Shown here one piece after another: positions 1 to 64,000 of a DNA stretch of 64,000 nucleotides; the stretch's first letter is position 1; every line of letters starts with the position of its first letter. The stretch comes from Verrucomicrobiales bacterium (lineage in GTDB: Bacteria; Verrucomicrobiota; Verrucomicrobiia; Verrucomicrobiales; DEV007). Where the stretch lies: positions 1 to 64,000 of the forward strand of contig JARGNI010000014.1 in NCBI GenBank assembly GCA_029213195.1. The letters run 5' to 3'. The notes beneath the pieces are model-generated. The model was not told the DNA's origin. It searched no databases and was given only the letters and a program-made list of their open reading frames with translations. Made by a program: the position numbers and the translations under genes.

Positions 1-64
1 TCTGTCTGCAATACTCACAGCGAATAAACGAAAATACTTCTGAGAAACGGTCTAGAGCAAATTT

Positions 65-94
65 CATTGAGCCCACCCTCCTGAGGGCTCAATG
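65..94. repeat. Perfect 10-bp inverted repeat (second hairpin after the 255-1082 gene)
   Basis: The arms cattgagccc (65-74) and gggctcaatg (85-94) are perfect reverse complements around a 10-nt loop. On the minus strand this hairpin follows the terminator at 95-128, so transcripts leaving the DUF1080 lipoprotein gene would meet two stem-loops in a row. Only a short aaattt stretch follows it, so it may be a back-up terminator, an mRNA 3'-end stabiliser, or the terminator of a gene outside the window. Confidence 0.5.
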
Positions 95-128
95 AAAAAA
101 CCCCGGTGCCGCTCTCGCAGCACCGGGG
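95..128 (-). terminator. Rho-independent terminator of the DUF1080 lipoprotein group
   Basis: Arms ccccggtgc (101-109) and gcaccgggg (120-128) form a perfect 9-bp GC-rich stem with a 10-nt loop. Read on the minus strand the stem is followed by six T residues (positions 100-95). It lies about 130 bases downstream of the stop codon of the minus-strand gene ending at 255. Confidence 0.9.
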
Positions 129-254
129 CCCTCCTCCTTATAAGATCAAACAGCTCAACCGAGTGAACTACGGCAGTTCTGTCGTCACTCTTTGGTTTTA
201 GGAGATTTGGAACAACCCGGCAAGGAAATTTGCGGCTTGATTCCGGTGGATTGC

Positions 255-1082
255 TTACTTGTTGAGTTCCTTGATGCGGATATTGCGCCAAGCGACATCA
301 AAAGGACCCGTGCCCTTTTTGATTCCGTGCACCTGGAGCCCAATGTGCCCTTTTGGATGGGTCTCGTAAATCTTCTCATCGGAAAGATCGGCAACGGCAT
401 TGCCATTGATGAAAGTCTGGATGCGAGCGCCCTTGGCCACGATGCGGAACTGGTTCCACTCCCCGTTCTTCACGTAGTCGTGCGAATGCCCCTTTTCCTG
501 GGGTTCGGGGGAAAGCCATCCCCGTCCTGTGGCTTCTCCGTAGATGTAACCCGACTGGCCAGGAGACGACTCGATCTCGACCTGGGGTCCGTGAAAGCGG
601 TTGAGGTCCTTGGCTGGCTTTCCACCTTTGCCTGTCGTGACGAGATCTTCCTCGGTCTTTTCACGGGAGCGAATCTGGCATCCCGAGTTCAACTTGTCGT
701 GAACCTTGACCTCGAACTGGAGCTCGAAGTCACCAAACTGCTTCTCGCTGAGAAGAAAGGTATTCGGGCTTCCTTCCTTGGTCTTGCCGTAGATGGTGCC
801 ATCCTTGACTTCGTAAGTGGCGTTTCCGAGCGTGGACGGCTTCCAGCCATCGAGGGTCTTTCCGTCAAACAAGCTCACCCATCCTTCCGCTTCCGGAGAA
901 GGGGTGCCACCCTCTTCTTTTTCTGCAGCAGGTTTTGCAGGAGCGGATTCCGCCGGAGCCGCCTCTTCCGCAGGGGCTTCAGCTTCGGGAGTCTCTGCCT
1001 CGGGGGACTCGGCAGGTTCGTTGCAGGCACTGAAGACAAAAGCAGCACCCGCCATCGTGAGAATAGCGATTGGTTTTTTCAT
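255..1082 (-). CDS. DUF1080 (3-keto-disaccharide hydrolase family) lipoprotein
   Basis: 275 aa. Residues 1-20 are a lipoprotein signal with lipobox FSAC (Cys20), followed by an Ala/Glu/Pro-rich linker to about residue 62. The rest is a DUF1080 domain: it opens with GWVSLFDGKTLDGW and has the usual NSGCQIRSR and WNQFRIVAKG segments. DUF1080 is a concanavalin-like beta-sandwich, greatly expanded in Planctomycetes and Verrucomicrobia; characterised members act on 3-keto-glycosides or glycosides. The protein should be anchored to the outer membrane facing the periplasm or outside. It lies 63 bases after the methyltransferase gene and is followed by a strong terminator, so it may be the last gene of the apt group. 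Substrate is not predictable. Confidence 0.88.
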   Translation of the reverse strand: MKKPIAILTMAGAAFVFSACNEPAESPEAETPEAEAPAEEAAPAESAPAKPAAEKEEGGTPSPEAEGWVSLFDGKTLDGWKPSTLGNATYEVKDGTIYGKTKEGSPNTFLLSEKQFGDFELQFEVKVHDKLNSGCQIRSREKTEEDLVTTGKGGKPAKDLNRFHGPQVEIESSPGQSGYIYGEATGRGWLSPEPQEKGHSHDYVKNGEWNQFRIVAKGARIQTFINGNAVADLSDEKIYETHPKGHIGLQVHGIKKGTGPFDVAWRNIRIKELNK

Positions 1083-1145
1083 GGACGCACAGCGTACTTC
1101 CGCGAACGAACCTGTCGAATCCTGATTTGTGCGGGAAAACGCCGG

Positions 1146-1904
1146 TCACTCCCGGATCCAGAGGCTGGTCTGGGCAGTGCTGAGCTGCAACTTCCGCTGG
1201 TGCTCACGAATGAGGAAGGGGACCTCGTTGACTTCCTCGAGATGGAAGGATCCGGCGAGGTGCTCCTTCAGAAAATCCAGGGTCAGACCGGATGGCTGAT
1301 TCTCGACCGGGGTATATTCGGGCAACCAGGTTGCCGGAGTCGAGATCACAAATTTCCCTCCCGGTCGCACCAGCGAAGGCAGCCGATGGAGGAATTTCAG
1401 AGGCTCAGGAAGCCGGCAAAGGAGATTGGCGGCATGGACGAGATCGAAATCTCCGAGGTCTTTCCGCAGGCTCATCGCATCCCCCTGCTCGAATCGGACC
1501 CGACTGGGAACCGCGCCCTCGGGGAGCCGGGCTTCCAACGAATCGCTGAGATGCATTTCGCGGTAACGCCGATACGCGGGTAGCTCGCCTTTCCCGATTT
1601 TCGCCGCGACATCGACAAAGCTGTGAGAAAAATCGATCCCGATCACTTCCTCGGCGAATGGAGAAAGTTCGAAACTGGATCGACCCACGGCGCACCCAAG
1701 ATCGAGCGCCCGCGCGATGGGCCCGTCGAGTCGCGCCGCCTTCACCGTCGCGATGGGAAAATCCAGGCAGCCCTCCGGCAGAGTAGACGGATCGAATCCG
1801 ACTCCGTCGAGGATCTCCTCGGGAGATCCATAGTGAAACAGCAAATACCAGTCCCGGAGGGTGTCGCTCTCGTAGCTCATGAAAAATTCGTTTGGAAACC
1901 CCAC
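1146..1904 (-). CDS. Putative 4-mercaptohistidine N1-methyltransferase (stand-alone OvoA C-terminal type)
   Basis: 252 aa from a GTG at 1904; an ATG at 1880 would give 244 aa and begins MSYESD, which fits the family better. Neither has a clear Shine-Dalgarno sequence. The protein is a Class I SAM-dependent methyltransferase: ALDLGCAVGRSSFEL (motif I), GIDFSHSFV, FEQGDAMSLRKDLGDFDLV and ANLLCRLPEP match the family named after the C-terminal half of ovothiol synthase OvoA. In OvoA this domain methylates the imidazole N of 5-thiohistidine to give ovothiol A. Here it is free-standing with no sulfoxide synthase domain nearby, so the substrate is an inference from family name. It starts 26 bases after apt and is probably co-transcribed with it. 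Confidence 0.8.
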   Translation of the reverse strand: MGFPNEFFMSYESDTLRDWYLLFHYGSPEEILDGVGFDPSTLPEGCLDFPIATVKAARLDGPIARALDLGCAVGRSSFELSPFAEEVIGIDFSHSFVDVAAKIGKGELPAYRRYREMHLSDSLEARLPEGAVPSRVRFEQGDAMSLRKDLGDFDLVHAANLLCRLPEPLKFLHRLPSLVRPGGKFVISTPATWLPEYTPVENQPSGLTLDFLKEHLAGSFHLEEVNEVPFLIREHQRKLQLSTAQTSLWIRE

Positions 1905-1930
1905 TCCGAAAACGAAGGAAAGGCTCGTCC

Positions 1931-2464
1931 TTAATACGTCAGCAAGGACTCGATGCGGACATCGGAATCGAGATTCTTTCGCCCCTCGAGAAAGGCGAGC
2001 TCGATGAGAAAGGAGACGCAGAGAATCTCTCCCCCCAACTCCTTGACCAGTTGAATCGCTGCTCCGGCAGTTCCGCCCGTGGCGAGGAGATCATCGACGA
2101 GGATGACTTTCTCTCCCGGCAGGATCGCATCCTTGTGAATCTCGACATGCGCTTCACCATATTCGAGAGAGTAGGCCACTCCCGTGGTTTCCCACGGCAG
2201 CTTGCCCTTCTTCCTCACGGGAACAAATCCGGACCCGATCCGATCGGCGAGAGCAGCTCCGAAAATAAAGCCCCGGGCATCGATACCGATCACCTTGTCG
2301 GGTTGTTCTCCCTGGAGGGTATGAGCAAATGCATCGGTCGTGAGACGGAACAGCTTCCCATCCCCGAGAACCGGTGTGATGTCTTTGAAAACGATCCCCG
2401 GTTTGGGGAAGTCATGCACGTCGCGGATCGCGGCGTCGATCTGGGCAATGGAGTCGTCTTTCAC
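1931..2464 (-). CDS. apt: Adenine phosphoribosyltransferase
   Basis: 177 aa, the usual length. It converts adenine and PRPP to AMP and pyrophosphate (purine salvage, cytosol). The N-terminal FPKPGIVFKDITPVL and the PRPP-binding loop VILVDDLLATGGTA (about residues 120-133) are diagnostic, as is the flexible-loop region VPVRKKGKLPWET. It is the first gene of a minus-strand group with the ovothiol-type methyltransferase and perhaps the DUF1080 lipoprotein, and is divergent from the SDR gene across about 106 bases. Confidence 0.96.
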   Translation of the reverse strand: MKDDSIAQIDAAIRDVHDFPKPGIVFKDITPVLGDGKLFRLTTDAFAHTLQGEQPDKVIGIDARGFIFGAALADRIGSGFVPVRKKGKLPWETTGVAYSLEYGEAHVEIHKDAILPGEKVILVDDLLATGGTAGAAIQLVKELGGEILCVSFLIELAFLEGRKNLDSDVRIESLLTY

Positions 2465-2570
2465 CCGGCAAACTCGACACCGATCTTCGTTCGGTCAAGG
2501 CGAGAACACGACTTCTCTCCACGCAATTCGGGTCTTCCGCTCTCGGGAACGATTCGCTACAGTGCGCCCC

Positions 2571-3353
2571 ATGAAACTGGACGGAAAAATCGCCATCGTG
2601 ACAGGCGCGGCACGGGGGATCGGCCTCGGCTGTGCCTCCGAACTCGCCAGGGCTGGGGCTACCGTAGTCCTCGTCGATCGCCCCGGGAGTGAAGAGCTGG
2701 GGAGCACTGTTTCGGCACTTTCCCAAACCGGAGCCCGCTGCCACGGGATCGAGGCCGACACCTTCTCCCGCGAAGGAGCCGAGAAAGTCGTCGCCGAGAC
2801 GATCGCCACCTTTGGCGATATCGACATTCTCGTCAGCGTCCCCGCCTACAACCGTCGGGAGAGCTTTCTCGACTACGATCCCGAAGTCTTCGAGGGTATC
2901 CTCCAGTCCGCCCTCCTCGGAGGGTTTCACCTGAGCCAACTCGTCGCCCGCCACCTCGTTGCGAGGGAGAAGCCTGGGAAGATCACCTTTATCTCCAGCG
3001 TGCTCGCCCGCATCCCCAACGCCCGCTGTGTCGCCTACTCCGCAGCGAAAGCCGCGCTCAATTCGATGATGCAAACCATGGCCGTCGAACTCTGCGATCA
3101 CCACATCAACGTCAACGCCATCGAGCCCGGCTGGATCGACACTCCGGGCGAGCGTCAACACTACAATGACGAAACCATGGCTGCCGAGGGACGAAAGCTC
3201 CCCTGGGGCCGACTCGGGCTCCCGGAAGAAATCGGCCATGCAGCCGTCTACCTTTCCTCCTCCGACGCAGACTACGTCACCGGAACAATCCTCCCGGTCG
3301 ACGGGGGCTATCGCCTCAAGCACTGTCGCGAAATCCCCGAGGAAACCGCCTGA
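2571..3353 (+). CDS. Short-chain dehydrogenase/reductase
   Basis: 260 aa from the ATG at 2571; the open frame extends upstream to 2340 but that part overlaps apt antisense and lacks family similarity. It has a classical SDR Rossmann fold: TGAARGIG cofactor loop (residues 11-18), Asp after beta2 (LVDRP) suggesting NAD(H), catalytic Ser143, Tyr156 and Lys160 (YSAAK), and the C-terminal EPGWIDTPG and PVDGGY segments typical of FabG/glucose-1-dehydrogenase-like enzymes. Substrate is unknown. It is followed by fxsA after 72 bases on the same strand. Confidence 0.9.
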   Translation: MKLDGKIAIVTGAARGIGLGCASELARAGATVVLVDRPGSEELGSTVSALSQTGARCHGIEADTFSREGAEKVVAETIATFGDIDILVSVPAYNRRESFLDYDPEVFEGILQSALLGGFHLSQLVARHLVAREKPGKITFISSVLARIPNARCVAYSAAKAALNSMMQTMAVELCDHHINVNAIEPGWIDTPGERQHYNDETMAAEGRKLPWGRLGLPEEIGHAAVYLSSSDADYVTGTILPVDGGYRLKHCREIPEETA

Positions 3354-3425
3354 AACATCGGAATTCCCGATTTCAATCGAACACGTCCTACGATTTGGTA
3401 GTCTGAAACGTAAATAGAACCAGCT

Positions 3426-3914
3426 ATGTTTGGACGCCTCCTACTGCTCTTCATCGGGATTCCCGTGCTCGAGCTGCTCATCTTTCTCCTCCTCGGGTCG
3501 AAAATCGGGATCACCCCCACTCTCGCGATTATCGTAATCACAGCCATTCTCGGAGCTTACCTGACCAAGTCACAGGGGCTCAAGGCGCTCCAGAAATACC
3601 AACTCGCGATCTCCGAGGGACGACTTCCCCAAGAGGAAGTCATCGACGGCGTCCTCATTCTCGTCGCCGGCGCCGTGCTTCTGACTCCTGGATTCCTCAC
3701 CGATGCGATCGGCTTCTCTCTCCTCATTCCGCCCCTCCGCGATTTCTTCAAGGCAGTGACCAAGGCCAAACTCAAGGATCGCGTCACCGTGGTCGGCCAG
3801 GATATGGGAGCACCAGATCAATCGCGCCCCCAATCCGGTCCACGCGTCATCAACGTCGAAGCCGAGGTCGTTGACATCCCCGATCCCACCCCCCAGTCGA
3901 CGGATCGCTCGTGA
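3426..3914 (+). CDS. fxsA: FxsA family membrane protein
   Basis: 162 aa. FxsA is a small inner-membrane protein first found as a suppressor of F-exclusion of phage T7; its physiological role is unclear. The sequence has the family layout: a hydrophobic hairpin at residues 5-50 including PVLELLIFLLLGSKIG, a Lys-rich middle, and a second pair of membrane segments around DGVLILVAGAVLLTPGFLTD, whose LTPGFLTD motif is diagnostic. The C-terminus is a polar tail. It stands downstream of the SDR gene, possibly in one transcript. Confidence 0.9.
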   Translation: MFGRLLLLFIGIPVLELLIFLLLGSKIGITPTLAIIVITAILGAYLTKSQGLKALQKYQLAISEGRLPQEEVIDGVLILVAGAVLLTPGFLTDAIGFSLLIPPLRDFFKAVTKAKLKDRVTVVGQDMGAPDQSRPQSGPRVINVEAEVVDIPDPTPQSTDRS

Positions 3915-4087
3915 ATCGAGTCTCGGGACAGGATTTCAACCCTGTCGGCTCCCTCATGCAACAGGGTTGGGTAGACTGGCGAAGAACATTGCCTGCAGGA
4001 CTCGACCGGGTAGATCATCACGATGCAGGCACAGACCCCGGATTTTCGGATTGCCTGACGGGGGCGATCGTTTCAAAATGGGGATGA
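3911..4087 (+). CDS. Possible 58-aa ORF overlapping the fxsA stop
   Basis: A GTG at 3911 overlaps the fxsA stop in a GTGA arrangement, as in translational coupling, and opens a 58-codon frame that stops at 4087, 13 bases before the next lipoprotein gene. The product has no signal peptide, membrane segment or recognised motif (it contains MQQGWVDWRR). A 9-bp inverted repeat (3937-3969) lies inside it, which argues that the stretch may instead be an untranslated 3' region. Weakly supported. Confidence 0.2.
   Translation: MNRVSGQDFNPVGSLMQQGWVDWRRTLPAGLDRVDHHDAGTDPGFSDCLTGAIVSKWG
3937..3969. repeat. 9-bp perfect inverted repeat downstream of fxsA
   Basis: Arms caaccctgt (3937-3945) and acagggttg (3961-3969) are exact reverse complements with a 15-nt loop, 22 bases after the fxsA stop. 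No T-run follows on the plus strand, so it is not a typical intrinsic terminator; it could be a 3'-end hairpin or a protein-binding site. Confidence 0.45.
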
Positions 4088-4100
4088 ATCGTTTGCTGCC

Positions 4101-4412
4101 ATGAAATTGCTATTCCCCATCTCGTTCCTCGCCTTTGCTCTCCTCCTCACCAGTTGTGAGACCAACCGAACGTCTTCCGAACCTGTCGTTCGTCTCCCCG
4201 ACCCCACTCCGCGAGAGGCCTTCCAGATGGGGATCGGGTATGGACGCTCCGATCGTCAAAGCGGCTACGGCCCATTGCCGGCTCGTCATGATGCCCGCAT
4301 CCCCCTCCGTTCCCGCGCCGAGTTCGCGAGAGGTTACGATCGAGGCTATCGGTCCGCCGGGCGTGTGCGCCTCCGGGAGATCGGCCCTCCCGCCCCCCAG
4401 GTTCGCTGGTAG
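4101..4412 (+). CDS. Small lipoprotein, unknown function
   Basis: 103 aa. Residues 1-19 form a lipoprotein signal ending in lipobox LLTSC. The mature part is Arg/Gly/Pro-rich, with paired segments AFQMGIGYGRSDRQSGYG and EFARGYDRGYRSAGR that look like a degenerate repeat of an xFxxGYxxGxxxG pattern. This pattern recurs in small exported proteins of unknown role. It is the last plus-strand gene before the DUF1552 gene, which converges on it. Confidence 0.7.
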   Translation: MKLLFPISFLAFALLLTSCETNRTSSEPVVRLPDPTPREAFQMGIGYGRSDRQSGYGPLPARHDARIPLRSRAEFARGYDRGYRSAGRVRLREIGPPAPQVRW

Positions 4413-4556
4413 GTCGGTTTCAAAACATCATCAAGTCGAGAAGTTCGACGCGGCCACGCAAGCACTTGCTTGGAGGCTCAGCAAATGACTCGCTGAGATC
4501 GGAGGCTTCTCTTCTCCCCACGAGGAATTCGTCGGGAAAGGAACCGTCACGATTCT

Positions 4557-5897
4557 TCACGAAATCCCATCGAGGGTCCCAGTGCTGTCGACAAAGGACT
4601 CGGCCTCCACATCGAGGGCCTGGAGCATCGAGACAAACAGATTCGACATCGGCACTTTTTCTTCGAAGCGCAGGAAGTGATTGTGCTTCAGCCCGAAGTC
4701 CTTTCCTCCAGCGAGGAGAAGCGGGTAGTTCCGGTTCTGGTGGGTCTTGGAGTTGCTCGATCCGTAAAGAACGAGCGTCCGATCGAGGAGATTGCTTCCG
4801 TCCTCTCCCTCCGGCGTGTCTTTCATCCGCTGAAGAAAGTTCGCGAGATTCTGGGCAAGAAACTGGTCGAATTTCCCGATCGCTTCCGGTCCGCCTTTCT
4901 TGCCCGCCTTGTGAGCAAGGCTGTGCCAGTTCGCCTCGAGGCCGAGGCACCCGGGAAAGGTCCGCGCAAGCGTCGGCCCATAGCTTCCCAACTGGAAGGC
5001 AGAGACTCGAGTGATGTCAGTCTGGTAGGCGAGGTAGAGCAAATCGTAGATCGCTCGAATGTAATCCTTGGGGGCCTCGGGATCGGAGTCGAGGGCGATG
5101 TGAGAGGCATCGACTTCCGGCAGCGGGATCTCGAGCCACTGCTGGGCTCGCTCGACCCGCTGCTCAACGTCGCGCACCGAGGTCTCGAATTCGTCGAGCT
5201 TGGCCTGATCGCCTCGTCCCAGGGTGCGTTTCAAATCCCCGGACTGTTCGAGAACGAGATCGAGAATACTCCCGGAATTCTCGAGACGAGCCCGATCTCG
5301 CTGGCTGGCATGATCCTGACCGAACAACCTCTGAAAAATCAACTTGGGATCCGCAAGCGCCGGGATGGGCTGCCCTTTCTCAGAATAGGACAAGGTCGTC
5401 GAACGAGTTCGCGGGCCGATCCCGCCATCCGTCGAAACCGTAAGGGACGCAAGCCGGGTGTCCTGCCCGAGATGGCTCGCCGCCAACTGGTCGAGAGACA
5501 CGGTATTCTTGTAGGTGCCGGGGGCGAGAGAATTCCCGGTGAGAAAGGTGTCCCCGGTGTCGTGTCCGTTCATCGTCCGACATCGAGGATGCGAGAGTCC
5601 GGAAAAAACCGAGACATCGTCCATCAGGGGCTCGAGAGGACGAAGCACGTTGGTGAGTTGATAATCCTTTCCTTCCCCGGTGGGAAACCAGCCCCACTGG
5701 CGAGCCGGATCATCCGCCTTCGGCACCGCGACGCCGTAGGGAAACATGACACAGCAGAGTCGCCGCGGAAGATCTTTGGAGGAAGCTCGTTGCGCAGCCG
5801 ACAAGCCAGCGCTCATTCCTTCAAGCCACGGAAGAGCCAGGGAGACCCCGGCTCCGCGGAGGACAGTTCTTCGATCGAGATGCCACGGCTTTTTCAT
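4557..5897 (-). CDS. DUF1552 family protein with Tat-type signal
   Basis: 446 aa. The N-terminus has a twin-arginine signal (DRRTVLRGAGVSLALP, residues 8-23), so the folded protein is probably exported. The body matches DUF1552: RRLCCVMFPYGVAVPK, VFSGLSHP, HDTGDTFLTG and LYGSSNSKTHQNRNYPLLLAGG. DUF1552 proteins are nearly always encoded beside DUF1592-type cytochrome proteins in Planctomycetes, Verrucomicrobia and Myxobacteria; they resemble DUF1501/sulfatase-like folds and have no proven function. Here it begins 12 bases after the DUF1592 protein and is surely co-transcribed. Confidence 0.92.
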   Translation of the reverse strand: MKKPWHLDRRTVLRGAGVSLALPWLEGMSAGLSAAQRASSKDLPRRLCCVMFPYGVAVPKADDPARQWGWFPTGEGKDYQLTNVLRPLEPLMDDVSVFSGLSHPRCRTMNGHDTGDTFLTGNSLAPGTYKNTVSLDQLAASHLGQDTRLASLTVSTDGGIGPRTRSTTLSYSEKGQPIPALADPKLIFQRLFGQDHASQRDRARLENSGSILDLVLEQSGDLKRTLGRGDQAKLDEFETSVRDVEQRVERAQQWLEIPLPEVDASHIALDSDPEAPKDYIRAIYDLLYLAYQTDITRVSAFQLGSYGPTLARTFPGCLGLEANWHSLAHKAGKKGGPEAIGKFDQFLAQNLANFLQRMKDTPEGEDGSNLLDRTLVLYGSSNSKTHQNRNYPLLLAGGKDFGLKHNHFLRFEEKVPMSNLFVSMLQALDVEAESFVDSTGTLDGIS

Positions 5898-5909
5898 ATC
5901 ATCTTAGAT

Positions 5910-8378
5910 TTAGAGTTCAGTATCGCGGAAGAGGTCGCTCGTCACAAGATCCACGATAAGGCCCCGTAGACGAAAGCCATTTTCTTCAAACGACGCGGTC
6001 AGTTCCTCGATCGTTTCCCGGTCTGCAAGATCGAGAGAGCGTCCGAGGGCATAGCTGGAGAGCCGACGAACAACAGAACGAGCGAAGTGGGGTCGTCGAT
6101 GCTCGAGAAGGAAGGCTTTGAGATCTTCCGCGCTCGTGAGCTGAGTCCCATCGGGAAGCTCCGTCTCCGGATCGAGTTCGGGACCGACTTCCCGTTTCCC
6201 CTTCTTCTGAATCCGGGTTGCGGCATAGGTTCGGAAAAGTCCGGTGGCATCATACTGCTCGAGGGCGACTCCCCACGGATCGATGTTCTCGTGGCAACTG
6301 CGACACGATTCTTTTTCTCGATGAAGCGCGAGCTGATCTTTCACGGTTAAGCCTGCGAGATCCGGACTCTCAGGATCCAGCTCGGGCACATCAGGCGGAG
6401 GGGGAGCCGGCGGGGTATCGAGCAACCGGTCGAGAATCCACACGGCGCGCTTGATCGGATGAGAGGCTTCGCCATTGGAATTGCTGAGCAGAAACGATCC
6501 GTGTCCGAGGATACCTCCCCGGCCGTCTTCGGGTGTCAGGGTGACGCGGGTGAACTCCTGCGACTCGGGGCGATGGGAGAGGCCATAGTGATTTGCCAGG
6601 GTCCGATTGACCACGGTCCAGTTGGAATCGATCAGCTCGAGGCAACTCAGATCTCCTCGCAGGATTTCTCCGAAGACTTCCTGAGTTTCCGTTCTCATCG
6701 CCGCTTTCAGGGAATCGGGAAAGTCCGGGTAGAACTCGGGATTCACCGCAACCCGATCGAGACCTCCCAGGTCGAACCACTGGTCGCTGAAACGCTCAAC
6801 GAACTCCTCGCAACGCGGATCGTTCATGAGCCGAAGGGTTTCCTCGGCCAACGTGCCTTTCTCGCGGAGCTTTCCCGCTTTCGCAAGTTCCCACAGTCGC
6901 TCGTCTGGTGACGTGCTCCAGAGCAGGTAGGAAAGCCGACTCGCGATCGCAAAGTCATCCCGCGTATCGACGAGATGAAGGAAATGGGGAGAAACGAGAA
7001 CGGCGGCGAAAGTCTCTTTCATCGCTTCTTCGAAGGACTCGCTGGAAGGACGAACCCGGGCAAAGAAGCTCTCGAATCTCGCCCGCTCTTCGGGACCAAC
7101 ATCCCGTCGGAAAGCGCGCGGAAGAAAGTCGGCCAAGGCACGCGAGGCCCGTTCCGGATCCGGGAGGTCCGCCTCTTCCATCGGGAGCAACTGGCGATGA
7201 CTGGGAGGCGGCCATTCCGAAATCATGGGAGCTTCGAAGCGCGCCGATTCGACCACGATATCGAGGAGTGGGCCTTCGGGAGCTTTCGGAGATGGTTTCG
7301 CCTTCTCCCCCTTCTTCGGCTTCGCTTGGGGAACCACGTAGCGTCGATGGGGATAGCGCAATTCCTTTCCATCGGCATCGAAGAAGTCGAGCATCACGAC
7401 CACTCCGTTGAAGGAAACATTGGCACCAAATCGTCGCTCGCCAGCCTGGGGGAAATCCTCCATCCTCCCGCGAAACGTGTAGGTCTGTGGATTCGCCCGA
7501 TCAGCGGATACGTCGACCACCCCGACCAGCTTCCGCGGTACATGGACAATCCCGGGGACACAGCCCATCCACACTTCCATTCGTGGAATGCCCTCGCCTT
7601 CCGGGATCTCGGCACTGGCGGTGATCTGGATCTCGAACTCGCCTTCCCGGGGAAACTTCGGGATATCGAGGAGAAATTCCGGATTCACGGGGATGGCTCC
7701 TCCATCTTTGCGATTCGGAAGCTTCCCGACGGCGGTCTTCTCCTGGACGACCTCATGGATCTGCGGTTTCTCACCGGTCACGATGGCCAGATCGAGGGCC
7801 CGCCGCGCCACCTCGAGATAGGTCTCAACCTGGGTCGGCGAGATTTCGAGACTTGTCCCGTTGTTGAGGAAACCTTCCGGCGAGGCCGGCTCGGGTGGCA
7901 GTTCGCGGGCATAATCCAGCTCCACCCCGAGGAGGTCCCGCATCGTGTTGGCATATTCGTATCGAGTGAGCCGACGTGAGGAAACCTGTCCGCCAGCATT
8001 GCGAGTCGCCTCAACGAGTTCATCGAGCGAAGACCGAATCCAGTTCGTGATCGTTTCCCGCTCCTCTTTCGTGAGCTGCTTCTCCGCCTTTGCCGGTGGC
8101 ATTTCTCCGAGATGGATCTGATCGAGCGCATCGTGCCAGGTATCGGCATGACCGCCGCGGAGATAGTCCGGATTCAGATCATCGAATCGGACATCGCCTT
8201 TCTGTTTCTCAGGCCCATGACAATCGACACAAACCCTTTCGAGAATGGGAACGATGTCTTTCTCATAATCGGTTTTTGTTGCGGCTGCCTCCGCCCCGGA
8301 AATGTCGCAAACGAGCGCAGCCGATACAACGGTGGCACAGACGCTGACAAAAAGTCGAAAAGGTTTCCGGGCATTCAC
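5910..8378 (-). CDS. Secreted cytochrome-type DUF1587-DUF1592-DUF1588-DUF1585 protein
   Basis: 822 aa with an N-terminal signal peptide (cleavage near residue 30). A cytochrome c-like region has haem-binding CVDCH near residue 52; RLTRYEYANTMRDLLG (about residue 135) marks DUF1587; FLPRAFRRDV marks DUF1595; IASRLSYLLWSTSPDE marks DUF1592; a second CRSCH in SCRSCHENIDPWGVALE marks DUF1588; VVRRLSSYALGRSLDLAD marks DUF1585 at the C-terminus. All domains of the family are present and in order. These proteins are periplasmic or surface-located and are thought to work with DUF1552 partners in polymer degradation or electron transfer, without direct proof. First gene of a two-gene operon. Confidence 0.93.
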   Translation of the reverse strand: MNARKPFRLFVSVCATVVSAALVCDISGAEAAATKTDYEKDIVPILERVCVDCHGPEKQKGDVRFDDLNPDYLRGGHADTWHDALDQIHLGEMPPAKAEKQLTKEERETITNWIRSSLDELVEATRNAGGQVSSRRLTRYEYANTMRDLLGVELDYARELPPEPASPEGFLNNGTSLEISPTQVETYLEVARRALDLAIVTGEKPQIHEVVQEKTAVGKLPNRKDGGAIPVNPEFLLDIPKFPREGEFEIQITASAEIPEGEGIPRMEVWMGCVPGIVHVPRKLVGVVDVSADRANPQTYTFRGRMEDFPQAGERRFGANVSFNGVVVMLDFFDADGKELRYPHRRYVVPQAKPKKGEKAKPSPKAPEGPLLDIVVESARFEAPMISEWPPPSHRQLLPMEEADLPDPERASRALADFLPRAFRRDVGPEERARFESFFARVRPSSESFEEAMKETFAAVLVSPHFLHLVDTRDDFAIASRLSYLLWSTSPDERLWELAKAGKLREKGTLAEETLRLMNDPRCEEFVERFSDQWFDLGGLDRVAVNPEFYPDFPDSLKAAMRTETQEVFGEILRGDLSCLELIDSNWTVVNRTLANHYGLSHRPESQEFTRVTLTPEDGRGGILGHGSFLLSNSNGEASHPIKRAVWILDRLLDTPPAPPPPDVPELDPESPDLAGLTVKDQLALHREKESCRSCHENIDPWGVALEQYDATGLFRTYAATRIQKKGKREVGPELDPETELPDGTQLTSAEDLKAFLLEHRRPHFARSVVRRLSSYALGRSLDLADRETIEELTASFEENGFRLRGLIVDLVTSDLFRDTEL

Positions 8379-8556
8379 GTCTTCAGGATGTCAGGTCGAC
8401 GTCGAGAAATCGAGAGACGCGATGGCGGAAGCGACAGGTGAAAAGGGAACGGAAAAAATCTCGCATCCTCGGTAACGATCGCAACCAAACCGGTAAGGAA
8501 GAGAGCAAGGGCAAGCCATCGCCCTCGAAACCAGAACCTGACACACTCTCAATCTC

Positions 8557-8931
8557 ATGAAGATTCCCGCGATTCTCTTCGTCTGCCTCGCTCTCACCGA
8601 ATTCTCTCAGCAAGCCCCCAGGGAAACAAAAAAGATCGAGTGGAGTCCGTGGATGTATGTCGAAACGAGGAACCAGGTAGAACTCCACTGGCGACGTTGC
8701 GAGGATCCGGCCCAGCCCAGGATCCAGTTTGGACTCAAGAACAAGAATACCCACGATGTCGAAGTTCGGTTTCTCGAACACGCCTATCTCTACGAGGACG
8801 GATCCTACGAGCCGCGCCCTTCGACAAGCCTCACGGTACCTGGCCAGCAAAACCGCGGACAAGAGCCCGACGTCCTCAAGCGGATGCCCAAAACCTGGAA
8901 CCTGAACTGGGAAGTACGGAAACTCCGCTGA
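8557..8931 (+). CDS. Small secreted protein, unknown
   Basis: 124 aa. A short hydrophobic signal (MKIPAILFVCLALTEF) is followed by a soluble domain with YVETRNQVELHWRRC, FGLKNKNTHDVEVRFLEHAYLYEDGSYE and PKTWNLNWEVRKLR, probably a small beta-rich domain. I recognise no family. It stands alone between two minus-strand groups. The 228 bases after it (8932-9159) show no gene or convincing hairpin. Confidence 0.6.
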   Translation: MKIPAILFVCLALTEFSQQAPRETKKIEWSPWMYVETRNQVELHWRRCEDPAQPRIQFGLKNKNTHDVEVRFLEHAYLYEDGSYEPRPSTSLTVPGQQNRGQEPDVLKRMPKTWNLNWEVRKLR

Positions 8932-9159
8932 AAGATACGACCCCTGATTCTCTCCTGGGTGGAACTGCCAACCTCGGCAAGCTCCGGCCCGGCTGGCGCT
9001 CGTCGAACCGATCGCCCTGGATCTCGATCTGGAAACCTAGGGCTCTCCCCGTCCTCACGGGATCGAAAGCTGCTGTCCGAATGCGGATCGAACGTCGAGT
9101 TCGAAGAAGCGAAGGAAATGGAGCATCGTTGGATGCTCCTGGTCGCTTCTCTCGACGAC

Positions 9160-9885
9160 TCAGGAAAATGCACCCAACAAGTGCCTCAGCTCATCCTTGA
9201 GATCGTCTTTCGAAACCGTGATGTCGAGCGTCGTCCGAACGACGTCCTCCAACTGCTCGCGATATCGCTTGCGGAGCCGGTGCACCTTGGCCTTCACATT
9301 GTTCTCGTTGGTTCCCAGCATCCTCCCGATTTCCCGGTAGCTTTTCGCAAGGGGATCGGGAACGAGAAAGGTTCGCAGGATCGCAAACTCGGTCTCTTTC
9401 CCCGAAGACCGATACTGCTCCTCCAACTGCGCCATGACTTTCTCGAGAATCGTCAGTGCCCAGTTGCGATCGAGGACCTGCTCGGGAGTGAGGTGATCGA
9501 CCAACTCGACTTCGTAGCGGCCTTCCGCCGTCTCTTGGTCGATCGAGACGTGCCACTGATCTCCTCCCCGCTTCTGGGCTCGCTTTGCGCGATACTCCTT
9601 GGCCCGGTATTTTTTCATGGCATCGATCAGGAAGGTGCGAAGTCGCCCCCGATTGCGATCCACTCCGTCGAGGAAGTCTTTCTCAAGCAGAGCCTCGAAG
9701 AAACCCTGCACTTCGTCGAAGGCTTCGTCGGCAGGAGCCCCCTGGCGCCTGACAAAGGCATACAGGGGATACCAGTAATCTTCACACAACTTGGAGAGGG
9801 CGTCGAAGGACTCGGCATTCTTCTCCCCGATTACTTGGACCACCTGGGTCCACTCGGTCTTCGGAAACTGAGGTGATCGATTCAT
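9160..9885 (-). CDS. ECF-type RNA polymerase sigma factor (PVC group)
   Basis: 241 aa. Sigma region 2 spans about residues 25-110 (LCEDYWYPLYAFVRRQGAPADEA, GFFEALLEKDFLDGVDRNRGRLRTFL) and region 4 about 165-215 (SYREIGRMLGTNENNVKAKVHRLRKRY). The WYPLYAFVRRxG start and the FLxxxDRxRGRFRxFL pattern belong to the sigma-70-like group expanded in Planctomycetes and Verrucomicrobia, often near protein kinases or large export-type genes. No anti-sigma factor is adjacent. It is 40 bases downstream of the PQQ-like propeller gene and probably shares its transcript. The C-terminus has an extra acidic helix (SKDDLKDELRHLLG). Confidence 0.9.
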   Translation of the reverse strand: MNRSPQFPKTEWTQVVQVIGEKNAESFDALSKLCEDYWYPLYAFVRRQGAPADEAFDEVQGFFEALLEKDFLDGVDRNRGRLRTFLIDAMKKYRAKEYRAKRAQKRGGDQWHVSIDQETAEGRYEVELVDHLTPEQVLDRNWALTILEKVMAQLEEQYRSSGKETEFAILRTFLVPDPLAKSYREIGRMLGTNENNVKAKVHRLRKRYREQLEDVVRTTLDITVSKDDLKDELRHLLGAFS

Positions 9886-9925
9886 TCGCTTTCAAGAAGT
9901 CGCGGAAATCACAGGCTAGCTTCCA

Positions 9926-11260
9926 CTACTTCGCGAGGTCGACGCAGATCAGTTCCCGATCATTTCTCGCAAAGACCTCGGTGCCGGCAAAGGCAGGGTG
10001 AGACCAGAGGACGGTGCCCTCCTGTCTTTGCTTGAGCGGAGTCGTTGCTTCGATGAGTCGCGCTCGATCGATCTCTTCGTAGCCCTCCGGCGAAACCTTC
10101 GCTATGACGAGATCACCTCGCTCCGTCAGCATCCAGATCCGACCATCCTGTTTCACAATGAACCCGGTTCCCCACCGCCCTTGCGGGACCGCGGTGAGAT
10201 CTTCCCAGATGCGATCGCCTGTCTCCGGGTCGAGACAACGCATCTGTCCGTAGCTGTCGATCCCGTAGATCTTTCCATCCTGGAAAAAGGGCGGGCTGAT
10301 CATGGAATGCAGGGCATCCGTCTTGCGTTCGTTGATTCCCTGGCGATGCCACCGCTCTTTGGCGGTGAGTTCGTCCTGTCCCAACTCGATGAGGCGGGAG
10401 CCATCATAGAAGACGGAGAGAAAGAGTAGACTCCCGGATTCATCGACGGCAGGACCGGGGACATTAATCGGCATCTTGGCTGGCGGAGTCGGGATCTCCC
10501 AGTGCACTTTTCCGGAGGCAGCGTCGATGCCGGCAATGCGCTGACCTGACCAGAGAACGGTGACCCGCTGTCCCGCTTGCTCAACGACGATGGGAGAAAC
10601 GTAGGATCCCTTGTCCGAAAAGAGCTTCCACTTTTCTTTCCCGGTCTCGGGCGAGAAACCGACAAAGGTGGCCCCGTCACCCGGGGCCGAGACCTGAACA
10701 ATGAGGGAACCGTCTTCGAGGAGAGGCGAAGCGGTCAACCCCCAGATCGGCATGTCGACACGATAGTCTTTCGAGAGATCCCGAGCCCAGATCACCTCCC
10801 CCGTGGCGGCATCGAGACAATGCAGATTCCCCATCATCCCGAGAGCAAAGGCTTTCCCATCTCCCACCGTGACACTGGATCGAGGACCGAAGGCATATCC
10901 CACATCGCGATAGACACAGGGGTAGGAATGCGCCCAGCGCAGCGCTCCCGTTGCCCGATCCACGCAGAGAACCCGCTCGACCTCTTCCCCGCTGCCCGGA
11001 ACACCACGATCCATCAGGAAGACCGAATCCTCGCTCACGGTCGGGCCACTGTATCCCGCCCCGACCGGAGCCGACCATTTGCGCGGAAGCGGATCCTCCA
11101 ATCCTTCGAAATTTTCAACGATGCCGGCCGTCGTCCAGACACCCGCTCGATCGGGCCCTCGGAATTCGGTCCAGTTCTCTGAGCGAAGAGTGGCGGAGGA
11201 GCCCAGCAAAAAGCAAAGGAGGCAGATCAATCGGGCGAACTTTACGGTTGGCGATGTCAT
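9926..11260 (-). CDS. Secreted PQQ-like beta-propeller protein
   Basis: 444 aa. A signal peptide (residues 1-27) precedes NWTEFRGPDRAGVW, the opening used by many PVC PQQ-like repeat proteins. The body holds repeated blades with xGxxxAxDAxTGExxW signatures (RATGALRWAHSYP, CLDAATGEVIWARDL, GIDAASGKVHWEIP, CLDPETGDRIWEDL), an eight-bladed type propeller related to BamB and quinoproteins. No catalytic residues for a PQQ dehydrogenase can be assigned, so it is probably a scaffold or binding propeller in the periplasm. It is divergent from trmB with only 29 bases between starts. Confidence 0.87.
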   Translation of the reverse strand: MTSPTVKFARLICLLCFLLGSSATLRSENWTEFRGPDRAGVWTTAGIVENFEGLEDPLPRKWSAPVGAGYSGPTVSEDSVFLMDRGVPGSGEEVERVLCVDRATGALRWAHSYPCVYRDVGYAFGPRSSVTVGDGKAFALGMMGNLHCLDAATGEVIWARDLSKDYRVDMPIWGLTASPLLEDGSLIVQVSAPGDGATFVGFSPETGKEKWKLFSDKGSYVSPIVVEQAGQRVTVLWSGQRIAGIDAASGKVHWEIPTPPAKMPINVPGPAVDESGSLLFLSVFYDGSRLIELGQDELTAKERWHRQGINERKTDALHSMISPPFFQDGKIYGIDSYGQMRCLDPETGDRIWEDLTAVPQGRWGTGFIVKQDGRIWMLTERGDLVIAKVSPEGYEEIDRARLIEATTPLKQRQEGTVLWSHPAFAGTEVFARNDRELICVDLAK

Positions 11261-11289
11261 GAAGGGATTCTATCGATGTTCTCCCTCTC

Positions 11290-11976
11290 ATGTCGAACCT
11301 CAAACGAAACGGACTCCGCCGCTGGGCACCGAGCTACCTGCGAAATCAGGGCAAGGTCACCAAGGCGCAGAAGCGAGCCCTCCGCGAATGGTGGAATGAG
11401 TTCGGTCTTCGCTTCGAATACAATAAGACGCTTGATCTCAATGCAGCCTTTCCCATCGATGGGCCCCTCGTCATCGAGATCGGCTTTGGGAAAGGGGATC
11501 ACCTCATCGAACTGGCGCAAAGTTTCCCCGAGCATCGCTTTCTCGGGATCGAAGTCCACCGGCCGGGACTGGCTCATGCCACGGCGCTGGCCAAGGAGCA
11601 CGATTGCCGGAATGTGCGGCTCTTGCGAGGGGATGCCCGGCTTATTCTCACCGACCATCTCGAGCCGGAGATCGCATCCGCCGTGATGATTCAATTTCCT
11701 GACCCCTGGCCCAAACCGGGAGATCGCCATCGCCGTCTTCTCCAACCCGGGATGCTGGATACTCTGTATCGAACCCTTCGAAGCGGCGGCGAGTTGCTCC
11801 TCGTAACGGATGTGGAGGACTATGCACAGGATTCGGAACGAAACCTGCAGGAAGCCGAGGGCTGGGAACGGCAGATCAGTTCTCCCTGGTTCGATCATCG
11901 CATCGAGACCTTGTATGAAAGCAAGGCTCGTGAAGCGGGGCGCGCCATCCACGAAATTGCCTATCGGAGAAGGTAG
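11290..11976 (+). CDS. trmB: tRNA (guanine-N7-)-methyltransferase
   Basis: 228 aa. TrmB methylates G46 in the variable loop of tRNAs with SAM. Motif I is EIGFGKGDHLIELA; the acidic residue after beta2 is in FLGIEVHRPGL; the diagnostic FPDPWPKPGDRHRRLLQP is complete, including the HxKRRx-type segment. Length is typical. The divergent arrangement with the propeller gene leaves little room for promoters, so one or both probably lie inside the neighbour. Confidence 0.95.
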   Translation: MSNLKRNGLRRWAPSYLRNQGKVTKAQKRALREWWNEFGLRFEYNKTLDLNAAFPIDGPLVIEIGFGKGDHLIELAQSFPEHRFLGIEVHRPGLAHATALAKEHDCRNVRLLRGDARLILTDHLEPEIASAVMIQFPDPWPKPGDRHRRLLQPGMLDTLYRTLRSGGELLLVTDVEDYAQDSERNLQEAEGWERQISSPWFDHRIETLYESKAREAGRAIHEIAYRRR

Positions 11977-12058
11977 CGAATCTGCTTGATCGAGTATTGA
12001 TTTCCCATTGGCTCCGGCCGGGGGACGTATACCTTTCCAAGGAAACCTTGATTTCGCT

Positions 12059-13498
12059 GTGCTTTTTCGTCGAAAACTTCAACTTGTCCTGATCCTGCTG
12101 GTAGGGATCAGCTGCGGTCTATTGCTCTGGTTGAGTTTGCGGAAAGCAAACCGCCTCGCCTTTGAGTTGATTCAGGAAAAAGTCTACTCGATCGCCGTCA
12201 GCACCGCTCCCCAGATCGATGGAGACCTCGTGATGCAGCTCACGGATCCGGACCAGGACGGATCCCCACTCTACGAGAGCGTAAGAGAAGGCCTCGTCGC
12301 CGTGCGGAAAGCCAATGATACCGGAGCTCTGCCGGTTCGGTTCATCTACATCATGCGTCCTCTCGCAAACGGAGAATGGGAATTCGTCGTCGATGCCGAA
12401 GCGGATGGAGAAGCCAAATCTTATCTCGGGGATCGCGTAGAGTTCGAACACGATCACGAGAAACCGGATCTCTATCTCTCTCGAGCGGACGAAAAGTTCA
12501 CGAAGGATTCCTTCGGAATCTGGCTTTCGGCTTTCTCCCCGATTCGGAATTCCGAGGGAAAACCCGTCGCTGTCGTCGGAGTCGATATCGCTGCCGATCG
12601 AGTTCAGGCCCTGCTCCAGAAGCTTCTTTTCGGCGATCTCATAGCCATGGCGATTGCCCTGCTCCTCGCCTCTGGTCTCGCCGCCTGGTTGTCGCGAAAG
12701 GTCACCCGCCCTCTCACCGAACTGACCGATTTCGTTCGCCAGATCGGACGTGGCAACTTTGCGTCCCGGGTCAAGGTCACCTCGGATGATGAATTCGGTG
12801 AACTCGCCGTCGCTGTGAACCAGATGGCCGAAGGCCTCGAAGAGCGCGAATCGCTCAAGGGAGCCCTGGTCCATTATGTGCGTTCGCAGGCCGCGGATGG
12901 GAAACTCGTCGGCCAGGAAGAAGAAAACGCCGCCGAGCGTGACGTCACCATTCTTGTCGCAGAACTCATCGGGTTCCGCCAACTATCCTCCAAGCTCGGA
13001 ACGGAGAGGGTCTTTGCCCTCCTCAACGAATACTTTTCCACGATGATCGATGTGATTCTTCGACATCGCGGGTCCCTCGAGAAGTCTTCCGACGAGAGTG
13101 TCATCGCAGTCTTTGGATCCCGTGGACCCGATCCCGACCAGGCTCGCCATGCCCTCGAAGCGGCTCTCGAAATGCAGCAGGAGCTTTCGCGCCTTCTCGA
13201 TGCCTGGAATGTGGAGACCAACAAGCCGATCGCCCTCGCGATCGGAGTCCATACCTCCGGGGTCATGGTGCGCACTTCGAATACAGGGGATCAACTCGAC
13301 TACGACTCGGTTCACACTGCGATCGATCTGACTTCGGAGTTCTCCGGAGTTGCCAAAACCGAGCGGAACCACCTCATCGTTTCGGACACGGCTGCCGAAA
13401 AACTTCATCACACCTTTCCCCTGGAAAGCGTCGATGACGATGCTCACGACTACGGATTGTTCCGCGTCCTCATGCCGAAAAAGCGCTCCCTGGGATGA
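12059..13498 (+). CDS. Membrane sensor with HAMP and degenerate class III cyclase domain
   Basis: 479 aa from the GTG at 12059, which has an aagga 15 bases upstream; a TTG at 12008 would add 17 residues. Layout: membrane segment at residues 6-27, periplasmic sensor region at about 30-190 (contains FIYIMRPLANGEWEFVVDAE and ends SEGKPVAVVGVDI, like a Cache/PAS-type domain), second span at about 193-212, HAMP at about 213-268, and a nucleotide-cyclase homology domain at about 295-470. In that domain the two metal-binding Asp positions are Glu (E302 in VAELIGF, E346 in SDESVIAVF), and the usual VNxAxR stretch reads VHTAIDL, lacking the catalytic Asn and Arg. It probably signals by binding rather than by making cAMP. 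Confidence 0.82.
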   Translation: MLFRRKLQLVLILLVGISCGLLLWLSLRKANRLAFELIQEKVYSIAVSTAPQIDGDLVMQLTDPDQDGSPLYESVREGLVAVRKANDTGALPVRFIYIMRPLANGEWEFVVDAEADGEAKSYLGDRVEFEHDHEKPDLYLSRADEKFTKDSFGIWLSAFSPIRNSEGKPVAVVGVDIAADRVQALLQKLLFGDLIAMAIALLLASGLAAWLSRKVTRPLTELTDFVRQIGRGNFASRVKVTSDDEFGELAVAVNQMAEGLEERESLKGALVHYVRSQAADGKLVGQEEENAAERDVTILVAELIGFRQLSSKLGTERVFALLNEYFSTMIDVILRHRGSLEKSSDESVIAVFGSRGPDPDQARHALEAALEMQQELSRLLDAWNVETNKPIALAIGVHTSGVMVRTSNTGDQLDYDSVHTAIDLTSEFSGVAKTERNHLIVSDTAAEKLHHTFPLESVDDDAHDYGLFRVLMPKKRSLG

Positions 13499-13504
13499 GA
13501 GCGC
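13478..13504 (-). terminator. Intrinsic terminator of the sulfatase gene, inside the 3' end of the sensor gene
   Basis: Arms gcgctc (13483-13488) and gagcgc (13499-13504) form a 6-bp stem with a 10-nt loop; on the minus strand the stem is followed by five T residues (13482-13478). It is 29 bases after the sulfatase stop codon and overlaps the last codons of the convergent cyclase-like gene. Confidence 0.6.
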
Positions 13505-13532
13505 CCCGCAAATCGGTTGTCGGCAGCCTGGC

Positions 13533-15731
13533 CTACTGCTCCCCGTAGATGGGTGCCTTCCAATCCTTCGGCAATTTTCCCTGAGGTCGAACACCATAAG
13601 CTTCAGCCGGGATCTCCACCTCATCGGGAGCGATCAGCGGCAAGTCATCGGGAAGGTGCTTGATCTTGAAATCCTTGTATTGAATCTCCATCGCCGGACC
13701 GACGTGAACCTGGACGGCAAGCACTCCCTCAAGCGAACGACCTTTTTCATCGAGATCGATCAGGTCTGCGGTGGGGTGCCCGTTGATCCAGTGCTGGTGG
13801 TGATTCCCTTTCACGAGAACCCGATACTCGTGCCACTCTCCCGGACTGAATTCCTTCACCGGCATCTTGCCAACCACCCATGGCTGGCCTTCGGGATCGA
13901 CGACGACTTTCTCACCGGTGTGCGAAAGGATGCGGCGTCCTTTTTCCTCGTAGAGCATTCCATTGTACTTGGAGATGTTGGCCACGACATCGCACTGATA
14001 GCCGGTGACCACATCGAGACCGAGCTCGGGAGCTGATGTGCCCCGATACTGGATGCCACTGTTTCCACCCTCACTGACTTTGACCTTTACGCGAAGATCG
14101 AAGTTGCGAATCGTCGATCCCTTCCAGGTAAGGAAGCGATTCATTTTCAACGAACCATCTGTGACTCCGGTGAGAACCCCGTCCTTCACCGACCAGTATT
14201 TCTTGTTTCCATCCCAACCATTGAGGCGGTTTCCATTGAAGAGTCGGACGAACCCATCCGGACCCGGCTTCACGGTCACCGCAGCGGAAGCCACGGGATG
14301 AGGAACCGTCGACGGGCTGAGCTCCCCCTTCATGGGCTGAAGCGGTCCCCCCAACTCTGCGACCCGTTCATCGGTTCGCGCGCGCATTTTCTCCAGCGTT
14401 TCGGTGTATTTCGGATCTTTCGCCAGGTTGACGAGTTCATCGGGATCCTTTTCAAGATCGTGAAGAAACTCATAGTTCCCTTCGTCCACGTAGCGAACAT
14501 ACTTGAACTGGTGATTCCGAATCCCCTCGAAGGCAGGAATCCGATTCCGCACCGCAAAGTGCTCGTGGAAAGTATCCGTTCTCCAATCGTCGGGGGCTCC
14601 TTCGCTCACCACCGGTTCGAGGCTGCGGCCCTGGTAACGCTCCGGCACTTCGACACCGGCCCAGTCGAGAAAAGTGGAAGGAAAATCGAGGTTCAAAGCC
14701 AACGCATCCGTGACGCGGCCTTGCTTGCCCTCGTCGACGCGGGGATCGGCAATGATCAAGGGCACCCGGATCGATTCCTCGTAGTGGGACCATTTTCCGG
14801 CAAACCCTCGATTGCCCATGTGGTAGCCGTTGTCTGCGGAATAGACGATGATGGTGTTGTCCGCGAGGCCCGCCTCCTCGAGCGCTTCGATGAAACGCCC
14901 GATCGCTCCGTCGATCCCGCTGACCATGCGATAGTAGGCCCGCATGTTGGTCTGGTATTTGTCCTCGGTATTCCAACGCCAGAAATAGCGCTCACGGTTG
15001 ATCGTCGTCTTCAGGAAATCGGGCTGGGCATTGAAGATCTCGGGATCATTCAAGCGAGGGGGATACATCTCGACATCGTCATACATCCCATCAACAGCAC
15101 GTGGCCAGGGAAAGTGTCCGATACCAGGACGGCGATCACCATCCTCGGCGTGGCAGGCATTGAACCACATGTTCAGGGCGAAAGGCTTTCCCTTGGGCTG
15201 ATTCTTTAGGAATTCGATGCCTCGATCGACGATGAGCTCCGTGGCATGACGCAGGCTCCCGTCTGGCTGCGGCTTGTAGAACGGATTGCGTCCGATGGCC
15301 TCGAACTCGTCAAAATGCGCTTCGGGCCGATATCCCTTGGGCATCTTGGCATGCCACTTTCCAAAGTAGCCCGTGCGATAGCCATTCTCGCGAAGGATGT
15401 CTGAGTAGAGCGTCTCGACGGCTTCCGGACGTGCCACATCGTGGTTTCCCGGGGTGCCGTAACTGCGGCCCGTCAATCCTGTCAGGATCGTAGTCCGACT
15501 GACCCAGCAGATCGAGTGGCTGACAAAGGCATTCTCGAATCGAACCCCTCGCTCAGCAAGGCCATCGATATGAGGAGTCTGGACGATGGCATTGCCATAG
15601 CAACCGATCGTGTCGGTCGTCTGATCATCAGTAAAGAAGAAGACGATATTCGGTGGGTCATCGGCGCGAACGATAGAGGCACCCCCGATGAGCAGGACAA
15701 GAAAGAATCGAATCGTGAGACGTAGAGACAT
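13533..15731 (-). CDS. Sulfatase fused to a DUF1080 domain
   Basis: 732 aa. Signal peptide at residues 1-23, then a type I sulfatase (about 26-470): PNIVFFFTDDQTTDTIGCYGN carries the metal-binding DD, YSADNGYHMGNRGFAGKW carries the second metal-binding DN/H and Lys, and GKWHAKMPKGY is the usual catalytic Lys/His region. The formylglycine motif is CWVSR (residues 75-79), with Val where CxPSR or CxASR is normal. From about residue 500 a DUF1080 domain follows (RLFNGNRLNGW, NSGIQYRGTS, HEYRVLVKGNHHQHWINGH). The fusion suggests sequential removal of sulfate and cleavage or binding of a sulfated glycan in the periplasm. It stands alone with its own terminator. Confidence 0.9.
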   Translation of the reverse strand: MSLRLTIRFFLVLLIGGASIVRADDPPNIVFFFTDDQTTDTIGCYGNAIVQTPHIDGLAERGVRFENAFVSHSICWVSRTTILTGLTGRSYGTPGNHDVARPEAVETLYSDILRENGYRTGYFGKWHAKMPKGYRPEAHFDEFEAIGRNPFYKPQPDGSLRHATELIVDRGIEFLKNQPKGKPFALNMWFNACHAEDGDRRPGIGHFPWPRAVDGMYDDVEMYPPRLNDPEIFNAQPDFLKTTINRERYFWRWNTEDKYQTNMRAYYRMVSGIDGAIGRFIEALEEAGLADNTIIVYSADNGYHMGNRGFAGKWSHYEESIRVPLIIADPRVDEGKQGRVTDALALNLDFPSTFLDWAGVEVPERYQGRSLEPVVSEGAPDDWRTDTFHEHFAVRNRIPAFEGIRNHQFKYVRYVDEGNYEFLHDLEKDPDELVNLAKDPKYTETLEKMRARTDERVAELGGPLQPMKGELSPSTVPHPVASAAVTVKPGPDGFVRLFNGNRLNGWDGNKKYWSVKDGVLTGVTDGSLKMNRFLTWKGSTIRNFDLRVKVKVSEGGNSGIQYRGTSAPELGLDVVTGYQCDVVANISKYNGMLYEEKGRRILSHTGEKVVVDPEGQPWVVGKMPVKEFSPGEWHEYRVLVKGNHHQHWINGHPTADLIDLDEKGRSLEGVLAVQVHVGPAMEIQYKDFKIKHLPDDLPLIAPDEVEIPAEAYGVRPQGKLPKDWKAPIYGEQ

Positions 15732-15865
15732 GACTCGATCCTAACCAATCGAGTGGATTCGTCCTCATTTTTCTGCACCGAAGATGCGTGATTCCATGCA
15801 ACCAGGAGATCCTTCCGCCGAGAAGAATCATCGACTTTTTCGCCCCCCGGTTTGCTTGAGATGAG

Positions 15866-16306
15866 CTACGGAAAAGTAACCTCCCCAACGGGATGGAGCG
15901 ACCCATCAGGATCTCGATACTGCAATTCGTAGTCCCCAGGCTCCACTCCCTCGATTTCCAGGTAACCCGGAAACATCTCCCTTCCAACCAGCGCATACCT
16001 CGCGGTCATCTCGATCCTGCCATCTGCAACCGAGACTTTTACGGAATCGACACCCCATGCGGAATGGGCGATCGCCGTCTCGAGCTCGATGGGAATCCGA
16101 TACTTCCTTTCCCCGGTTGGAATCGGTTCCTCGACACGGATTCCATCATCGGCAAAGAAATCTCTTTTTTCCTCGGAAGAAGTGAGAAACCGGAGGGTTC
16201 CGCTGGCGGTATCGGACCATCCCATCGCACCCGCTACGAGGGTTACCCCTCCCAGGCAAACGACAGCAGCAACCGGAATAAGAATTCTTTGGGTAATCTT
16301 TTTCAT
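15866..16306 (-). CDS. Membrane-anchored or secreted protein, unknown
   Basis: 146 aa from the ATG at 16306 (MKKITQRILIPVAAVVCLGG); the frame is open further upstream to 16480 but that stretch looks non-coding. A single N-terminal hydrophobic segment (residues 8-29) is a signal peptide or anchor. The rest appears to be a small beta domain ending GVEPGDYELQYRDPDGSLHPVG. No family is recognised. It is the last of the long minus-strand gene run, 205 bases after the preceding gene; that gap has no visible gene. Confidence 0.55.
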   Translation of the reverse strand: MKKITQRILIPVAAVVCLGGVTLVAGAMGWSDTASGTLRFLTSSEEKRDFFADDGIRVEEPIPTGERKYRIPIELETAIAHSAWGVDSVKVSVADGRIEMTARYALVGREMFPGYLEIEGVEPGDYELQYRDPDGSLHPVGEVTFP

Positions 16307-16511
16307 ACGGAATACTCTAGTCGCTCCTGAGCCTAAGCGTACGTAAGGAACTTGTAAGTTCTCGCGAGAGGAATCGCAACTCCCTGACGAGCCCACAGGG
16401 ACCCTTGGGAACCCCGCGATCGCCCAAGTGAACCCTCGGCAGGCGAAGCCGATTGCAGTCTCTTCGCCATCACCGATCAAGTCTGCGAGATGCCGGCGAA
16501 ACTTCCCGGAA

Positions 16512-17108
16512 CTAGTTTTCCTCAGCCTCCTTCGCCTTCTCGAAAGCTTCCTTCACCTCCAGGGTATATTCGTCGCTGATGAAGGTATACGATTTGCTCA
16601 GCTCGAGGAAGGATTCGAGAGCGGAATCAAAGTCGTCTTTTCCGCGGCAGGAGAGGACGACAAAGTTGATGGTTTTCTCCTCCTTGAAATAGCAGACCGC
16701 TTCGAAGTTCCCCCACTTGTCACCAGAGAAATGGTAGATCACCCCCTTCTTCCCGGACTCCGTTTCGATCTCGCGCACTTTCTTGCCCTGGTAGTCGGGG
16801 CTTCCCCCTTGGTGAAAATCGGCAATCAACTTTCGAACCGTATCGTCGATCGTTTGAACGCCTTCCTCAAGAGGTCGCGACCTGGCGTAGGCAACGGACC
16901 GACTGTCCGCCCAGGTCGAACCTTCCTTGTAGAAGACGGCATGAACTCCCATGCTGACCCCGCTCTCATTATCGAGCACCCACCCCTTGGGAGCCTGGAG
17001 CGAGAAGACATGGTCCTTCCCATAAATGATCCCCGAACCTTCGGGAACAATGCTCGCAAAGAGTGCAGCGGCGGGAAGAAGGCAGAGCAGGGTAAGTAGT
17101 GCTTTCAT
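16512..17108 (-). CDS. Secreted protein, unknown
   Basis: 198 aa. A clear signal peptide (MKALLTLLCLLPAAALFA) precedes a domain beginning GIIYGKDHVFSLQAPKGWVLD, a pattern seen in small periplasmic PsbP/DcrB-like proteins where FSLQAPKGW leads the first strands; this resemblance is only by eye. The C-terminus is a helical acidic tail. It follows the frameshifted gene at 17298 by 189 bases in which I see no gene or clear terminator. Confidence 0.65.
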   Translation of the reverse strand: MKALLTLLCLLPAAALFASIVPEGSGIIYGKDHVFSLQAPKGWVLDNESGVSMGVHAVFYKEGSTWADSRSVAYARSRPLEEGVQTIDDTVRKLIADFHQGGSPDYQGKKVREIETESGKKGVIYHFSGDKWGNFEAVCYFKEEKTINFVVLSCRGKDDFDSALESFLELSKSYTFISDEYTLEVKEAFEKAKEAEEN

Positions 17109-17297
17109 GAGTGAAATCTTTGAAGACCGCTACCGACGATCTTTTCTCACTCCATGAAACACGGAGCGACCCGCTATCGTCAATTCCAGCCCTCATTTTT
17201 CTAGGGCTTCTGCTCTGCGGAAAATGAGCTCAATCAAGAATTTCCTGATTCTGCCAGTGTCTCGCGAAACAACCCGAAGGAAGAGACCAAGGCATAT

Positions 17298-18936
17298 CTA
17301 CTCAGCGGCAGCTCCGAGGAAGATCTCCGAAAGTCCGAGGTTCGTGAATTTGAAAATCATCCCTCCGTAGATGGATCCGACGAGATGAACGTCCTCATCG
17401 GGGAAAAATCCGTCGAGCTCCGTTTCCTCTGTCTTGTATCCGGCATACGCTTCGACGACCCGATCCCTGGGATCTCCCAAGGCGATCCCTCTCGCCGTCC
17501 TGCCGGAAAAAGGTGGTTTCACCGTGATCGAGAGAACGCTCTTCGCCCCCCCCGATTTCATCCGAGATCATATCCAGAGAAATACCTGCCTCCGGAAAAA
17601 TCCACGATTGCACGGCCTGACCGAAGGCTTCCCAGATTTCATCCTTCCCACGAAAGGCTTCCCCGTATCCCTGATCCTCCGCAATCGCAAGGACCTCCGC
17701 GCTGGTCATGTTGAAACGCAGTTCCCCGATCACCCCATCGATCATGATGTCGGCACCTCTCACCTCGATCGCCCGGATCACCGCCCGAGGAATCGCATTC
17801 TTCGCCATGAATTCCCCGTCCGGATAATCGCCCGCGAGGGAGGATGGATGCCCCAGTCGGAAAGAAGCCCCGGAGGTCGGTCGGGCAAAATCGGCATACT
17901 CGCGAGACTCGATCTCACTGAGATAGATGGCTCGGACGTCGCCGATTCGTTTCTCTGCCTCCGCCACGGTCATCCCCACGTGAACGCCTTCTTTGGTCAC
18001 AAAGGCATCACTCCAGACTTCGATCAACTGGATCACGGCCGAGTCGTCGATCGTAGAATCCGGATCCAGTTCGTCGGCGAAAAGACTCATCACTTCCTCC
18101 CCTTCTTCGATCACGCTGACGAGGGCGATCCCTTCCCCATCGGAACGACGCTGAAACTGCGCCGATGGCATGGCAGTTCGTGCTTCCCCAATCGTCACCC
18201 CGAGCGCGATCGGACCGACCGAGTCCGCAGTAATCGCACTGCGGCCGGAGCCTTGTCCCTCGGGAGTCGAAACCTCGCCCGGTAGCGATACCGTCTGAGG
18301 ACCAGCGAGGGCGAGGGTCATTTCTCCCTCGAAGAAGAACGCTTCCTCATTCTTGGGAACTTCCCCCGTGACTTCGAACAGAATCTCTTGAGCACCTGTC
18401 CACTTCTTGGGATAGAGCGAAAGATAAAAATCCGCGATCGACTCCTTTTCCTCCGGATAACGTTTCTCGATCTCCCGCAGAACGGTTCTTCGCATCCCCT
18501 TGGTCACCGAAATCGTGTCCGAAAAAGGATCCCAGGCATCCTCGGGGTCGACGAGATAAGAAACCGAAGCGTTGAGAAATCCGAAACGAGCCAGCTCGAT
18601 CACGAAAACGGCTCCACTGTCTTCTCGCCAACTGCAGAAGATCCCTCCCCGGTTTTTTCCTGGGAAGTAGGCGGAATCGAGAACCCCTAAAATCTCGTCT
18701 CGCTCGAGGTCGACGAGATAGTTCTCCACCGCGTCGAGGTTGAGAGTCGAGAGCTGATCACCCAGGTTTCCCTCTTCCAACTCGGTGTAGGGAACGCCCC
18801 AGCCCACGGCATACTTTCCATCCGGAGAGGTGGTTTCGTCCAGGACCAGGAACGGCCGAGCCAAACCGTGCAGGGGAATGGCAATCAACACGGAAAAGAC
18901 GATCCCGAGAAGGAAAGTGGAAAAAGGAGATTTCAT
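17298..18936 (-). CDS. Large secreted protein of unknown function, interrupted by a frameshift at a G8 tract
   Basis: Start is the ATG at 18936, giving MKSPFSTFLLGIVFSVLIAI, a signal peptide or anchor. The frame runs to a run of eight G (minus strand, 17553-17546); beyond it the same frame becomes an Arg-rich low-quality tail ending at 17395, while the +1 frame continues sensibly (VLSITVKPPFSG, RGIALGDPRDRVVEAY, LVGSIYGGMIFKFTNLG) to 17298. With seven G the product would be a continuous 545 aa. Internally VGPIALGVTIGEART, VHVGMTVAEAEKRIG and RGIALGDPRDRVVEAY are three related GxxxxxAxxxxG units, so the shifted part is clearly the true C-terminus. It may be a real inactivation, a slippage site, or a sequence error. 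Confidence 0.75.
17546..17553 (-). other. G8 homopolymer at the frameshift point
   Basis: Eight consecutive C on the plus strand (G8 on the coding strand) at exactly the position where coding sense jumps from one frame to the next. Removal of one G restores a continuous frame. Homopolymers of this length are hot spots for replication or transcription slippage and for sequencing error. Confidence 0.85.
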
Positions 18937-19009
18937 GATTTCAGGCTTGTTTTGAGAGGGTCGCACAATCGATACCAGTTGTCCCGGAAAGGACTGAAAC
19001 GGATTCGAT

Positions 19010-19495
19010 CTATTCCCCTTTCTCGATTCTTTTTCGCCTGAGAACTCGAAGCAGGCCAACGAAAAGCGAGCCGAGAAGCACCGTCCAGAAAAGGAAGATC
19101 CCCACCCATTCGGGCTCTGTCATTTCTCGGGTTTCCACACCCGTCAAATAGTGGGGAACAAATGGCAGGGCGAGAAGGAGACCGAAGGCAAGGAAGAGGA
19201 AAAACTGCGCAGTGAGAAAGAGAAGATACCGAATCAGGTAGAAATCAGTCCGAAAATAGGGAGTCGTCCTCGCCCAGAAGGGCATCACAACGAGACACAC
19301 CCACGGGAAGGCGAACATGTAGCCGATCAATCGCTGGTTTTCGAAAAGAAACGCAGTGCCCTTGGGGAGCGGTGGACCATCCCGGTTCTCCGCGGCAAAA
19401 ATGGCCCCTTGCTCGAAGCCGTATTGGAAAAGCAACCCGAGAGCAACGGAGAGAATCAAGGCGAAGCCCAACCCGATCAGCTGAAGAGTCTTCAC
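19010..19495 (-). CDS. Four-span integral membrane protein, unknown
   Basis: 161 aa from a GTG at 19495, 14 bases after the stop of the preceding gene; the frame extends upstream to 19834 but there it overlaps the TPR-like gene and has no coding character. Hydrophobic segments lie at about residues 6-25, 58-75, 85-108 and 130-150, with a short loop AAENRDGPPLPKGTAFLFENQR after the first and PFVPHYLTGVETREMTEPEW before the last. No family is recognised. By position it belongs to the long ExbB/ExbD gene run. Confidence 0.6.
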   Translation of the reverse strand: MKTLQLIGLGFALILSVALGLLFQYGFEQGAIFAAENRDGPPLPKGTAFLFENQRLIGYMFAFPWVCLVVMPFWARTTPYFRTDFYLIRYLLFLTAQFFLFLAFGLLLALPFVPHYLTGVETREMTEPEWVGIFLFWTVLLGSLFVGLLRVLRRKRIEKGE

Positions 19496-19509
19496 AACCC
19501 GGGAGGCTT

Positions 19510-19968
19510 TCAACGTTGGGTCTTGAGATCGACCAGGTCGGCTTCCAGCATGGATCGTTCTTCTTCGCTTTCGACCAATGCCAGAAGTTGCGTCGCCTTT
19601 TTCAGATGCTCGTCCCGCTCCCGGGTATTCCCGGCCGATTGGGCGGCACGAGCAGCCGCTTCGAAGGCATAGCCAAGATAGAAGGGCGCCAGGTCTTCCG
19701 TCTCGGAAAGCTCGATGCAGGCACTCGCATATTGCATTGCCTCTTCGCCCTTTTCGAGGACGGCATAAACTCGCGCCAGGGCCCACAATCCAATCGACAG
19801 GTTCTGCGGCTGGCAATCCTCTCGCTGCTTCCAATGATACAACGAGGCATGGGCGGCATCCCGCATCAGGAGCGACTCTTCTTCCGATCTCTGGGGAATC
19901 TCGAGGAGACGCCAGACCTCATTAAAACAGTGAGCGGAGAAATACTGGTGCGATTCCGATTCTGTCAT
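19510..19968 (-). CDS. TPR-like helical protein
   Basis: 152 aa, no signal peptide, so probably cytosolic. It reads as paired helices with TPR-like spacing: AAHASLYHWKQ, LSIGLWALARVYAVLEKGEEAMQYASACIEL, PFYLGYAFEAAARAAQSAGNTRERDEHLKKA. The AHASLYHW...ARVYAVL...A..YA..C.EL arrangement is shared with a widespread group of bacterial conserved hypothetical proteins, recognised only by eye. It lies 45 bases after the 515-aa TPR gene. Confidence 0.65.
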   Translation of the reverse strand: MTESESHQYFSAHCFNEVWRLLEIPQRSEEESLLMRDAAHASLYHWKQREDCQPQNLSIGLWALARVYAVLEKGEEAMQYASACIELSETEDLAPFYLGYAFEAAARAAQSAGNTRERDEHLKKATQLLALVESEEERSMLEADLVDLKTQR

Positions 19969-20013
19969 GGATTGAGCCTGTCACACCACCGCCCAGACTG
20001 AAAAGAGAAATAC

Positions 20014-21561
20014 TTACTCGTCTTTTCCACCACCGAAGGTCGCAGTGATCTGATACTTCGACTGGAGGTGAGCATGGGCTCGACTCGCCTCAGAACTCTT
20101 GGGGTAAGAGCGACAGGTCAACTGGAACGCTTTGATCGCGTTCTCCCTCTGCCCCGCCTCCTCGTAAGTATACCCAATCGAAAGGGTCGCGCCCGGGGCA
20201 TGAGGCTCGGAAGACTTGCTTTGAGAATAGAGGCTGAGGGCCTCATCCCACTGCTTGAGCCGCCGGTGGCACCTCGCCATCCGGAGGTAGTTGTCCGGAA
20301 ATTTATCGATCTGGCGATAGGTCTGGATGGCCTCCTTCCAGGCGCCCTTCCGCTCGAAGCAATCTCCGATCACCCAGAGGTAATCATTGACCCGATCCGG
20401 ATCCTCCTCGATGAGCTCCCGATACAGCTCAATCGCCTCGTCGAACTTGCTCTCTTCGCGATACATCCCAGCGATGGCACTCTTGGCCGCAACCTGGTTT
20501 TCGTAGCGACGGTAGGTTGCTCTCGCCTTCTCCCGCTCCCCAATCCCCCGATAAAAAGAAGCGATCTGTCCCAGCAATCCATCACTGACGCCGAGCATCT
20601 TCTCGATCCGTTCGTAGGTGGCGAGGACATCGGTCTTTCTTCCCGCAGCACCGTGCAGTTCGGCGATGCGATTCAAGGCCGTGCGCGCTCGCGACTGATT
20701 CCCTTCCTCGGTGAGATCGTCCGGGATCGTCGCTTCGAACCGAGCGAGCAACTTGGCCAGCATCTGGTCCCCGGCAGCCCGGGTTTCATCTTGAGAACGG
20801 AGATGACCGACCGCAGAGCGCCCATATTCAAACAGCTTCTCATCGAGTCCACCCCCCTCGTAACTCGTCTCCAATGCCTCGATTCCTCCGTCCCAGTCGC
20901 CACGACGCAGCAACCGGCTTCCCAAGTCGCGAGAAGCGGCCCGGCAGATTTCTTCGACCCCCTTGATTCGTTCGGTATCGAAGGTCAGCTCTCCAAGAAT
21001 GCGGAGAACCTCGTCCCAGTCCTGCTTCGTTTTTGCCATCTCGAGGATCTGATTTCGAGCCCGCACCTGGAGTTCCACATCGTCGACGCTTTCGATCATT
21101 TTCTGAAAAGCCACCCTCGCCTTTTCTACTTCCCCCATATCCTGGTAGGAACGCGCGATGAGATAGCTTGCCGTTTTCGCTTCCTGCGAGTCCGGCCAGT
21201 AATCGATCACGGACTGGAAACCCTCTCGGATCGCAGTGTTCACCTTGCGGAGCCTGAGCAGGCAATGACTCCACATGAGCTGGGAATAGGCCGCCGCACT
21301 GCTGCTCTCGTAGAGGGAGAGGAACTTCTCATACTCATCGAGTGCGATCTTGTATTCCCCCTCGAGATAATGCTTTTCGGCGACCTTGAGCTGATAACGT
21401 TCGACCTCTCGCATCTCGCGAAACGACTCGATCGGGATTTGCTCGAGAGGAGAAAGACGATTCGCCGCGTCGACCCCAAACGCCGCAAACAGGATTCCTG
21501 CACAAACCAGGCTCCCCCATTTTCCATCGATCCACTTCCTTCTGAAACTATTCGTTCCCAT
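20014..21561 (-). CDS. Exported TPR-repeat protein
   Basis: 515 aa. A signal segment (residues 15-33, LVCAGILFAAFGVDAA) is followed by TPR-type helix pairs through to the end: KVAEKHYLEGEYKIALDEYEKFLSLY, ASYLIARSYQDMGEVEKARVAFQKM, YRGIGEREKARATYRRYE, ECF-like RKGAWKEAIQTYRQI and IGYTYEEAGQRENAIKAFQLTC. These are scaffolds for protein-protein contact, and a periplasmic place is likely. Its start overlaps the end of the DUF4159 gene by 14 bases, implying translational coupling and a shared function with the ExbB/ExbD group. Confidence 0.88.
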   Translation of the reverse strand: MGTNSFRRKWIDGKWGSLVCAGILFAAFGVDAANRLSPLEQIPIESFREMREVERYQLKVAEKHYLEGEYKIALDEYEKFLSLYESSSAAAYSQLMWSHCLLRLRKVNTAIREGFQSVIDYWPDSQEAKTASYLIARSYQDMGEVEKARVAFQKMIESVDDVELQVRARNQILEMAKTKQDWDEVLRILGELTFDTERIKGVEEICRAASRDLGSRLLRRGDWDGGIEALETSYEGGGLDEKLFEYGRSAVGHLRSQDETRAAGDQMLAKLLARFEATIPDDLTEEGNQSRARTALNRIAELHGAAGRKTDVLATYERIEKMLGVSDGLLGQIASFYRGIGEREKARATYRRYENQVAAKSAIAGMYREESKFDEAIELYRELIEEDPDRVNDYLWVIGDCFERKGAWKEAIQTYRQIDKFPDNYLRMARCHRRLKQWDEALSLYSQSKSSEPHAPGATLSIGYTYEEAGQRENAIKAFQLTCRSYPKSSEASRAHAHLQSKYQITATFGGGKDE

Positions 21562-22987
21562 CTGCCTTTTGATTCTGATTCAGGCTGTCCAGCCACCGAT
21601 TGTATTCCACGTGAGAATAGAAAATAACATTGGTTCCCAACTGGTAGCAATACTCCCAGATTTCGCGTCTCACCTTCGCATGATCGTCTGCCCAGGCATC
21701 CCCAATATCTCCCGGATGATAGTAGGCGACGAGCCTCCCGTCGACGACCCATCCCCAGGCATCTTTCCCGCCATGCGGAGCCACATAGGGTAGGAAGGGA
21801 ATCGGATAAGGCGTGGTGTGGATCGGGTGATCGAGCGGAACCTTGATCGGTTTGACCTGGGGGAGAACCTTCTGCATCACCGCAAAAAATTGCTGCCCCC
21901 AGCCGGCACTGCCACCGTTATCGGCAAAAAGCATTCCGTGCTTGTCGGTGAGATATTCGCGCAGAACTTCGACCTCGGAATTGGATACCTCGAGATTGCG
22001 TTGCCCTGTCACATAAAGAAAAGGAGGGCTTTTCCCGATCGGGAAATTCTTTAGCTGGCTGATCCGTCGCGACTCCGGTTGCTCCGCGACCTTGTGGCCC
22101 GTTCGGATGCCATACTCGAGGAGCATATTCAGATCCGAACTCCCCGAGAAATCCTGATCCCAATCTCCTCCCTGGTATTCGAGTCGGATGAACCGGACCT
22201 TCCCTCGTTGCGTCCCCCCGGCAAACCCGGAGCCCTTCCCTTCGCCGAATCCGACCTGGTAGGCATGCTTGGTGAGCTCCTGGAACTGGAGCTTGATGTC
22301 CTCGATGGGAGGCGGATTGAAAACGATGGAACTGAAGGGGTTGATGACCAGCTTCTTCTTGATGACCTTCTGAATCTTCACCTTCTGCAGCTGAGCCTGT
22401 TCGCCTCCTCCCGCAGGCATCTCGTATATCTCCCGGCATCCGGGGAGATGGGATAGGATGAGGACGAGAAGGAAGAAGAGGAGAGTGTAGAGCAGAAAGG
22501 TCCAGAGCGACTGATCGAGCTTCTGGGATCGCTTGCGCAGATACCAGGCCTCCAGGTTGCAGAGATTCCAGACACGTTCTCCACTGCCACGACCTCCTCC
22601 GGAGGCAGCAACGGCATACTCTCGAGATTGTTTTTCAACCCACCACACCGTGACACAAAGGCCCGCGAAAAAGAGAATCGACATTCCCAACAAAGTGAAA
22701 AACCGGGCCGCTCCGCTCCAACCCATCTCGCTGGCCGCAAAGACGAGCCACTGCCAGCTCAACACAAAGACGGGGGCGAGGGACCATCGTTGATCCACCT
22801 TTCGACGATTCTGCTTTCGCCGCCGCAGATACCATCCCCAGCCCAGGGCTGTGGCCACGGTGAATCCAATCACGTGAAACCACGATGGCAGCAGATACCA
22901 GGCCGACCAGTCGCACCAGAGAAGGACCCAGACCCCCACGAAGATGAGGTAGGGTCGATTCTCGGGTTGTTTCCAGAAAGAACTCAT
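21548..22987 (-). CDS. Membrane protein with C-terminal DUF4159 domain
   Basis: 479 aa. Four hydrophobic segments lie at about residues 14-50, 70-110 and 163-180, then a Lys-rich connector (KVKIQKVIKKKLVINP), a Gly-rich stretch GFGEGKGSGFAGG, and a DUF4159 domain from about 270 to the end: VRFIRLEYQGGDWDQD, SDLNMLLEYG, FLYVTGQRNLEVS, EVLREYLTDKHGMLFADNG and the final LGTNVIFYSHVEYNRWL. DUF4159 is a class I glutamine amidotransferase-like fold that lacks proven activity and is often linked to MoxR/Bat-type or ExbD-type loci. The domain probably faces the periplasm. It is between the single-span protein and the 515-aa TPR protein. Confidence 0.85.
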   Translation of the reverse strand: MSSFWKQPENRPYLIFVGVWVLLWCDWSAWYLLPSWFHVIGFTVATALGWGWYLRRRKQNRRKVDQRWSLAPVFVLSWQWLVFAASEMGWSGAARFFTLLGMSILFFAGLCVTVWWVEKQSREYAVAASGGGRGSGERVWNLCNLEAWYLRKRSQKLDQSLWTFLLYTLLFFLLVLILSHLPGCREIYEMPAGGGEQAQLQKVKIQKVIKKKLVINPFSSIVFNPPPIEDIKLQFQELTKHAYQVGFGEGKGSGFAGGTQRGKVRFIRLEYQGGDWDQDFSGSSDLNMLLEYGIRTGHKVAEQPESRRISQLKNFPIGKSPPFLYVTGQRNLEVSNSEVEVLREYLTDKHGMLFADNGGSAGWGQQFFAVMQKVLPQVKPIKVPLDHPIHTTPYPIPFLPYVAPHGGKDAWGWVVDGRLVAYYHPGDIGDAWADDHAKVRREIWEYCYQLGTNVIFYSHVEYNRWLDSLNQNQKADGNE

Positions 22988-23002
22988 CTCAGGTGAGGGA
23001 AA

Positions 23003-23512
23003 TCACTCCAGTCCCTCGAGCAAGTCGTCGACACTCCCGTCCAATGGATTCACGTTTGCGGGAGCTTCCTTCGTTTCTCCGACTCCAAGCTGATCGGCAA
23101 TCGCCTCCGGATTGCCCAGGTCGATATCTGGTCCTTTCGGTGTTGCCTCTGCTCCCGCTGGCGTTCCTTCTTCGGAAGGGGTTTTGCCCACTTCTTCCGT
23201 TTCTTCGGCAGCAGGTTCGGAAACGGTTTCCGCAACGGCGGCCTCTCCGGAGTCGCCGCGAATCAGGCTGACGGTCCACGGGATGACCGTGAAGACGAAA
23301 ATGAAAACCGCGACCCCGATCGCAGCCTGGACGAAACTCCGAATCAAGTTGCTGTTCGCAACCGCACCGAGCACCTCCACGGGGGATTTGCCTCGCATCT
23401 TCGCGAGCCAGCCCGTGAGTTCTTGCGCTGCTGCAGAACCGTTGGCTTTGAGTTTGCGAAAGTCCTGGGCCGGACTCGCGAGGGGGGATTGATCAGGATC
23501 GGAGGCACTCAT
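23003..23512 (-). CDS. Single-span membrane protein with acidic disordered tail
   Basis: 169 aa. Residues 1-60 are polar and helical (ELTGWLAKMRGKSPVEVLGA), residues about 64-86 are one membrane span (AIGVAVFIFVFTVIPWTV), and the remainder is a Glu/Ala/Pro-rich low-complexity tail ending VDDLLEGLE. The start overlaps the stop of the second exbD by 4 bases (ATGA). A cytosolic head, single span and long periplasmic disordered tail is the topology of TonB/TolA-type energy transducers, but no TonB C-terminal domain is visible; an adaptor role is only a guess. Confidence 0.7.
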   Translation of the reverse strand: MSASDPDQSPLASPAQDFRKLKANGSAAAQELTGWLAKMRGKSPVEVLGAVANSNLIRSFVQAAIGVAVFIFVFTVIPWTVSLIRGDSGEAAVAETVSEPAAEETEEVGKTPSEEGTPAGAEATPKGPDIDLGNPEAIADQLGVGETKEAPANVNPLDGSVDDLLEGLE

Positions 23513-23937
23513 GGAGAGGGAGTAGAAGTCACAGGTTCGTCTTCGCGATTCAGGACATGGAGAAGATCTCCTCCACTCATACTGATCGCTTCGATGGCAG
23601 GTTGAAAAAGCGAAGCGGGGGTCTCCCGGTCCGCTTTGAGAAAGACACGTCGTTTTCCAGGTTCAGTATCGCCGAGGAGGGCTTCAAGTTGCCCGGGGAG
23701 AGCATCCATCGTCGTGGTTTTGCCGTTGAGATACAGTTTCTGATCGGCATCGATGACGACACTGGCAAGTGCCGCGCCACTCGGCTCGACTTCTTCGACC
23801 TGTGCCGGCTCCCACTGGAGATGACTGTCATCCACGGCCCGCGCGAGAATGACAAAAAAGATGAGAAGAAGAAAGGCGATGTCCCCCATCGCCGTCGAAG
23901 GGACATCTGCCGCAAACTTCTTCCGCGGAATCCTCAT
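23509..23937 (-). CDS. exbD: ExbD/TolR family protein, second copy
   Basis: 142 aa. It has the family form: short basic cytosolic N-terminus (MRIPRKKF), one span at about residues 17-34 with the ion-path aspartate Asp19 in GDIAFLLLIFFVILA, and a periplasmic domain containing VVIDADQKLYLNGK and RRVFLKADRETPASLFQPAIEAI. ExbD/TolR assembles with ExbB/TolQ as a proton-driven motor in the inner membrane. The gene overlaps the upstream exbD by 4 bases and the downstream single-span gene by 4 bases. A Ser/Thr/Pro tail follows the domain. Confidence 0.93.
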   Translation of the reverse strand: MRIPRKKFAADVPSTAMGDIAFLLLIFFVILARAVDDSHLQWEPAQVEEVEPSGAALASVVIDADQKLYLNGKTTTMDALPGQLEALLGDTEPGKRRVFLKADRETPASLFQPAIEAISMSGGDLLHVLNREDEPVTSTPSP

Positions 23938-24356
23938 TCGACGACGTTTACTTCCTCCTGCTCCATCTGGATAGTCACGATCCCTCCAACACTCTCAATC
24001 GCCATGGTCGTAGCGATCCACCGCTGGTAGGTCGTCTCCGCAGCACTCTTGACGATGACGACTCGATCCGACTCGGATTCCTTTCCTGCGAGAAGTTGCG
24101 AGAGTCGGGCTTCGAGCTTCTCAAACGGCAGGAGCTCCCCATTGAGAAGGAGCGTTTTCTCGGTCAGGGACAACTCGATATTCTGACTCTGATCTTCTTT
24201 TTGAGGCGTTTCCTCACTCCGTGGAATGTCCTGGGGGCGACCCGTATCCGGTTGCACTGAAGCACACACAAGAAAGAAGACGATGAGAATGAAAGCGATA
24301 TCCGGAGCCGCCGTTGCCGGCGGTTCCACGAGGAGCTCTCTTCGTTGGAGATTCAT
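23934..24356 (-). CDS. exbD: ExbD/TolR family protein, first copy
   Basis: 140 aa. Basic N-terminus, one span at about residues 18-34 with the conserved Asp19 (PDIAFILIVFFLV), an acidic linker (about 40-60), then the periplasmic domain with IELSLTEKTLLLNGELLPFEKLEARL and RVVIVKSAAETTYQRWIATTMAIESVG. It differs enough from the next gene that the two are old paralogues, not a recent duplication. It follows exbB by 28 bases. Two different ExbD/TolR proteins with one ExbB/TolQ is a recurring motor arrangement. Confidence 0.92.
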   Translation of the reverse strand: MNLQRRELLVEPPATAAPDIAFILIVFFLVCASVQPDTGRPQDIPRSEETPQKEDQSQNIELSLTEKTLLLNGELLPFEKLEARLSQLLAGKESESDRVVIVKSAAETTYQRWIATTMAIESVGGIVTIQMEQEEVNVVE

Positions 24357-24384
24357 CGTCGTATCGAGTCAAGGAAGCGTTCTT

Positions 24385-25080
24385 CTAGCGCTTGTTCAGG
24401 GTGAGTTGCAGCGAGACGGCTTCGATCAGTTCGGCCGAGGACTGCTCCACCTCGAGAACGAAGCTGTTAATCACGCTCATGAAATAGTTGAATGCCATGT
24501 AGGCCGGGATCCCCACGATGAGCCCGAAGCACGTGGTGAGCAGAGCCGTCTGAATACCCGAAGCCGCTGCCTCGACGATGTTCACTTTTCCCATCGTCTC
24601 GACGATGTTGGCGAAGGAGACAATCATTCCCTGGACCGTCCCTAGGAATCCCAGCATCGGAGCAACGCTGGAAACAGTGGCCAAAAGCGGAAGATGACGC
24701 TCGAGAGCAGCGACGACATGCACCCCGTAAGCCTCCATACTCTTGGTGACCTGCTCCTCGATCCTCTGGGGCTCGTAGCCCAATTCGTCGAGGACAAGAT
24801 ACTTTCTCAATCCGTTTCCGAGAACTGCAGCGACCGGCCCCCTGGCATTGTCACAAGTTTCGATCGCATCATCGATCTGACCTTCGGCAAGATCGGCGAG
24901 AACTTCCTCGCGGAGACGGTCGGCCCGAGTATCGAGAATCTTGAGGCTGCGCCATCGTTCGATGATCACGCCCACCGCGAGAATTCCCAGGAAGAGGATC
25001 GGCCACATGAAAATGCCACCCTGGAGGAGAAGCCCGAGGGCTCCGGATTCAAGAAAGCTCGCAGAAAGTAGGGGAGTCAT
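24385..25080 (-). CDS. exbB: MotA/TolQ/ExbB proton channel family protein
   Basis: 231 aa. Three spans: about residues 18-40, 132-158 and 175-203. The long cytosolic loop after the first span (about 45-130) is typical. APMLGFLGTVQGMIVSF and GIQTALLTTCFGLIVGIPAYMAFNYF are the conserved pore helices, with the threonines of GTV and TALLTT that pair with the ExbD aspartate. It forms the stator pentamer of a proton-motive-force-driven machine. It stands 33 bases after the 2465-aa protein gene and leads directly into the two exbD genes. Confidence 0.95.
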   Translation of the reverse strand: MTPLLSASFLESGALGLLLQGGIFMWPILFLGILAVGVIIERWRSLKILDTRADRLREEVLADLAEGQIDDAIETCDNARGPVAAVLGNGLRKYLVLDELGYEPQRIEEQVTKSMEAYGVHVVAALERHLPLLATVSSVAPMLGFLGTVQGMIVSFANIVETMGKVNIVEAAASGIQTALLTTCFGLIVGIPAYMAFNYFMSVINSFVLEVEQSSAELIEAVSLQLTLNKR

Positions 25081-25113
25081 AGAAGGATCAGTCGTGACGG
25101 GAGAAGTGGCTGG

Positions 25114-28100
25114 TTATTCGGCTTCGCTTTCGACCGCCTGAGCTTCACGCTCGAATTGCTGGAGCATTTCGGGCAAGGCGAGTCGGCCTCGAGAATATTT
25201 TGCGGCATCGGACTCCGGAAAGTCCCAGCGACAGCGATTGTAACGTTGGAAGGCGATCTCGTTCGCCCCCCCCTGGCGGAAACTTTCTCCCGCCCAGAAG
25301 AGGGACTGTGCGGTGAGGTCGTCCTCAGGAAAGCGCTTCACAAAATCGTCGAAGGCTTCACCAGCCATCTGGTATTCCTCGCTCTTGTAGAAACACTGTC
25401 CAACCCGGAACGCCATCCGCGGGGCCCACTCGTGATTCTCGAATCGCTCGAGAAACTTCTGCCCGACCTGAGCGGAAACGAGGTAGTCCTCTCGATTGTA
25501 GAAATGCTCGTTGATCCGAATCATCACGTTCGAGATCAGCGGGCTCTCCGGATAGGTCGCGGCGAGAGTGACATAGGCCTCGAGAGCTTCGTCGAGACGC
25601 TCCGCCTCCTCATAACACTGCCCGAGCTTGTACTGAGCATCGGCCGCGAGAGAGTGATCGGGGTATTGCTTCACAATCGTCTCATAGGAATCGATCGCCT
25701 CGTCCCAGTCTTCCAACTCCTGCGCAAATTGCCCTAACAAGTAAGCAATCCGGGCATTGTATTTCGGATCCTGGTAGTCTTCCTGAAGTTCGCGCAGGAC
25801 ACGCCGTCCATTTCGGAGATCTTCTTCGGCTTCCTCTTTTCGATCGAGGGCGAGATGGCTCTTGAAGAGCTCGAAGTAGCTTTCCGCGATGTGAAACTGC
25901 GTTTGAATCGCGAGGGCTTCTTCGCCAAAGATCTTCGTGAACCCACTGACATCGCCATCAGTACCGTCGGAAACGGGAATCGCGACGGTATGGAGAACTG
26001 GCTCACCCTGACTCGAAGGACGAGGGTCCTCGTACTGGATCTCGATCGGGTGACCAAAGAAGACTTCCAACTCGGAGACGGCAGGGTCGAAATTCCCAGG
26101 AACAGGCTCCGGGGTTGCCTTGAGCTTGAAGGAGCCGGTGAAGACTCCGCTGTGACTCAAGGTTTCCTCCAAGGCAACTTCCTCTCGCTCCCCCTTTTCC
26201 GAATTCACTGCTACGGTGATCCGATCTCTTTCTTCGCTCACGTCCTGATCCGGATCGGTCAACCGGAGAAACAGCCGCTCCCCCACCTGGAGGGACTCGA
26301 CGGGGTCGAGATAGGAGTTGTCGGTTGCAACCAGTTCCGCATTGCTGCGAATCCCGGCACGCCCTTCCAGGACATTCCACTCCGGGGTGGTATTCTCGGC
26401 ATCGGTGTAGGTCGCACGAATCGTCTTGTTCCCGGTGAGATTGAAAACGCCGACGAGTCCATCATCGACCGAGTCACGCCGGCCTTCCGGCTCGGCTCCT
26501 TCCTCCACTGGTTTGAGAATTCGTCCCACGAGTCCACTCTGGGAGCCGGGCTCCCGAGGAATTACAGAAGGACTGTCTTCGCCACCGAGGCGAAGCGTGA
26601 TCTGGCCAACAAACCGGCCTCGGTGGAGGGCAGGGTTGCGAACATCGGCGTATTGATCTTCCAGGTTGGAGAAGGAGGAGGAAATTCGACACGCGACTTC
26701 CACAGGAACCTCGCTGGCGACGCCTTCTTCATCGACCAGCGTAAGGGCTACGATGACTTCGCTGAGTGAATCACGAGCCGCGTCTTCATCGATCACCTCG
26801 ACCGTCAAGGGCACCTCGAAGGCCACTTGGGTTTCTTCCTCCCCGTTGGAATCAGGTAAGAACCGAACTTCCCCTGGTCCTTCTCCATCTGCTTTGGGGA
26901 TCACGATGGAGGAAAGGATGCGCAATTCTGCATCGGTCGGCTCGCGGACATAGACGACGCATTCGCGATCAATGGCATGCCCCGGGAAAGTGTTTTCCTG
27001 ATCACGATAGGAAAAATACACCTGGTCTCCCGGAGAAAGCCCGATGCGAGGAGCCCCGGATGCATCTTCGGGTCCTGCACCGTTGTCTCCCGCTTCGGAA
27101 TCGAAAGTATCAATCTCCGCCTTGAACACACCCGAGTTGGATTGCGTCTCCGTCGCGATCAAGGTCAGCAGTTCTCCATCACCGACTTGGACCTCGAGCG
27201 GAACCTGGTCTCGTTGACCAGTGCTGTCGTAGTCGAAGTCGACGATCTCCACCGTGATCCGTTCCCCCGGATCGATTCGCAGAAGATCTTTCTCGACCTC
27301 GTTGACGGTCCCATCACTGCGTCGAATGAAATCATAGGCGATGGGTTGGATCGTTCCGTTGTAGTAAGTCGCAGTCAGGCTCTGGGTGAGCGCTCGGTTT
27401 TTCGGCTCGCCACCCGTTGGCAGTTCATCGATGTAAACCGACTCGATCCGATCGCCGGGAGCAATCTCGAGGACGTTGTTGTTCGAGAGTTGCAGCAGGT
27501 CCGCTTCGGTCGGGATGTAACGAGAAGAAGGCCCTTCGATCGTGACCGAGTTGATGGCCACTGCCTGGCCGAGAAATTCATCGACCACGAACCGAACATG
27601 CCGAAGCTCCCGTTCTTCCATGGTGAACTCCCACTTCCCTTCTTCATCGACTCCCATAGTACCCAGCGGATAGGCGCCCGCCATCTCGAGGTCCGTGACA
27701 AACGCCTGTTCCAGATCGAAATCGGACCCAACAAAGGAGGACAATCGAACAGAATCAGAGTTGGGATTCTCCCGCGCCCGTAAAATCTCAGCGGGGCGAC
27801 GCGCCGAATCCGGAGTCGTGGCAAAGGCGACGATCTGGTGCAGCCCCGCTTCCAAGTAGGCATCGACTTCGAGGGAGTTTTTCACCTTCGCAGGACGCTG
27901 CAGCGGGAAGCCATTGACGATCAACGCGACGGTATCTCCCTTCAGGGCAAAACGAACCGCACCGGCTCGCGGCTGGATTAAAGTTCCCTGCCAGAGGACC
28001 GCGCTCGGATCGGCCTTTCTCTCCCTGGCTTCCTCCGGGTCGATCGGAAGCTCCGTCGCGTAACGGAGATCACTGACGACCTCGGTCGAGTGGGGGTCCT

Positions 28101-31100
28101 CCTTGGAAAGACGAACGACCCGTTCCCATTCGTGAAGATTGCTGATGTTGGTCTTCCAGACCCGGCGAGTCATCTCACGAAACTCTCCCTGTGGCAAGGT
28201 GAGGTCTTCGCGACGCGGATGCTCAGCAAGGGGGTACCAGAATCTTCCATCGTGACTGCCCACCAACCGGGCGCGCACGGGAGCTTGGTTCGCCGGATCC
28301 GGTGTCGTGACCGTACCTCGGGTCACCACGCGAAGATCCTTGAGATCCACGGAGAGCCATTTGGGGGCAAGGCCATCGGGTTGGCTGATCCACGCGGTCG
28401 AGTCATCCTTGTCGATCGCCATGAGAGGACTCTGCTCGATTGCGGTATCCGTCGCCAGCGCTCCGGCGGGAAGATCACTCGTTGCGATCATCCCCTCAAA
28501 AACAGCAGAGTGAGAACCCGTCTCCTCCAACATCACGGGAACCTCATCTCCACTCGAAGAAGTCACCTTGACCTGTACTTGGTCAGCCTCGTTCGAAAGA
28601 TCCCGGTCGAGATCGACAACACGGAGATAGATGGGGTTCCCTGGCTTGATCTCACTGGAAGGGCGCTGCACCGACCGACGAAGTTCCTCGACTTCATTCT
28701 CTCTCGCCTCGCGCTCCATCCGCTCTCGTTCCGTTTCCTCCTCTTCTTCCTCGATGAGGGAACTGGCCATCTCGAATTTCCCATCGACCGCAAGCCCGAT
28801 ATCACCCGTCGCGAGCGGCTCGAACTGAAACTCCTCTTTGAAATCCTCCGGGTAGTCGACCTGGATCAAATCACTCCCTGACACTTCAAGAACACCATTG
28901 CCCGGTTCAGGATCACCAAGGCTTGTCTCGACCTCCCCGATGAAGAGCCCTTTCCCCGCGCCACCACTGGTGATCATCGCCGTCTCTCGATCCCCACCGG
29001 GAACGGTGATCACTTCGACCGGAATTCTCGAATGCCCTCGACTGATCCCGAGATCGCTATCCTGGACCACGATGGACAGGGCGCGTCCCGGCTCGTGCCA
29101 GCGCTTCGACTCCTGCCCCAGCCTTCCCACAGTTCGCAGCAATTCAAGCTGATCGAGATAGCGTTGCTCCCCTCCATACACCTCGGCAAGGTTGTAGAGC
29201 GTCTCGTTGGCAAGGGATACATCGGGCATCGAAGTGAGCACCTCCTTGAAGATGTCACGGGCCTCTTCCGGATTCCCTTTTCGACTCTCGAGGACACCGC
29301 GAAGGAAATTTCCTCGGACCCGAATCTTGGCGACAGAACTGTTGGCAAGTTCTTCAAAAGTCTCCTCGGCCTGATCGAAGATCTTCTGTGCCATCTGGGT
29401 TTCCCCGATTCCAAACTTTGCCTCGAGAGCCTCCTCCGTGTCCGGATAGCGGTTGACGACCGTGGTGTATTCCGATCGGGCGACTTCGTAGCGCTTCGCA
29501 CGATCGTAATTCTTGGCCAGCAACAACTGGATCCGAGCCTTCTCATGATCCTGAAATCTCTCGCTCTCACTGTGGGCGACCAGCCACTTGCGAAGCATCG
29601 CCTCGGCTCGCTCCTGATTCTCGGTGCCCCCGGCCGCAATGTGAGAGTCAGCAGCGAAGGCGACGAGCTCCGTCGGCAGTTCGAGAAGATACTCGTCGAA
29701 GCGATCCTTTTGCTCGATGTAGGTCGCGAGCGCTCGCTCGTGATCCCCCAACCGCAGGTGCAGACCGATCTCCAGAACCGGTGCGATGGGGTTGTCCGCA
29801 CTCACTTCCATCCCGAGAGCGCCCATCTTGCCATAGGCACTGCGAACCAGTCGGCGCGCCTTCTCCTGGGTATCGACAGCCGCGCTTCGCATGTTCGCAA
29901 TCAAACCCGTTCCCAGCGACGCCGCTTCGGCATATTCTTCCCGCCCCATCGCTCGCTGGGCCCAGGAGAAAAGATAGCTGTAACTGGTCGAATCGTCACT
30001 CGAGCGAAGGGTCGTCTCCCGATAGGCCAGCAAGCGCTCGATCGGGGTGGATTCAAAGCCTTCCACCGAGAGAAGAGCCAGGGTCGCGACGGCACTATCA
30101 CGACCATAATTCATCGCTTCAGCTCGTTCGTAAACGATTCGCTTCTGTTCGGCAGTCCACTCCTCGTGCCCACTCGCGTGACTCACCCAGTCGCGCACAT
30201 AGCCGAAACTCCAGGGGCGGAGTCGTCTCGCGGCTCGAACTTCCACCGCATTCTTCGCGAGGGATTCAAAATTCGCGAAATCGTCGACCTTCAGATACTC
30301 GTTGGCAAGACGGCTGGCGTAGACCGCATAGTTGTCATTCTCCCTCTCGACATAAGACTTGAGGAACTGGATTCGATCCTCCGGATTTTCCATCCGATCC
30401 ACCAGGGTGAGCACTGCTCTCGCGGTTTCGGAAAAACCCGGATCCCGCTTGGCGCTTTCCTCACAATACTGAACCAGCTCGGCTTCCATTTCGAAATGCC
30501 GAAAGTGATCCAGGATGGTACCCAGGTAGTGATTCTTGATCGGATACTGGCTCTGGTTCTTTCGTATCCAGGCGACAGCTTTCTTGAGATCGTCCGCGCT
30601 TTCGATTCGCCTCGCGAGATTGACGGCGTGATACCAGGCTCCGGGATCCGGCTCGGCTTGCGTGAAAGTGAGGAGATGATCGAGAGCCCGGCGACTCTCT
30701 TCCGCTTCGCCATAAGAAGCGCCCAATTCCACCCAATCCCTCGCCACCTGGTAATCCTTGGGAAGCAAGCGGGCCAATTTGGCAAAGGAGGACAATGCCT
30801 CCGCCTTCTTGCTGCGATCGCCATAGCTCTTCAGATCCGTGGTATGCAGGCGCAGGAGGTAGATCTCCTGCTCCTGGGAAAGCTTTCTCTGCAACAACTG
30901 CTCCCGCGCTCCGTGTCCGCGCATCCTGTTCTGCAGGGCAGAACTCCAGAGGCGGGTGGTTTCCTCTTTTCGAAAAGCGTCATACTTGTCCTTGGCCCAC
31001 TTGTAGTTCTTCCTGACCACCTCGACGTCGGACTTTCGGGCTTTCTCCAGCCAACTGCCCAGCGCACCCGTGTAATTCTGATTGTGGGCATGAGCCCGCG

Positions 31101-32511
31101 CATGCTTGAGGTAGCGATCGACCTCTTGCTGAAATTCCCGATCACTGGCGGAGTTGCCCAGGATCCAACCCAACGCAGAACTGAACTCGCTTGTCGCGCC
31201 GGGCAAAGGATTGGCGTAGAGAATTTCCGAACGAAGAATCTCCTGAGCTTTCTCGGGATTCTTCATCCGATCCCGGAAGTGAGTCATCGCCATTCCGTAG
31301 TGGAGGCGATACTCATCGATGGAGTCCGAGCCGATCGTAGCCCGATAAACAGACTCCACCCTGGGCCAATACTGCTCTTCCCCCGTCCACTCAAACAAGC
31401 GCCCTGCATTGTATGCCGATTCACGAAAGACTTCCTGGAGGGCAGCCAGGGACTCCGAAAGCTTCTCGCTGCGCTGCAGGTCTGCTGCGAGGAGATACTT
31501 CATCTCCATCCGTCGAGAAACGCTCTCTCGAGGGAAGTCTTTCAGGTAAAGATCGACCGCTTTCTTGAGGTCGGAATGAGAGCCCTGGGCATCGTAGATC
31601 GAGCGAATCAGGTTTCGATAGACTTCCGAAGATTTGGCTCCTCTCGCGATCGATGATCGATAGGCTTCGATCGCATTGGCATACTGTTTCTCGCTGCGGT
31701 AGCTGTCCCCCATCGCATGAGGCAGCTCCCATTGTGCTTCCGAATCGAGAGGGACCTTCTTCTCGAGCACTTTCCGACCGATCTCGTTGCTGAACGCATA
31801 CTGCTGGCCATACGCACGTGTCTGATGGACCGCTAGGATCCCAAACATGCCTGCCGTCGTGTTGGCCGGCAACTGATCCAGAAGCACGAGGGCCATCTCG
31901 CCCATCGCCGTTGCCGCGGATGCAGAGCGAAGATCCTGGTAGAGACGAAAAGCACGAACCGCGTCATCGAGACCTTCCTTTCCCCGCTTCTCCCACGAAG
32001 CCCTGTAGTGATCGGCAGCATCTCGCCGCTGGCCCTCTCGTTCAAGGACCTGGGCCAACATGCGATGAAACTCCCCCGCCTGCTTCGACTTTGGGTAGCG
32101 ATCGACAAACTGGAGAATCGTAGCCTTGAGTTCCGCATTCCGATTCGCGATCGCGAGACCTTCGATGAGTTTCCCCATCACTTCTTCATGCTTGGGATGG
32201 CCTGCCTGCGCATTGACGAAAGTCTTTCCAGCACGAACGAGACCGAAAACCTGTCCGTCCTTGTAGTAGAGATCCACCAGTTCGAGCAGGACACGCCCGC
32301 CCTCCTCGGATCCTTCCAGGGTCTGGCGAAGTTTTGCTTCGAGATCCGCCGCTCTCTTTTCGGAAGCGGTGAGCTCGCGCGACGGAGCCTGCCCGGGAGT
32401 TGCGTCCTGCGCTGACACCGCTTGCGAGGAGAGAGCGAGCACGAGGAGAAGGAAGAAAAATCGCATGGAAGAAAGGGGAAACAGGGGAAGGAAATTGGGA
32501 ACACGCATCAC
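25114..32511 (-). CDS. Giant exported TPR protein with central beta modules
   Basis: 2465 aa. Signal peptide is MRFFFLLLVLALSSQAVSA, so translation may begin at Met16 (32466). Residues about 40-1190 are helical repeats of TPR type, clearest at the end (AKNYDRAKRYEVARSEYTTVVNRYPDTEEA). From about 1200 to 2190 comes beta structure: a module with DLDRDLSNEADQVQVKV and ETGSHSAVFEG (near 1330), a discoidin-like segment (about 1355-1435, KWLSVDL, LVGSHDGRFWYPL), a PA14-like segment (about 1500-1565), and further modules with ETQSNSGVF (near 1790), a weaker copy near 1965 and ETLSHSGVFTG (near 2118). Residues about 2195-2450 are again TPRs. It starts 3 bases after the 808-aa gene. Periplasmic or surface scaffold; exact function unknown. 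Confidence 0.88.
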   Translation of the reverse strand: MMRVPNFLPLFPLSSMRFFFLLLVLALSSQAVSAQDATPGQAPSRELTASEKRAADLEAKLRQTLEGSEEGGRVLLELVDLYYKDGQVFGLVRAGKTFVNAQAGHPKHEEVMGKLIEGLAIANRNAELKATILQFVDRYPKSKQAGEFHRMLAQVLEREGQRRDAADHYRASWEKRGKEGLDDAVRAFRLYQDLRSASAATAMGEMALVLLDQLPANTTAGMFGILAVHQTRAYGQQYAFSNEIGRKVLEKKVPLDSEAQWELPHAMGDSYRSEKQYANAIEAYRSSIARGAKSSEVYRNLIRSIYDAQGSHSDLKKAVDLYLKDFPRESVSRRMEMKYLLAADLQRSEKLSESLAALQEVFRESAYNAGRLFEWTGEEQYWPRVESVYRATIGSDSIDEYRLHYGMAMTHFRDRMKNPEKAQEILRSEILYANPLPGATSEFSSALGWILGNSASDREFQQEVDRYLKHARAHAHNQNYTGALGSWLEKARKSDVEVVRKNYKWAKDKYDAFRKEETTRLWSSALQNRMRGHGAREQLLQRKLSQEQEIYLLRLHTTDLKSYGDRSKKAEALSSFAKLARLLPKDYQVARDWVELGASYGEAEESRRALDHLLTFTQAEPDPGAWYHAVNLARRIESADDLKKAVAWIRKNQSQYPIKNHYLGTILDHFRHFEMEAELVQYCEESAKRDPGFSETARAVLTLVDRMENPEDRIQFLKSYVERENDNYAVYASRLANEYLKVDDFANFESLAKNAVEVRAARRLRPWSFGYVRDWVSHASGHEEWTAEQKRIVYERAEAMNYGRDSAVATLALLSVEGFESTPIERLLAYRETTLRSSDDSTSYSYLFSWAQRAMGREEYAEAASLGTGLIANMRSAAVDTQEKARRLVRSAYGKMGALGMEVSADNPIAPVLEIGLHLRLGDHERALATYIEQKDRFDEYLLELPTELVAFAADSHIAAGGTENQERAEAMLRKWLVAHSESERFQDHEKARIQLLLAKNYDRAKRYEVARSEYTTVVNRYPDTEEALEAKFGIGETQMAQKIFDQAEETFEELANSSVAKIRVRGNFLRGVLESRKGNPEEARDIFKEVLTSMPDVSLANETLYNLAEVYGGEQRYLDQLELLRTVGRLGQESKRWHEPGRALSIVVQDSDLGISRGHSRIPVEVITVPGGDRETAMITSGGAGKGLFIGEVETSLGDPEPGNGVLEVSGSDLIQVDYPEDFKEEFQFEPLATGDIGLAVDGKFEMASSLIEEEEEETERERMEREARENEVEELRRSVQRPSSEIKPGNPIYLRVVDLDRDLSNEADQVQVKVTSSSGDEVPVMLEETGSHSAVFEGMIATSDLPAGALATDTAIEQSPLMAIDKDDSTAWISQPDGLAPKWLSVDLKDLRVVTRGTVTTPDPANQAPVRARLVGSHDGRFWYPLAEHPRREDLTLPQGEFREMTRRVWKTNISNLHEWERVVRLSKEDPHSTEVVSDLRYATELPIDPEEARERKADPSAVLWQGTLIQPRAGAVRFALKGDTVALIVNGFPLQRPAKVKNSLEVDAYLEAGLHQIVAFATTPDSARRPAEILRARENPNSDSVRLSSFVGSDFDLEQAFVTDLEMAGAYPLGTMGVDEEGKWEFTMEERELRHVRFVVDEFLGQAVAINSVTIEGPSSRYIPTEADLLQLSNNNVLEIAPGDRIESVYIDELPTGGEPKNRALTQSLTATYYNGTIQPIAYDFIRRSDGTVNEVEKDLLRIDPGERITVEIVDFDYDSTGQRDQVPLEVQVGDGELLTLIATETQSNSGVFKAEIDTFDSEAGDNGAGPEDASGAPRIGLSPGDQVYFSYRDQENTFPGHAIDRECVVYVREPTDAELRILSSIVIPKADGEGPGEVRFLPDSNGEEETQVAFEVPLTVEVIDEDAARDSLSEVIVALTLVDEEGVASEVPVEVACRISSSFSNLEDQYADVRNPALHRGRFVGQITLRLGGEDSPSVIPREPGSQSGLVGRILKPVEEGAEPEGRRDSVDDGLVGVFNLTGNKTIRATYTDAENTTPEWNVLEGRAGIRSNAELVATDNSYLDPVESLQVGERLFLRLTDPDQDVSEERDRITVAVNSEKGEREEVALEETLSHSGVFTGSFKLKATPEPVPGNFDPAVSELEVFFGHPIEIQYEDPRPSSQGEPVLHTVAIPVSDGTDGDVSGFTKIFGEEALAIQTQFHIAESYFELFKSHLALDRKEEAEEDLRNGRRVLRELQEDYQDPKYNARIAYLLGQFAQELEDWDEAIDSYETIVKQYPDHSLAADAQYKLGQCYEEAERLDEALEAYVTLAATYPESPLISNVMIRINEHFYNREDYLVSAQVGQKFLERFENHEWAPRMAFRVGQCFYKSEEYQMAGEAFDDFVKRFPEDDLTAQSLFWAGESFRQGGANEIAFQRYNRCRWDFPESDAAKYSRGRLALPEMLQQFEREAQAVESEAE

Positions 32512-32514
32512 GAT

Positions 32515-34941
32515 TCAGAAACCAGCTTTGACGAGCGCATCGCTGATTCGCTTGGCTTCTCCTGCAACACTGCTCTCGGGGAATTCATTGATCAGCTGAT
32601 CGAACATGCGCCGGGCCTGGGATCGCCGCTCGAGCCGGAACAGGCAACGCCCGTAGTTGAAGAGAATCACGTCGAGGAAGTTCGCATCGGGGTATTCGGA
32701 AAGGACATTCTCGAAGACGTCGATGGCCCGGGAGTAGTCCTGCTTCTTGTAGTAGAAGTTCGCCATCTTGGCGACGGAGTCCCCCACCCGTCCACTGTCC
32801 GGAAACTGCTCGTAAACTTTCTGATATTCGACAAAGGCACGCTCGTAGAGTTGATCGGCCTGCTGGGAAGCCGCTTCCCCGGCCATTGTCTCGTAGCTCT
32901 CCGCGATCCCGAACTGGGCCTCTCCTTTGAGAGGGCTATCGTTCAATCGCAGGATGGAACCATAGAGTCGAATCGCATCTGGAAACTGCCCCTGTTCGCG
33001 AAACGCATCCGCCTGTTTCAGCATCGCCTCGTCGACGAAAGTCGACTCGGGAAATTCCTTCATGAGCCGTTGGCTCATCGACACGGCCAGGTTGTAATTC
33101 CCCATCGCGAAATAGGTGCGCCAAAGTTGGACGTAGGTGCTTTCGAGAATCGTTCCGCCGAGCTGCCGAGCTTCCTGCAGGACCTCCCCTGCTGTCGCCA
33201 AGGCTTCCTCGTATTTCAGATCAGCTTTGTCCTGCAGACCGAAATCCTTGTAGTGATTCCCGATATGGGTGAGCGCATCCGAAGAGCGAAGCTTGGTCTT
33301 GATACGAAGCTCGGCGTCGTCGATGTCGGTCTTCGTGACCCGGACATTTCCGAGGTTCCCTTCGATGCACTGGGCTTCCGCAACCAGTTCCAAGGGAGCT
33401 GGCCCCAGGTTGACTTTGTCGAGGTAGCGAAGCCGAAGCCGATCTCCCGGTTGAGCCTGAAGCTGTGGATCTCCCGCTTTCGGTTCGGCAGCAGCTTCGA
33501 TCACGACCGTGCCCCGGAAGACTCCGGAATGAGTGGTGAAGGGAACGTTTTCCTCGACGTCGACCGAGTCTGCAATCTCAGGCGACTCCTCGACCTCCGT
33601 AGTCTCTTCGGCTCCTCCAGTTTCTTCGGTTTGTTCGGAAGAAGCGGTGCCTTCGCCTTCTCCCTCGGCGCTGGCCTCTTCCTCAGTCGCGAGCTCCACT
33701 TCCTCGATATCGACATAGACCTCATTGAGGGTAACCTTGGTTTCATCAATCTTCCGGTAGCGCTCGACCTGGGGAACTTCATTCTCCTCGGCGAGGGGAT
33801 CGCGCTTCGCCACCGCATCGGCGATTTCCTCGTCGATCTCCGACTGGGTCTTCTCTCTCCAGATTTCTGCGAACGCCGTGATCTGGTCCGCTGCGGGACC
33901 AGTGTCGAAATCCGCATCGGTAATCTCGAGGTTGGCTTGTTTCCCAATAACGACCCCGGCAAGCGAATCTCCAAATGAGCCGTCCTTGATCTGGACGAGA
34001 GCCGTTCCTACCACGTCGACTTCAAAGGATCGCTCCTGGTCGAACTTTCGGTCGGCTGTCTGGGCATCGAGGTAGCGAACTTCGATCCGATCTCCTCCCT
34101 GCACCTCGAGACGCCCGTTCCCTGGCTCCGCGCTCGCCAGCACCGTCGGAATCGATCCTAACACCACCCGAACTTGTCGTCCGAGGGGATAGCAGATCAC
34201 TTTCTCGACATCGCCTGCCGTCGTCTCGCAGGTCACCTCGATCGTTTCTCCGGGCTCCAACACTGCGAGATCCTGGTCGCCCACCTTGACGTAGAGTCGC
34301 TTTCCCGCCTCGACTTTCTCAATCGCGGCATCTTCCCCGGTCAGGGCGGTACCCACTTTCTCGAGGGCTTCGATGGCACGACTGTAGTGCCCCAGCTTGA
34401 AATGCCCGAGTCCGATGTAGTAGTACGCCGAATTGACTTCGGGGGAAGAAGGATAGTCCTCGATGACTCGCCGCAAGACCTTGAAGCTATGACCATAGTG
34501 CCGCCCCTCGTAAAAACACATCCCGGTCTTGAGAGCGGCATCGGCCCGTTGCTCGGAATCGGAATTGCCCTCGACATCGACGGCCTCGAAGTGCCCCCGG
34601 GCCTCATCGAAAGCGCTTTTGTTTTCGAGAAGAAAATTCCCGAGACGCAGATGAGCGTCAAAACGCACCCGGCTTCCGGGATAGCGCTCGATGACCGATC
34701 TCCAGATCTCGACCGCCTTCTCAGTCTCCTCGGCTTCGAGACGGGCATCTCCGGCCTCGAGCAGTTTTCGTGCGGCTCGATCTTCGACGATGGAACCTCG
34801 GACCGGAGCCTCCTGTGCCTCCGAGTCGACCGGAGTCGAGACATACCCGCAAAGGAGCACGAGAAACGCCAGCCCAAACCAGGACTCGACCCTGTTGCAC
34901 CAGAGACCAGACCCTGTTGTTTTGACCACTTTCATACTCAT
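32515..34941 (-). CDS. Exported TPR protein with beta module, first gene of the ExbB/ExbD run
   Basis: 808 aa. A hydrophobic signal lies at about residues 22-42. TPRs follow at about 55-205 (AVEIWRSVIERYPGSRVRFDAHLRLGNFLL and so on), then a beta region at about 205-550 with GNGRLEVQGGDRIEVRYLD, a DADFDTGPAADQITAFAE strand pair, an acidic low-complexity insert (about 410-455) and TTHSGVFRGTVV, then TPRs to the end (about 570-800; VYEQFPDSGRVGDSVAKMANFYYKKQDYSRAIDVFE). The layout TPR-beta-TPR and the SGVF module are shared with the giant protein encoded 3 bases downstream, so the two are related and likely partners. A 65-base gap separates it from the DUF1501 gene upstream. Confidence 0.87.
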   Translation of the reverse strand: MSMKVVKTTGSGLWCNRVESWFGLAFLVLLCGYVSTPVDSEAQEAPVRGSIVEDRAARKLLEAGDARLEAEETEKAVEIWRSVIERYPGSRVRFDAHLRLGNFLLENKSAFDEARGHFEAVDVEGNSDSEQRADAALKTGMCFYEGRHYGHSFKVLRRVIEDYPSSPEVNSAYYYIGLGHFKLGHYSRAIEALEKVGTALTGEDAAIEKVEAGKRLYVKVGDQDLAVLEPGETIEVTCETTAGDVEKVICYPLGRQVRVVLGSIPTVLASAEPGNGRLEVQGGDRIEVRYLDAQTADRKFDQERSFEVDVVGTALVQIKDGSFGDSLAGVVIGKQANLEITDADFDTGPAADQITAFAEIWREKTQSEIDEEIADAVAKRDPLAEENEVPQVERYRKIDETKVTLNEVYVDIEEVELATEEEASAEGEGEGTASSEQTEETGGAEETTEVEESPEIADSVDVEENVPFTTHSGVFRGTVVIEAAAEPKAGDPQLQAQPGDRLRLRYLDKVNLGPAPLELVAEAQCIEGNLGNVRVTKTDIDDAELRIKTKLRSSDALTHIGNHYKDFGLQDKADLKYEEALATAGEVLQEARQLGGTILESTYVQLWRTYFAMGNYNLAVSMSQRLMKEFPESTFVDEAMLKQADAFREQGQFPDAIRLYGSILRLNDSPLKGEAQFGIAESYETMAGEAASQQADQLYERAFVEYQKVYEQFPDSGRVGDSVAKMANFYYKKQDYSRAIDVFENVLSEYPDANFLDVILFNYGRCLFRLERRSQARRMFDQLINEFPESSVAGEAKRISDALVKAGF

Positions 34942-35006
34942 ACCAGACGCCGAAGCGGGGTGCGATTCCCGAAAAGAGAATCGCTGATTTCCCGTCTCAG
35001 GTTTTC

Positions 35007-36284
35007 CTAACCGAACAACTCCGTCACCGGACGAGCCCCTTTTCTAACCAGGGTCATGGGACGTCCGTTCGGGGTCGTGATCTCGTGCTTGGGATCGATT
35101 CCCATGGCATGGAGAATGGAGGCATGCAGATCGCTCACCTGGACGGGTCGATCTTCCGGCATGGCCCCGTCCTTATCGGAACTTCCGACGACGGTTCCCC
35201 CTTTGACTCCGCCACCGGCCATGAAACAACTGAAGACCCGGGCCCAGTGATCCCGACCACCATTGTCATTCACCCGGGGGGTTCGACCGAACTCGGAAAG
35301 GACCACCACGAGAGTCTTGTCGAGACGCCCCGTTTCTTCGAGATCCTGGAGAAGGGAGGAAATCGCTGGGTCCATCGTCTCGCCATGCGTCCGCATCGAG
35401 GCGAAGATGTTCGAGTGATTGTCGAATCCCCCTCGATTGACCTGGACAAAGCGAACGCCCGTCTCCACGAGCTTTCCGGCGAGGAGGGCGGCGCGACCAA
35501 ACTCGGTCTGCCCATAGCGCTCCAGGTTCTTGGGATCTTCATTCTCCAACTCGAAAGCGGAAAGCGCAGGACTCTGCATCAACTCGACAGCATCGTTGAG
35601 CGCGACTTCGGCCGCCTTCATCTCATCGGAGCTGAGATTCTTCGTCTTGCGAAGGTTCATCTTGGCAAGGATGTCGAGACGCTTGTTCCCCTGCTCCTGG
35701 GAAATCCCCTGGGGGAAGGTGAGATAGGGATCCCGCTCCCCAGGACGCCCGACGTAGTAGGCTTCGCAGGTCTGGCCGAGATATCCCGCCTTGGGGGCTC
35801 GCCCACCAATGCTGACGAACGCAGGGAGATCCCCCAGCGAGTCGCGCTGGCTCACGACCACGGAACCGATTCCCGGGTGGATCGTGCTGTTTCCCACGTT
35901 CTGGTAGCTCGTCTGCAATTCGTAGGTGGCGCGTCCGTGATCCCCGTTGGTTCCTGCGATCGACCGAATGAGGGCGGCGTTGTGCATCTGCTGAGAAATC
36001 CTGGGGAAGATCTCACTGATCTCGACTCCATCCGCGCTCGTCTTGATCGGTTTGAACTCTCCGGCGGTAGGACGACCCGGCTTGGGATCCCAGGTGTCGA
36101 TATGACTCATTCCGCCTCCATTCCAGAAGAGGATGACGTGCTCGGCCGTGGCTGCCTGCGGAGATGCAGCAAGGATATCGCGAACAGGCATTCCAAGGAA
36201 AGTGGCAAGAGAGGCGAGACCGGTGCCTTTCAACATGCGCCGGCGAGTCTGGTAGTAATCGGAGCAACCGAATTGATCGTTCAT
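35007..36284 (-). CDS. DUF1501 family protein with Tat-type signal
   Basis: 425 aa. A twin-arginine signal RRRMLKGTGLASLATFLG (about residues 14-31) implies export in folded form. The DUF1501 body is complete: VILFWNGGGMSHIDTWDPKPG, HGRATYELQTSYQ, LLAGKLVETGVRFVQVNRGGFDNH, VVVLSEFGRTPRVNDNGGRDHW and VSDLHASILHAMGID. The fold resembles alkaline phosphatase/sulfatase enzymes and several metal-ligand-like residues (D, H, H in GGRDHW and DNH) are in place, but no reaction is established. It follows its partner, the DUF1549/DUF1553 protein, by 47 bases. Confidence 0.93.
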   Translation of the reverse strand: MNDQFGCSDYYQTRRRMLKGTGLASLATFLGMPVRDILAASPQAATAEHVILFWNGGGMSHIDTWDPKPGRPTAGEFKPIKTSADGVEISEIFPRISQQMHNAALIRSIAGTNGDHGRATYELQTSYQNVGNSTIHPGIGSVVVSQRDSLGDLPAFVSIGGRAPKAGYLGQTCEAYYVGRPGERDPYLTFPQGISQEQGNKRLDILAKMNLRKTKNLSSDEMKAAEVALNDAVELMQSPALSAFELENEDPKNLERYGQTEFGRAALLAGKLVETGVRFVQVNRGGFDNHSNIFASMRTHGETMDPAISSLLQDLEETGRLDKTLVVVLSEFGRTPRVNDNGGRDHWARVFSCFMAGGGVKGGTVVGSSDKDGAMPEDRPVQVSDLHASILHAMGIDPKHEITTPNGRPMTLVRKGARPVTELFG

Positions 36285-36331
36285 AGTGGTGGTGGTGAGG
36301 GTGGATTCAGGTGGACAATGGAAAACAAAGA

Positions 36332-38881
36332 TCAGGGAAGGAAGCGAAACTCGTGCGAGTTGAAGATGGCCCAGCGAAGATCGGCCATACCCGATAGCGG
36401 AGACGAACTCTCTGTCAGGATCATGCGCGCATCAGCCATCTCCTCCTCGCTGGGGTGACGTGTCAGGGTTTCGAGATAGACCCGCTCGATCGCTTCATCG
36501 ATCCGGGGTGGATTCGACGCCAGCATCTCATGCAAAGGCTCCAGGGTGCCGACTCGAGACGCTTCGTGAGTGGCCTTTCCGTTGAGCATCATGAGCTGCT
36601 GGCGAAGAGATGGGGAGTGATCCCGAAACTCTCCGAGTCCCTGGCGACTGGGCTGACCGAAGACACGGAGAAAGTGATCCGCCGGAGCAGGAGAAGCCAT
36701 CCGCATTGTGCTGTTGAAACTCGGATTGTCGTCGACGGTCTCCTCGATCGTCTTCAGCGCATACCTCATGGGGCCACGACGTTGACGAGCGGCCTCCATC
36801 ATTGCTTTGCGACGGGCTTCTTCCGCGAGCATGGCATCGGCCCGAGCCCGCATCGATTCCAGCTCTTTTTCCTGGGCCTGGGAATCGGAAAGTACTTTCT
36901 CGAAATCGATCTCGATACTCGACTCGAGATCGTATCCCGCCCCGGCCGACATCGTGTTGTTCGCCATCATCGCATTCCCGGGAGTCATGTTCATGGCGAG
37001 TTCGCCCTCATTGGCAGGCGCGGCTTCCTCGGTTTTCTCTTCCTTGATCGGGACGCGGATCTGCTTCGTCACGGTGCGAACATTCTCTCCCGGACGCCAT
37101 TTCTTCTCATCGAGATGCCCCGCAAGAACGACGCTGTCGTAAAGAGCCTCGGAAAGCATCCGACGAACCGGGCTCACCGTGAAAGACTTCTCCGCCAGGT
37201 CGACGGCAGAAGGACCTGGATCAGAAGGGAAATGCCCCCTGCGATAGGTGTCGGTCAACATCACCATCCGAATCAGTCCCTTGATATCGTATCCCGAAGC
37301 AATAAACTCGCGGCCCAAGTATTCGAGAGTCTGAGGGTGGCTGTTGGCCTGATACTCGGAAAAGTTGTCGAGCGGCTCGACGAATCCGCGCCCGTTCAAC
37401 TCAGCCCAGATGCGATTGACGAAGGCACGGGCGAAGTAGGGATTTCGCGGATCGGTGACTTTCTCGGCGAGCTGCATACGAAGTTCGCTCGGCTTGGAAA
37501 GATCACTGGTCACCTTGAGGTCGGAACTTTCCTTCTTGGCTTCACTCAGGATATCGAACTCATCCTTCGCCCCACCCGCGGCCGGACCGGCATCAATGAG
37601 CGCATCAAGATCGAGACCGGATTCGACTGCGGCTTCCTTCTCCGCTTCCTTTGCCCGGAGAGCCTCGAAACGCTCGATGAAATGTGGTTTCTCCTCATAG
37701 GCAACGAGGTCGAATGGGAACTTCGGGGCAACGGGCTCCCGTTGGGGAGGGTTCTCCCGCTCGGGAGGCCACATCACCCTGGTTTCCTCCTGGTCCACGG
37801 TAAAGACCGTGTTGGTGAATTCGCTCTGACGCCGAATCGTTTTCCCGAAGAAACTCGCCATCTCGTAGAAGTCCTTCTGCTGCCAATCATCGAAAGGATG
37901 GTCGTGACACTGAGCACAGGCCATCCGGACCCCGAGGAAGACCTGGCTGACGGCACTGGTCATCGACATGGGATCCGCATCGTCGTTGAGGATGAAACCG
38001 ACAGCCGGATTTTGCGTGACCCGTCCCCCGGCCGAGATCAACTCGAAGGAGATCTTGTCCCAGGGCGTATTTTCGCGAAGGGAACCGTGGAGCCACGCCA
38101 TCAGCTCCCGACCGCCCTGGACATTGGAACGGACCCGCAGAGTATCGGCGAGAAAGACCGTCCACCGATCGGTGAACCGCGGGTCGGCCAGCAGCTTGTC
38201 GACGAGTTTTTCCCGACGATCCGATGGGGACCAGCTCTCGAACTCCTCGATCTCCTCCACCGATGGAATCCGACCGATCAGATCGATCGTGGCGCGTCGG
38301 AGGAAGGCGAGGTCGTCGACAAGTTCGGCCCGCTCCGGATTCCGCGACTCATTCTCCACCGCAATCAATTGATCGATCGTTGCCGCGGCGGCCGCAATCG
38401 ATGCGGGGGCCTCGTCCGGGATGGCATCCGTGAGCACCTCCTTCTTGCGGGTCTTGAGTCGAACGCCATCAGGCCATTCCGCCCCGGCGGCGACCCAGGC
38501 TTTCAAAATTGCGATCTCTTCGGGGGAGAGAGGTTCGGCCTCTTGCGGCATGACCTCGTCATCCTCGGGCGGAAGCGTGATGCGATCGATGAGCAGGCTT
38601 TTCTCGACCTCGCCCGGTTCGACGAGAGCACCGGAACTGCCACCTGCGAGAAAATGCTCCTTGTCGTGAAGCCGAAGATCGCCCTTTTCTTTTCCTGCCC
38701 CATGACAACGCAAACACTGGGTTTCCAAAATGGGCTGAACCTCTTTCCGAAAATCCGGAGCCGCCGTTGCCAGCTCGGCGAGAAGGGGAAATGCAAGAAC
38801 GAGCGAAAAAACACGGAGGGGAATAGGCAATCGCATCATGAGGGGCAGGAACAGGGCTTTCGGAGGCTTGGAAAGCATCAT
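36332..38881 (-). CDS. Secreted cytochrome-type PSD1 protein (DUF1549-DUF1553)
   Basis: 849 aa; translation may start at Met15 or Met16 (38839 or 38836), giving MRLPIPLRVFSLVLAFPLL as signal. The cytochrome region has CLRCHG near residue 55; DUF1549 starts about residue 165 and holds a second haem-type motif CAQCHDHPFDDWQQKDFYEMASFF; DUF1553 begins near 470 (NPYFARAFVNRIWAELNGRGFVEPLDN) and reaches the C-terminus (IERVYLETLTRHPSEEEMADA). A Met/Asn/Ala-rich low-complexity insert (about 630-715) is unusual within DUF1553. These proteins pair with DUF1501 partners in Planctomycetes and Verrucomicrobia, with suspected roles in polysaccharide use. Confidence 0.92.
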   Translation of the reverse strand: MMLSKPPKALFLPLMMRLPIPLRVFSLVLAFPLLAELATAAPDFRKEVQPILETQCLRCHGAGKEKGDLRLHDKEHFLAGGSSGALVEPGEVEKSLLIDRITLPPEDDEVMPQEAEPLSPEEIAILKAWVAAGAEWPDGVRLKTRKKEVLTDAIPDEAPASIAAAAATIDQLIAVENESRNPERAELVDDLAFLRRATIDLIGRIPSVEEIEEFESWSPSDRREKLVDKLLADPRFTDRWTVFLADTLRVRSNVQGGRELMAWLHGSLRENTPWDKISFELISAGGRVTQNPAVGFILNDDADPMSMTSAVSQVFLGVRMACAQCHDHPFDDWQQKDFYEMASFFGKTIRRQSEFTNTVFTVDQEETRVMWPPERENPPQREPVAPKFPFDLVAYEEKPHFIERFEALRAKEAEKEAAVESGLDLDALIDAGPAAGGAKDEFDILSEAKKESSDLKVTSDLSKPSELRMQLAEKVTDPRNPYFARAFVNRIWAELNGRGFVEPLDNFSEYQANSHPQTLEYLGREFIASGYDIKGLIRMVMLTDTYRRGHFPSDPGPSAVDLAEKSFTVSPVRRMLSEALYDSVVLAGHLDEKKWRPGENVRTVTKQIRVPIKEEKTEEAAPANEGELAMNMTPGNAMMANNTMSAGAGYDLESSIEIDFEKVLSDSQAQEKELESMRARADAMLAEEARRKAMMEAARQRRGPMRYALKTIEETVDDNPSFNSTMRMASPAPADHFLRVFGQPSRQGLGEFRDHSPSLRQQLMMLNGKATHEASRVGTLEPLHEMLASNPPRIDEAIERVYLETLTRHPSEEEMADARMILTESSSPLSGMADLRWAIFNSHEFRFLP

Positions 38882-38969
38882 GCTCTCCCAAGTTGAAGCT
38901 TAGACTACCGGTCGGGGAGAATTCTGTGAACCGAAATCTTGGCTCTTTCGGGCTACGCCACGGCGACGA

Positions 38970-39007
38970 GATCGGGGAAGGGAGAATCAGACCCTCCCCA
39001 CCCGATC
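38970..39007. repeat. Imperfect inverted repeat in the divergent promoter region
   Basis: gatcggg (38970-38976) pairs with cccgatc (39001-39007), and within it gaaggg can pair with ccctcc. It lies between the divergent PSD1 gene and the histidine kinase gene, about 60 bases before the kinase start. It might be an operator for the adjacent response regulator or a leader hairpin; no T-run follows. Confidence 0.3.
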
Positions 39008-39065
39008 GGGAGATTCACAGTGGCTCAAAAGAGCTAGCCTGTCGGGTCGATGCACGGAACGTTTC

Positions 39066-41111
39066 ATGATACCTTCCGCCTCGATGAAATCCTGTCTCCC
39101 AATTCTCCTGGCTCTCTTCCTGATGGAAGGGCTGGAGGTCGTGTGTGCGCAGGAGACCGTCAAGCCGCTGCGCTCGATCGACGATATTCGCAAGCTGACC
39201 TACGAGGAAGCCCGACTGGCCCCGCCGGTTCTGCTTCGGGTCAATGTGATCTCCCACCTTCTCGCCGGGTTCGACGGCCAGGACCACACTGGCGGAATGT
39301 TTTTCGAGATCGACAAGAAGCTGATCCCCAACCTGGGAGACAATGTCGAGATCGAAGGGAACGTTACCGGCGGATTCTATGGCCCCTACATCGTCGTCGA
39401 CCGCATCAAGCGTCATGGACGCGGCGGGCAGCCCAAGCCACTCTACTTTCGGCCGGACTTTGTCCAAACAGGGCTGGGAGACAATCGCTGGATCGAAATC
39501 GAAGGCCTCCTCGTCGATGTCGAGTTCGGAGATGGAAAGCGAAACGGCACCGGCCTTCTCGTGACAGGGGAGAACGAATTGGAGATTCGTTTTCGAAACC
39601 GCAAGGACGACTTCGATGTCAATCGCCTCGAAAACTGGGAGGGTTCGTGGATCCGCCTGAAAGGCAGTGGGGCCCCCCTCTTCAATGACCAGAGACAGCG
39701 AATCGGGACAGATATCGTGTGCTCGAGCCATCACTTCGTCGAGATGGTACGCGAAACCAAGGATATTCCCCAGGTCTCCCTCGGTGAGATCGGACGATGG
39801 GACACGAGACGGACGACGCCGGGCCTGGTACAGACGGAAGGATTCGTCACCCTGGTCGAGGGAGCGCGGTCTCTGATCCTCCAACAGGGAGAATCCGGCG
39901 CCCGCGTGCAGACGCTCCGGCCTCACGAGGCCAAGATCGGGGATCATCTGAAATTCACCGGGCTCCCCGATACCGAGGGCTACTACGTCGGCCTCCGATA
40001 CGCCAATCGCCAGGAGGAAGACTCTCCCGCAGAAGCCTCCGATGAAGCGCCCCCCACACTGGAAACTCTCCCGGAACCCGCTCCTCTCTCGCGAGCGAAC
40101 GCGATGCGACTGGTATCGATCCAGGGCAAACTGATGGAAACCCAGGGTCGCCTTCTCAGCATGCAGGTAGGAGACGACCTCGTCCCGGTTCGCCTCGCCG
40201 AGGGAATGAAGTCTGAGGAGCTTCCCACCATTGCCAGCGAACTGGCCGTCACCGGGGTCAAACTCGTGGAGGCGGACCATCGCGGCCAAGTTCGCTCGGT
40301 GACTCTCGCGACCCGGGCTCCTTCCGATATCAAGGTGCTGCAGGTGCCTTCCTGGTGGACTCCACAACGATACTTGATCGCCATTTCCATTCTCGTAGCC
40401 AGTGTCTTCCTCTTTGTCTTCTGGACGCTTGCCCTGAAACGCCGAGTACAGAAACAGACCCACCTGATCCAGAACCAACTTGTCTCCAATGCCGCCCTCG
40501 AAGAGCGAAACCGGATCGCGAGGGAACTCCACGACACCCTCTCGCAGGGTTTTTCGGGAGTGGGTTATCAGTTGGCCTCAGTGAAGAACCACCTGGAAAC
40601 CAATCCGGAGCGAGCCCTTGAGAAACTGGAAACGGCCAAGCAGATGGTCGAGCACAGCCTGGCGGAAGCACGCGAGTCGCTCACAGGTCTGCGCGTCCCC
40701 ACCGCGGCCGACTCTTTGCGCTTTCCCGAAACGACCATCGCCATTGCACGAGAGCGGTGCGAGGAGGCCGATCTTCGTCTCGTTGTTCACCACACCCTCG
40801 ATCTCGATCCGGCCACGCTCGACAGCGAGACGGCCTACGCCTGCCATCGCATTCTTCTCGAAGGCGTCATGAATGCGATCCGACACAGCGGAGGAGACTC
40901 GGTCGGAATCGCAACCGGCTCGACCGAGCATGAATGGCTTTTCTACATCTGCGACAATGGGCATGGGTTTGATCCCGAGATCAAACCGGCCGGGCACTTC
41001 GGGATCCAAGGGATGCAGGAACGCGCTCGACAAATCGAGGCTGGCCTCACCGTCGAGTCCTCACCCGAAGGAACCTGCCTCGCCCTGACTTTGCTGCGAA
41101 ACTCATCATGA
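39066..41111 (+). CDS. NarX/DegS-type sensor histidine kinase with OB-like exported sensor
   Basis: 681 aa; Met7 (39084) is an alternative start and fits the signal peptide MKSCLPILLALFLMEG. The exported region (about 30-430) has repeated OB-fold-like strands with GDNVEIEGNVTGGFYG, IEIEGLLVDVEF, LKFTGLPDTEGYY and VSIQGKLMETQGRL. One span follows at about 437-458. The HisKA_3 dimerisation motif is EERNRIARELHDTLSQGF with phospho-acceptor His489, and the ATPase has ILLEGVMNAIRHSGG, CDNGHGFDPE and FGIQGMQERA. It overlaps the regulator gene by 4 bases (ATGA). The ligand is unknown; a sensor made of OB-like repeats is uncommon. Confidence 0.93.
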   Translation: MIPSASMKSCLPILLALFLMEGLEVVCAQETVKPLRSIDDIRKLTYEEARLAPPVLLRVNVISHLLAGFDGQDHTGGMFFEIDKKLIPNLGDNVEIEGNVTGGFYGPYIVVDRIKRHGRGGQPKPLYFRPDFVQTGLGDNRWIEIEGLLVDVEFGDGKRNGTGLLVTGENELEIRFRNRKDDFDVNRLENWEGSWIRLKGSGAPLFNDQRQRIGTDIVCSSHHFVEMVRETKDIPQVSLGEIGRWDTRRTTPGLVQTEGFVTLVEGARSLILQQGESGARVQTLRPHEAKIGDHLKFTGLPDTEGYYVGLRYANRQEEDSPAEASDEAPPTLETLPEPAPLSRANAMRLVSIQGKLMETQGRLLSMQVGDDLVPVRLAEGMKSEELPTIASELAVTGVKLVEADHRGQVRSVTLATRAPSDIKVLQVPSWWTPQRYLIAISILVASVFLFVFWTLALKRRVQKQTHLIQNQLVSNAALEERNRIARELHDTLSQGFSGVGYQLASVKNHLETNPERALEKLETAKQMVEHSLAEARESLTGLRVPTAADSLRFPETTIAIARERCEEADLRLVVHHTLDLDPATLDSETAYACHRILLEGVMNAIRHSGGDSVGIATGSTEHEWLFYICDNGHGFDPEIKPAGHFGIQGMQERARQIEAGLTVESSPEGTCLALTLLRNSS

Positions 41112-41731
41112 CTGACTCTCCTCCCCCGATACGCCTCCTCCTCGTCGATGACCATCTCATCGTGCGACGCGGTCTTGCCAGCCTTCTCAATGACGAATCG
41201 GATTTCGAAGTGGTGGCCGAAGCGGCCAGCGGGGAAGAAGCGATCGCTCTCGCGGCAGAAGCGAAACCGGATGTGATCGTTCTCGACCTGCGGCTTCGCG
41301 ACATGAGCGGTATCGAGGTCGCCGCGGAACTGAAGGGGTTCAAGATCCTCATGCTCTCCAGCTTCATGCAGGAAGACGACGTTCGCCGTGCCTTCGAAGC
41401 CGGGATCCTTGGGTACCTCTCCAAAGACAAGAACAGTGACGACCTCCTCACCGCGATCCGTGAGATCGGAGCCGGGCGCCAGTATCTGCCCCCCGAGATT
41501 TCCCTGCTTCTCGCCAAGAGCGAATGGAGCGCGCACCTCACCGAGCGAGAACTTGAGATCGTCCAGTGGATCGCCCGCGGTCGAGCCAACAAGGAGATCG
41601 GCGAGATCCTTTCCCTTTCCGAAAATACCGTGAAGAACCACGTGAAATCGATCCTCTCCAAGCTGAACGCCAAGGATCGGACCCACGCCGTCACCGAGGC
41701 GCTCAAGCGCGGATTGTTCCAGTTGCGCTGA
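41108..41731 (+). CDS. NarL/LuxR-family response regulator
   Basis: 207 aa. Receiver domain at residues 8-125: LLVDDH acidic pocket, phospho-acceptor Asp60 in VIVLDLRLRDMSG, and Lys in YLSKDKNSDD. LuxR-type HTH at about 145-205: LTERELEIVQWIARGRANKEIGEIL, SENTVKNHVKSILSKL. It is the partner of the overlapping histidine kinase. Its target is unknown; the vWA-like gene starting 85 bases downstream on the same strand is a candidate. Confidence 0.95.
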   Translation: MTDSPPPIRLLLVDDHLIVRRGLASLLNDESDFEVVAEAASGEEAIALAAEAKPDVIVLDLRLRDMSGIEVAAELKGFKILMLSSFMQEDDVRRAFEAGILGYLSKDKNSDDLLTAIREIGAGRQYLPPEISLLLAKSEWSAHLTERELEIVQWIARGRANKEIGEILSLSENTVKNHVKSILSKLNAKDRTHAVTEALKRGLFQLR

Positions 41732-41816
41732 AGTGCGAGTAGGCCACGGTTCTTTCTACCTACCTTCCTGGAATTTCGCTTTACCCTTCGGGAAGAAACA
41801 ATCTATAGCTAGTCGC

Positions 41817-42776
41817 ATGAGGACTCTCGCGGTCGGCATCACGGCCATCACCTTCGCCTTCCTTCATTCCCTCTCCGCAGCCGAGTATGGAGGTCGGTGG
41901 ACGGATGAAGCGATTCGAGAGAGATCGGTCGAGTATATTGAAAATACGAAGCAGCGATTCGAGGCCAGTGCAGCTCGGATTGCGGACCTGACCGAATCCC
42001 CCTTTCCGATCGAATACCGGGAACTGACCGAGGAGCAACAGCGCTACTACGAGAAATTCCTCAACGACCGGATCAGCGACAGCCATCGCGAGGGCCTGTT
42101 GGGACTGATCCTGCGCGATCTCGAGAGTGTTCGCGCCCGACTCGCCGAAGCTGAAAAATCGGCCTTCGGACAATGGGAGGCACTGCCGAAATCGGAGCAG
42201 ATCGTGCGAGAGAATACGGTCGAAGGCATGATCTATGGGACCGAGGTTTCCGCCTCTCGTCTCGGAGTGGTCCTCGACAACTCTCCCAGCATGCGTCCCT
42301 ACCTCGAAGCCGTGCGAGCGGAGATCGGCAATTCCTTTCCCAATGCTCACTTCCGGGAAGCCGCAGGCTCCGGAATGTCGATCCGCCGATACTCGGAGGG
42401 CCAGCAAACCTACTATCTCGAGGATCTCTGGTTCTACTCGGAGATTCCCGCAGTGGGAGTGAATCCCTTTGATCCCAAATGGCACCAACCGAAAATTTTC
42501 GAGCGATACCAACCCCACTATCGACAAGTCAGCCTCGAACGAAATCCTCTCGCGGCACTCCGTGCCCTCGTCGAGAACCAGGAAGTGGATGCCCTCTACT
42601 GGTTCTGCGATTTTGAAGACGACATCGACAAGGGGGCCTTCGAGCTTCTTAAGCAAGCCATCGAATCACACGAGGTCGCCTTCTATGTACACTCATCCAA
42701 TCGGCGGCCGAAAAGAGAGATCGCAGACCTGGCCGAGGACTCGGGAGGAGAGGTCATCCGGAAACGCATTCGGTAG
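41817..42776 (+). CDS. Secreted von Willebrand A-like protein
   Basis: 319 aa from the ATG at 41817 (MRTLAVGITAITFAFLHSLSA, signal peptide); the frame opens earlier at 41733 but lacks coding features there. Residues about 30-130 are helical and charged, probably coiled coil (EQQRYYEKFLNDRISDSHRE, LRDLESVRARLAEAEKSAF). A vWA-type domain follows with MIDAS motif LDNSPSM (D-x-S-x-S intact), then DALYWFCDFEDDIDKGAFELL and SHEVAFYVHSSNRRP. It probably binds a divalent metal and a partner protein in the periplasm. Confidence 0.72.
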   Translation: MRTLAVGITAITFAFLHSLSAAEYGGRWTDEAIRERSVEYIENTKQRFEASAARIADLTESPFPIEYRELTEEQQRYYEKFLNDRISDSHREGLLGLILRDLESVRARLAEAEKSAFGQWEALPKSEQIVRENTVEGMIYGTEVSASRLGVVLDNSPSMRPYLEAVRAEIGNSFPNAHFREAAGSGMSIRRYSEGQQTYYLEDLWFYSEIPAVGVNPFDPKWHQPKIFERYQPHYRQVSLERNPLAALRALVENQEVDALYWFCDFEDDIDKGAFELLKQAIESHEVAFYVHSSNRRPKREIADLAEDSGGEVIRKRIR

Positions 42777-42826
42777 ATGGCGTTCCGGGCGCTTCACCGT
42801 CCGACCCATTTCGCCCGAAAACGAAA

Positions 42827-42850
42827 AAGGCTCTCCCGAGGGAAAGCCTT
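42827..42850 (-). terminator. Intrinsic terminator downstream of sufD
   Basis: The arms aaggctctcc and ggaaagcctt form a 10-bp stem with one mismatch and a short loop. On the minus strand it is followed by tttttcgtttt. It is 33 bases after the sufD stop and also sits 50 bases after the convergent vWA-like gene. Confidence 0.75.
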
Positions 42851-42882
42851 CTTCTTACATCTCGAAAATCAATCGACTCCGA

Positions 42883-44229
42883 TTACTGGTCCAGTCCCCG
42901 GAACTTTCGAGCGACGCGATCGAAGAGATGCGCTTTGATCTCGTCACCGGTGAGTTGGGAAATCGACTCATTCATGAATCCCAGACTGATCATCTTCCGG
43001 GCATCCTCCGCCGGGATACCCCGAGCCTGGAGGTAGAAGATTTCTTCATCGCTGATCTGACCGGAAGTCGACCCGTGAGAACATTTCACCTGATCGGCAT
43101 CGATTTCCAATCCAGGCATGGCGTTGGCTTCTGCGGTCTCACTTCCAAGGAGGTTCCGACAAGTCTGGTAGGAATCCGTATAATGAGAACCGGGCTGGAC
43201 CTGGATCAGTCCGGAAAAGATGGTCCTCGCATCATCGTAGAGAGCGTTCTTGAAAAGAAGATCACTCGTCGTGTGCTGGGCTTCGTGAGACTGCAAAGTC
43301 CGCTGGTCATACTCCTGCGAACCGTTCGCGAGGTTGGCGCTGTAGATCTGGCAATCTGACCCAGTTCCCTGCATCCGGTTGATAGATTCATTCCGAACCC
43401 AGGAGGCACCGAGGTTGACGAAGGCAGACTTGATCTTCGCATCCCGCCCCGCGCGTGAGCTATTGATCTGGACGTGCTTGGGACCGAGATCACTGAGATC
43501 CTGGAGGCTGACATACTGGATATTGCCACCCTGATCCGCAACGAGGTCGACTTGGCCAATGACGAGATTCTGCTCGCTGTCGCCAACGGACTCGAAGAAC
43601 TCCATCACGGAAACCTGGGCATTCTCGTTGGCGGTGATCAGCGTGTGGGGAAACACGGCCTGGAAATCACCTCCGGAAAAATGGTGAATCAAGACCGGCT
43701 TCTCGATCACGCATCCGCGAGGCACCTGGATGAAAAGCCCGCTCAACGTAGCCGCACCATGGAGGGCCGAGAACTTTTCACCACCGAGGGTCTCCCCCTC
43801 TTTCATGAAGTGTTCCTTCACGAGATCGCCGTGCTGGACGAGCGCTTCGTTGATGGGCAGACAAACCGCTCCGTCGGGGAGATCTGCCACCTCGGAGTAG
43901 ACCAATCGATTATTGGCGAATACGTAGTGCGCCGCAAAGTGCTCGACACGCTCCTTCTTCGCTCGCTGCACCAGCGTCTCGACATTGTCCACGGGACGCG
44001 CGGCAACCAGCTCGGAAAAACGCACTTTCCGGAGATCGGCAAAACGCCAATTTTCATCTTTCCGAACGGGATCCGGGAGATCGAGAAATCGATCCCAGGA
44101 CTCCGACTGATGCTCGGTATACCAGGTCGGCAAATCCAGAGCGATATCATGAACCGGAGGCGCAGCAAACCAGGGAACAGCTTGCTCCGGCTTTGTTTCT
44201 GATTCGGCCTTTGACAGGGTGGTCGACAT
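42883..44229 (-). CDS. sufD: Fe-S cluster scaffold component SufD
   Basis: 448 aa from the ATG at 44229 (MSTTLSKAESETKPEQ); an in-frame extension to 44361 overlaps sufB and is rejected. SufD features: WRFADLRKVRFSEL near residue 75, IQVPRGCVIEKPVLIHH in the beta-helix, and the C-terminal KCSHGSTSGQISDEEIFYLQARGI followed by FMNESISQL. SufB, SufC and SufD form the scaffold complex that builds Fe-S clusters. Last gene of the fur-sufC-sufB-sufD operon, followed by a terminator. Confidence 0.95.
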   Translation of the reverse strand: MSTTLSKAESETKPEQAVPWFAAPPVHDIALDLPTWYTEHQSESWDRFLDLPDPVRKDENWRFADLRKVRFSELVAARPVDNVETLVQRAKKERVEHFAAHYVFANNRLVYSEVADLPDGAVCLPINEALVQHGDLVKEHFMKEGETLGGEKFSALHGAATLSGLFIQVPRGCVIEKPVLIHHFSGGDFQAVFPHTLITANENAQVSVMEFFESVGDSEQNLVIGQVDLVADQGGNIQYVSLQDLSDLGPKHVQINSSRAGRDAKIKSAFVNLGASWVRNESINRMQGTGSDCQIYSANLANGSQEYDQRTLQSHEAQHTTSDLLFKNALYDDARTIFSGLIQVQPGSHYTDSYQTCRNLLGSETAEANAMPGLEIDADQVKCSHGSTSGQISDEEIFYLQARGIPAEDARKMISLGFMNESISQLTGDEIKAHLFDRVARKFRGLDQ

Positions 44230-44263
44230 AAAAATTCTGAGGTAAAAAACTATTCTTTGGAAA

Positions 44264-45685
44264 TTACCCAACGCTGCCTTCCATCTCCATATCGATGAGG
44301 CGTTTGAGCTCGACGCTGTATTCCATGGGGAACTCACGGACAAGATCATTGACGAATCCATTCACACTGAGACTCATCGCCTCTCCCTCGCTCAAGCCAC
44401 GTTGCTTCATGTAGAAGATCTGATCTTCACTGACTTGGCTGACGCTGGCCTCGTGCTGGGTCGCATGCTGGTTTCCTCGCACCGTGATCGCTGGATAGGT
44501 ATCGGTGCGACTGTTTGAATTGATCAAGAGAGCATCGCACTCGGTGTTGTTCTTACACCCTTTGAGATGCTTGGGGATGTGGACCTGCCCACGATAGGTC
44601 GAGCGACCTTCTCCCACGGAGATGGACTTGGCTACGATGTTGGAGGTGGTTTCATCCGCAGCATGGATCATCTTGGCACCGGTGTCCTGGTGCTGACCGT
44701 CGTTCGCAAGTGCGATGGAGATGACCTCTCCTCGAGCTTTTCGACCTTTCATGATCACTCCGGGATATTTCATCGTGAGACGAGAACCGATGTTGCAGTC
44801 GATCCAGCGGATCTCGGCATTCTCATGGGCCATGCCACGCTTTGTCACGAGGTTGAAGACGTTGTTCGACCAGTTCTGCACCGTGATATACTGAATCTTG
44901 GCGTCCTTCATCGCGACCAGCTCGACGACCGCACTGTGGAGAGTCGCAGTCTCGAACTTCGGAGCCGTGCATCCTTCCATGTAGGTGACTTCGGCGCCTT
45001 CATCGACAATGATGAGCGTTCTCTCGAACTGCCCGAAATTCTCGGCGTTGATTCGGAAGTAGGCCTGCAGGGGGTGCGCGACCTTTACGCCGGGGGGGAC
45101 GTAAATGAAACTCCCACCGGAAAAGACCGCACTGTTGAGGGCGGAAAACTTGTTGTCCCCTGTCGGAATCACTTTTCCGAACCACTTACGGAACAACTCG
45201 GGGTGCTCGCGCAATCCTTCGGTCGAGTTCACAAAGATCACCCCCTGTTTCTCAAGTTCCTCCTTCACGTTGGAATAGGCGGCCTCCGAATCGAACTGAG
45301 CCTCCACTCCGGCGAGGAACTTGCGTTCTTTCTCGGGAATCCCGAGACGCTCGAAGGTTTCTTTCACATCGTCGGGAACTTCATCCCAGCTGCGAGTCGG
45401 CGTTTGTCCTTTTGAGAGGTAGTAACGAATGTCCTGAAAGATGATGTTCTCAAGATCCTTGCTCGCCCAATTGGTGGGCATGGGCTTGTCGTGGAAAGTC
45501 TTCAGGGCCTTCTTCCGGAACTCACGAATCCATTCAGCCTCCCCCTTGACGTTCGAGATGTAGTCGATCGTGTCTTCGGTAAGACCGTACCCGGCATCGT
45601 GAGCATAGTCCTCCGCGTAGGAGAAGTTTCCCGCATCCTGATCGATATTGACGGCTTCTAAAGTGGCGCTGTCTGGCGTACTCAT
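44264..45685 (-). CDS. sufB: Fe-S cluster scaffold SufB
   Basis: 473 aa, typical. [17 protein letters not shown] near the N-terminus, [56 protein letters not shown] and [29 protein letters not shown] are diagnostic. The conserved Cys of GCTAP and of [13 protein letters not shown] are present. SufB is the site of cluster assembly and sulfur acceptance. It follows sufC by 32 bases and precedes sufD by 34 bases. Confidence 0.97.
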
Positions 45686-45717
45686 TCTTTCGTTACTTGG
45701 TTAGGCGGGTGGAAAAT

Positions 45718-46479
45718 TCAGGCGGAAACGGCAAGCTCCTCGGTGACCCAGTCATAACCCTTCTCCTCCAGCTCGAGGGCGAGGCTCTTGTCACCGGTCT
45801 TGACGATCTGGCCGTCGAACATCACGTGAACGACGTCAGGCACGATGTAGTCGAGGAGACGCTGGTAGTGGGTGATAACGAGAAAACCGCGCTCCGGCGA
45901 GCGCATACGGTTGACTCCTTCAGCAACGATTTTCAGCGCATCAATGTCGAGTCCACTGTCGGTCTCATCGAGCACGGCATACTTTGGCTCCAGCATCATC
46001 ATCTGGAGGATTTCATTCCGCTTCTTCTCTCCACCGGAGAATCCGTCGTTCACGAAACGACCGGTGAATTTCCGATCCATGCTGAGCGCATCCATCTTTT
46101 CGTACATCTCTTTATAGAAACCGACCGCGTCAATTTCCTCCCCTTTCGGTAGCCGGGCCTGCAAAGCCGCACGCAGGAAGTTTGCGTTGCTGACACCAGG
46201 GATCTCGTGGGGATACTGGAAGGCGAGGAAGAATCCGGCGCGGGAACGCTCATCGATTTCGAGGGCGAGAAGATCTTCCCCGTCCATGAGGGCAGTTCCC
46301 TCCGTCACTTCGTAGTCCTCATGTCCCGCGAGGACCTTGGAAAGGGTGGATTTACCGGAACCGTTGGGCCCCATGATGGCGTGCACCTCGCCCTTCGGGA
46401 TTTCGAGGCTGAGGCCTTTGAGGATTTCGTTGCCGTCTACGGAGGCGTGAAGATTCTGGATGGAGAGAGAGTCACTCAT
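45718..46479 (-). CDS. sufC: Fe-S assembly ATPase SufC
   Basis: 253 aa ABC ATPase. Walker [17 protein letters not shown] (near residue 37), Q-loop [12 protein letters not shown], signature [15 protein letters not shown] and Walker [17 protein letters not shown] are all present. SufC drives rearrangement of the SufBC2D scaffold. It begins 2 bases after the fur-like gene stop, indicating one transcript. Confidence 0.97.
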
Positions 46480-46481
46480 AG

Positions 46482-46937
46482 TCAGTCAGGTAAAGCGGGT
46501 TCATAGTCTGTTTGGGTGCGACAGTCGGGACAGAGCCCGCGCATCGCGACATTCATTTCATCGAGTTTGGAACCGGATGGGAGATTCCACGGTTCGGAAG
46601 CGTCGGCCTCATCGTGCAGAGTGACGTCGAATACCGAGTCGCACTTGGCACAGAAAAAATGGGCGTGTGGCTGGAGATTCGGGCAAAAACGTGAAGCCTC
46701 CCGATCGATATTCACCTGGGTGATTGCTCTCGCATCAGTCAGGGTCTCCAGGCAATTGTACACCGTCGCCAGGGAAATCGAGGGCATCTTCTCCTTCGCG
46801 CGGGCATACACTGCCGATGCCGTAGGGTGCTCGACCGCCAGTTCCTGGACCACATCGTAAACGACTTGGCGCTGCTTGGTCATCCGAAGCCCACCCAATT
46901 CGAGGGTCTTCGTGTCTTCTGTCGAGTTCGCTCGCAT
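46482..46937 (-). CDS. Fur-family regulator (PerR-like), suf operon leader gene
   Basis: 151 aa. Winged-helix DNA-binding part at about residues 15-90 ([38 protein letters not shown]) and dimer/metal part with [15 protein letters not shown] and a second CPDC pair, giving the structural Zn site CxxC...CxxC typical of PerR. The regulatory site ligands H in QPHAHFF and D/E later are plausible. First gene before sufCBD, so it is a likely autoregulated sensor of peroxide or iron that controls Fe-S assembly. PerR versus Fur cannot be decided from sequence alone. Confidence 0.9.
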
Positions 46938-46995
46938 GGAGAATTGCTTATTGCTATTGAGACTACGTCACAAGTAGCGCTCCGGTTGTTTATAT

Positions 46996-47010
46996 CAAGA
47001 ACTATTCTAA
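46996..47010 (-). promoter_or_regulatory. Per/Fur-box-like operator upstream of the suf operon
   Basis: On the minus strand this reads TTAGAATAGTTCTTG, an interrupted 7-1-7 palindrome. The left half matches the Per-box half TTAGAAT exactly and the right half matches 4 of 7. It lies about 60 bases upstream of the fur-like start and overlaps a possible -35 element (ttgata). Position and form support autoregulation by the Fur-family protein. Confidence 0.5.
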
Positions 47011-47081
47011 AAAAGCGCTTTTCCACGATTCCGCTCGTGATTTTTCTGTCGCAGTGGGAATTTTGTTCGTAGTTTTCTCCC

Positions 47082-47981
47082 ATGCGGAATCCCACGATGC
47101 AGCAGATCAGCCTGAAGCGGCTCGGAATCACCCTGCTCGGCTCGGTCGCTCTGCTTGCCTTTTCCCAGGATGCCCGGATGACCTATTCTCCGACCTACTT
47201 CGGGATCCAGGACGGCGAAATGCCTGAGGATCCTCGTCACTGGCGGGGCGGCCGATTCTACGATTTTCCGGATTGGGAGGTCAGCCAGGATCTGCCCAAC
47301 GATGTGTTTACTTTCGCGCGACTTCGATACAACTCCGGCACCTGGATGGGCCAGCGGGCCAAGTGGATGATCGATTATCCGGACAGCGAGCTCAATTTTT
47401 CCTATCGTCTCCAGCAGCTGACATCGCTGGAGGTGAACCCGAAGGGAGCCATCGTCGACATCGATGCGGAACAGCTTCGACACTACCCCTTCATCTACAT
47501 GATCGAGCCTGGAGATATCTGGCTTACCGATGAGGAGGCATCCACCCTTCGCGATTACCTCCTCAACGGCGGATTCATCATGGTCGACGATTTCTGGGGA
47601 ATCTACGAGTGGAAGAACTTTCACCGGGCGCTACGCCAGATTTTCCCCGATCGCGAATATGTCGAACTCGAACTCGATCACCCCATCTTCAACATGGTTT
47701 TCAATGTCGAGATGAAACCCCAGATTCCCGCCGTGGGAATGGCCCAGATGGGCCGGGAGCAGGGCATCACCTACGAGTGGAACAAACCCGGATCGGAGAC
47801 TCCTCACTACCGTGCGATCCTCGATGACAACGGTCGAGTCTGCATGATCATCTGCTTCAACACCGATCTTGGCGACGGCTGGGAAGAAGAAGGGACCGAC
47901 CCCTGGTATTTCCGCGAGTTTTCAGAGAAGTACGCCTATCCGTTGGGAATCAACATCGTGTTCTACGCGCTGACTCACTGA
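47082..47981 (+). CDS. Secreted DUF4159 protein
   Basis: 299 aa; Met6 (47097) is an alternative start. A signal peptide (about residues 8-28, LGITLLGSVALLAFSQ) precedes a DUF4159 domain filling the protein: FTFARLRYNSGTWM, DSELNFSYRLQQLTSLEV, FIYMIEPGDIWLTDEEASTLRDYLLNGGFIMVDDFWG and YPLGINIVFYALTH. It is a paralogue of the DUF4159 half of the 21548-22987 protein but has no membrane anchor. It is divergent from the fur-suf operon, stands alone, and might share the operator region at 46996-47010. Confidence 0.87.
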   Translation: MRNPTMQQISLKRLGITLLGSVALLAFSQDARMTYSPTYFGIQDGEMPEDPRHWRGGRFYDFPDWEVSQDLPNDVFTFARLRYNSGTWMGQRAKWMIDYPDSELNFSYRLQQLTSLEVNPKGAIVDIDAEQLRHYPFIYMIEPGDIWLTDEEASTLRDYLLNGGFIMVDDFWGIYEWKNFHRALRQIFPDREYVELELDHPIFNMVFNVEMKPQIPAVGMAQMGREQGITYEWNKPGSETPHYRAILDDNGRVCMIICFNTDLGDGWEEEGTDPWYFREFSEKYAYPLGINIVFYALTH

Positions 47982-48033
47982 TCTATCGCCCTCTGCGGAC
48001 AGACCACCGCCAACAAGAGAAGTGGACACAAAA

Positions 48034-48067
48034 GAGCCGAGAAGAGAGACCATCTCGTTCTCGGCTC
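48034..48067 (-). terminator. Hairpin terminator of the FHA gene, possibly bidirectional
   Basis: gagccgagaa (48034-48043) and ttctcggctc (48058-48067) make a perfect 10-bp stem with a 14-nt loop. On the minus strand it is followed by ttttg, 22 bases after the FHA gene stop. The convergent DUF4159 gene ends 52 bases to the other side, so it may serve both. Confidence 0.65.
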
Positions 48068-48089
48068 CGTGATTTTCAGCGTTCCGTCT

Positions 48090-48884
48090 TTATTCCCCGC
48101 CCGGCTTGGGAGGGGTCTTGGGGAGCGCGATATTCGGCGCTTTCGGTGCCGCAGGAGGAGGAGGACCACCTCCGGGAGCAGGTCGCTTCAGAGGCACGGG
48201 CGCTGCTGGTGGGGCACCTCCAGGAGATGGCGCGGCCGGAGTCGGCAACTGGGGAGCTGCAGGTGCGGCCTCCGGCTGTGGAACTCCCGACTTTGGCGGA
48301 CCAGGAGCCGGGGCAGCTGGCTGAGGCGCCCCCGGCTGTGGCGCCCCCGGCGGCTTAAGTGGGGTTGCTGGAGCTCCAGGTTTTGTCGGCGGCTTGACTT
48401 GGTCGAGCCGAACGGTCTGGGCACCCGAAGTTGCCGGGGCCGGAGCAGCCACCGCAACAGGCGGCTTTGGCCCCGCGGGAGCCGCTACCGCCACAGGAGC
48501 GGTCTTCGGTTTCGCTTCGGAAGCATTCTGATCGATGGTGGCAGCCAGTTCCTCCATGGGCGTCGAGTCCAGGACCGCCGAAGGGACAAAATAGGCGTCG
48601 ATTGTCGCGCCCAGGATCGCTTTGGACATGGGGGTCACATCGACTCCCGCAGCCTCCACTTTCTGACCGTTCAAGGTTGTTCCATTGGTGGAACCCTTGT
48701 CGGAGAGACGAGGGGTATCCCCTGCCATGGAAAATTCCGCATGCTGGACCGAGATCTCCGACACGAGAATTTGAATGTCATTGTCCGGTCCGCGCCCCAC
48801 GGTGATCGAATCTCCGGTGAGATCATGCCGTGTCAGGCCTTCTTCAGGATGCCTGACAATCATAGAAAAGTCTGTAGATGCCAT
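48090..48884 (-). CDS. FHA domain protein with Pro/Ala-rich tail
   Basis: 264 aa from the ATG at 48884 (MASTDFSMIV); an upstream GTG at 48974 is rejected because it lies in the terminator region of the preceding gene. FHA domain at about residues 1-90: DSITVGRGPDNDIQIL, SVQHAEF and LSDKGSTNGTTLNGQ contain the phosphothreonine-binding Arg, Ser, His and Asn. The remaining 150 residues are a low-complexity Pro/Ala/Gly/Lys tail. FHA domains read Ser/Thr kinase output, but no such kinase is encoded in the window. Confidence 0.88.
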   Translation of the reverse strand: MASTDFSMIVRHPEEGLTRHDLTGDSITVGRGPDNDIQILVSEISVQHAEFSMAGDTPRLSDKGSTNGTTLNGQKVEAAGVDVTPMSKAILGATIDAYFVPSAVLDSTPMEELAATIDQNASEAKPKTAPVAVAAPAGPKPPVAVAAPAPATSGAQTVRLDQVKPPTKPGAPATPLKPPGAPQPGAPQPAAPAPGPPKSGVPQPEAAPAAPQLPTPAAPSPGGAPPAAPVPLKRPAPGGGPPPPAAPKAPNIALPKTPPKPGGE

Positions 48885-48974
48885 GGCGGCCAGTTTGAGA
48901 AATTCTGAAACGAATGTCAATCCGGGACTCTCCCGCAGACCCGTGACGAAGTACCGTCGCAGCGTTGCTGACAC

Positions 48975-49003
48975 AAAAAAACCCCACGTGTCTCCACGTG
49001 GGG
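48975..49003 (-). terminator. Rho-independent terminator of the Ala/Glu-rich lipoprotein gene
   Basis: ccccacgtg (48982-48990) and cacgtgggg (48995-49003) form a perfect 9-bp stem with a tctc loop. On the minus strand seven T residues follow (48981-48975). It lies 30 bases after the lipoprotein stop; the plus strand also has four T, so it could act weakly in both directions. Confidence 0.92.
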
Positions 49004-49032
49004 TTTTCGAAAAGATTCAGTGAATCTGAGAA

Positions 49033-49353
49033 TTACTCTACCGCAGGAGCAGGCTCTGCAGCAGGCTTGGCAGCCTCTTTGACCGCATCGCCAGCTGCTT
49101 TCGCTTTCTCCTTCACCGCGTCGCCAGCCTTGGTTGCAGCTTCCTTGGTCGCTTCGACAGCCTTCTCAGCAGCCTCTTCGGTCTTCTCAGCTGCTTCTTC
49201 GACTTTTTCAGCCGCTTTCTCAGCAGCTTCTTCCGTTGCCTCGACAGCATCGGCAGTGTCTTTCTTCATTCCCTCGACGGTGTCACCGCAGCCGACCATA
49301 GCCAGAGCAGCAACAAAGACGGAGAGAGCCATCAGTTTTTCGATTTTTTTCAT
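49033..49353 (-). CDS. Small Ala/Glu/Lys-rich helical lipoprotein
   Basis: 106 aa. Lipoprotein signal with lipobox AMVGC (Cys22). The mature protein is almost entirely AEKAxEKxEEAAEK-type repeats with period near 7 and 11, predicting one long amphipathic helix or coiled coil, then a short Pro/Ala tail. It is like Lpp or LEA-type helical proteins in composition only, with no C-terminal Lys for peptidoglycan linkage. A strong terminator and solitary gene structure suggest high expression. The start codon directly abuts a tandem 14-bp repeat. Confidence 0.8.
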   Translation of the reverse strand: MKKIEKLMALSVFVAALAMVGCGDTVEGMKKDTADAVEATEEAAEKAAEKVEEAAEKTEEAAEKAVEATKEAATKAGDAVKEKAKAAGDAVKEAAKPAAEPAPAVE

Positions 49354-49381
49354 ATTGGTTCAGATGAATTGGTTCAGATGG
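49354..49381. repeat. Tandem 14-bp direct repeat abutting the lipoprotein start codon
   Basis: attggttcagatga (49354-49367) is followed directly by attggttcagatgg (49368-49381), 13 of 14 identical. It occupies the ribosome-binding region of the minus-strand lipoprotein gene that starts at 49353, where no canonical Shine-Dalgarno sequence is present. Copy-number change here would move any upstream signal relative to the start codon. Confidence 0.8.
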
Positions 49382-49529
49382 GTCCGGTTCATCCCGAGAC
49401 CACTCTTCCACCTACACCGAAACGGTGCATTTTTCAACGCCTTGCGCTTCGCATGAGGAGAAAGATTTTTCCGTTATCGGTCATGCCTGCTCTGTGCTAG
49501 TTTCCGCCCCAAAATCAATCCTCGAATTT

Positions 49530-50957
49530 ATGAGTCAGAATCTCTTCGAAAAGGTGTGGGATGCCCACGCTGTCAAAACTCTCTCCAACGGCCAAACCCA
49601 ACTCCTCATCGGCACGCATCTCATCCACGAGGTGACGAGTCCGCAGGCGTTTGGCATGCTGAGAGATCTTGGGCTCAAGGTGAAGTATCCCGAGCGGACG
49701 TTTGCAACAGTCGATCACATTGTTCCGACGAAGAGCCAGGTTGAACCCTTCGAAGACTCTCTCGCCCAGGAGATGATCACCGCTCTTCGCGAAAACTGCG
49801 AAGAGTTCGGAGTGAAGTTTTTCGATATTGGCAGTGGTGGTCAGGGTATCGTCCACGTCGTAGGTCCCGAGCAGGGAATCACCCAGCCCGGCACGACCAT
49901 CGCCTGCGGCGATTCTCACACCGCGACCCACGGAGCGTTCGGAGCGATCGCCTTTGGCATCGGAACGACCCAGATTCGCGATGTCCTCGCGACCCAGACG
50001 ATGGCGCTGACCAAGCTCAAAGTCCGACGGATCAACGTGGAAGGAAAACTGGCTCCTGGCGTTTACGCCAAGGATGTCATTCTCCACATCATCAAGCTCC
50101 TTGGAGCCAAGGGAGGGATCGGATACGCCTACGAATACGGGGGCAACATCTTCGATGAGTTCTCGATGGAGGAACGCATGACGGTCTGCAACATGTCAAT
50201 CGAGGGCGGGGCCCGATGCGGCTACGTCAATCCCGATGAGAAGACCTTTGCCTATCTCAAGGACCGCCCCTACTCGCCCCAGGGAGAAGAATGGGAAGCT
50301 ACCGTGGAGAAGTGGAAAGCCATCGCCTCCGATCCGGATTGCTCCTACGACGACGTCGTGACGATCCAGGCCGAAGACATTGCTCCTTCGGTGACCTGGG
50401 GCATCTCGCCCGATCATGGCATCTTCGTCAATGAGAACATCCCATCTCCGAGTGACGCCAGTGATGAAGAGGGTGCCCAGAGCATCGAGGAAGCACTCGA
50501 ATACATGAAGTTCGAGCCGGGATCGCCCATCGCCGGAAAGAAAATCGATGTCTGCTTCATCGGAAGCTGCACGAACGGACGTCTTTCCGATTTCCGCGAA
50601 GCGGCCCGGTTTCTCAAGGGGCACAAGGTTGCGGAAGGAGTGCAGGCCATTGCCGTGCCTGGATCCGAAATCGTCGACCATCTTTGCCGCCAGGAGGGAA
50701 TCCACCAGGTTTTCGAGGACGCTGGATTCGAGTGGCGCGGAGCAGGGTGCTCGATGTGTCTCGCGATGAACCCCGACAAGCTCGTGGGCGATCAGCTCTG
50801 CGCGAGTTCGAGCAATCGAAATTTCAAGGGACGCCAGGGGAGCCCGATCGGACGAACCATCCTGATGTCTCCCGTCATGGTTGCTGCAGCTGCGGTGACC
50901 GGAGTGGTGAGCGATGCCCGCGAAGTCTTTGACGTGACAGCGGAAGCGGCGGCGTAG
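49530..50957 (+). CDS. leuC: 3-isopropylmalate dehydratase large subunit
   Basis: 475 aa from the ATG at 49530 ([13 protein letters not shown]); the frame is open from 49425 but the added residues are not family-like. LeuC with LeuD isomerises 2-isopropylmalate in leucine biosynthesis. The [4Fe-4S] ligands are in [13 protein letters not shown] and [33 protein letters not shown] and FVNENIPSP are also as expected. The small-subunit gene leuD is not adjacent; the next plus-strand gene is trpB, and the 3' end abuts the minus-strand SRP RNA. Confidence 0.97.
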
Positions 50958-50962
50958 AAAGA

Positions 50963-51055
50963 GTGCCAGAGAACTGCGGCAATAAGGGACAAGCTACCGT
51001 TGCTGCCTTCCGGCCCTGGCGGGGTTTACCCGCCCTCACTCCGCAGCCTCTGACG
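50963..51055 (-). ncRNA. ffs: Signal recognition particle RNA, small bacterial (4.5S) type
   Basis: The minus strand carries the invariant apical core ccagggccggaaggcagcaa, with the GGAA tetraloop region, embedded in a long hairpin. The flanks pair: gtcagag with ctctggc and gctgcgg with ccgcag at the base, agtgaggg with the ccctta side higher up. Total length about 93 nt fits the bacterial small SRP RNA, which binds Ffh and targets membrane proteins to FtsY. The 3' end is followed by ctttct, ending at the leuC stop. The exact ends are uncertain by a few bases. Confidence 0.92.
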
Positions 51056-51060
51056 CGCCG

Positions 51061-51088
51061 AATATACACGAGATCACTAAATTGCCAG
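51061..51088 (-). promoter_or_regulatory. Probable promoter of the SRP RNA
   Basis: On the minus strand CTGGCA (51088-51083, 4 of 6 to the -35 consensus) is followed after 16 bases by TATATT (51066-51061, 5 of 6 to the -10 consensus). The predicted start near 51055 matches the 5' end of the SRP RNA stem. The promoter occupies the leader of the divergent trpB gene. Confidence 0.6.
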
Positions 51089-51130
51089 TCCGGATCGCAA
51101 ATCAGAGCGATCGAACGTAAAGTATTTTCC

Positions 51131-52354
51131 ATGAACAGCACAGCGCCGACTCCCACCCTTCCGGACGAAAGCGGTCACTTCGGCACTTTCGGAGGACGCT
51201 TTGTCCCTGAAACACTCGTCGCAGCTCTCGATGAGCTGACGCACGAGTATGAAAAGGCGAAGAAGGACCCTGCGTTCCAGGCAGAACTCCAGGATCTCCT
51301 GAAGGAATTCTGTGGACGCGAAACCCCGCTCTACCACGCGGAGCGCTGGTCGGAGAAGCTGGGCGGAGCGAAGATCTATTTCAAGCGGGAAGACCTGCTC
51401 CACACCGGTGCGCACAAGATCAACAATGCGCTCGGCCAGGTCTTGCTGGCACGGCGACTCGGAAAGAAACGAATCATCGCGGAGACCGGAGCCGGTCAGC
51501 ATGGCGTCGCCACCGCTACCGTAGCAGCTCGGTTCGGACTCGAATGCATCGTCTACATGGGAGCGATCGACATGGAGCGTCAGCACCTCAATGTCGTGCG
51601 GATGCGCCTCATGGGCGCCGAGGTCCGCGGAGTCGAGGCGGGGCAGAAAACGCTGAAAGAAGCCGTCAACGAGGCACTTCGCGACTGGGTCACGAATGTT
51701 CGAAGCACCCACTACATTCTCGGCAGCGCCCTGGGCCCCCACCCTTACCCCATGATGGTGCGTGATTTCCATCGAGTCATCGGCGTCGAGGCGCGACGGC
51801 AGGTCCAGGAAAAGGAAGGCCGTCTCCCCGATCTCCTCGTCGCCTGTGTTGGTGGCGGAAGCAATGCAATTGGTCTCTTCCATCCCTTTCTCGAAGATGA
51901 AGGGGTTCGCATGATGGGTGTCGAAGCGGGAGGCCATGGCATCCAACACGGAGAACATGCGGCCCGCTTTCAGGGTGGGAAACTCGGCGTACTGCAGGGA
52001 ACGAAGACGTGGCTCCTCGCCGACGAGGATGGACAGATCGAATTGACTCACTCCGTCTCCGCTGGTCTCGACTACGCTGCCGTCGGCCCCGAACACGCCT
52101 TCCTGCAGAACGAAGGGCGCGTCGAATACACCTACGCCACCGACGACGAAGCACTCGATGCCTTCCAGGAAGTCGCCCAGACAGAGGGAATCCTTCCCGC
52201 ACTGGAGACGTCCCATGCCCTAGCCTACGTGAAGAAGCAAGCTCCCAAGATGGGCAAAGACCAGATCTTGATCGTGAACCTTTCCGGTCGCGGGGACAAG
52301 GATGTGGAACAAGCCTCGCGGTATCTGCTTCCCACGGAGGACGATCCGAGCTAA
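51131..52354 (+). CDS. trpB: Tryptophan synthase beta chain
   Basis: 407 aa from the ATG at 51131; the open frame upstream to 50963 is antisense to the SRP RNA and not coding. TrpB condenses indole and serine to tryptophan. [15 protein letters not shown] at the N-terminus, PLP-binding Lys96 in [34 protein letters not shown] and the phosphate-binding GGGSNAIG are diagnostic. trpA is not next to it. The C-terminal end carries a [15 protein letters not shown] segment as usual. Confidence 0.97.
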
Positions 52355-52492
52355 CCATCCGCAGCGAACGCCAGGTTCGCGTGTGCTCAGGTTGAAGGTG
52401 CTTCCGTTTTCAACGAACGATCCGTGTCCCCGGTGCTCCCCAGGGGCACACCATCTGTCTCGGTGCACAGGAGGGAGAGGGAAGAACCTTTC

Positions 52493-53455
52493 CTACTCCG
52501 GGACCTCACCCGAGATGACCCCGCCCGTTGCCGGCGGCTTGGTCGTCGTCGTGGGCTCGACAGGCTCCGTCGTTGAGGATGTCGTCTCGATCAATCGCTT
52601 CGAGCCATAGGCCGAGTCGACCAGACCTTCGACGATGGCCCACAACTCCCTGACTTCGTTCTCCGACAAGACTTCCTGATCCGGTACATCAACGCACTTG
52701 TAGATTTCTTTGAGGCCAGCCCGGATCTCCTTCACGACTTCACTGTTCTGGATCCGTGGTTCGAGCGTTTCGAGATTCAGTTCGAAATACTCGACGATGT
52801 CGGGACGGGCGAGGATGGAAGCTTTTTCCGGATCGTAAGGATTGAGCGAGGCTGCACATCCGATCTCGAAAGCCCGAAGCCATCCACCAAGACTGATGAG
52901 ATTGGCGGCATCGACATCGCGCATCAAAACCATCTCCTTCTCGACGTCCATCTGGGCTTTCGAAAGTTCGTTCTTGAGCTCATCCCATTCTCTCTTGGCG
53001 CCTTTTTCGAGAACGCTCTTCATGTAGCTGGAAACTCGAGTGCCCGATCCCAGCACCTTGCCATGCTGGAGGAGGGACCTTCCAATGGGCTCGAGATCAA
53101 AAAACTTTTCCGCCTCGATCGCAAAAAAACCATCAGCCAGCAACAACCCCACAGTCAGGGCGAGCTTCGTGCGATCCGTTGAAGTCTCTTCCGGCATGGT
53201 CCGCTTGAGCTCGTCGTAGGGAAGTGGGCGGAGCTGTTGCAGATCATCAAAGACCTTTCGAATCGAAGGAGTCGTGAACTTGTTCACCCCAAACTCCATC
53301 CGCACATGCTCATCCTCGAGCAACTCTTCCGGAATCTGAGGCACTTCCTCCTCCTCGGCGGTCTCCTGTGCAATCGCCACCCCCTGGACCACCAGGAATA
53401 CGATTCCGAAGAAAAACCCGGGGAGCGCGTAGGGACGAATGGACGACAACGACAT
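52493..53455 (-). CDS. Secreted protein of unknown function
   Basis: 320 aa. A signal peptide (about residues 10-30, LPGFFFGIVFLVVQGVAIAQ) leads to an acidic linker (EEEEVPQIPEELLED), then a largely helical domain (about 50-285): LPYDELKRTMPEETSTDRTKLALTVGLLLADGFFAIEAE, LGSGTRVSSYMKSVLEKGA, LGGWLRAFEIGCAASLNPYDPEKASIL. It ends in a Thr/Pro-rich tail. I recognise no family. It is convergent with trpB (138 bases between stops, no clear terminator). Confidence 0.7.
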   Translation of the reverse strand: MSLSSIRPYALPGFFFGIVFLVVQGVAIAQETAEEEEVPQIPEELLEDEHVRMEFGVNKFTTPSIRKVFDDLQQLRPLPYDELKRTMPEETSTDRTKLALTVGLLLADGFFAIEAEKFFDLEPIGRSLLQHGKVLGSGTRVSSYMKSVLEKGAKREWDELKNELSKAQMDVEKEMVLMRDVDAANLISLGGWLRAFEIGCAASLNPYDPEKASILARPDIVEYFELNLETLEPRIQNSEVVKEIRAGLKEIYKCVDVPDQEVLSENEVRELWAIVEGLVDSAYGSKRLIETTSSTTEPVEPTTTTKPPATGGVISGEVPE

Positions 53456-53529
53456 GACAAGCAGGGAAGAGGATTCTCTCTAATACAACGTGCTAAGGCT
53501 ACTTCCGGCAGAAAAGAATGCTAGAAAAT

Positions 53530-53559
53530 TTGCATTTAGTTAAAAAGCCCTGATATTAA
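53530..53559 (+). promoter_or_regulatory. Possible promoter in the AT-rich gap before the L,D-transpeptidase gene
   Basis: The 215-base gap 53456-53670 is clearly more AT-rich than its surroundings and has no gene. TTGCAT (53530-53535) and TATTAA (53554-53559) with 18-base spacing could be -35 and -10 elements. Weak match. Confidence 0.3.
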
Positions 53560-53670
53560 ACCTGAGAGTTTTCTCAATCCAGCCACTCACTCACTGGAAT
53601 AACTACTCGGGATACGTAGGGAGGCCTAATAAGCCACCCCTAACCTACGTTCATAGTTCCAAATCCCTCC

Positions 53671-54468
53671 ATGAGTGTACCCTCCTCCCTCCTTTCCGTG
53701 GGCTACGTGTCTCTTGCTGGCCTTGCCCTTTCTCTCAGCAGTTGTGCGGTGCAGAGCAGCGCCGTCAAGGATCATCGCCATGTCATGGAAGTATCCGTGC
53801 CGCAGCAGAAGATGGCCCTCTACCGAGAAGGCAAACTGGTCAAAACCTATCCTGTTTCCACTTCCAAATTCGGTCTTGGGAACGAAAAAGGCAGCTACCG
53901 AACCCCACTGGGCAAAATGGAAGTCGCCGAGAAAATTGGCGATGGCAAGCCTGCGGGAGCGGTTTTCAAGAGTCGCAAATGGACGGGAGAGATCCTCAAG
54001 CCCAACGCTCCGGGACGCGACCCCATCGTTTCTCGTATCCTCTGGCTTAGAGGGTTGGAGCCGAAGAACAAGAATACTTACTCGCGCTACATCTACATTC
54101 ATGGCACGGCCGCAGAGAGAGACATCGGGCGCCCGGCAAGCTATGGATGCGTTCGCATGAAATCCCGGGACGTGATCGATCTCTACGGAAAAGTCGGCGA
54201 AGGAGCCAGGGTCTTCGTCGTCAGAAAAGGACTTCTCAAAGATGCGGCGAAGCAAGCCGAAATGGAGGCCACGGCCATTCATGCCGTCCCCATCGTTGAT
54301 CCCATCGAAAAACCAGCTGTCATGAAATCACCGGGAGTCACGGCCAATAAGCCCGTCTGGAACTCGGGCACCCCCTACCGCAACGGGGTCGATGTGTTGT
54401 CGGCGGCAGGATATGATGCCCGGTATCTCGACATCACACCGGACACCCCACCCGTTCCAAGGGACTGA
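53671..54468 (+). CDS. L,D-transpeptidase (YkuD) lipoprotein
   Basis: 265 aa. Lipoprotein signal with lipobox SLSSC (Cys25). The YkuD domain (about residues 38-190) includes HVMEVSVPQQKMALYREGKLVKTYPVS at its start, GSYRTPLGKM, YIYIHGTAAERDIGRPASYGCVRM with catalytic His144 and Cys160, and DVIDLYGKVGEGARV. It would cross-link or attach proteins to peptidoglycan in the periplasm. A C-terminal extension of about 70 residues is not conserved in the family. Single gene with its own upstream region. Confidence 0.92.
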   Translation: MSVPSSLLSVGYVSLAGLALSLSSCAVQSSAVKDHRHVMEVSVPQQKMALYREGKLVKTYPVSTSKFGLGNEKGSYRTPLGKMEVAEKIGDGKPAGAVFKSRKWTGEILKPNAPGRDPIVSRILWLRGLEPKNKNTYSRYIYIHGTAAERDIGRPASYGCVRMKSRDVIDLYGKVGEGARVFVVRKGLLKDAAKQAEMEATAIHAVPIVDPIEKPAVMKSPGVTANKPVWNSGTPYRNGVDVLSAAGYDARYLDITPDTPPVPRD

Positions 54469-54505
54469 TTCCGAGGGCGAACCAAAGATTCTGCCTTGGT
54501 TCGCC

Positions 54506-54533
54506 TTGACGAACCAGGAATCGGGCGTATGTT
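54506..54533 (+). promoter_or_regulatory. rpsT promoter with overlapping inverted repeat
   Basis: TTGACG (54506-54511) and TATGTT (54528-54533) with a 16-base spacer are a good sigma-70-type promoter, placing the start near 54540, about 28 bases before rpsT. The -35 element sits in a 7-bp inverted repeat (tggttcg-ccttga-cgaacca), which could be an operator. Confidence 0.6.
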
Positions 54534-54567
54534 CCGCGCCCTTTCCAAAGGATAGAAACAGACAGCA

Positions 54568-54834
54568 ATGGCAAATTCAAGATCAGCACTCAAACGCGTT
54601 CGTCAGACCAAGACCCGGACGCTCCGCAACCGTGCCCTCAAAACTTCCCTGAAGTCGCTTCGGAAAGACGCTCTTGCCGCTGTCGAAGCTGGTGACTCGA
54701 AGAAAGCCCAGGAAAGCTACAACCAGTTCGCTTCCGCAGCCGACAAAGCTGCGAAGAAAGGTGCCCTGCACAAGAACACGGCAAGCCGTCTCAAGAGCCG
54801 GGTCGCCACCAAGGTGAACGCGATCGGTTCCTGA
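54568..54834 (+). CDS. rpsT: Small ribosomal subunit protein bS20
   Basis: 88 aa, usual length. [31 protein letters not shown] and the C-terminal [17 protein letters not shown] are diagnostic of S20, which binds 16S rRNA. Monocistronic, with a recognisable promoter upstream and a strong terminator downstream. Confidence 0.98.
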
Positions 54835-54894
54835 TCCCCCAACCCTCCTGGGTCAGGGAGAGAACCCTGTTGGATCGGTACTTCGATCCCCCCA

Positions 54895-54918
54895 CCCCGC
54901 TTTTCAGCGGGGTTTTTT
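54895..54918 (+). terminator. Rho-independent terminator of rpsT
   Basis: ccccgc (54895-54900) and gcgggg (54907-54912) with a ttttca loop, followed by six T (54913-54918), 60 bases after the rpsT stop. Its place inside the open frame that leads into the DUF255 gene supports a start for that gene downstream at 54984. Confidence 0.92.
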
Positions 54919-54983
54919 GTGCCCGGATGGTCCCCCTTCGATTGCGTGCCCCCGGAGTGACAAAACTGGGCTATGCTGGGGGC

Positions 54984-57176
54984 ATGTCCTTGGCCGCATC
55001 GCAAGGTTTGCGATATTCTCTTCTCGCTCTCTGTTTTCTTTTCTCCCTCATGACTCCAGCCGCAGAACCGGTTCGCCTTCCCCTTCCCGGGCCGGAGGCG
55101 ATCGCCCAACTCCCGGAAGATGGAGGTAAGGAGTTCAACCGCCTGATTTTTGAGAAGAGCCCCTATCTCCTCCAGCATGCTCGGAATCCGGTGGACTGGT
55201 GGCCATGGAGCGATGAGGCCTTTGCTCGTGCCAAAAAGGAGAACAAACCGGTATTCCTCAGTGTGGGTTATACAACCTGTCACTGGTGCCATGTCATGGA
55301 ACACGAATCCTTCGAAGATCCGGAGGTGGCCGAACTTCTCAATCGTTTCTTCATCCCGGTCAAGGTCGACCGTGAAGAGCGCCCCGATATCGACGAGGTC
55401 TACATGCAGATCACCCAGGCGATCACCGGGGGTGGAGGCTGGCCCATGACCGTCGTCATGACTCCCAACAAGCACGCTTTCTTCGCAGGAACCTATTTCC
55501 CGAAGGAATCTGTTCCCGGACGTCCCGGGATCAAACGGGTCGCGACCGAACTCCACAAGGCGTGGACCGAGAAGAATGAGGAGGTGATCGATACGGCCCG
55601 AAACATCTCAGCCCAACTCGGTCAGATGATGGGCTCTTCTCCCGGCGGTGATCTCGAGGTCTCCCTCCTCGACCAGGCTTTCGAATCTTTTTCCGAGCGC
55701 TACGATCCCGAAAAAGGCGGCTTCGCAATGCGCCCCAAGTTTCCGGTCCCTCCCAACCTGATGTTCCTGCTGCGCTACCATCATCGTACCGGGAATGCCG
55801 AAGCCCTCGAGATGGTCGAGAAAACGCTCACCGAGATGCGGCGGGGCGGCATCTATGATCATGTCGGATACGGGATCCATCGCTACTCGACCGACCGCGA
55901 ATGGCTCCTTCCTCACTTCGAGAAGATGCTCTACGACCAGGCTCTGGTCGTCATGGCCTGCCTGGAAACCTACCAGGTCACCGGGAAACCTCGATACGCC
56001 CAGTTCGCGCGGGAAATTCTGACCTATGTCGAACGCGACATGACCAGTGCCGAGGGAGGTTTCTTTTCGGCGGAAGATGCCGACAGCGAAGGGGAGGAAG
56101 GCAAGTTCTACGTCTGGTCGGTCGCCGAGATCAGGGAGGTTCTCGGTCCCGACGATGCCGAATGGTTCATCGAGCGATTCAATCTTGAGGAAGAGGGAAA
56201 TTTTCTCGAGGAAGCCAGCCGAGAGAAAACCGGAACAAACATCCCCCATCTCAAGCAGGACCTGCTCGACGAGGAACAAGCTCGCTTTGACTCTCTCAGG
56301 AAAGTCCTCTTCGAGAAACGCGAAACGCGGATTCATCCCCAAAAGGACGACAAGATCCTGACCGATTGGAACGGGCTCATGATCTCGGCCTTTGCCCGTG
56401 CCTCCCAAGTGTTGGGAGAAGAGCGCTATGCCGAAATCGCAACCCAGGCCACCGAGTTTGTCCTCACCGAGCTGACCGAGGATTCCGGTCGACTCCTGAA
56501 ACGCTATCGCGAGGGAGAAGCTGGGCTGACGGCGCACCTCGAGGACTATGCCTTCATGATCTGGGCCCTGCTCGACCTCTACGAAACCACTTTTGATGTC
56601 CGACATCTCGATCAGGCCATGACCTTTCAGGGGATGGTCGACGAATTCTTCTGGGATGAGGAAGACGGCGGCTACTTCACCATTGCCGATGATGCCGAGC
56701 CTCTCATCGTGCGGGCCAAGAAACTCTATGGGGGAGCGATCCCGAGTGGCAACTCCGTCTCCATCGGCAACCTGACACGGCTTCTTCGCATGACGGGTCG
56801 GCCGCATTACGCGACGCGAGAGGAGGAGCTGATCCGAGCTTTCTCCGGGGAACTGGCCCAGAATCCCATGGTCTACTCCCTCGCCCTCACCTTTCTCGAT
56901 TTTCACTTCGGACCGGCCTACGAGATCGTGATCAGCGGAGAAGAAGACGGCGAATTGATCGACGCCTTGCGGAAACCTTTTCTCCCCAACAAGGTTGTAC
57001 TGCGACGAACCCCGGAGAATGGAGAGCAGCTCGCCAGCCTGGCGCCCTACACCGAGACCCAGCTTGCGGTGGGTGGAAAGCCTACCGCCTTCGTCTGTCG
57101 GAACTTTGCCTGCCAGCTTCCTACCAACGATGTGGAGGTGATGCTGGAATCACTGGGAATCGAAAAGGATCAATAG
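54984..57176 (+). CDS. Secreted DUF255 thioredoxin-fold protein (YyaL/SPATA20 family)
   Basis: 730 aa from the ATG at 54984, which gives signal peptide [23 protein letters not shown]. The N-terminal DUF255 thioredoxin-like domain has [26 protein letters not shown] and the CxxC motif TCHWCH (Cys99, Cys102). The remainder is an (alpha/alpha)6 barrel with [58 protein letters not shown] and [13 protein letters not shown], as in the family. Most members are cytosolic; an exported form is found in several PVC bacteria. Activity is unproven (redox and sugar-isomerase-like roles have been proposed). Its 3' end overlaps the convergent helicase gene by 7 bases. Confidence 0.92.
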
Positions 57177-59074
57177 CGATTCTTGCGAGGACCTTTCTTG
57201 AAGTCATCGCCACGACGGTCATCGTGTCCACCACCACCACGTCGGTCGTCGCGACGGCGGTCGCCTCCGCCTCCGCCTCGGCCGCCCTTGTAACCACCGC
57301 CTTTGCGGTCGTCACCTCGATAGCCTCCACGGCGGTCGTCGCCGCGCCGGTCGTCACCACGATGACCTCCTCCTCGATGGCCTCCTCCCCCGCCGCCCTG
57401 ACCAGGGCCGCGATCGTAGTCGAGCTTGAAGGTTCGTCCGCGCAGTTGCGCACGGCTCGCCATATCGATCGCCTTGTCCGCACTCTCCTTGGAGACTTCG
57501 ACAAAGCTGAAATTTGGCATCAGCCGAATTCGCCCGACGGTTCCGCGCTCCAACTGGCACTCGTTGTGAAGCATTCCGACGATGTCTCCCGGACTGATGT
57601 TGTCTCGTTTTCCGAGACTGAGAAAGAGCTGCACCATTCCTTCCTCGGGGCCATCGCGATGCTCTCGAGGTTTGCGTGGTTTTCTTTCTCCCCGGTCATC
57701 GGGATTGAAATCGTCTCGGCGATCTCGACGTTCCCGACGAGGCGCATCCGGTCGATCCTCGATGATTTCTTCCCCATCGCGGGCTGTCATCTCCTGGACC
57801 AGCGCCATGAGGGCCGCCGCGATATCGTCCCAGTCGTGTCCTAGATCCTTGAGCTGGGCCAAGGATTGCACGATCCCTTCGTCCACATCCTGCTCAAGTC
57901 GTTCCGCCACCGTTCCGATGAGCTGATCGGCGAGATGGGTATTGACCTCTTCCTGGGAAGGGATACTCGCCTTTGTAATCTGCTGCCGGGTAAATTTCTC
58001 GATCGTCCGGATCCGATAGGCATCGCGCCCATAAATGAACGAGACAGCTTTTCCGTCACGACCCGCACGACCGGTTCGTCCGATCCGGTGAACGTAGTCC
58101 TCGGGATCCTGCGGCAGCTCGTAGTTGATGACCAGATCGACGTCGTCGACATCGATCCCGCGGGCCGCGACATCGGTCGCCACCAATACCTCGATCGTGC
58201 CCTCGCGGAAAAGTCGCAGGACCCGCTCCCGCATCGACTGCGCAATATCGCCGTGGAGTCGATCCGCAGAATAGCCGCGGGAGAGAAGAGATTCCGTGCA
58301 CTCGTCGACCGAGCGTTTCGTATTGCAGAAAATCATCGCGAGTTTGGGCTGCTCGAGGTCGATGATCCGTGAAACGAGTTCGATCCGGGATCGCTGCCGA
58401 ACCTCGAAACAGACTTGCTCGATGGATTCGACCGTGAGCGCCTTTCTCTCGATCTGGATGGTCTCGGGTTCGTTGCCGAAGCGCTGAATCAGTCGCTCGA
58501 CCGCGGGATTCATCGTCGCCGAAAAGAAAAGGGTCTGGTGATCGTCCGGGAGAGTCTTGAGAATGGACTCCATGTCCTCGGCAAATCCCATGTCGAGCAT
58601 CCGGTCGGCCTCGTCGAGCACGGCAATCTTGACGTGAGAAAGATCCAGCGTCCCCCGCTTCACGTGATCGATCAATCGACCCGGTGTTCCCACGACGATC
58701 TGAGAACCCTGGCGCAGGGCGCGCACCTGGCGATCCATCGGTGCGCCTCCATAAATGGCAGTGGAGTGCAGCATCTGCATTTTCGTACCCAGTCTCTGAA
58801 TTTCTCCACAGACCTGAACGGCAAGCTCACGAGTGGGACACACCACGAGAAGCTGGGTCTTCGTCGACTGAGTATCGATCTGGGCAAGACTGGCCAGCCC
58901 GAAGGCAGCCGTCTTTCCGGATCCTGTTTCGGAAAGACCGACGAGATCCTTTCCCGCGAGGGCTGGAGGAATGGCCGCAGCCTGGATCGCCGAAGGGGCT
59001 TCGAAACCTAGTTGTTCGACAGCAGCAACGAGTTCGTCTGGCAGTCCGAGATCGGTGAATTTTTGATCAGTCAC
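57170..59074 (-). CDS. DEAD-box RNA helicase with DbpA-type RNA-binding domain and RGG tail
   Basis: 634 aa, DeaD/CsdA-like. Motif [15 protein letters not shown], Walker [34 protein letters not shown] (DEAD), [27 protein letters not shown] and [13 protein letters not shown] are all intact. A charged linker (about 425-475) leads to a DbpA-type RNA-binding domain (about 478-555, [20 protein letters not shown]). The last 80 residues are [11 protein letters not shown]-type repeats. It unwinds structured RNA in ribosome assembly, decay or cold adaptation. The repeat DNA also gives a long antisense open frame. Confidence 0.95.
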
Positions 59075-59187
59075 GATGAGAGGGGAAAAGGTGATCCACC
59101 TGTCTTCGTGAGATGTCGAATGAGGACCGGGTGGACGCAGAAACTACGCCCGTTCCACGAAAGCGAAAGCCAAACCTTCGGAGACGG

Positions 59188-59715
59188 TCAGCTTCCGGTC
59201 TTCGTAGGAATCTCCGAATCGACCCGATTCGGGGAAAGCGGAGGCACGACGCTGAAGTTCGCCCGACTCACTTTCCGGCGAGCGCGCAAGAGAGTCGCGA
59301 TCTCTTTTCGCAACACTTTGAAATCGAAGGGTTTCGTCAAAAAAACGTCACTCCCCACCTCGAGAGAGCGTTTCTTCATCTCTTCATCGGGGTTCCCGGA
59401 GGCAACGACCACGGGGACGGAGGCGATCCCGGAATCGAGATACCGGATCTGCTCGACCATCGTGATCCCATCCATGACCGGCATCTCCACATCCGTGATG
59501 ATAAGATCGGGTAGCAGCTGCTGGTTCCGCAAGAGTTCGAGAGCCTCGATGCCGTTGGTTGCCTCGATCACGGCGTAGCCCGCCGTCTTGAGAAATTTGC
59601 GCAGCAGGACGCGGTTCGGGAGCATGTCATCGATGACGAGAACCGTAAAGCAGTTCGCCGGAGGCAAATCAGAGGGAATCGAGTGATGGGGGTGAGTGGG
59701 CATTCGAGCTTCCAT
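59188..59715 (-). CDS. CheY-like single-domain response regulator
   Basis: 175 aa; Met5 (59703), preceded by ggaag inside the first codons, may be the true start. The receiver domain spans about residues 22-145: VLVIDDMLPNRVLLRKFL, phospho-acceptor Asp75 in LIITDVEMPVMDGITM, and Lys in VFLTKPFDFKVL. There is no output domain; a Ser/Pro-rich tail follows. No kinase gene is near, so it is an orphan regulator. The gap 59716-59906 is AT-rich with one weak hairpin. Confidence 0.9.
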   Translation of the reverse strand: MEARMPTHPHHSIPSDLPPANCFTVLVIDDMLPNRVLLRKFLKTAGYAVIEATNGIEALELLRNQQLLPDLIITDVEMPVMDGITMVEQIRYLDSGIASVPVVVASGNPDEEMKKRSLEVGSDVFLTKPFDFKVLRKEIATLLRARRKVSRANFSVVPPLSPNRVDSEIPTKTGS

Positions 59716-59842
59716 GATATCTTAGCGAATTGTTAAGAATTACAAGTCTTTAAGATATATGTATGAATTTTCCCACTTTTGTTCAAAAGAAATCGAAGGA
59801 ATCGGGATGGCTTGAGAGCATTCAACCCACCTGAAAACATTA

Positions 59843-59867
59843 CAACTCACTCCCATTCAATGAGTTG
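59843..59867 (-). terminator. Weak hairpin after the 59907 gene
   Basis: caactca (59843-59849) and tgagttg (59861-59867) form a 7-bp stem with an 11-nt loop; on the minus strand it is followed by taatgttttc. It may end transcription of the secreted-protein gene that stops at 59907. Confidence 0.35.
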
Positions 59868-59906
59868 CGACAAGCCTCGGCTCGTTTTACGAAAATTCGA
59901 AAAAAC

Positions 59907-60791
59907 CTAGAAATTCGGCATTCCGGGAGGACGTTCGGAAAGACGACGGAATTCTGATTGTTCGTAGGGAGTCTTCATTTCCTCTTCGGTGAAACCTCCC
60001 ACCACAGAAACCTCACCATATTCCGTGCCCTTGAGAATGGGGCGATTGGTGCCTTTCTCGAAATAGCTCAGTTGCCGAACAGGATCTCCGTCGACTCCGA
60101 TGATCGTGTACTTGTAGACCTTGGGAGCCGAGAGATGCAGCACGTGCAGCTGGTTTTGGCGATCGATCAGATACTGGGGTTTGCGGACCTCCATGTAGTC
60201 ACCGAGCGGATAGGTCTTCAGCACCTGCCCACTGTCGCTGTTCTTGAGACGGAAGTAGAGCGCTCGGTTCCGCGCTCCGTGATAATAGGTCATCAGCGAA
60301 TACTCGCGATACGTGCCCGCACCCGGATATCCCTGGGGAACTCCGACGATCTGACTCCACATCGACTGACCATCCGTCACCTGAACGCTGACAGGCTTGG
60401 TATCGAAGACTCGATTGATCTGGGGAAAAGTGATACTCGCCTTGACCCGATAGATCCCGATCTTCGCCATCGGATAGCGCTTGTTGATGACGACCTTGTG
60501 CTTGTAGGTCTGTCCTGCGGAAAGAACGATGGGGCGTTCGTTGAGTCCTCGACGCACCGGGGTGATGAGATGACCCCGATTGTCCGTGATCGAGAAATCC
60601 AGCCAGGACATCCCATTGGTGTCTCCGAAGATCAAGTCCTGGCCGGCTCGGTTTACGATCGTCAGAGTCGCGGTGATCGGCTCATGCGCAATATAGAGAC
60701 TCCGGTCCAGCTTCAACTCCGCCTGGATCTGGGCGTGGACCTGCGAACCTGCGAGGAGAAGGAAAACAAAAAGACTAAAAAGCTTTTTCAT
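59907..60791 (-). CDS. Secreted beta-sandwich protein, unknown function
   Basis: 294 aa from the ATG at 60791 (MKKLFSLFVFLLLAGSQVHA, signal peptide). The N-terminal domain (about 22-135) looks like an immunoglobulin-type beta-sandwich: LDRSLYIAHEPITATLTIVNRAGQDL, FSITDNRGHLITPVRRGLNERPIVLSAGQTYKHKVV, GIYRVKASITFP. The second half contains YYHGARNRALYFRLKNSDSGQVLKTYPLGDY and RQNQLHVLHLSAPKVYKYTIIGVDG. This two-part plan is familiar from conserved hypothetical proteins of Verrucomicrobia, recognised only by eye. It is divergent from the O-antigen ligase-like gene. Confidence 0.7.
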   Translation of the reverse strand: MKKLFSLFVFLLLAGSQVHAQIQAELKLDRSLYIAHEPITATLTIVNRAGQDLIFGDTNGMSWLDFSITDNRGHLITPVRRGLNERPIVLSAGQTYKHKVVINKRYPMAKIGIYRVKASITFPQINRVFDTKPVSVQVTDGQSMWSQIVGVPQGYPGAGTYREYSLMTYYHGARNRALYFRLKNSDSGQVLKTYPLGDYMEVRKPQYLIDRQNQLHVLHLSAPKVYKYTIIGVDGDPVRQLSYFEKGTNRPILKGTEYGEVSVVGGFTEEEMKTPYEQSEFRRLSERPPGMPNF

Positions 60792-61046
60792 GGGAGAAGA
60801 AATCATGAACCTACCGGAGAATTGGAATCTTCTGTCTCAGTCCGAAGATTCCCAAACCGCTACAGTCTCCCGGTATTGCCCGCGGAATGCAATGGAAAAC
60901 GCGGCCATCCTCTTCGAGAAGGGGCCTGAAAGGATCCAAAAACGCGGGTTGAATCACTTTAAACACCTTAACAATCAGTAAAAATAAGATTTTAGTTTTT
61001 CTAAATATATTGCATAATTCTCTTTGTTGCCGCTTTTTCACCCGAA

Positions 61047-63245
61047 ATGACATCTGGTCTTCGCTTTGTTGCCCTCACCATCTTCCTGATCGGTCTTTTT
61101 GTGACCGGATTGGTGGGCACCTCCACGTCGATGACCTTCATCTGGCCGGTCTATTTCCTCCTCGGGGTCGCCGCGACCCTCATCATCGCGACCATTTTCT
61201 CTCCCGTCGGGTTCTCCCTGCCAAAGATGGCGACCTTGTGTCTCGTTGTTTTCTCCGTCTATCTCTTGATCCGTGCGGCTGACTCTCCCGTGGGCTACTT
61301 CGCTCGTGAAGACGTGGGACTGATCGTCGCCTGCCTCATCGGATACATCGGATTTCTGAGCCTCTGCCCGACGGGGAATGCCCGGCGCTCCATTCGATTT
61401 GTTCTCGCGGCGCTCGTCGGGGTCAATCTACTCATGGCCCTTCTCCAGCACCTGATCGATCCCGGTCTCTGGCTGCTTCCCGGATACGAGCGGACCCATA
61501 CGGCTGGCGTCGGAGGACTCTTCAACCAGCCGGATCATTTTGCGACCTTTCTCGCCGCGCTTCTCCCCCTCTGGCTGAGCCAGATCATTTTCAGCCGAGA
61601 TCATGGTTTTCTGAAAATCCTCTGGAGTTCCCTGGCCATTCTTTCCGTCGGCGCGCTCCTGCTCACCGGGAGCACGGCAGGGATGCTCGTGGCGTCGGCC
61701 GGGCTGGGCGCCTTCTTCTTCATCCTCGTCTTTGTCGTCTGGAAACGGCTCAAACCCAGCGTCCGCAGGGTGGGCGGAGTCCTTCTCGGAACCGTCTCTC
61801 TGCTTGTAATCTCCGTTCTCTTTTTCTCCGCACATTCCATCGGAACACGTCTCGGCAATGGCACCCTCGCTGGCGACGGCAGGGCCAATCTTCCCGAAGT
61901 CTGGGAGGCGGGGTTGAAGCAGTTCGGAGAATCGCCCCTCCTCGGAACGGGCAGCCGGTCTTCCTACATCTACAGCCGGACGTTTCGCTCACCCGAGCTC
62001 GGCCCTCATGTGGGAGAACCCGAGTTCGTCCACAATGAATTTCTCCAGATGCTGGCCGACTACGGGATCGTCGGTCTCGCCCTGCTTCTTCTCGTGCTGT
62101 TCTTCCACTTCCGCCTCGGCGTTCGATTTCTCAGTGCCTTTCAATCGGTCAAGGGAGCCCCGGGACGTCTCCTCCCCCGGTCTCAGCATCTGGCCTCCGT
62201 CGTCGGGAATCTCTCCTTTCTTTTTGCGGTCGGCACATCCGCCCTCTTCGATTTTTCGCTTCATCTCCCCATCTTCGCGATGATGGCCGCCATCTCTCTC
62301 GCCTCGCTCGCGGTTCCCGATCCGATGGCCAAAGTCCTCTCGCGAGAGGAAGAGACGAGTTTTCTCCCGGGAGGAAATCTCCTTTTCTCTCTCCGTGGCA
62401 TCGGGTTTGGGTGCGGTCTTGCCATGATGTTGTTTGGCTTCCTTTTTTCCCGGAGTGAGTTCCACTACGAGATGGCTAGACTCGCCTTCGAAGGAGATCG
62501 GCAGAATTTTCAACAGTTCCGGCATCTCCAGGAAGCAAGATCGCTCGACCCTCAGAATCCCTACCTTTTCACCCTCAGCGCTCACGCTCAGGTCGCAGGA
62601 ATCACCCCCGAGATGGCGTTACCGGCCCGCATGCAGGCCCTCGAGAAAGCCGATGAGTATTTTTCGATCGCTCAGTATCTCTACCCCCAGGATGTCTTTG
62701 CCGCCATCGGTCACGCTGCGGTACTCGACGAGCTGGGCCAAATCGAGAAGGCGAGAGACCGGATCGCCGAGGCTCGTCTCTGGGCGCCTCTCTATGGGAA
62801 CCTGATGCTGGCAGAAGCCGAACACCACCTGCGTCGCGGTGATGCCAGTCGGGCAGAGGCATCCTACCAGAAATCTCTCGCTTCGAAGGCATTTCGCGAC
62901 GCAGAGGCGGCCGAAGAAGGTCTCCGAACCATCTCGGAATGGAAGCTCATCGCGCAACAGGAAGGGATCCGCTGGGAGCAACCCGATTCCGGATATCCAC
63001 ACCCCGAGAAACTTGAAAACGAAGGAGCCGATCCTGATCGTCCCAATTCCGGAATCCGATCTCCCGAGGAAGCCCGCATCATCGAGCGAGACCTAGCGGG
63101 AGAGGTCGAAAGGCTGCTCGAAGAAACCGCTGAGCCCGAGACGCGACGCGACATCCCATCGCTCGAAGAACTTCCCGACCCTGCCGACTGGTCGAAAAAA
63201 GTCGAATTCACCCGACCGGATCTCAGCATTCCGGACCCGGAGTGA
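61047..63245 (+). CDS. O-antigen ligase/polymerase-like membrane protein with TPR and acidic tail
   Basis: 732 aa. About ten to twelve spans fill residues 5-470. The Wzy/WaaL core is at about 140-360: TAGVGGLFNQPDHFATFLAALLPLW, LLLTGSTAGMLVASAGLGAF, GSRSSYIYSRTF and EFVHNEFLQMLADYGIVGLALL, with the conserved HNxFLxxxxxxG pattern. TPR-like helices follow (about 490-635: ADEYFSIAQYLYPQDVFAAIGHAAVLDEL), then a Glu/Asp/Pro-rich tail. It should act at the outer leaflet of the inner membrane in joining or polymerising surface glycans. The upstream 60960-61046 stretch is very AT-rich and probably holds its promoter. Confidence 0.88.
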   Translation: MTSGLRFVALTIFLIGLFVTGLVGTSTSMTFIWPVYFLLGVAATLIIATIFSPVGFSLPKMATLCLVVFSVYLLIRAADSPVGYFAREDVGLIVACLIGYIGFLSLCPTGNARRSIRFVLAALVGVNLLMALLQHLIDPGLWLLPGYERTHTAGVGGLFNQPDHFATFLAALLPLWLSQIIFSRDHGFLKILWSSLAILSVGALLLTGSTAGMLVASAGLGAFFFILVFVVWKRLKPSVRRVGGVLLGTVSLLVISVLFFSAHSIGTRLGNGTLAGDGRANLPEVWEAGLKQFGESPLLGTGSRSSYIYSRTFRSPELGPHVGEPEFVHNEFLQMLADYGIVGLALLLLVLFFHFRLGVRFLSAFQSVKGAPGRLLPRSQHLASVVGNLSFLFAVGTSALFDFSLHLPIFAMMAAISLASLAVPDPMAKVLSREEETSFLPGGNLLFSLRGIGFGCGLAMMLFGFLFSRSEFHYEMARLAFEGDRQNFQQFRHLQEARSLDPQNPYLFTLSAHAQVAGITPEMALPARMQALEKADEYFSIAQYLYPQDVFAAIGHAAVLDELGQIEKARDRIAEARLWAPLYGNLMLAEAEHHLRRGDASRAEASYQKSLASKAFRDAEAAEEGLRTISEWKLIAQQEGIRWEQPDSGYPHPEKLENEGADPDRPNSGIRSPEEARIIERDLAGEVERLLEETAEPETRRDIPSLEELPDPADWSKKVEFTRPDLSIPDPE

Positions 63246-63320
63246 CCGGTTTTCCTGCCACGGCCTACGCGACTCGGTCTTCGCGTCCAGATCAGCGAGC
63301 GCCGATCTACACGACCTGAA

Positions 63321-64000
63321 TCACGCCCTTCCCGAGGAGAGAATGACCTGCTCGCCTTCTCCCGGAGCGACCACTCGGTCCGAGATCTCTCGTTCCTGGA
63401 TTTCGTTCTGAAGACGAATCAAGGGTTCCTCCCGATGCTCGTTGCTGATCGGAAAGGTCGCGTGATGCATCGGAATCATTTTCTTGGCTCCAAGATCAAA
63501 GAAAGCCTGCACCGCCTCTTCGGGATTCATGTGCACTTCCCGACCACTCGGACAATCGTAGGCACCAATCGGCAACAGGGCGGTATCGATGAGAGGATAC
63601 CGCTCTCCGATCTCGGTGAATCCGTCGAAATACGCGGAATCTCCCGAGTGATAAACCGTGTGACCCGGTGACTCGATGACATAGCCGCCAAACCCCTTGT
63701 GGTTGTCATGGATATAGCGAGCCCCCCAATGGTGAGCCGGGGTGAAGTGAATCTTCGAATCTCGGAACTCAGTATCCTCCCAATCGGTCATTTCCTGGAG
63801 ATCGGCGACCGGGAGTTTTCGAAGAACTTTTCCTACTCCCCTCGGGACGATCACTGTCTGGGATCCATCGACGATGCGCTTCAGACTCATCCGACAAAGA
63901 TGATCGAAATGTGCATGGGTGATCAGGATGAGATCGATGGGGGGAAGGTGCTCGATATCGATCCCTGGATCACGATGTCGCTTCAGCGGTCCCATCCACT
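63321..64000 (-). CDS. Metallo-beta-lactamase-fold hydrolase, N-terminus beyond the window
   Basis: The reading frame is open to the window edge; 226 codons are visible and the first part is missing. It belongs to the UlaG/NAPE-PLD-like branch: metal-binding ITHAHFDHLCRM (HxHxDH), HHWGARYIHDNHKGFGGYVIE, HSGDSAYFDGFTEIG with the bridging Asp, and the late His in IPMHHATFP. Substrates in this branch are phosphoesters or lactones; nothing here decides between them. It is convergent with the O-antigen ligase-like gene (75 bases between stops). Confidence 0.88.
   Translation of the reverse strand, partial: WMGPLKRHRDPGIDIEHLPPIDLILITHAHFDHLCRMSLKRIVDGSQTVIVPRGVGKVLRKLPVADLQEMTDWEDTEFRDSKIHFTPAHHWGARYIHDNHKGFGGYVIESPGHTVYHSGDSAYFDGFTEIGERYPLIDTALLPIGAYDCPSGREVHMNPEEAVQAFFDLGAKKMIPMHHATFPISNEHREEPLIRLQNEIQEREISDRVVAPGEGEQVILSSGRA

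Follow-up and report, generated by a model that had tools for sequence, protein, structure and literature searches.

A conserved ten-gene ExbB-ExbD-ExbD unit with giant TPR scaffolds and DUF1501 and DUF1553 partners, a candidate envelope machine of Verrucomicrobiota and Planctomycetota

Ten minus-strand genes at positions 20014-38881 of the window, the 64,000-nucleotide stretch of Verrucomicrobiales DNA that we analyzed, form a conserved unit. In order, they encode a PSCyt1-DUF1549-DUF1553 protein, a DUF1501 protein, TPR808, TPR2465, ExbB, ExbD1, ExbD2, a one-span protein, a five-span DUF4159 protein and TPR515. We consider it likely that the ten proteins act as one system, and about an even chance that this system is a dedicated proton-motive-force-driven envelope machine, whose motor strokes would be passed to TPR scaffolds that handle a surface glycan or polymer.

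Extent and conservation of the unit

The genes appear to fall into two modules, one exported (DUF1553-DUF1501-TPR808-TPR2465) and one for the motor (ExbB to TPR515). An earlier note on this DNA had started the run at 34941 and thereby overlooked the first two genes, at 36332-38881 (PSCyt1-DUF1549-DUF1553) and 35007-36284 (DUF1501), which also belong. Of the ten consecutive minus-strand genes that it did describe, the eight from TPR808 to TPR515 stand, with joints as tight as it had reported (overlaps of 4, 4 and 14 bases, gaps of 3-33 bases), and Pfam confirms the ExbB, two ExbD, DUF4159 and TPR identities. The remaining two, at the low end, fall away: a 152-aa gene (19510-19968) and a four-span protein were rejected as members, being present in 0 of 80 loci. 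The open reading frame at 19010-19834 is drawn too long: the ~110 codons at its start overlap the 152-aa gene out of frame, and the true start of the four-span protein is probably near 19500. Promoter and terminator scans of the unit yielded about as much as shuffled sequence.

In 56 of the 62 Verrucomicrobiota and Planctomycetota loci with enough sequence, the block ExbB-ExbD1-ExbD2-1TM-DUF4159 is whole and its gene order kept, an arrangement far beyond chance. A giant TPR gene lies upstream of the motor block in 45/53 loci, and TPR515 immediately 3' of the DUF4159 gene in 58/65. The synteny that the earlier note had proposed to look for in these phyla is found for the motor block but not for the two low-end genes, and it supports the note's view of a dedicated complex of motor type that works with TPR scaffolds, here one outside the housekeeping set. 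The ten genes are long-kept neighbours in two phyla, and the machine may be old in the Planctomycetota-Verrucomicrobiota line.

The distribution is nonetheless patchy and accessory: the unit is missing from most genomes of the source genus, and the motor-linked DUF4159 gene is present in 5 of 57 relatives. In one genome (G042) the unit is cleanly divided between the exported and motor modules, and in two loci (L113 and L130) the modules stand in reversed order. The flanks of the 80 loci hold no recurrent polysaccharide genes except sulfatase-like ones, found beside the unit in 9 loci. These, like the extra DUF1501 and DUF1553 copies that also recur there, are common in these genomes anyway, and both were discounted as neighbours.

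Motor subunits and candidate transducers

The motor subunits are a 231-aa ExbB/TolQ-type protein (24385-25080; Pfam MotA_ExbB, PF01618, E 1.8e-25) and two ExbD/TolR-type proteins (PF02472), ExbD1 (23934-24356; E 2.7e-16) and ExbD2 (23509-23937; E 8.3e-14), the latter of a distinct family with DDSH after its span. Thr148, Thr182 and Thr183 of ExbB are invariant in 56/56 aligned sequences. Asp19, which the earlier note had pointed out in both ExbD proteins, is kept in 67/67 aligned ExbD1 and 70/71 aligned ExbD2 sequences. Two features that mark the TolQ/TolR-ExbB/ExbD family, a channel-span Thr in ExbB and a proton-carrying Asp in both ExbD spans, are therefore present, and from these residues the complex is very probably an energised motor.

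The same subunits and essential Thr and Asp residues serve Tol-Pal and TonB-ExbB-ExbD, and ExbB is closest in profile likeness to TolQ models, at 104.6 bits against a cut-off of 221. A Tol-Pal-like role in envelope upkeep or constriction, to which the resemblance of the TPR proteins to CpoB/YbgF-type repeats might also point, is improbable: profile searches found no TolA, TolB, Pal, TonB_C domain or TonB-dependent receptor among the unit's proteins, in line with what the earlier note had said of the run, and occurrence in 5/57 relatives is unlike that of a core envelope system. A Zorya-type anti-phage system, suggested by a weak ExbB match to ZorA (16.8 bits), is highly improbable, given that the match is confined to the shared channel core (profile positions 163-234 of 583) and that no ZorB, ZorC, ZorD or ZorE match appeared in the nine cassette proteins scanned.

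Two further membrane proteins are candidate transducers. The 169-aa one-span arm (23003-23512) has a juxtamembrane GKSPxExLG motif, a span, a low-complexity periplasmic linker and an acidic C-terminal peptide, NPL...DDxLxxLE, which is conserved beyond the variable linker. In related units, here called type B, the span of the arm is TonB/TolA-like, with small-x3-His in every case examined, a feature that these arms share with TonB and TolA themselves. In type-A units, to which that of the window belongs, a span His occurs in only 1/73 arm proteins, and we rejected a TonB-type His for the window's arm.

The five-span protein (21548-22987) carries a periplasmic DUF4159 domain (PF13709, E 1.6e-31; 109.8 bits, cut-off 25.9). 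Its span 5 in type-A units lacks the TonB/TolA-type His and has an invariant Tyr167 (75/75). This Tyr was considered as an in-register substitute and rejected, since it lies one position before the His column. As the His is missing from the type-A arm and from DUF4159 span 5, it is doubtful that either protein docks at the TonB/TolA site there. An AF2 model of the DUF4159 protein (pLDDT 80) aligns with Hoch_4089 (PDB 4i66) over 186 residues in VIA-align (Z 23.2, rmsd 1.8, 25% identity). The two share a fold, but the unit's copy is joined to five spans and placed in a motor operon. The next structural neighbours are amidotransferase-like folds, no vWA fold is among the structural matches listed, and the amidotransferase-like domain is, on this model, probably non-catalytic.

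These proteins also bear on a TonB-like reading, in which the arm or the DUF4159 protein takes TonB's place in outer-membrane uptake of a large substrate. The ExbB-ExbD motor, the TonB/TolA-like spans of type-B relatives and the TonB of the Fibrobacter parallel described below are compatible with it, but neither TonB_C nor a TonB-dependent receptor occurs in the unit or recurs beside it. A TonB-dependent receptor of this genome lies beside a motor cluster on another contig (C87), with TonB_C matches on C87 and C64. Uptake of this kind is thus rather unlikely, and the ordinary TonB system that the earlier note had weighed as an alternative is unsupported.

Exported scaffolds and partners

Three exported proteins with Pfam TPR matches flank the motor genes: TPR515 (20014-21561), the last gene of the unit; TPR808 (32515-34941), in which TPR regions surround a beta domain; and the giant TPR2465 (25114-32511). 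The earlier note had taken the last simply as a TPR protein. This holds for its ends; between them lie S-layer-like, CBM32-like and PA14-like domains. Its N-terminal part is variable, and the middle and C-terminal TPR are conserved.

An AF2 model of residues 1130-2230 (pLDDT 79.5) places a CBM32/discoidin-like domain at residues 1361-1663 (27523-28431), interrupted by a PA14-like insert at residues 1443-1604 (27700-28185), and an Ig-like array at residues 1858-2182 (25966-26940). In VIA-align, the CBM32-like domain matches galactose oxidase 2eid (Z 12.5, rmsd 2.4, 116 residues) and the ZmpB CBM32 (Z 10.6), and Pfam places F5_F8_type_C in this region at E 7e-5, below cut-off. The PA14-like domain, poorly conserved in sequence, aligns with Marinomonas primoryensis PA14 domains (Z 11.6-12.0, rmsd ~3.0, ~141 residues). 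An Asp-Asp calcium motif is a feature of PA14 lectins, and it seems to be missing here. The Ig-like array resembles archaeal S-layer domains, namely Nitrosopumilus 8c8r in Foldseek (E 1.7e-17) and 8c8k in VIA-align (Z 15.2, 227 residues, rmsd 9.2). A PDB sequence search with the TPR2465 middle gave no match. Fold likeness of these domains does not by itself establish function.

The lectin- and S-layer-like domains favour glycan or polymer handling over the other functions proposed; that this is the machine's task is, from modelled folds, slightly short of an even prospect.

The first two genes of the unit encode, as assigned by Pfam, an 849-aa PSCyt1-DUF1549-DUF1553 (PSD1) protein with a Sec-type signal and a CxxCH haem motif, and a 425-aa DUF1501 protein with a twin-arginine-type N-terminus. 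The DUF1501 partner and the DUF4159 protein share an identical set of genomes, 6 of about 430 and none elsewhere, and among 388 genomes of the phylum they occur together in the same 2. Among the 57 relatives, the DUF1501 orthologue, the motor-linked DUF4159 and the DUF1553 orthologue are all in the same five, even where the unit is divided (Fisher 2.4e-7, not corrected for kinship). The DUF1501 orthologue, at 59-82% identity, is found in 29/30 unit-bearing genomes, the next paralogue reaching at most 41%. PSCyt1-DUF1549-DUF1553 orthologues (50-69% identity) occur in exactly the five relatives with the motor-linked DUF4159, the gene is adjacent in G030, G044, G042, G039 and G364, and CxxCH is present in all five full-length Verrucomicrobiota copies examined, that of the window included. 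From this co-occurrence, DUF1501 and PSCyt1-DUF1553 are two dedicated exported partners of the motor unit.

The exported module itself (giant TPR, DUF1501, DUF1553) could also be the cargo, with the motor powering its export or its assembly at the surface in the manner of a secretion or S-layer-type machine. Such a reading would accord with exported and motor modules that are co-inherited yet separable, with the S-layer-like domains of TPR2465 and with a weak TPR likeness to the type IX secretion proteins PorW/SprE and PorE. No outer-membrane channel was recognised in the unit, however, and genomes without the unit are still rich in first-look candidates for DUF1501 (up to 166 per genome) and DUF1553 (up to 246), so that these families in general do not depend on it. 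We judge this explanation unlikely.

Relation to known systems and a proposed machine

The layout of TPR, ExbB and two ExbD is already known from Fibrobacter and from vWA loci of the PVC group; the transducers and partners differ. According to the main text of the study describing them, in which the term "DUF4159" does not occur, the PVC vWA loci hold a TPR gene, one tolQ-like gene, two different tolR-like genes and a membrane-anchored Rossmann-type transducer, and are of unknown function (PMC12204202, Mol Biol Evol 2025). The gene content up to the transducer and the PVC group are thus common to both. Where those loci have a vWA transducer, the unit has a one-span arm without an end domain, a five-span DUF4159 protein, and DUF1501 and DUF1553 in addition. 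No VWA profile match was found in the ten cassette proteins (Pfam; E 0.01 or 0.001), and the SHLS-type span with His of vWA transducers is seen in neither the type-A arm nor DUF4159 span 5. The same genome carries a separate vWA locus of the published layout on contig C101, where a protein matches VWA_2.

In Fibrobacter succinogenes, FSU_2396-2403 (OmpA, TPR, TPR, ExbB, ExbD, ExbD, TonB) is increased on cellulose, and the TPR protein FSU_2397 reportedly sits with cellulases and a PA14 fibro-slime protein in a complex at the cell surface (PMC6851124). By analogy, the unit is alike in its TPR, TPR, ExbB, ExbD, ExbD order, its exported TPR proteins and its PA14-like domain; the Fibrobacter locus has OmpA and TonB, and no DUF4159, DUF1501 or DUF1553 is reported there.

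The Myxococcus Agl motor likewise pairs a single TolQ-like subunit with two that are TolR-like (AglR, AglQ and AglS; PMC3169522), and large TPR proteins accompany both systems, which could suggest an Agl-Glt-type gliding motility machine. Agl and Glt genes, unlike those of the unit, lie in separate clusters, no OmpA-like or barrel Glt counterpart is present in the unit, and GltC and GltE models match cassette proteins far below threshold, at 17.8 bits (cut-off 450) and 14.3 bits (cut-off 225), a weak and generic TPR likeness. The link to Agl-Glt drawn in the earlier note is therefore an analogy only, and gliding is quite improbable. Among the papers searched, we found none on DUF4159, on DUF4159 with ExbB, or on DUF1501 with DUF1549 and DUF1553.

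In the glycan- or polymer-handling machine that we prefer, ExbB, probably a pentamer, and the two different ExbD proteins would form a Tol/Exb-type inner-membrane motor. The one-span protein would be a TonB/TolA-like arm, a membrane anchor with a flexible periplasmic linker, ending not in a folded domain but in a short acidic peptide that a TPR groove might accommodate. The five-span DUF4159 protein may be a second motor-attached module, its amidotransferase-like domain facing the periplasm. Force would pass to the exported TPR515 and TPR808 and to TPR2465, at its conserved C-terminal TPR. The lectin-type and S-layer-type domains in the middle of TPR2465 might grip a glycan or surface polymer, and the DUF1501 and PSCyt1-DUF1553 partners could then act on it. 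Against this explanation, we recognised in the unit neither an outer-membrane barrel nor a lipoprotein that might carry force to the surface; the lack of the TonB/TolA-type His in type-A units, the PA14-lectin calcium motif that seems to be missing, the patchy distribution and the scarcity of flanking polysaccharide genes weigh against it too. We suggest, tentatively and as a doubtful proposition, a further class of motor machine, in which an acidic arm peptide is clamped by TPR scaffolds, with DUF4159 assisting, and which is used on surface glycan with the DUF1501/PSCyt-DUF1553 pair and without a folded TonB, TolA or vWA end.

The unit would broaden the range of motor-driven force transducers past TonB, TolA and the vWA proteins put forward recently, and it offers a defined ten-gene set for genetics, complex structure prediction and cryo-EM. 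DUF1501, PSCyt and DUF1553 are among the most numerous function-unknown families of Planctomycetota and Verrucomicrobiota, and the strict one-to-one tie of one dedicated DUF1501/DUF1553 pair to a putative proton-driven motor makes their role testable. If the proposed machine is real, members of these very large families would be assigned a role.

Extent and conservation of the unit

The eight consecutive minus-strand genes at the heart of the run described in the earlier note are borne out in coordinates, strand and identity: TPR808 (32515-34941), the giant TPR2465 (25114-32511), ExbB (24385-25080), two ExbD genes (ExbD1, 23934-24356; ExbD2, 23509-23937), a one-span protein (23003-23512), a DUF4159 membrane protein (21548-22987) and TPR515 (20014-21561). 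The two low-end genes that had been counted with them occur in 0 of 80 related loci, and the open reading frame called at 19010-19834 is over-long, its 5' part overlapping the gene at 19510-19968 out of frame. In relatives from the same genus (G030) and from a different family (G044), the common order begins with DUF1549/1553 and DUF1501 and continues through the same eight genes from TPR808 to TPR515. This ten-gene unit is real, conserved and co-inherited.

The source genome (5.9 Mb, 95% complete), of which the window is contig C17, is of verrucomicrobial lineage, as its DUF4159 protein clusters with Verrucomicrobiales records in the tree. Scanning 84,980 species genomes turned up the 80 named loci, whose labels include Verrucomicrobiales, Akkermansiaceae, Opitutia, Planctomycetaceae and Pirellulaceae. 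The conserved synteny that the earlier note had suggested seeking in Verrucomicrobiota and Planctomycetota is indeed found, with the motor block (ExbB through DUF4159) entire and in order at 56 of the 62 loci with sufficient upstream sequence, the giant TPR gene upstream at 45/53, and TPR515 immediately downstream at 58/65. Within the window's genus, the majority of genomes are without the unit. In the tree of 75 DUF4159 proteins a single branch (support 96/96) parts Planctomycetota from Verrucomicrobiota, which fits an ancient unit with many losses more readily than a recent exchange across phyla; one Kiritimatiellota-labelled record falls within the Verrucomicrobiota group.

Individual loci depart from this layout. 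The Rubritalea profundi unit (L147), possibly a decaying copy, has neither ExbB nor the giant TPR gene in its vicinity, and its genome yielded no close orthologue of DUF1501. At L102:10001-12918, DUF4159 and TPR515 are preceded by two sulfatase-like genes in place of motor genes, a rearrangement or an assembly fault. A sulfatase-like gene also lies near the window's unit (13533-15731, minus strand), and such genes flank 9 of the 80 loci.

Motor subunits, arm and scaffold

ExbB residues Thr148, Thr182 and Thr183 are invariant (56/56 aligned), and Asp19 is kept in 67/67 ExbD1 and 70/71 ExbD2 proteins. Since the two ExbDs are distinct families, each conserved as such, their sequences suggest a mixed ExbD1-ExbD2 pair. 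In the one-span arm (median 158 aa), a conserved juxtamembrane GKSPQEMLG segment precedes the span; beyond the span, a variable linker of low complexity leads to an acidic C-terminal end that is again conserved (e.g. NPLENxxDDFLKDLE). As some TPR domains favour acidic C-terminal peptides, this tail may dock in a TPR groove.

More widespread than the unit (type A) are related type-B loci, which hold TPR proteins, a giant TPR protein, ExbB, two ExbDs, a one-span protein and DUF4159. All type-B arms read carry a span His with Ser, Thr or Ala four residues before it, a pattern resembling TonB and TolA, and many type-B DUF4159 proteins have the same His in span 5. In type A the arm's span His is nearly absent (1/73), and in span 5 of DUF4159 the residue just ahead of the type-B His column, by one position, is an invariant Tyr (75/75). 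The type-B units L183-L199 (e.g. L183:3793-15229), widespread in Verrucomicrobiota, often include an extra two-span protein of ~420 aa, and the stretches read contain no DUF1501 or DUF1553 matches.

In the AlphaFold2 model of the unit's DUF4159 protein (pLDDT 80), five predicted spans are followed by a disordered linker (194-254) and then by a globular domain, which best matches Hoch_4089 (4i66; Z 23.2, rmsd 1.8, 186 residues); the next matches are class I amidotransferase-like folds at Z <10. Amidotransferase-type catalysis is unlikely, judging from sequence, because inspection of the domain found no Cys at the expected nucleophile position. Two further DUF4159 proteins are encoded in the genome, one exported and stand-alone (window 47082-47981, plus strand), the other on contig C32 (L067) in MoxR/BatA-like surroundings.

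Conservation of TPR2465 is lowest over the first ~850 residues and highest at residues 1000-1400 and 2200-2450. Residues 1130-2230 are modelled (pLDDT 79.5) as an array of beta domains. These include S-layer-like Ig domains (Foldseek E 1.7e-17 against a Nitrosopumilus S-layer; structural alignment Z 15.2, though rmsd 9.2) and a CBM32-like domain (Z 12.5, rmsd 2.4 over 116), consistent with a weak F5/8 type C match, into which a PA14-like domain is inserted (Z ~12, rmsd 3.0 over 141). The lectin-type domains in the model are putative sugar binders.

Exported partners and the two modules

A DUF1501 orthologue at 59-82% identity is present in 29 of 30 unit-bearing genomes, every other paralogue reaching at most 41%, and by coordinates it lies directly upstream of TPR808 in well over half of these. 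The 57 relatives include five with motor-linked DUF4159, and DUF1501 and DUF1553 orthologues occur in exactly those five (Fisher 2.4e-7, computed as if relatives were independent, with kinship ignored); in the phylum-wide set of 388 genomes, the DUF1501 orthologue and type-A DUF4159 are confined to the same two. Distribution across several genera and two phyla also backs co-inheritance. In the relative G042 the unit is split over separate contigs, DUF1553-DUF1501-TPR808-TPR2465 on one and ExbB to TPR515 on another, and at L113 and L130 both parts are present in reversed order. The co-occurrence, the split and the reversals thus identify one exported and one motor module, inherited together. 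By eye, an unconnected DUF1552-like and PSCyt-type-like pair lies at 4557-8378 (minus strand).

Relation to other motor systems

TonB-type C-terminal domains are encoded on contigs C87, with a TonB-dependent receptor nearby, and C64. Contig C101 (L200:6133-14099) carries ExbB-ExbD-ExbD, then a 541-aa protein that combines N-terminal TPR with a His-containing span and a vWA domain, and finally TPR966; this arrangement is close to that put forward for vWA transducers in PMC12204202. Because both systems reside on other contigs, the window's unit is neither the TonB system nor the vWA locus of this genome. Contig C89 (L201:5320-10808) holds a further TPR-motor cluster, in which ExbB is followed by three ExbDs and a TPR protein of 1047 aa. 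Genes at 42883-46479 (minus strand) that by eye resemble SufD, SufB and SufC would represent ordinary iron-sulphur assembly.

The nearest parallel found with experimental data is Fibrobacter succinogenes FSU_2396-2403 (OmpA, TPR, TPR, ExbB, ExbD, ExbD, TonB), which is up on cellulose; its TPR protein FSU_2397 reportedly belongs to a surface complex that also contains cellulases and a fibro-slime protein with PA14 (PMC6851124). PMC5615132 describes PSCyt/PSD-type proteins as numerous in Verrucomicrobia and lacking a known function, with carbohydrate-binding modules in some of them. The unit is a variant within the Tol/Ton/Agl-type motor systems, set apart by its transducer candidates and its dedicated exported partner pair. 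We infer the mechanism past the motor; by analogy, the Fibrobacter parallel and the PSCyt/PSD carbohydrate-binding modules point to glycan handling as its possible task.
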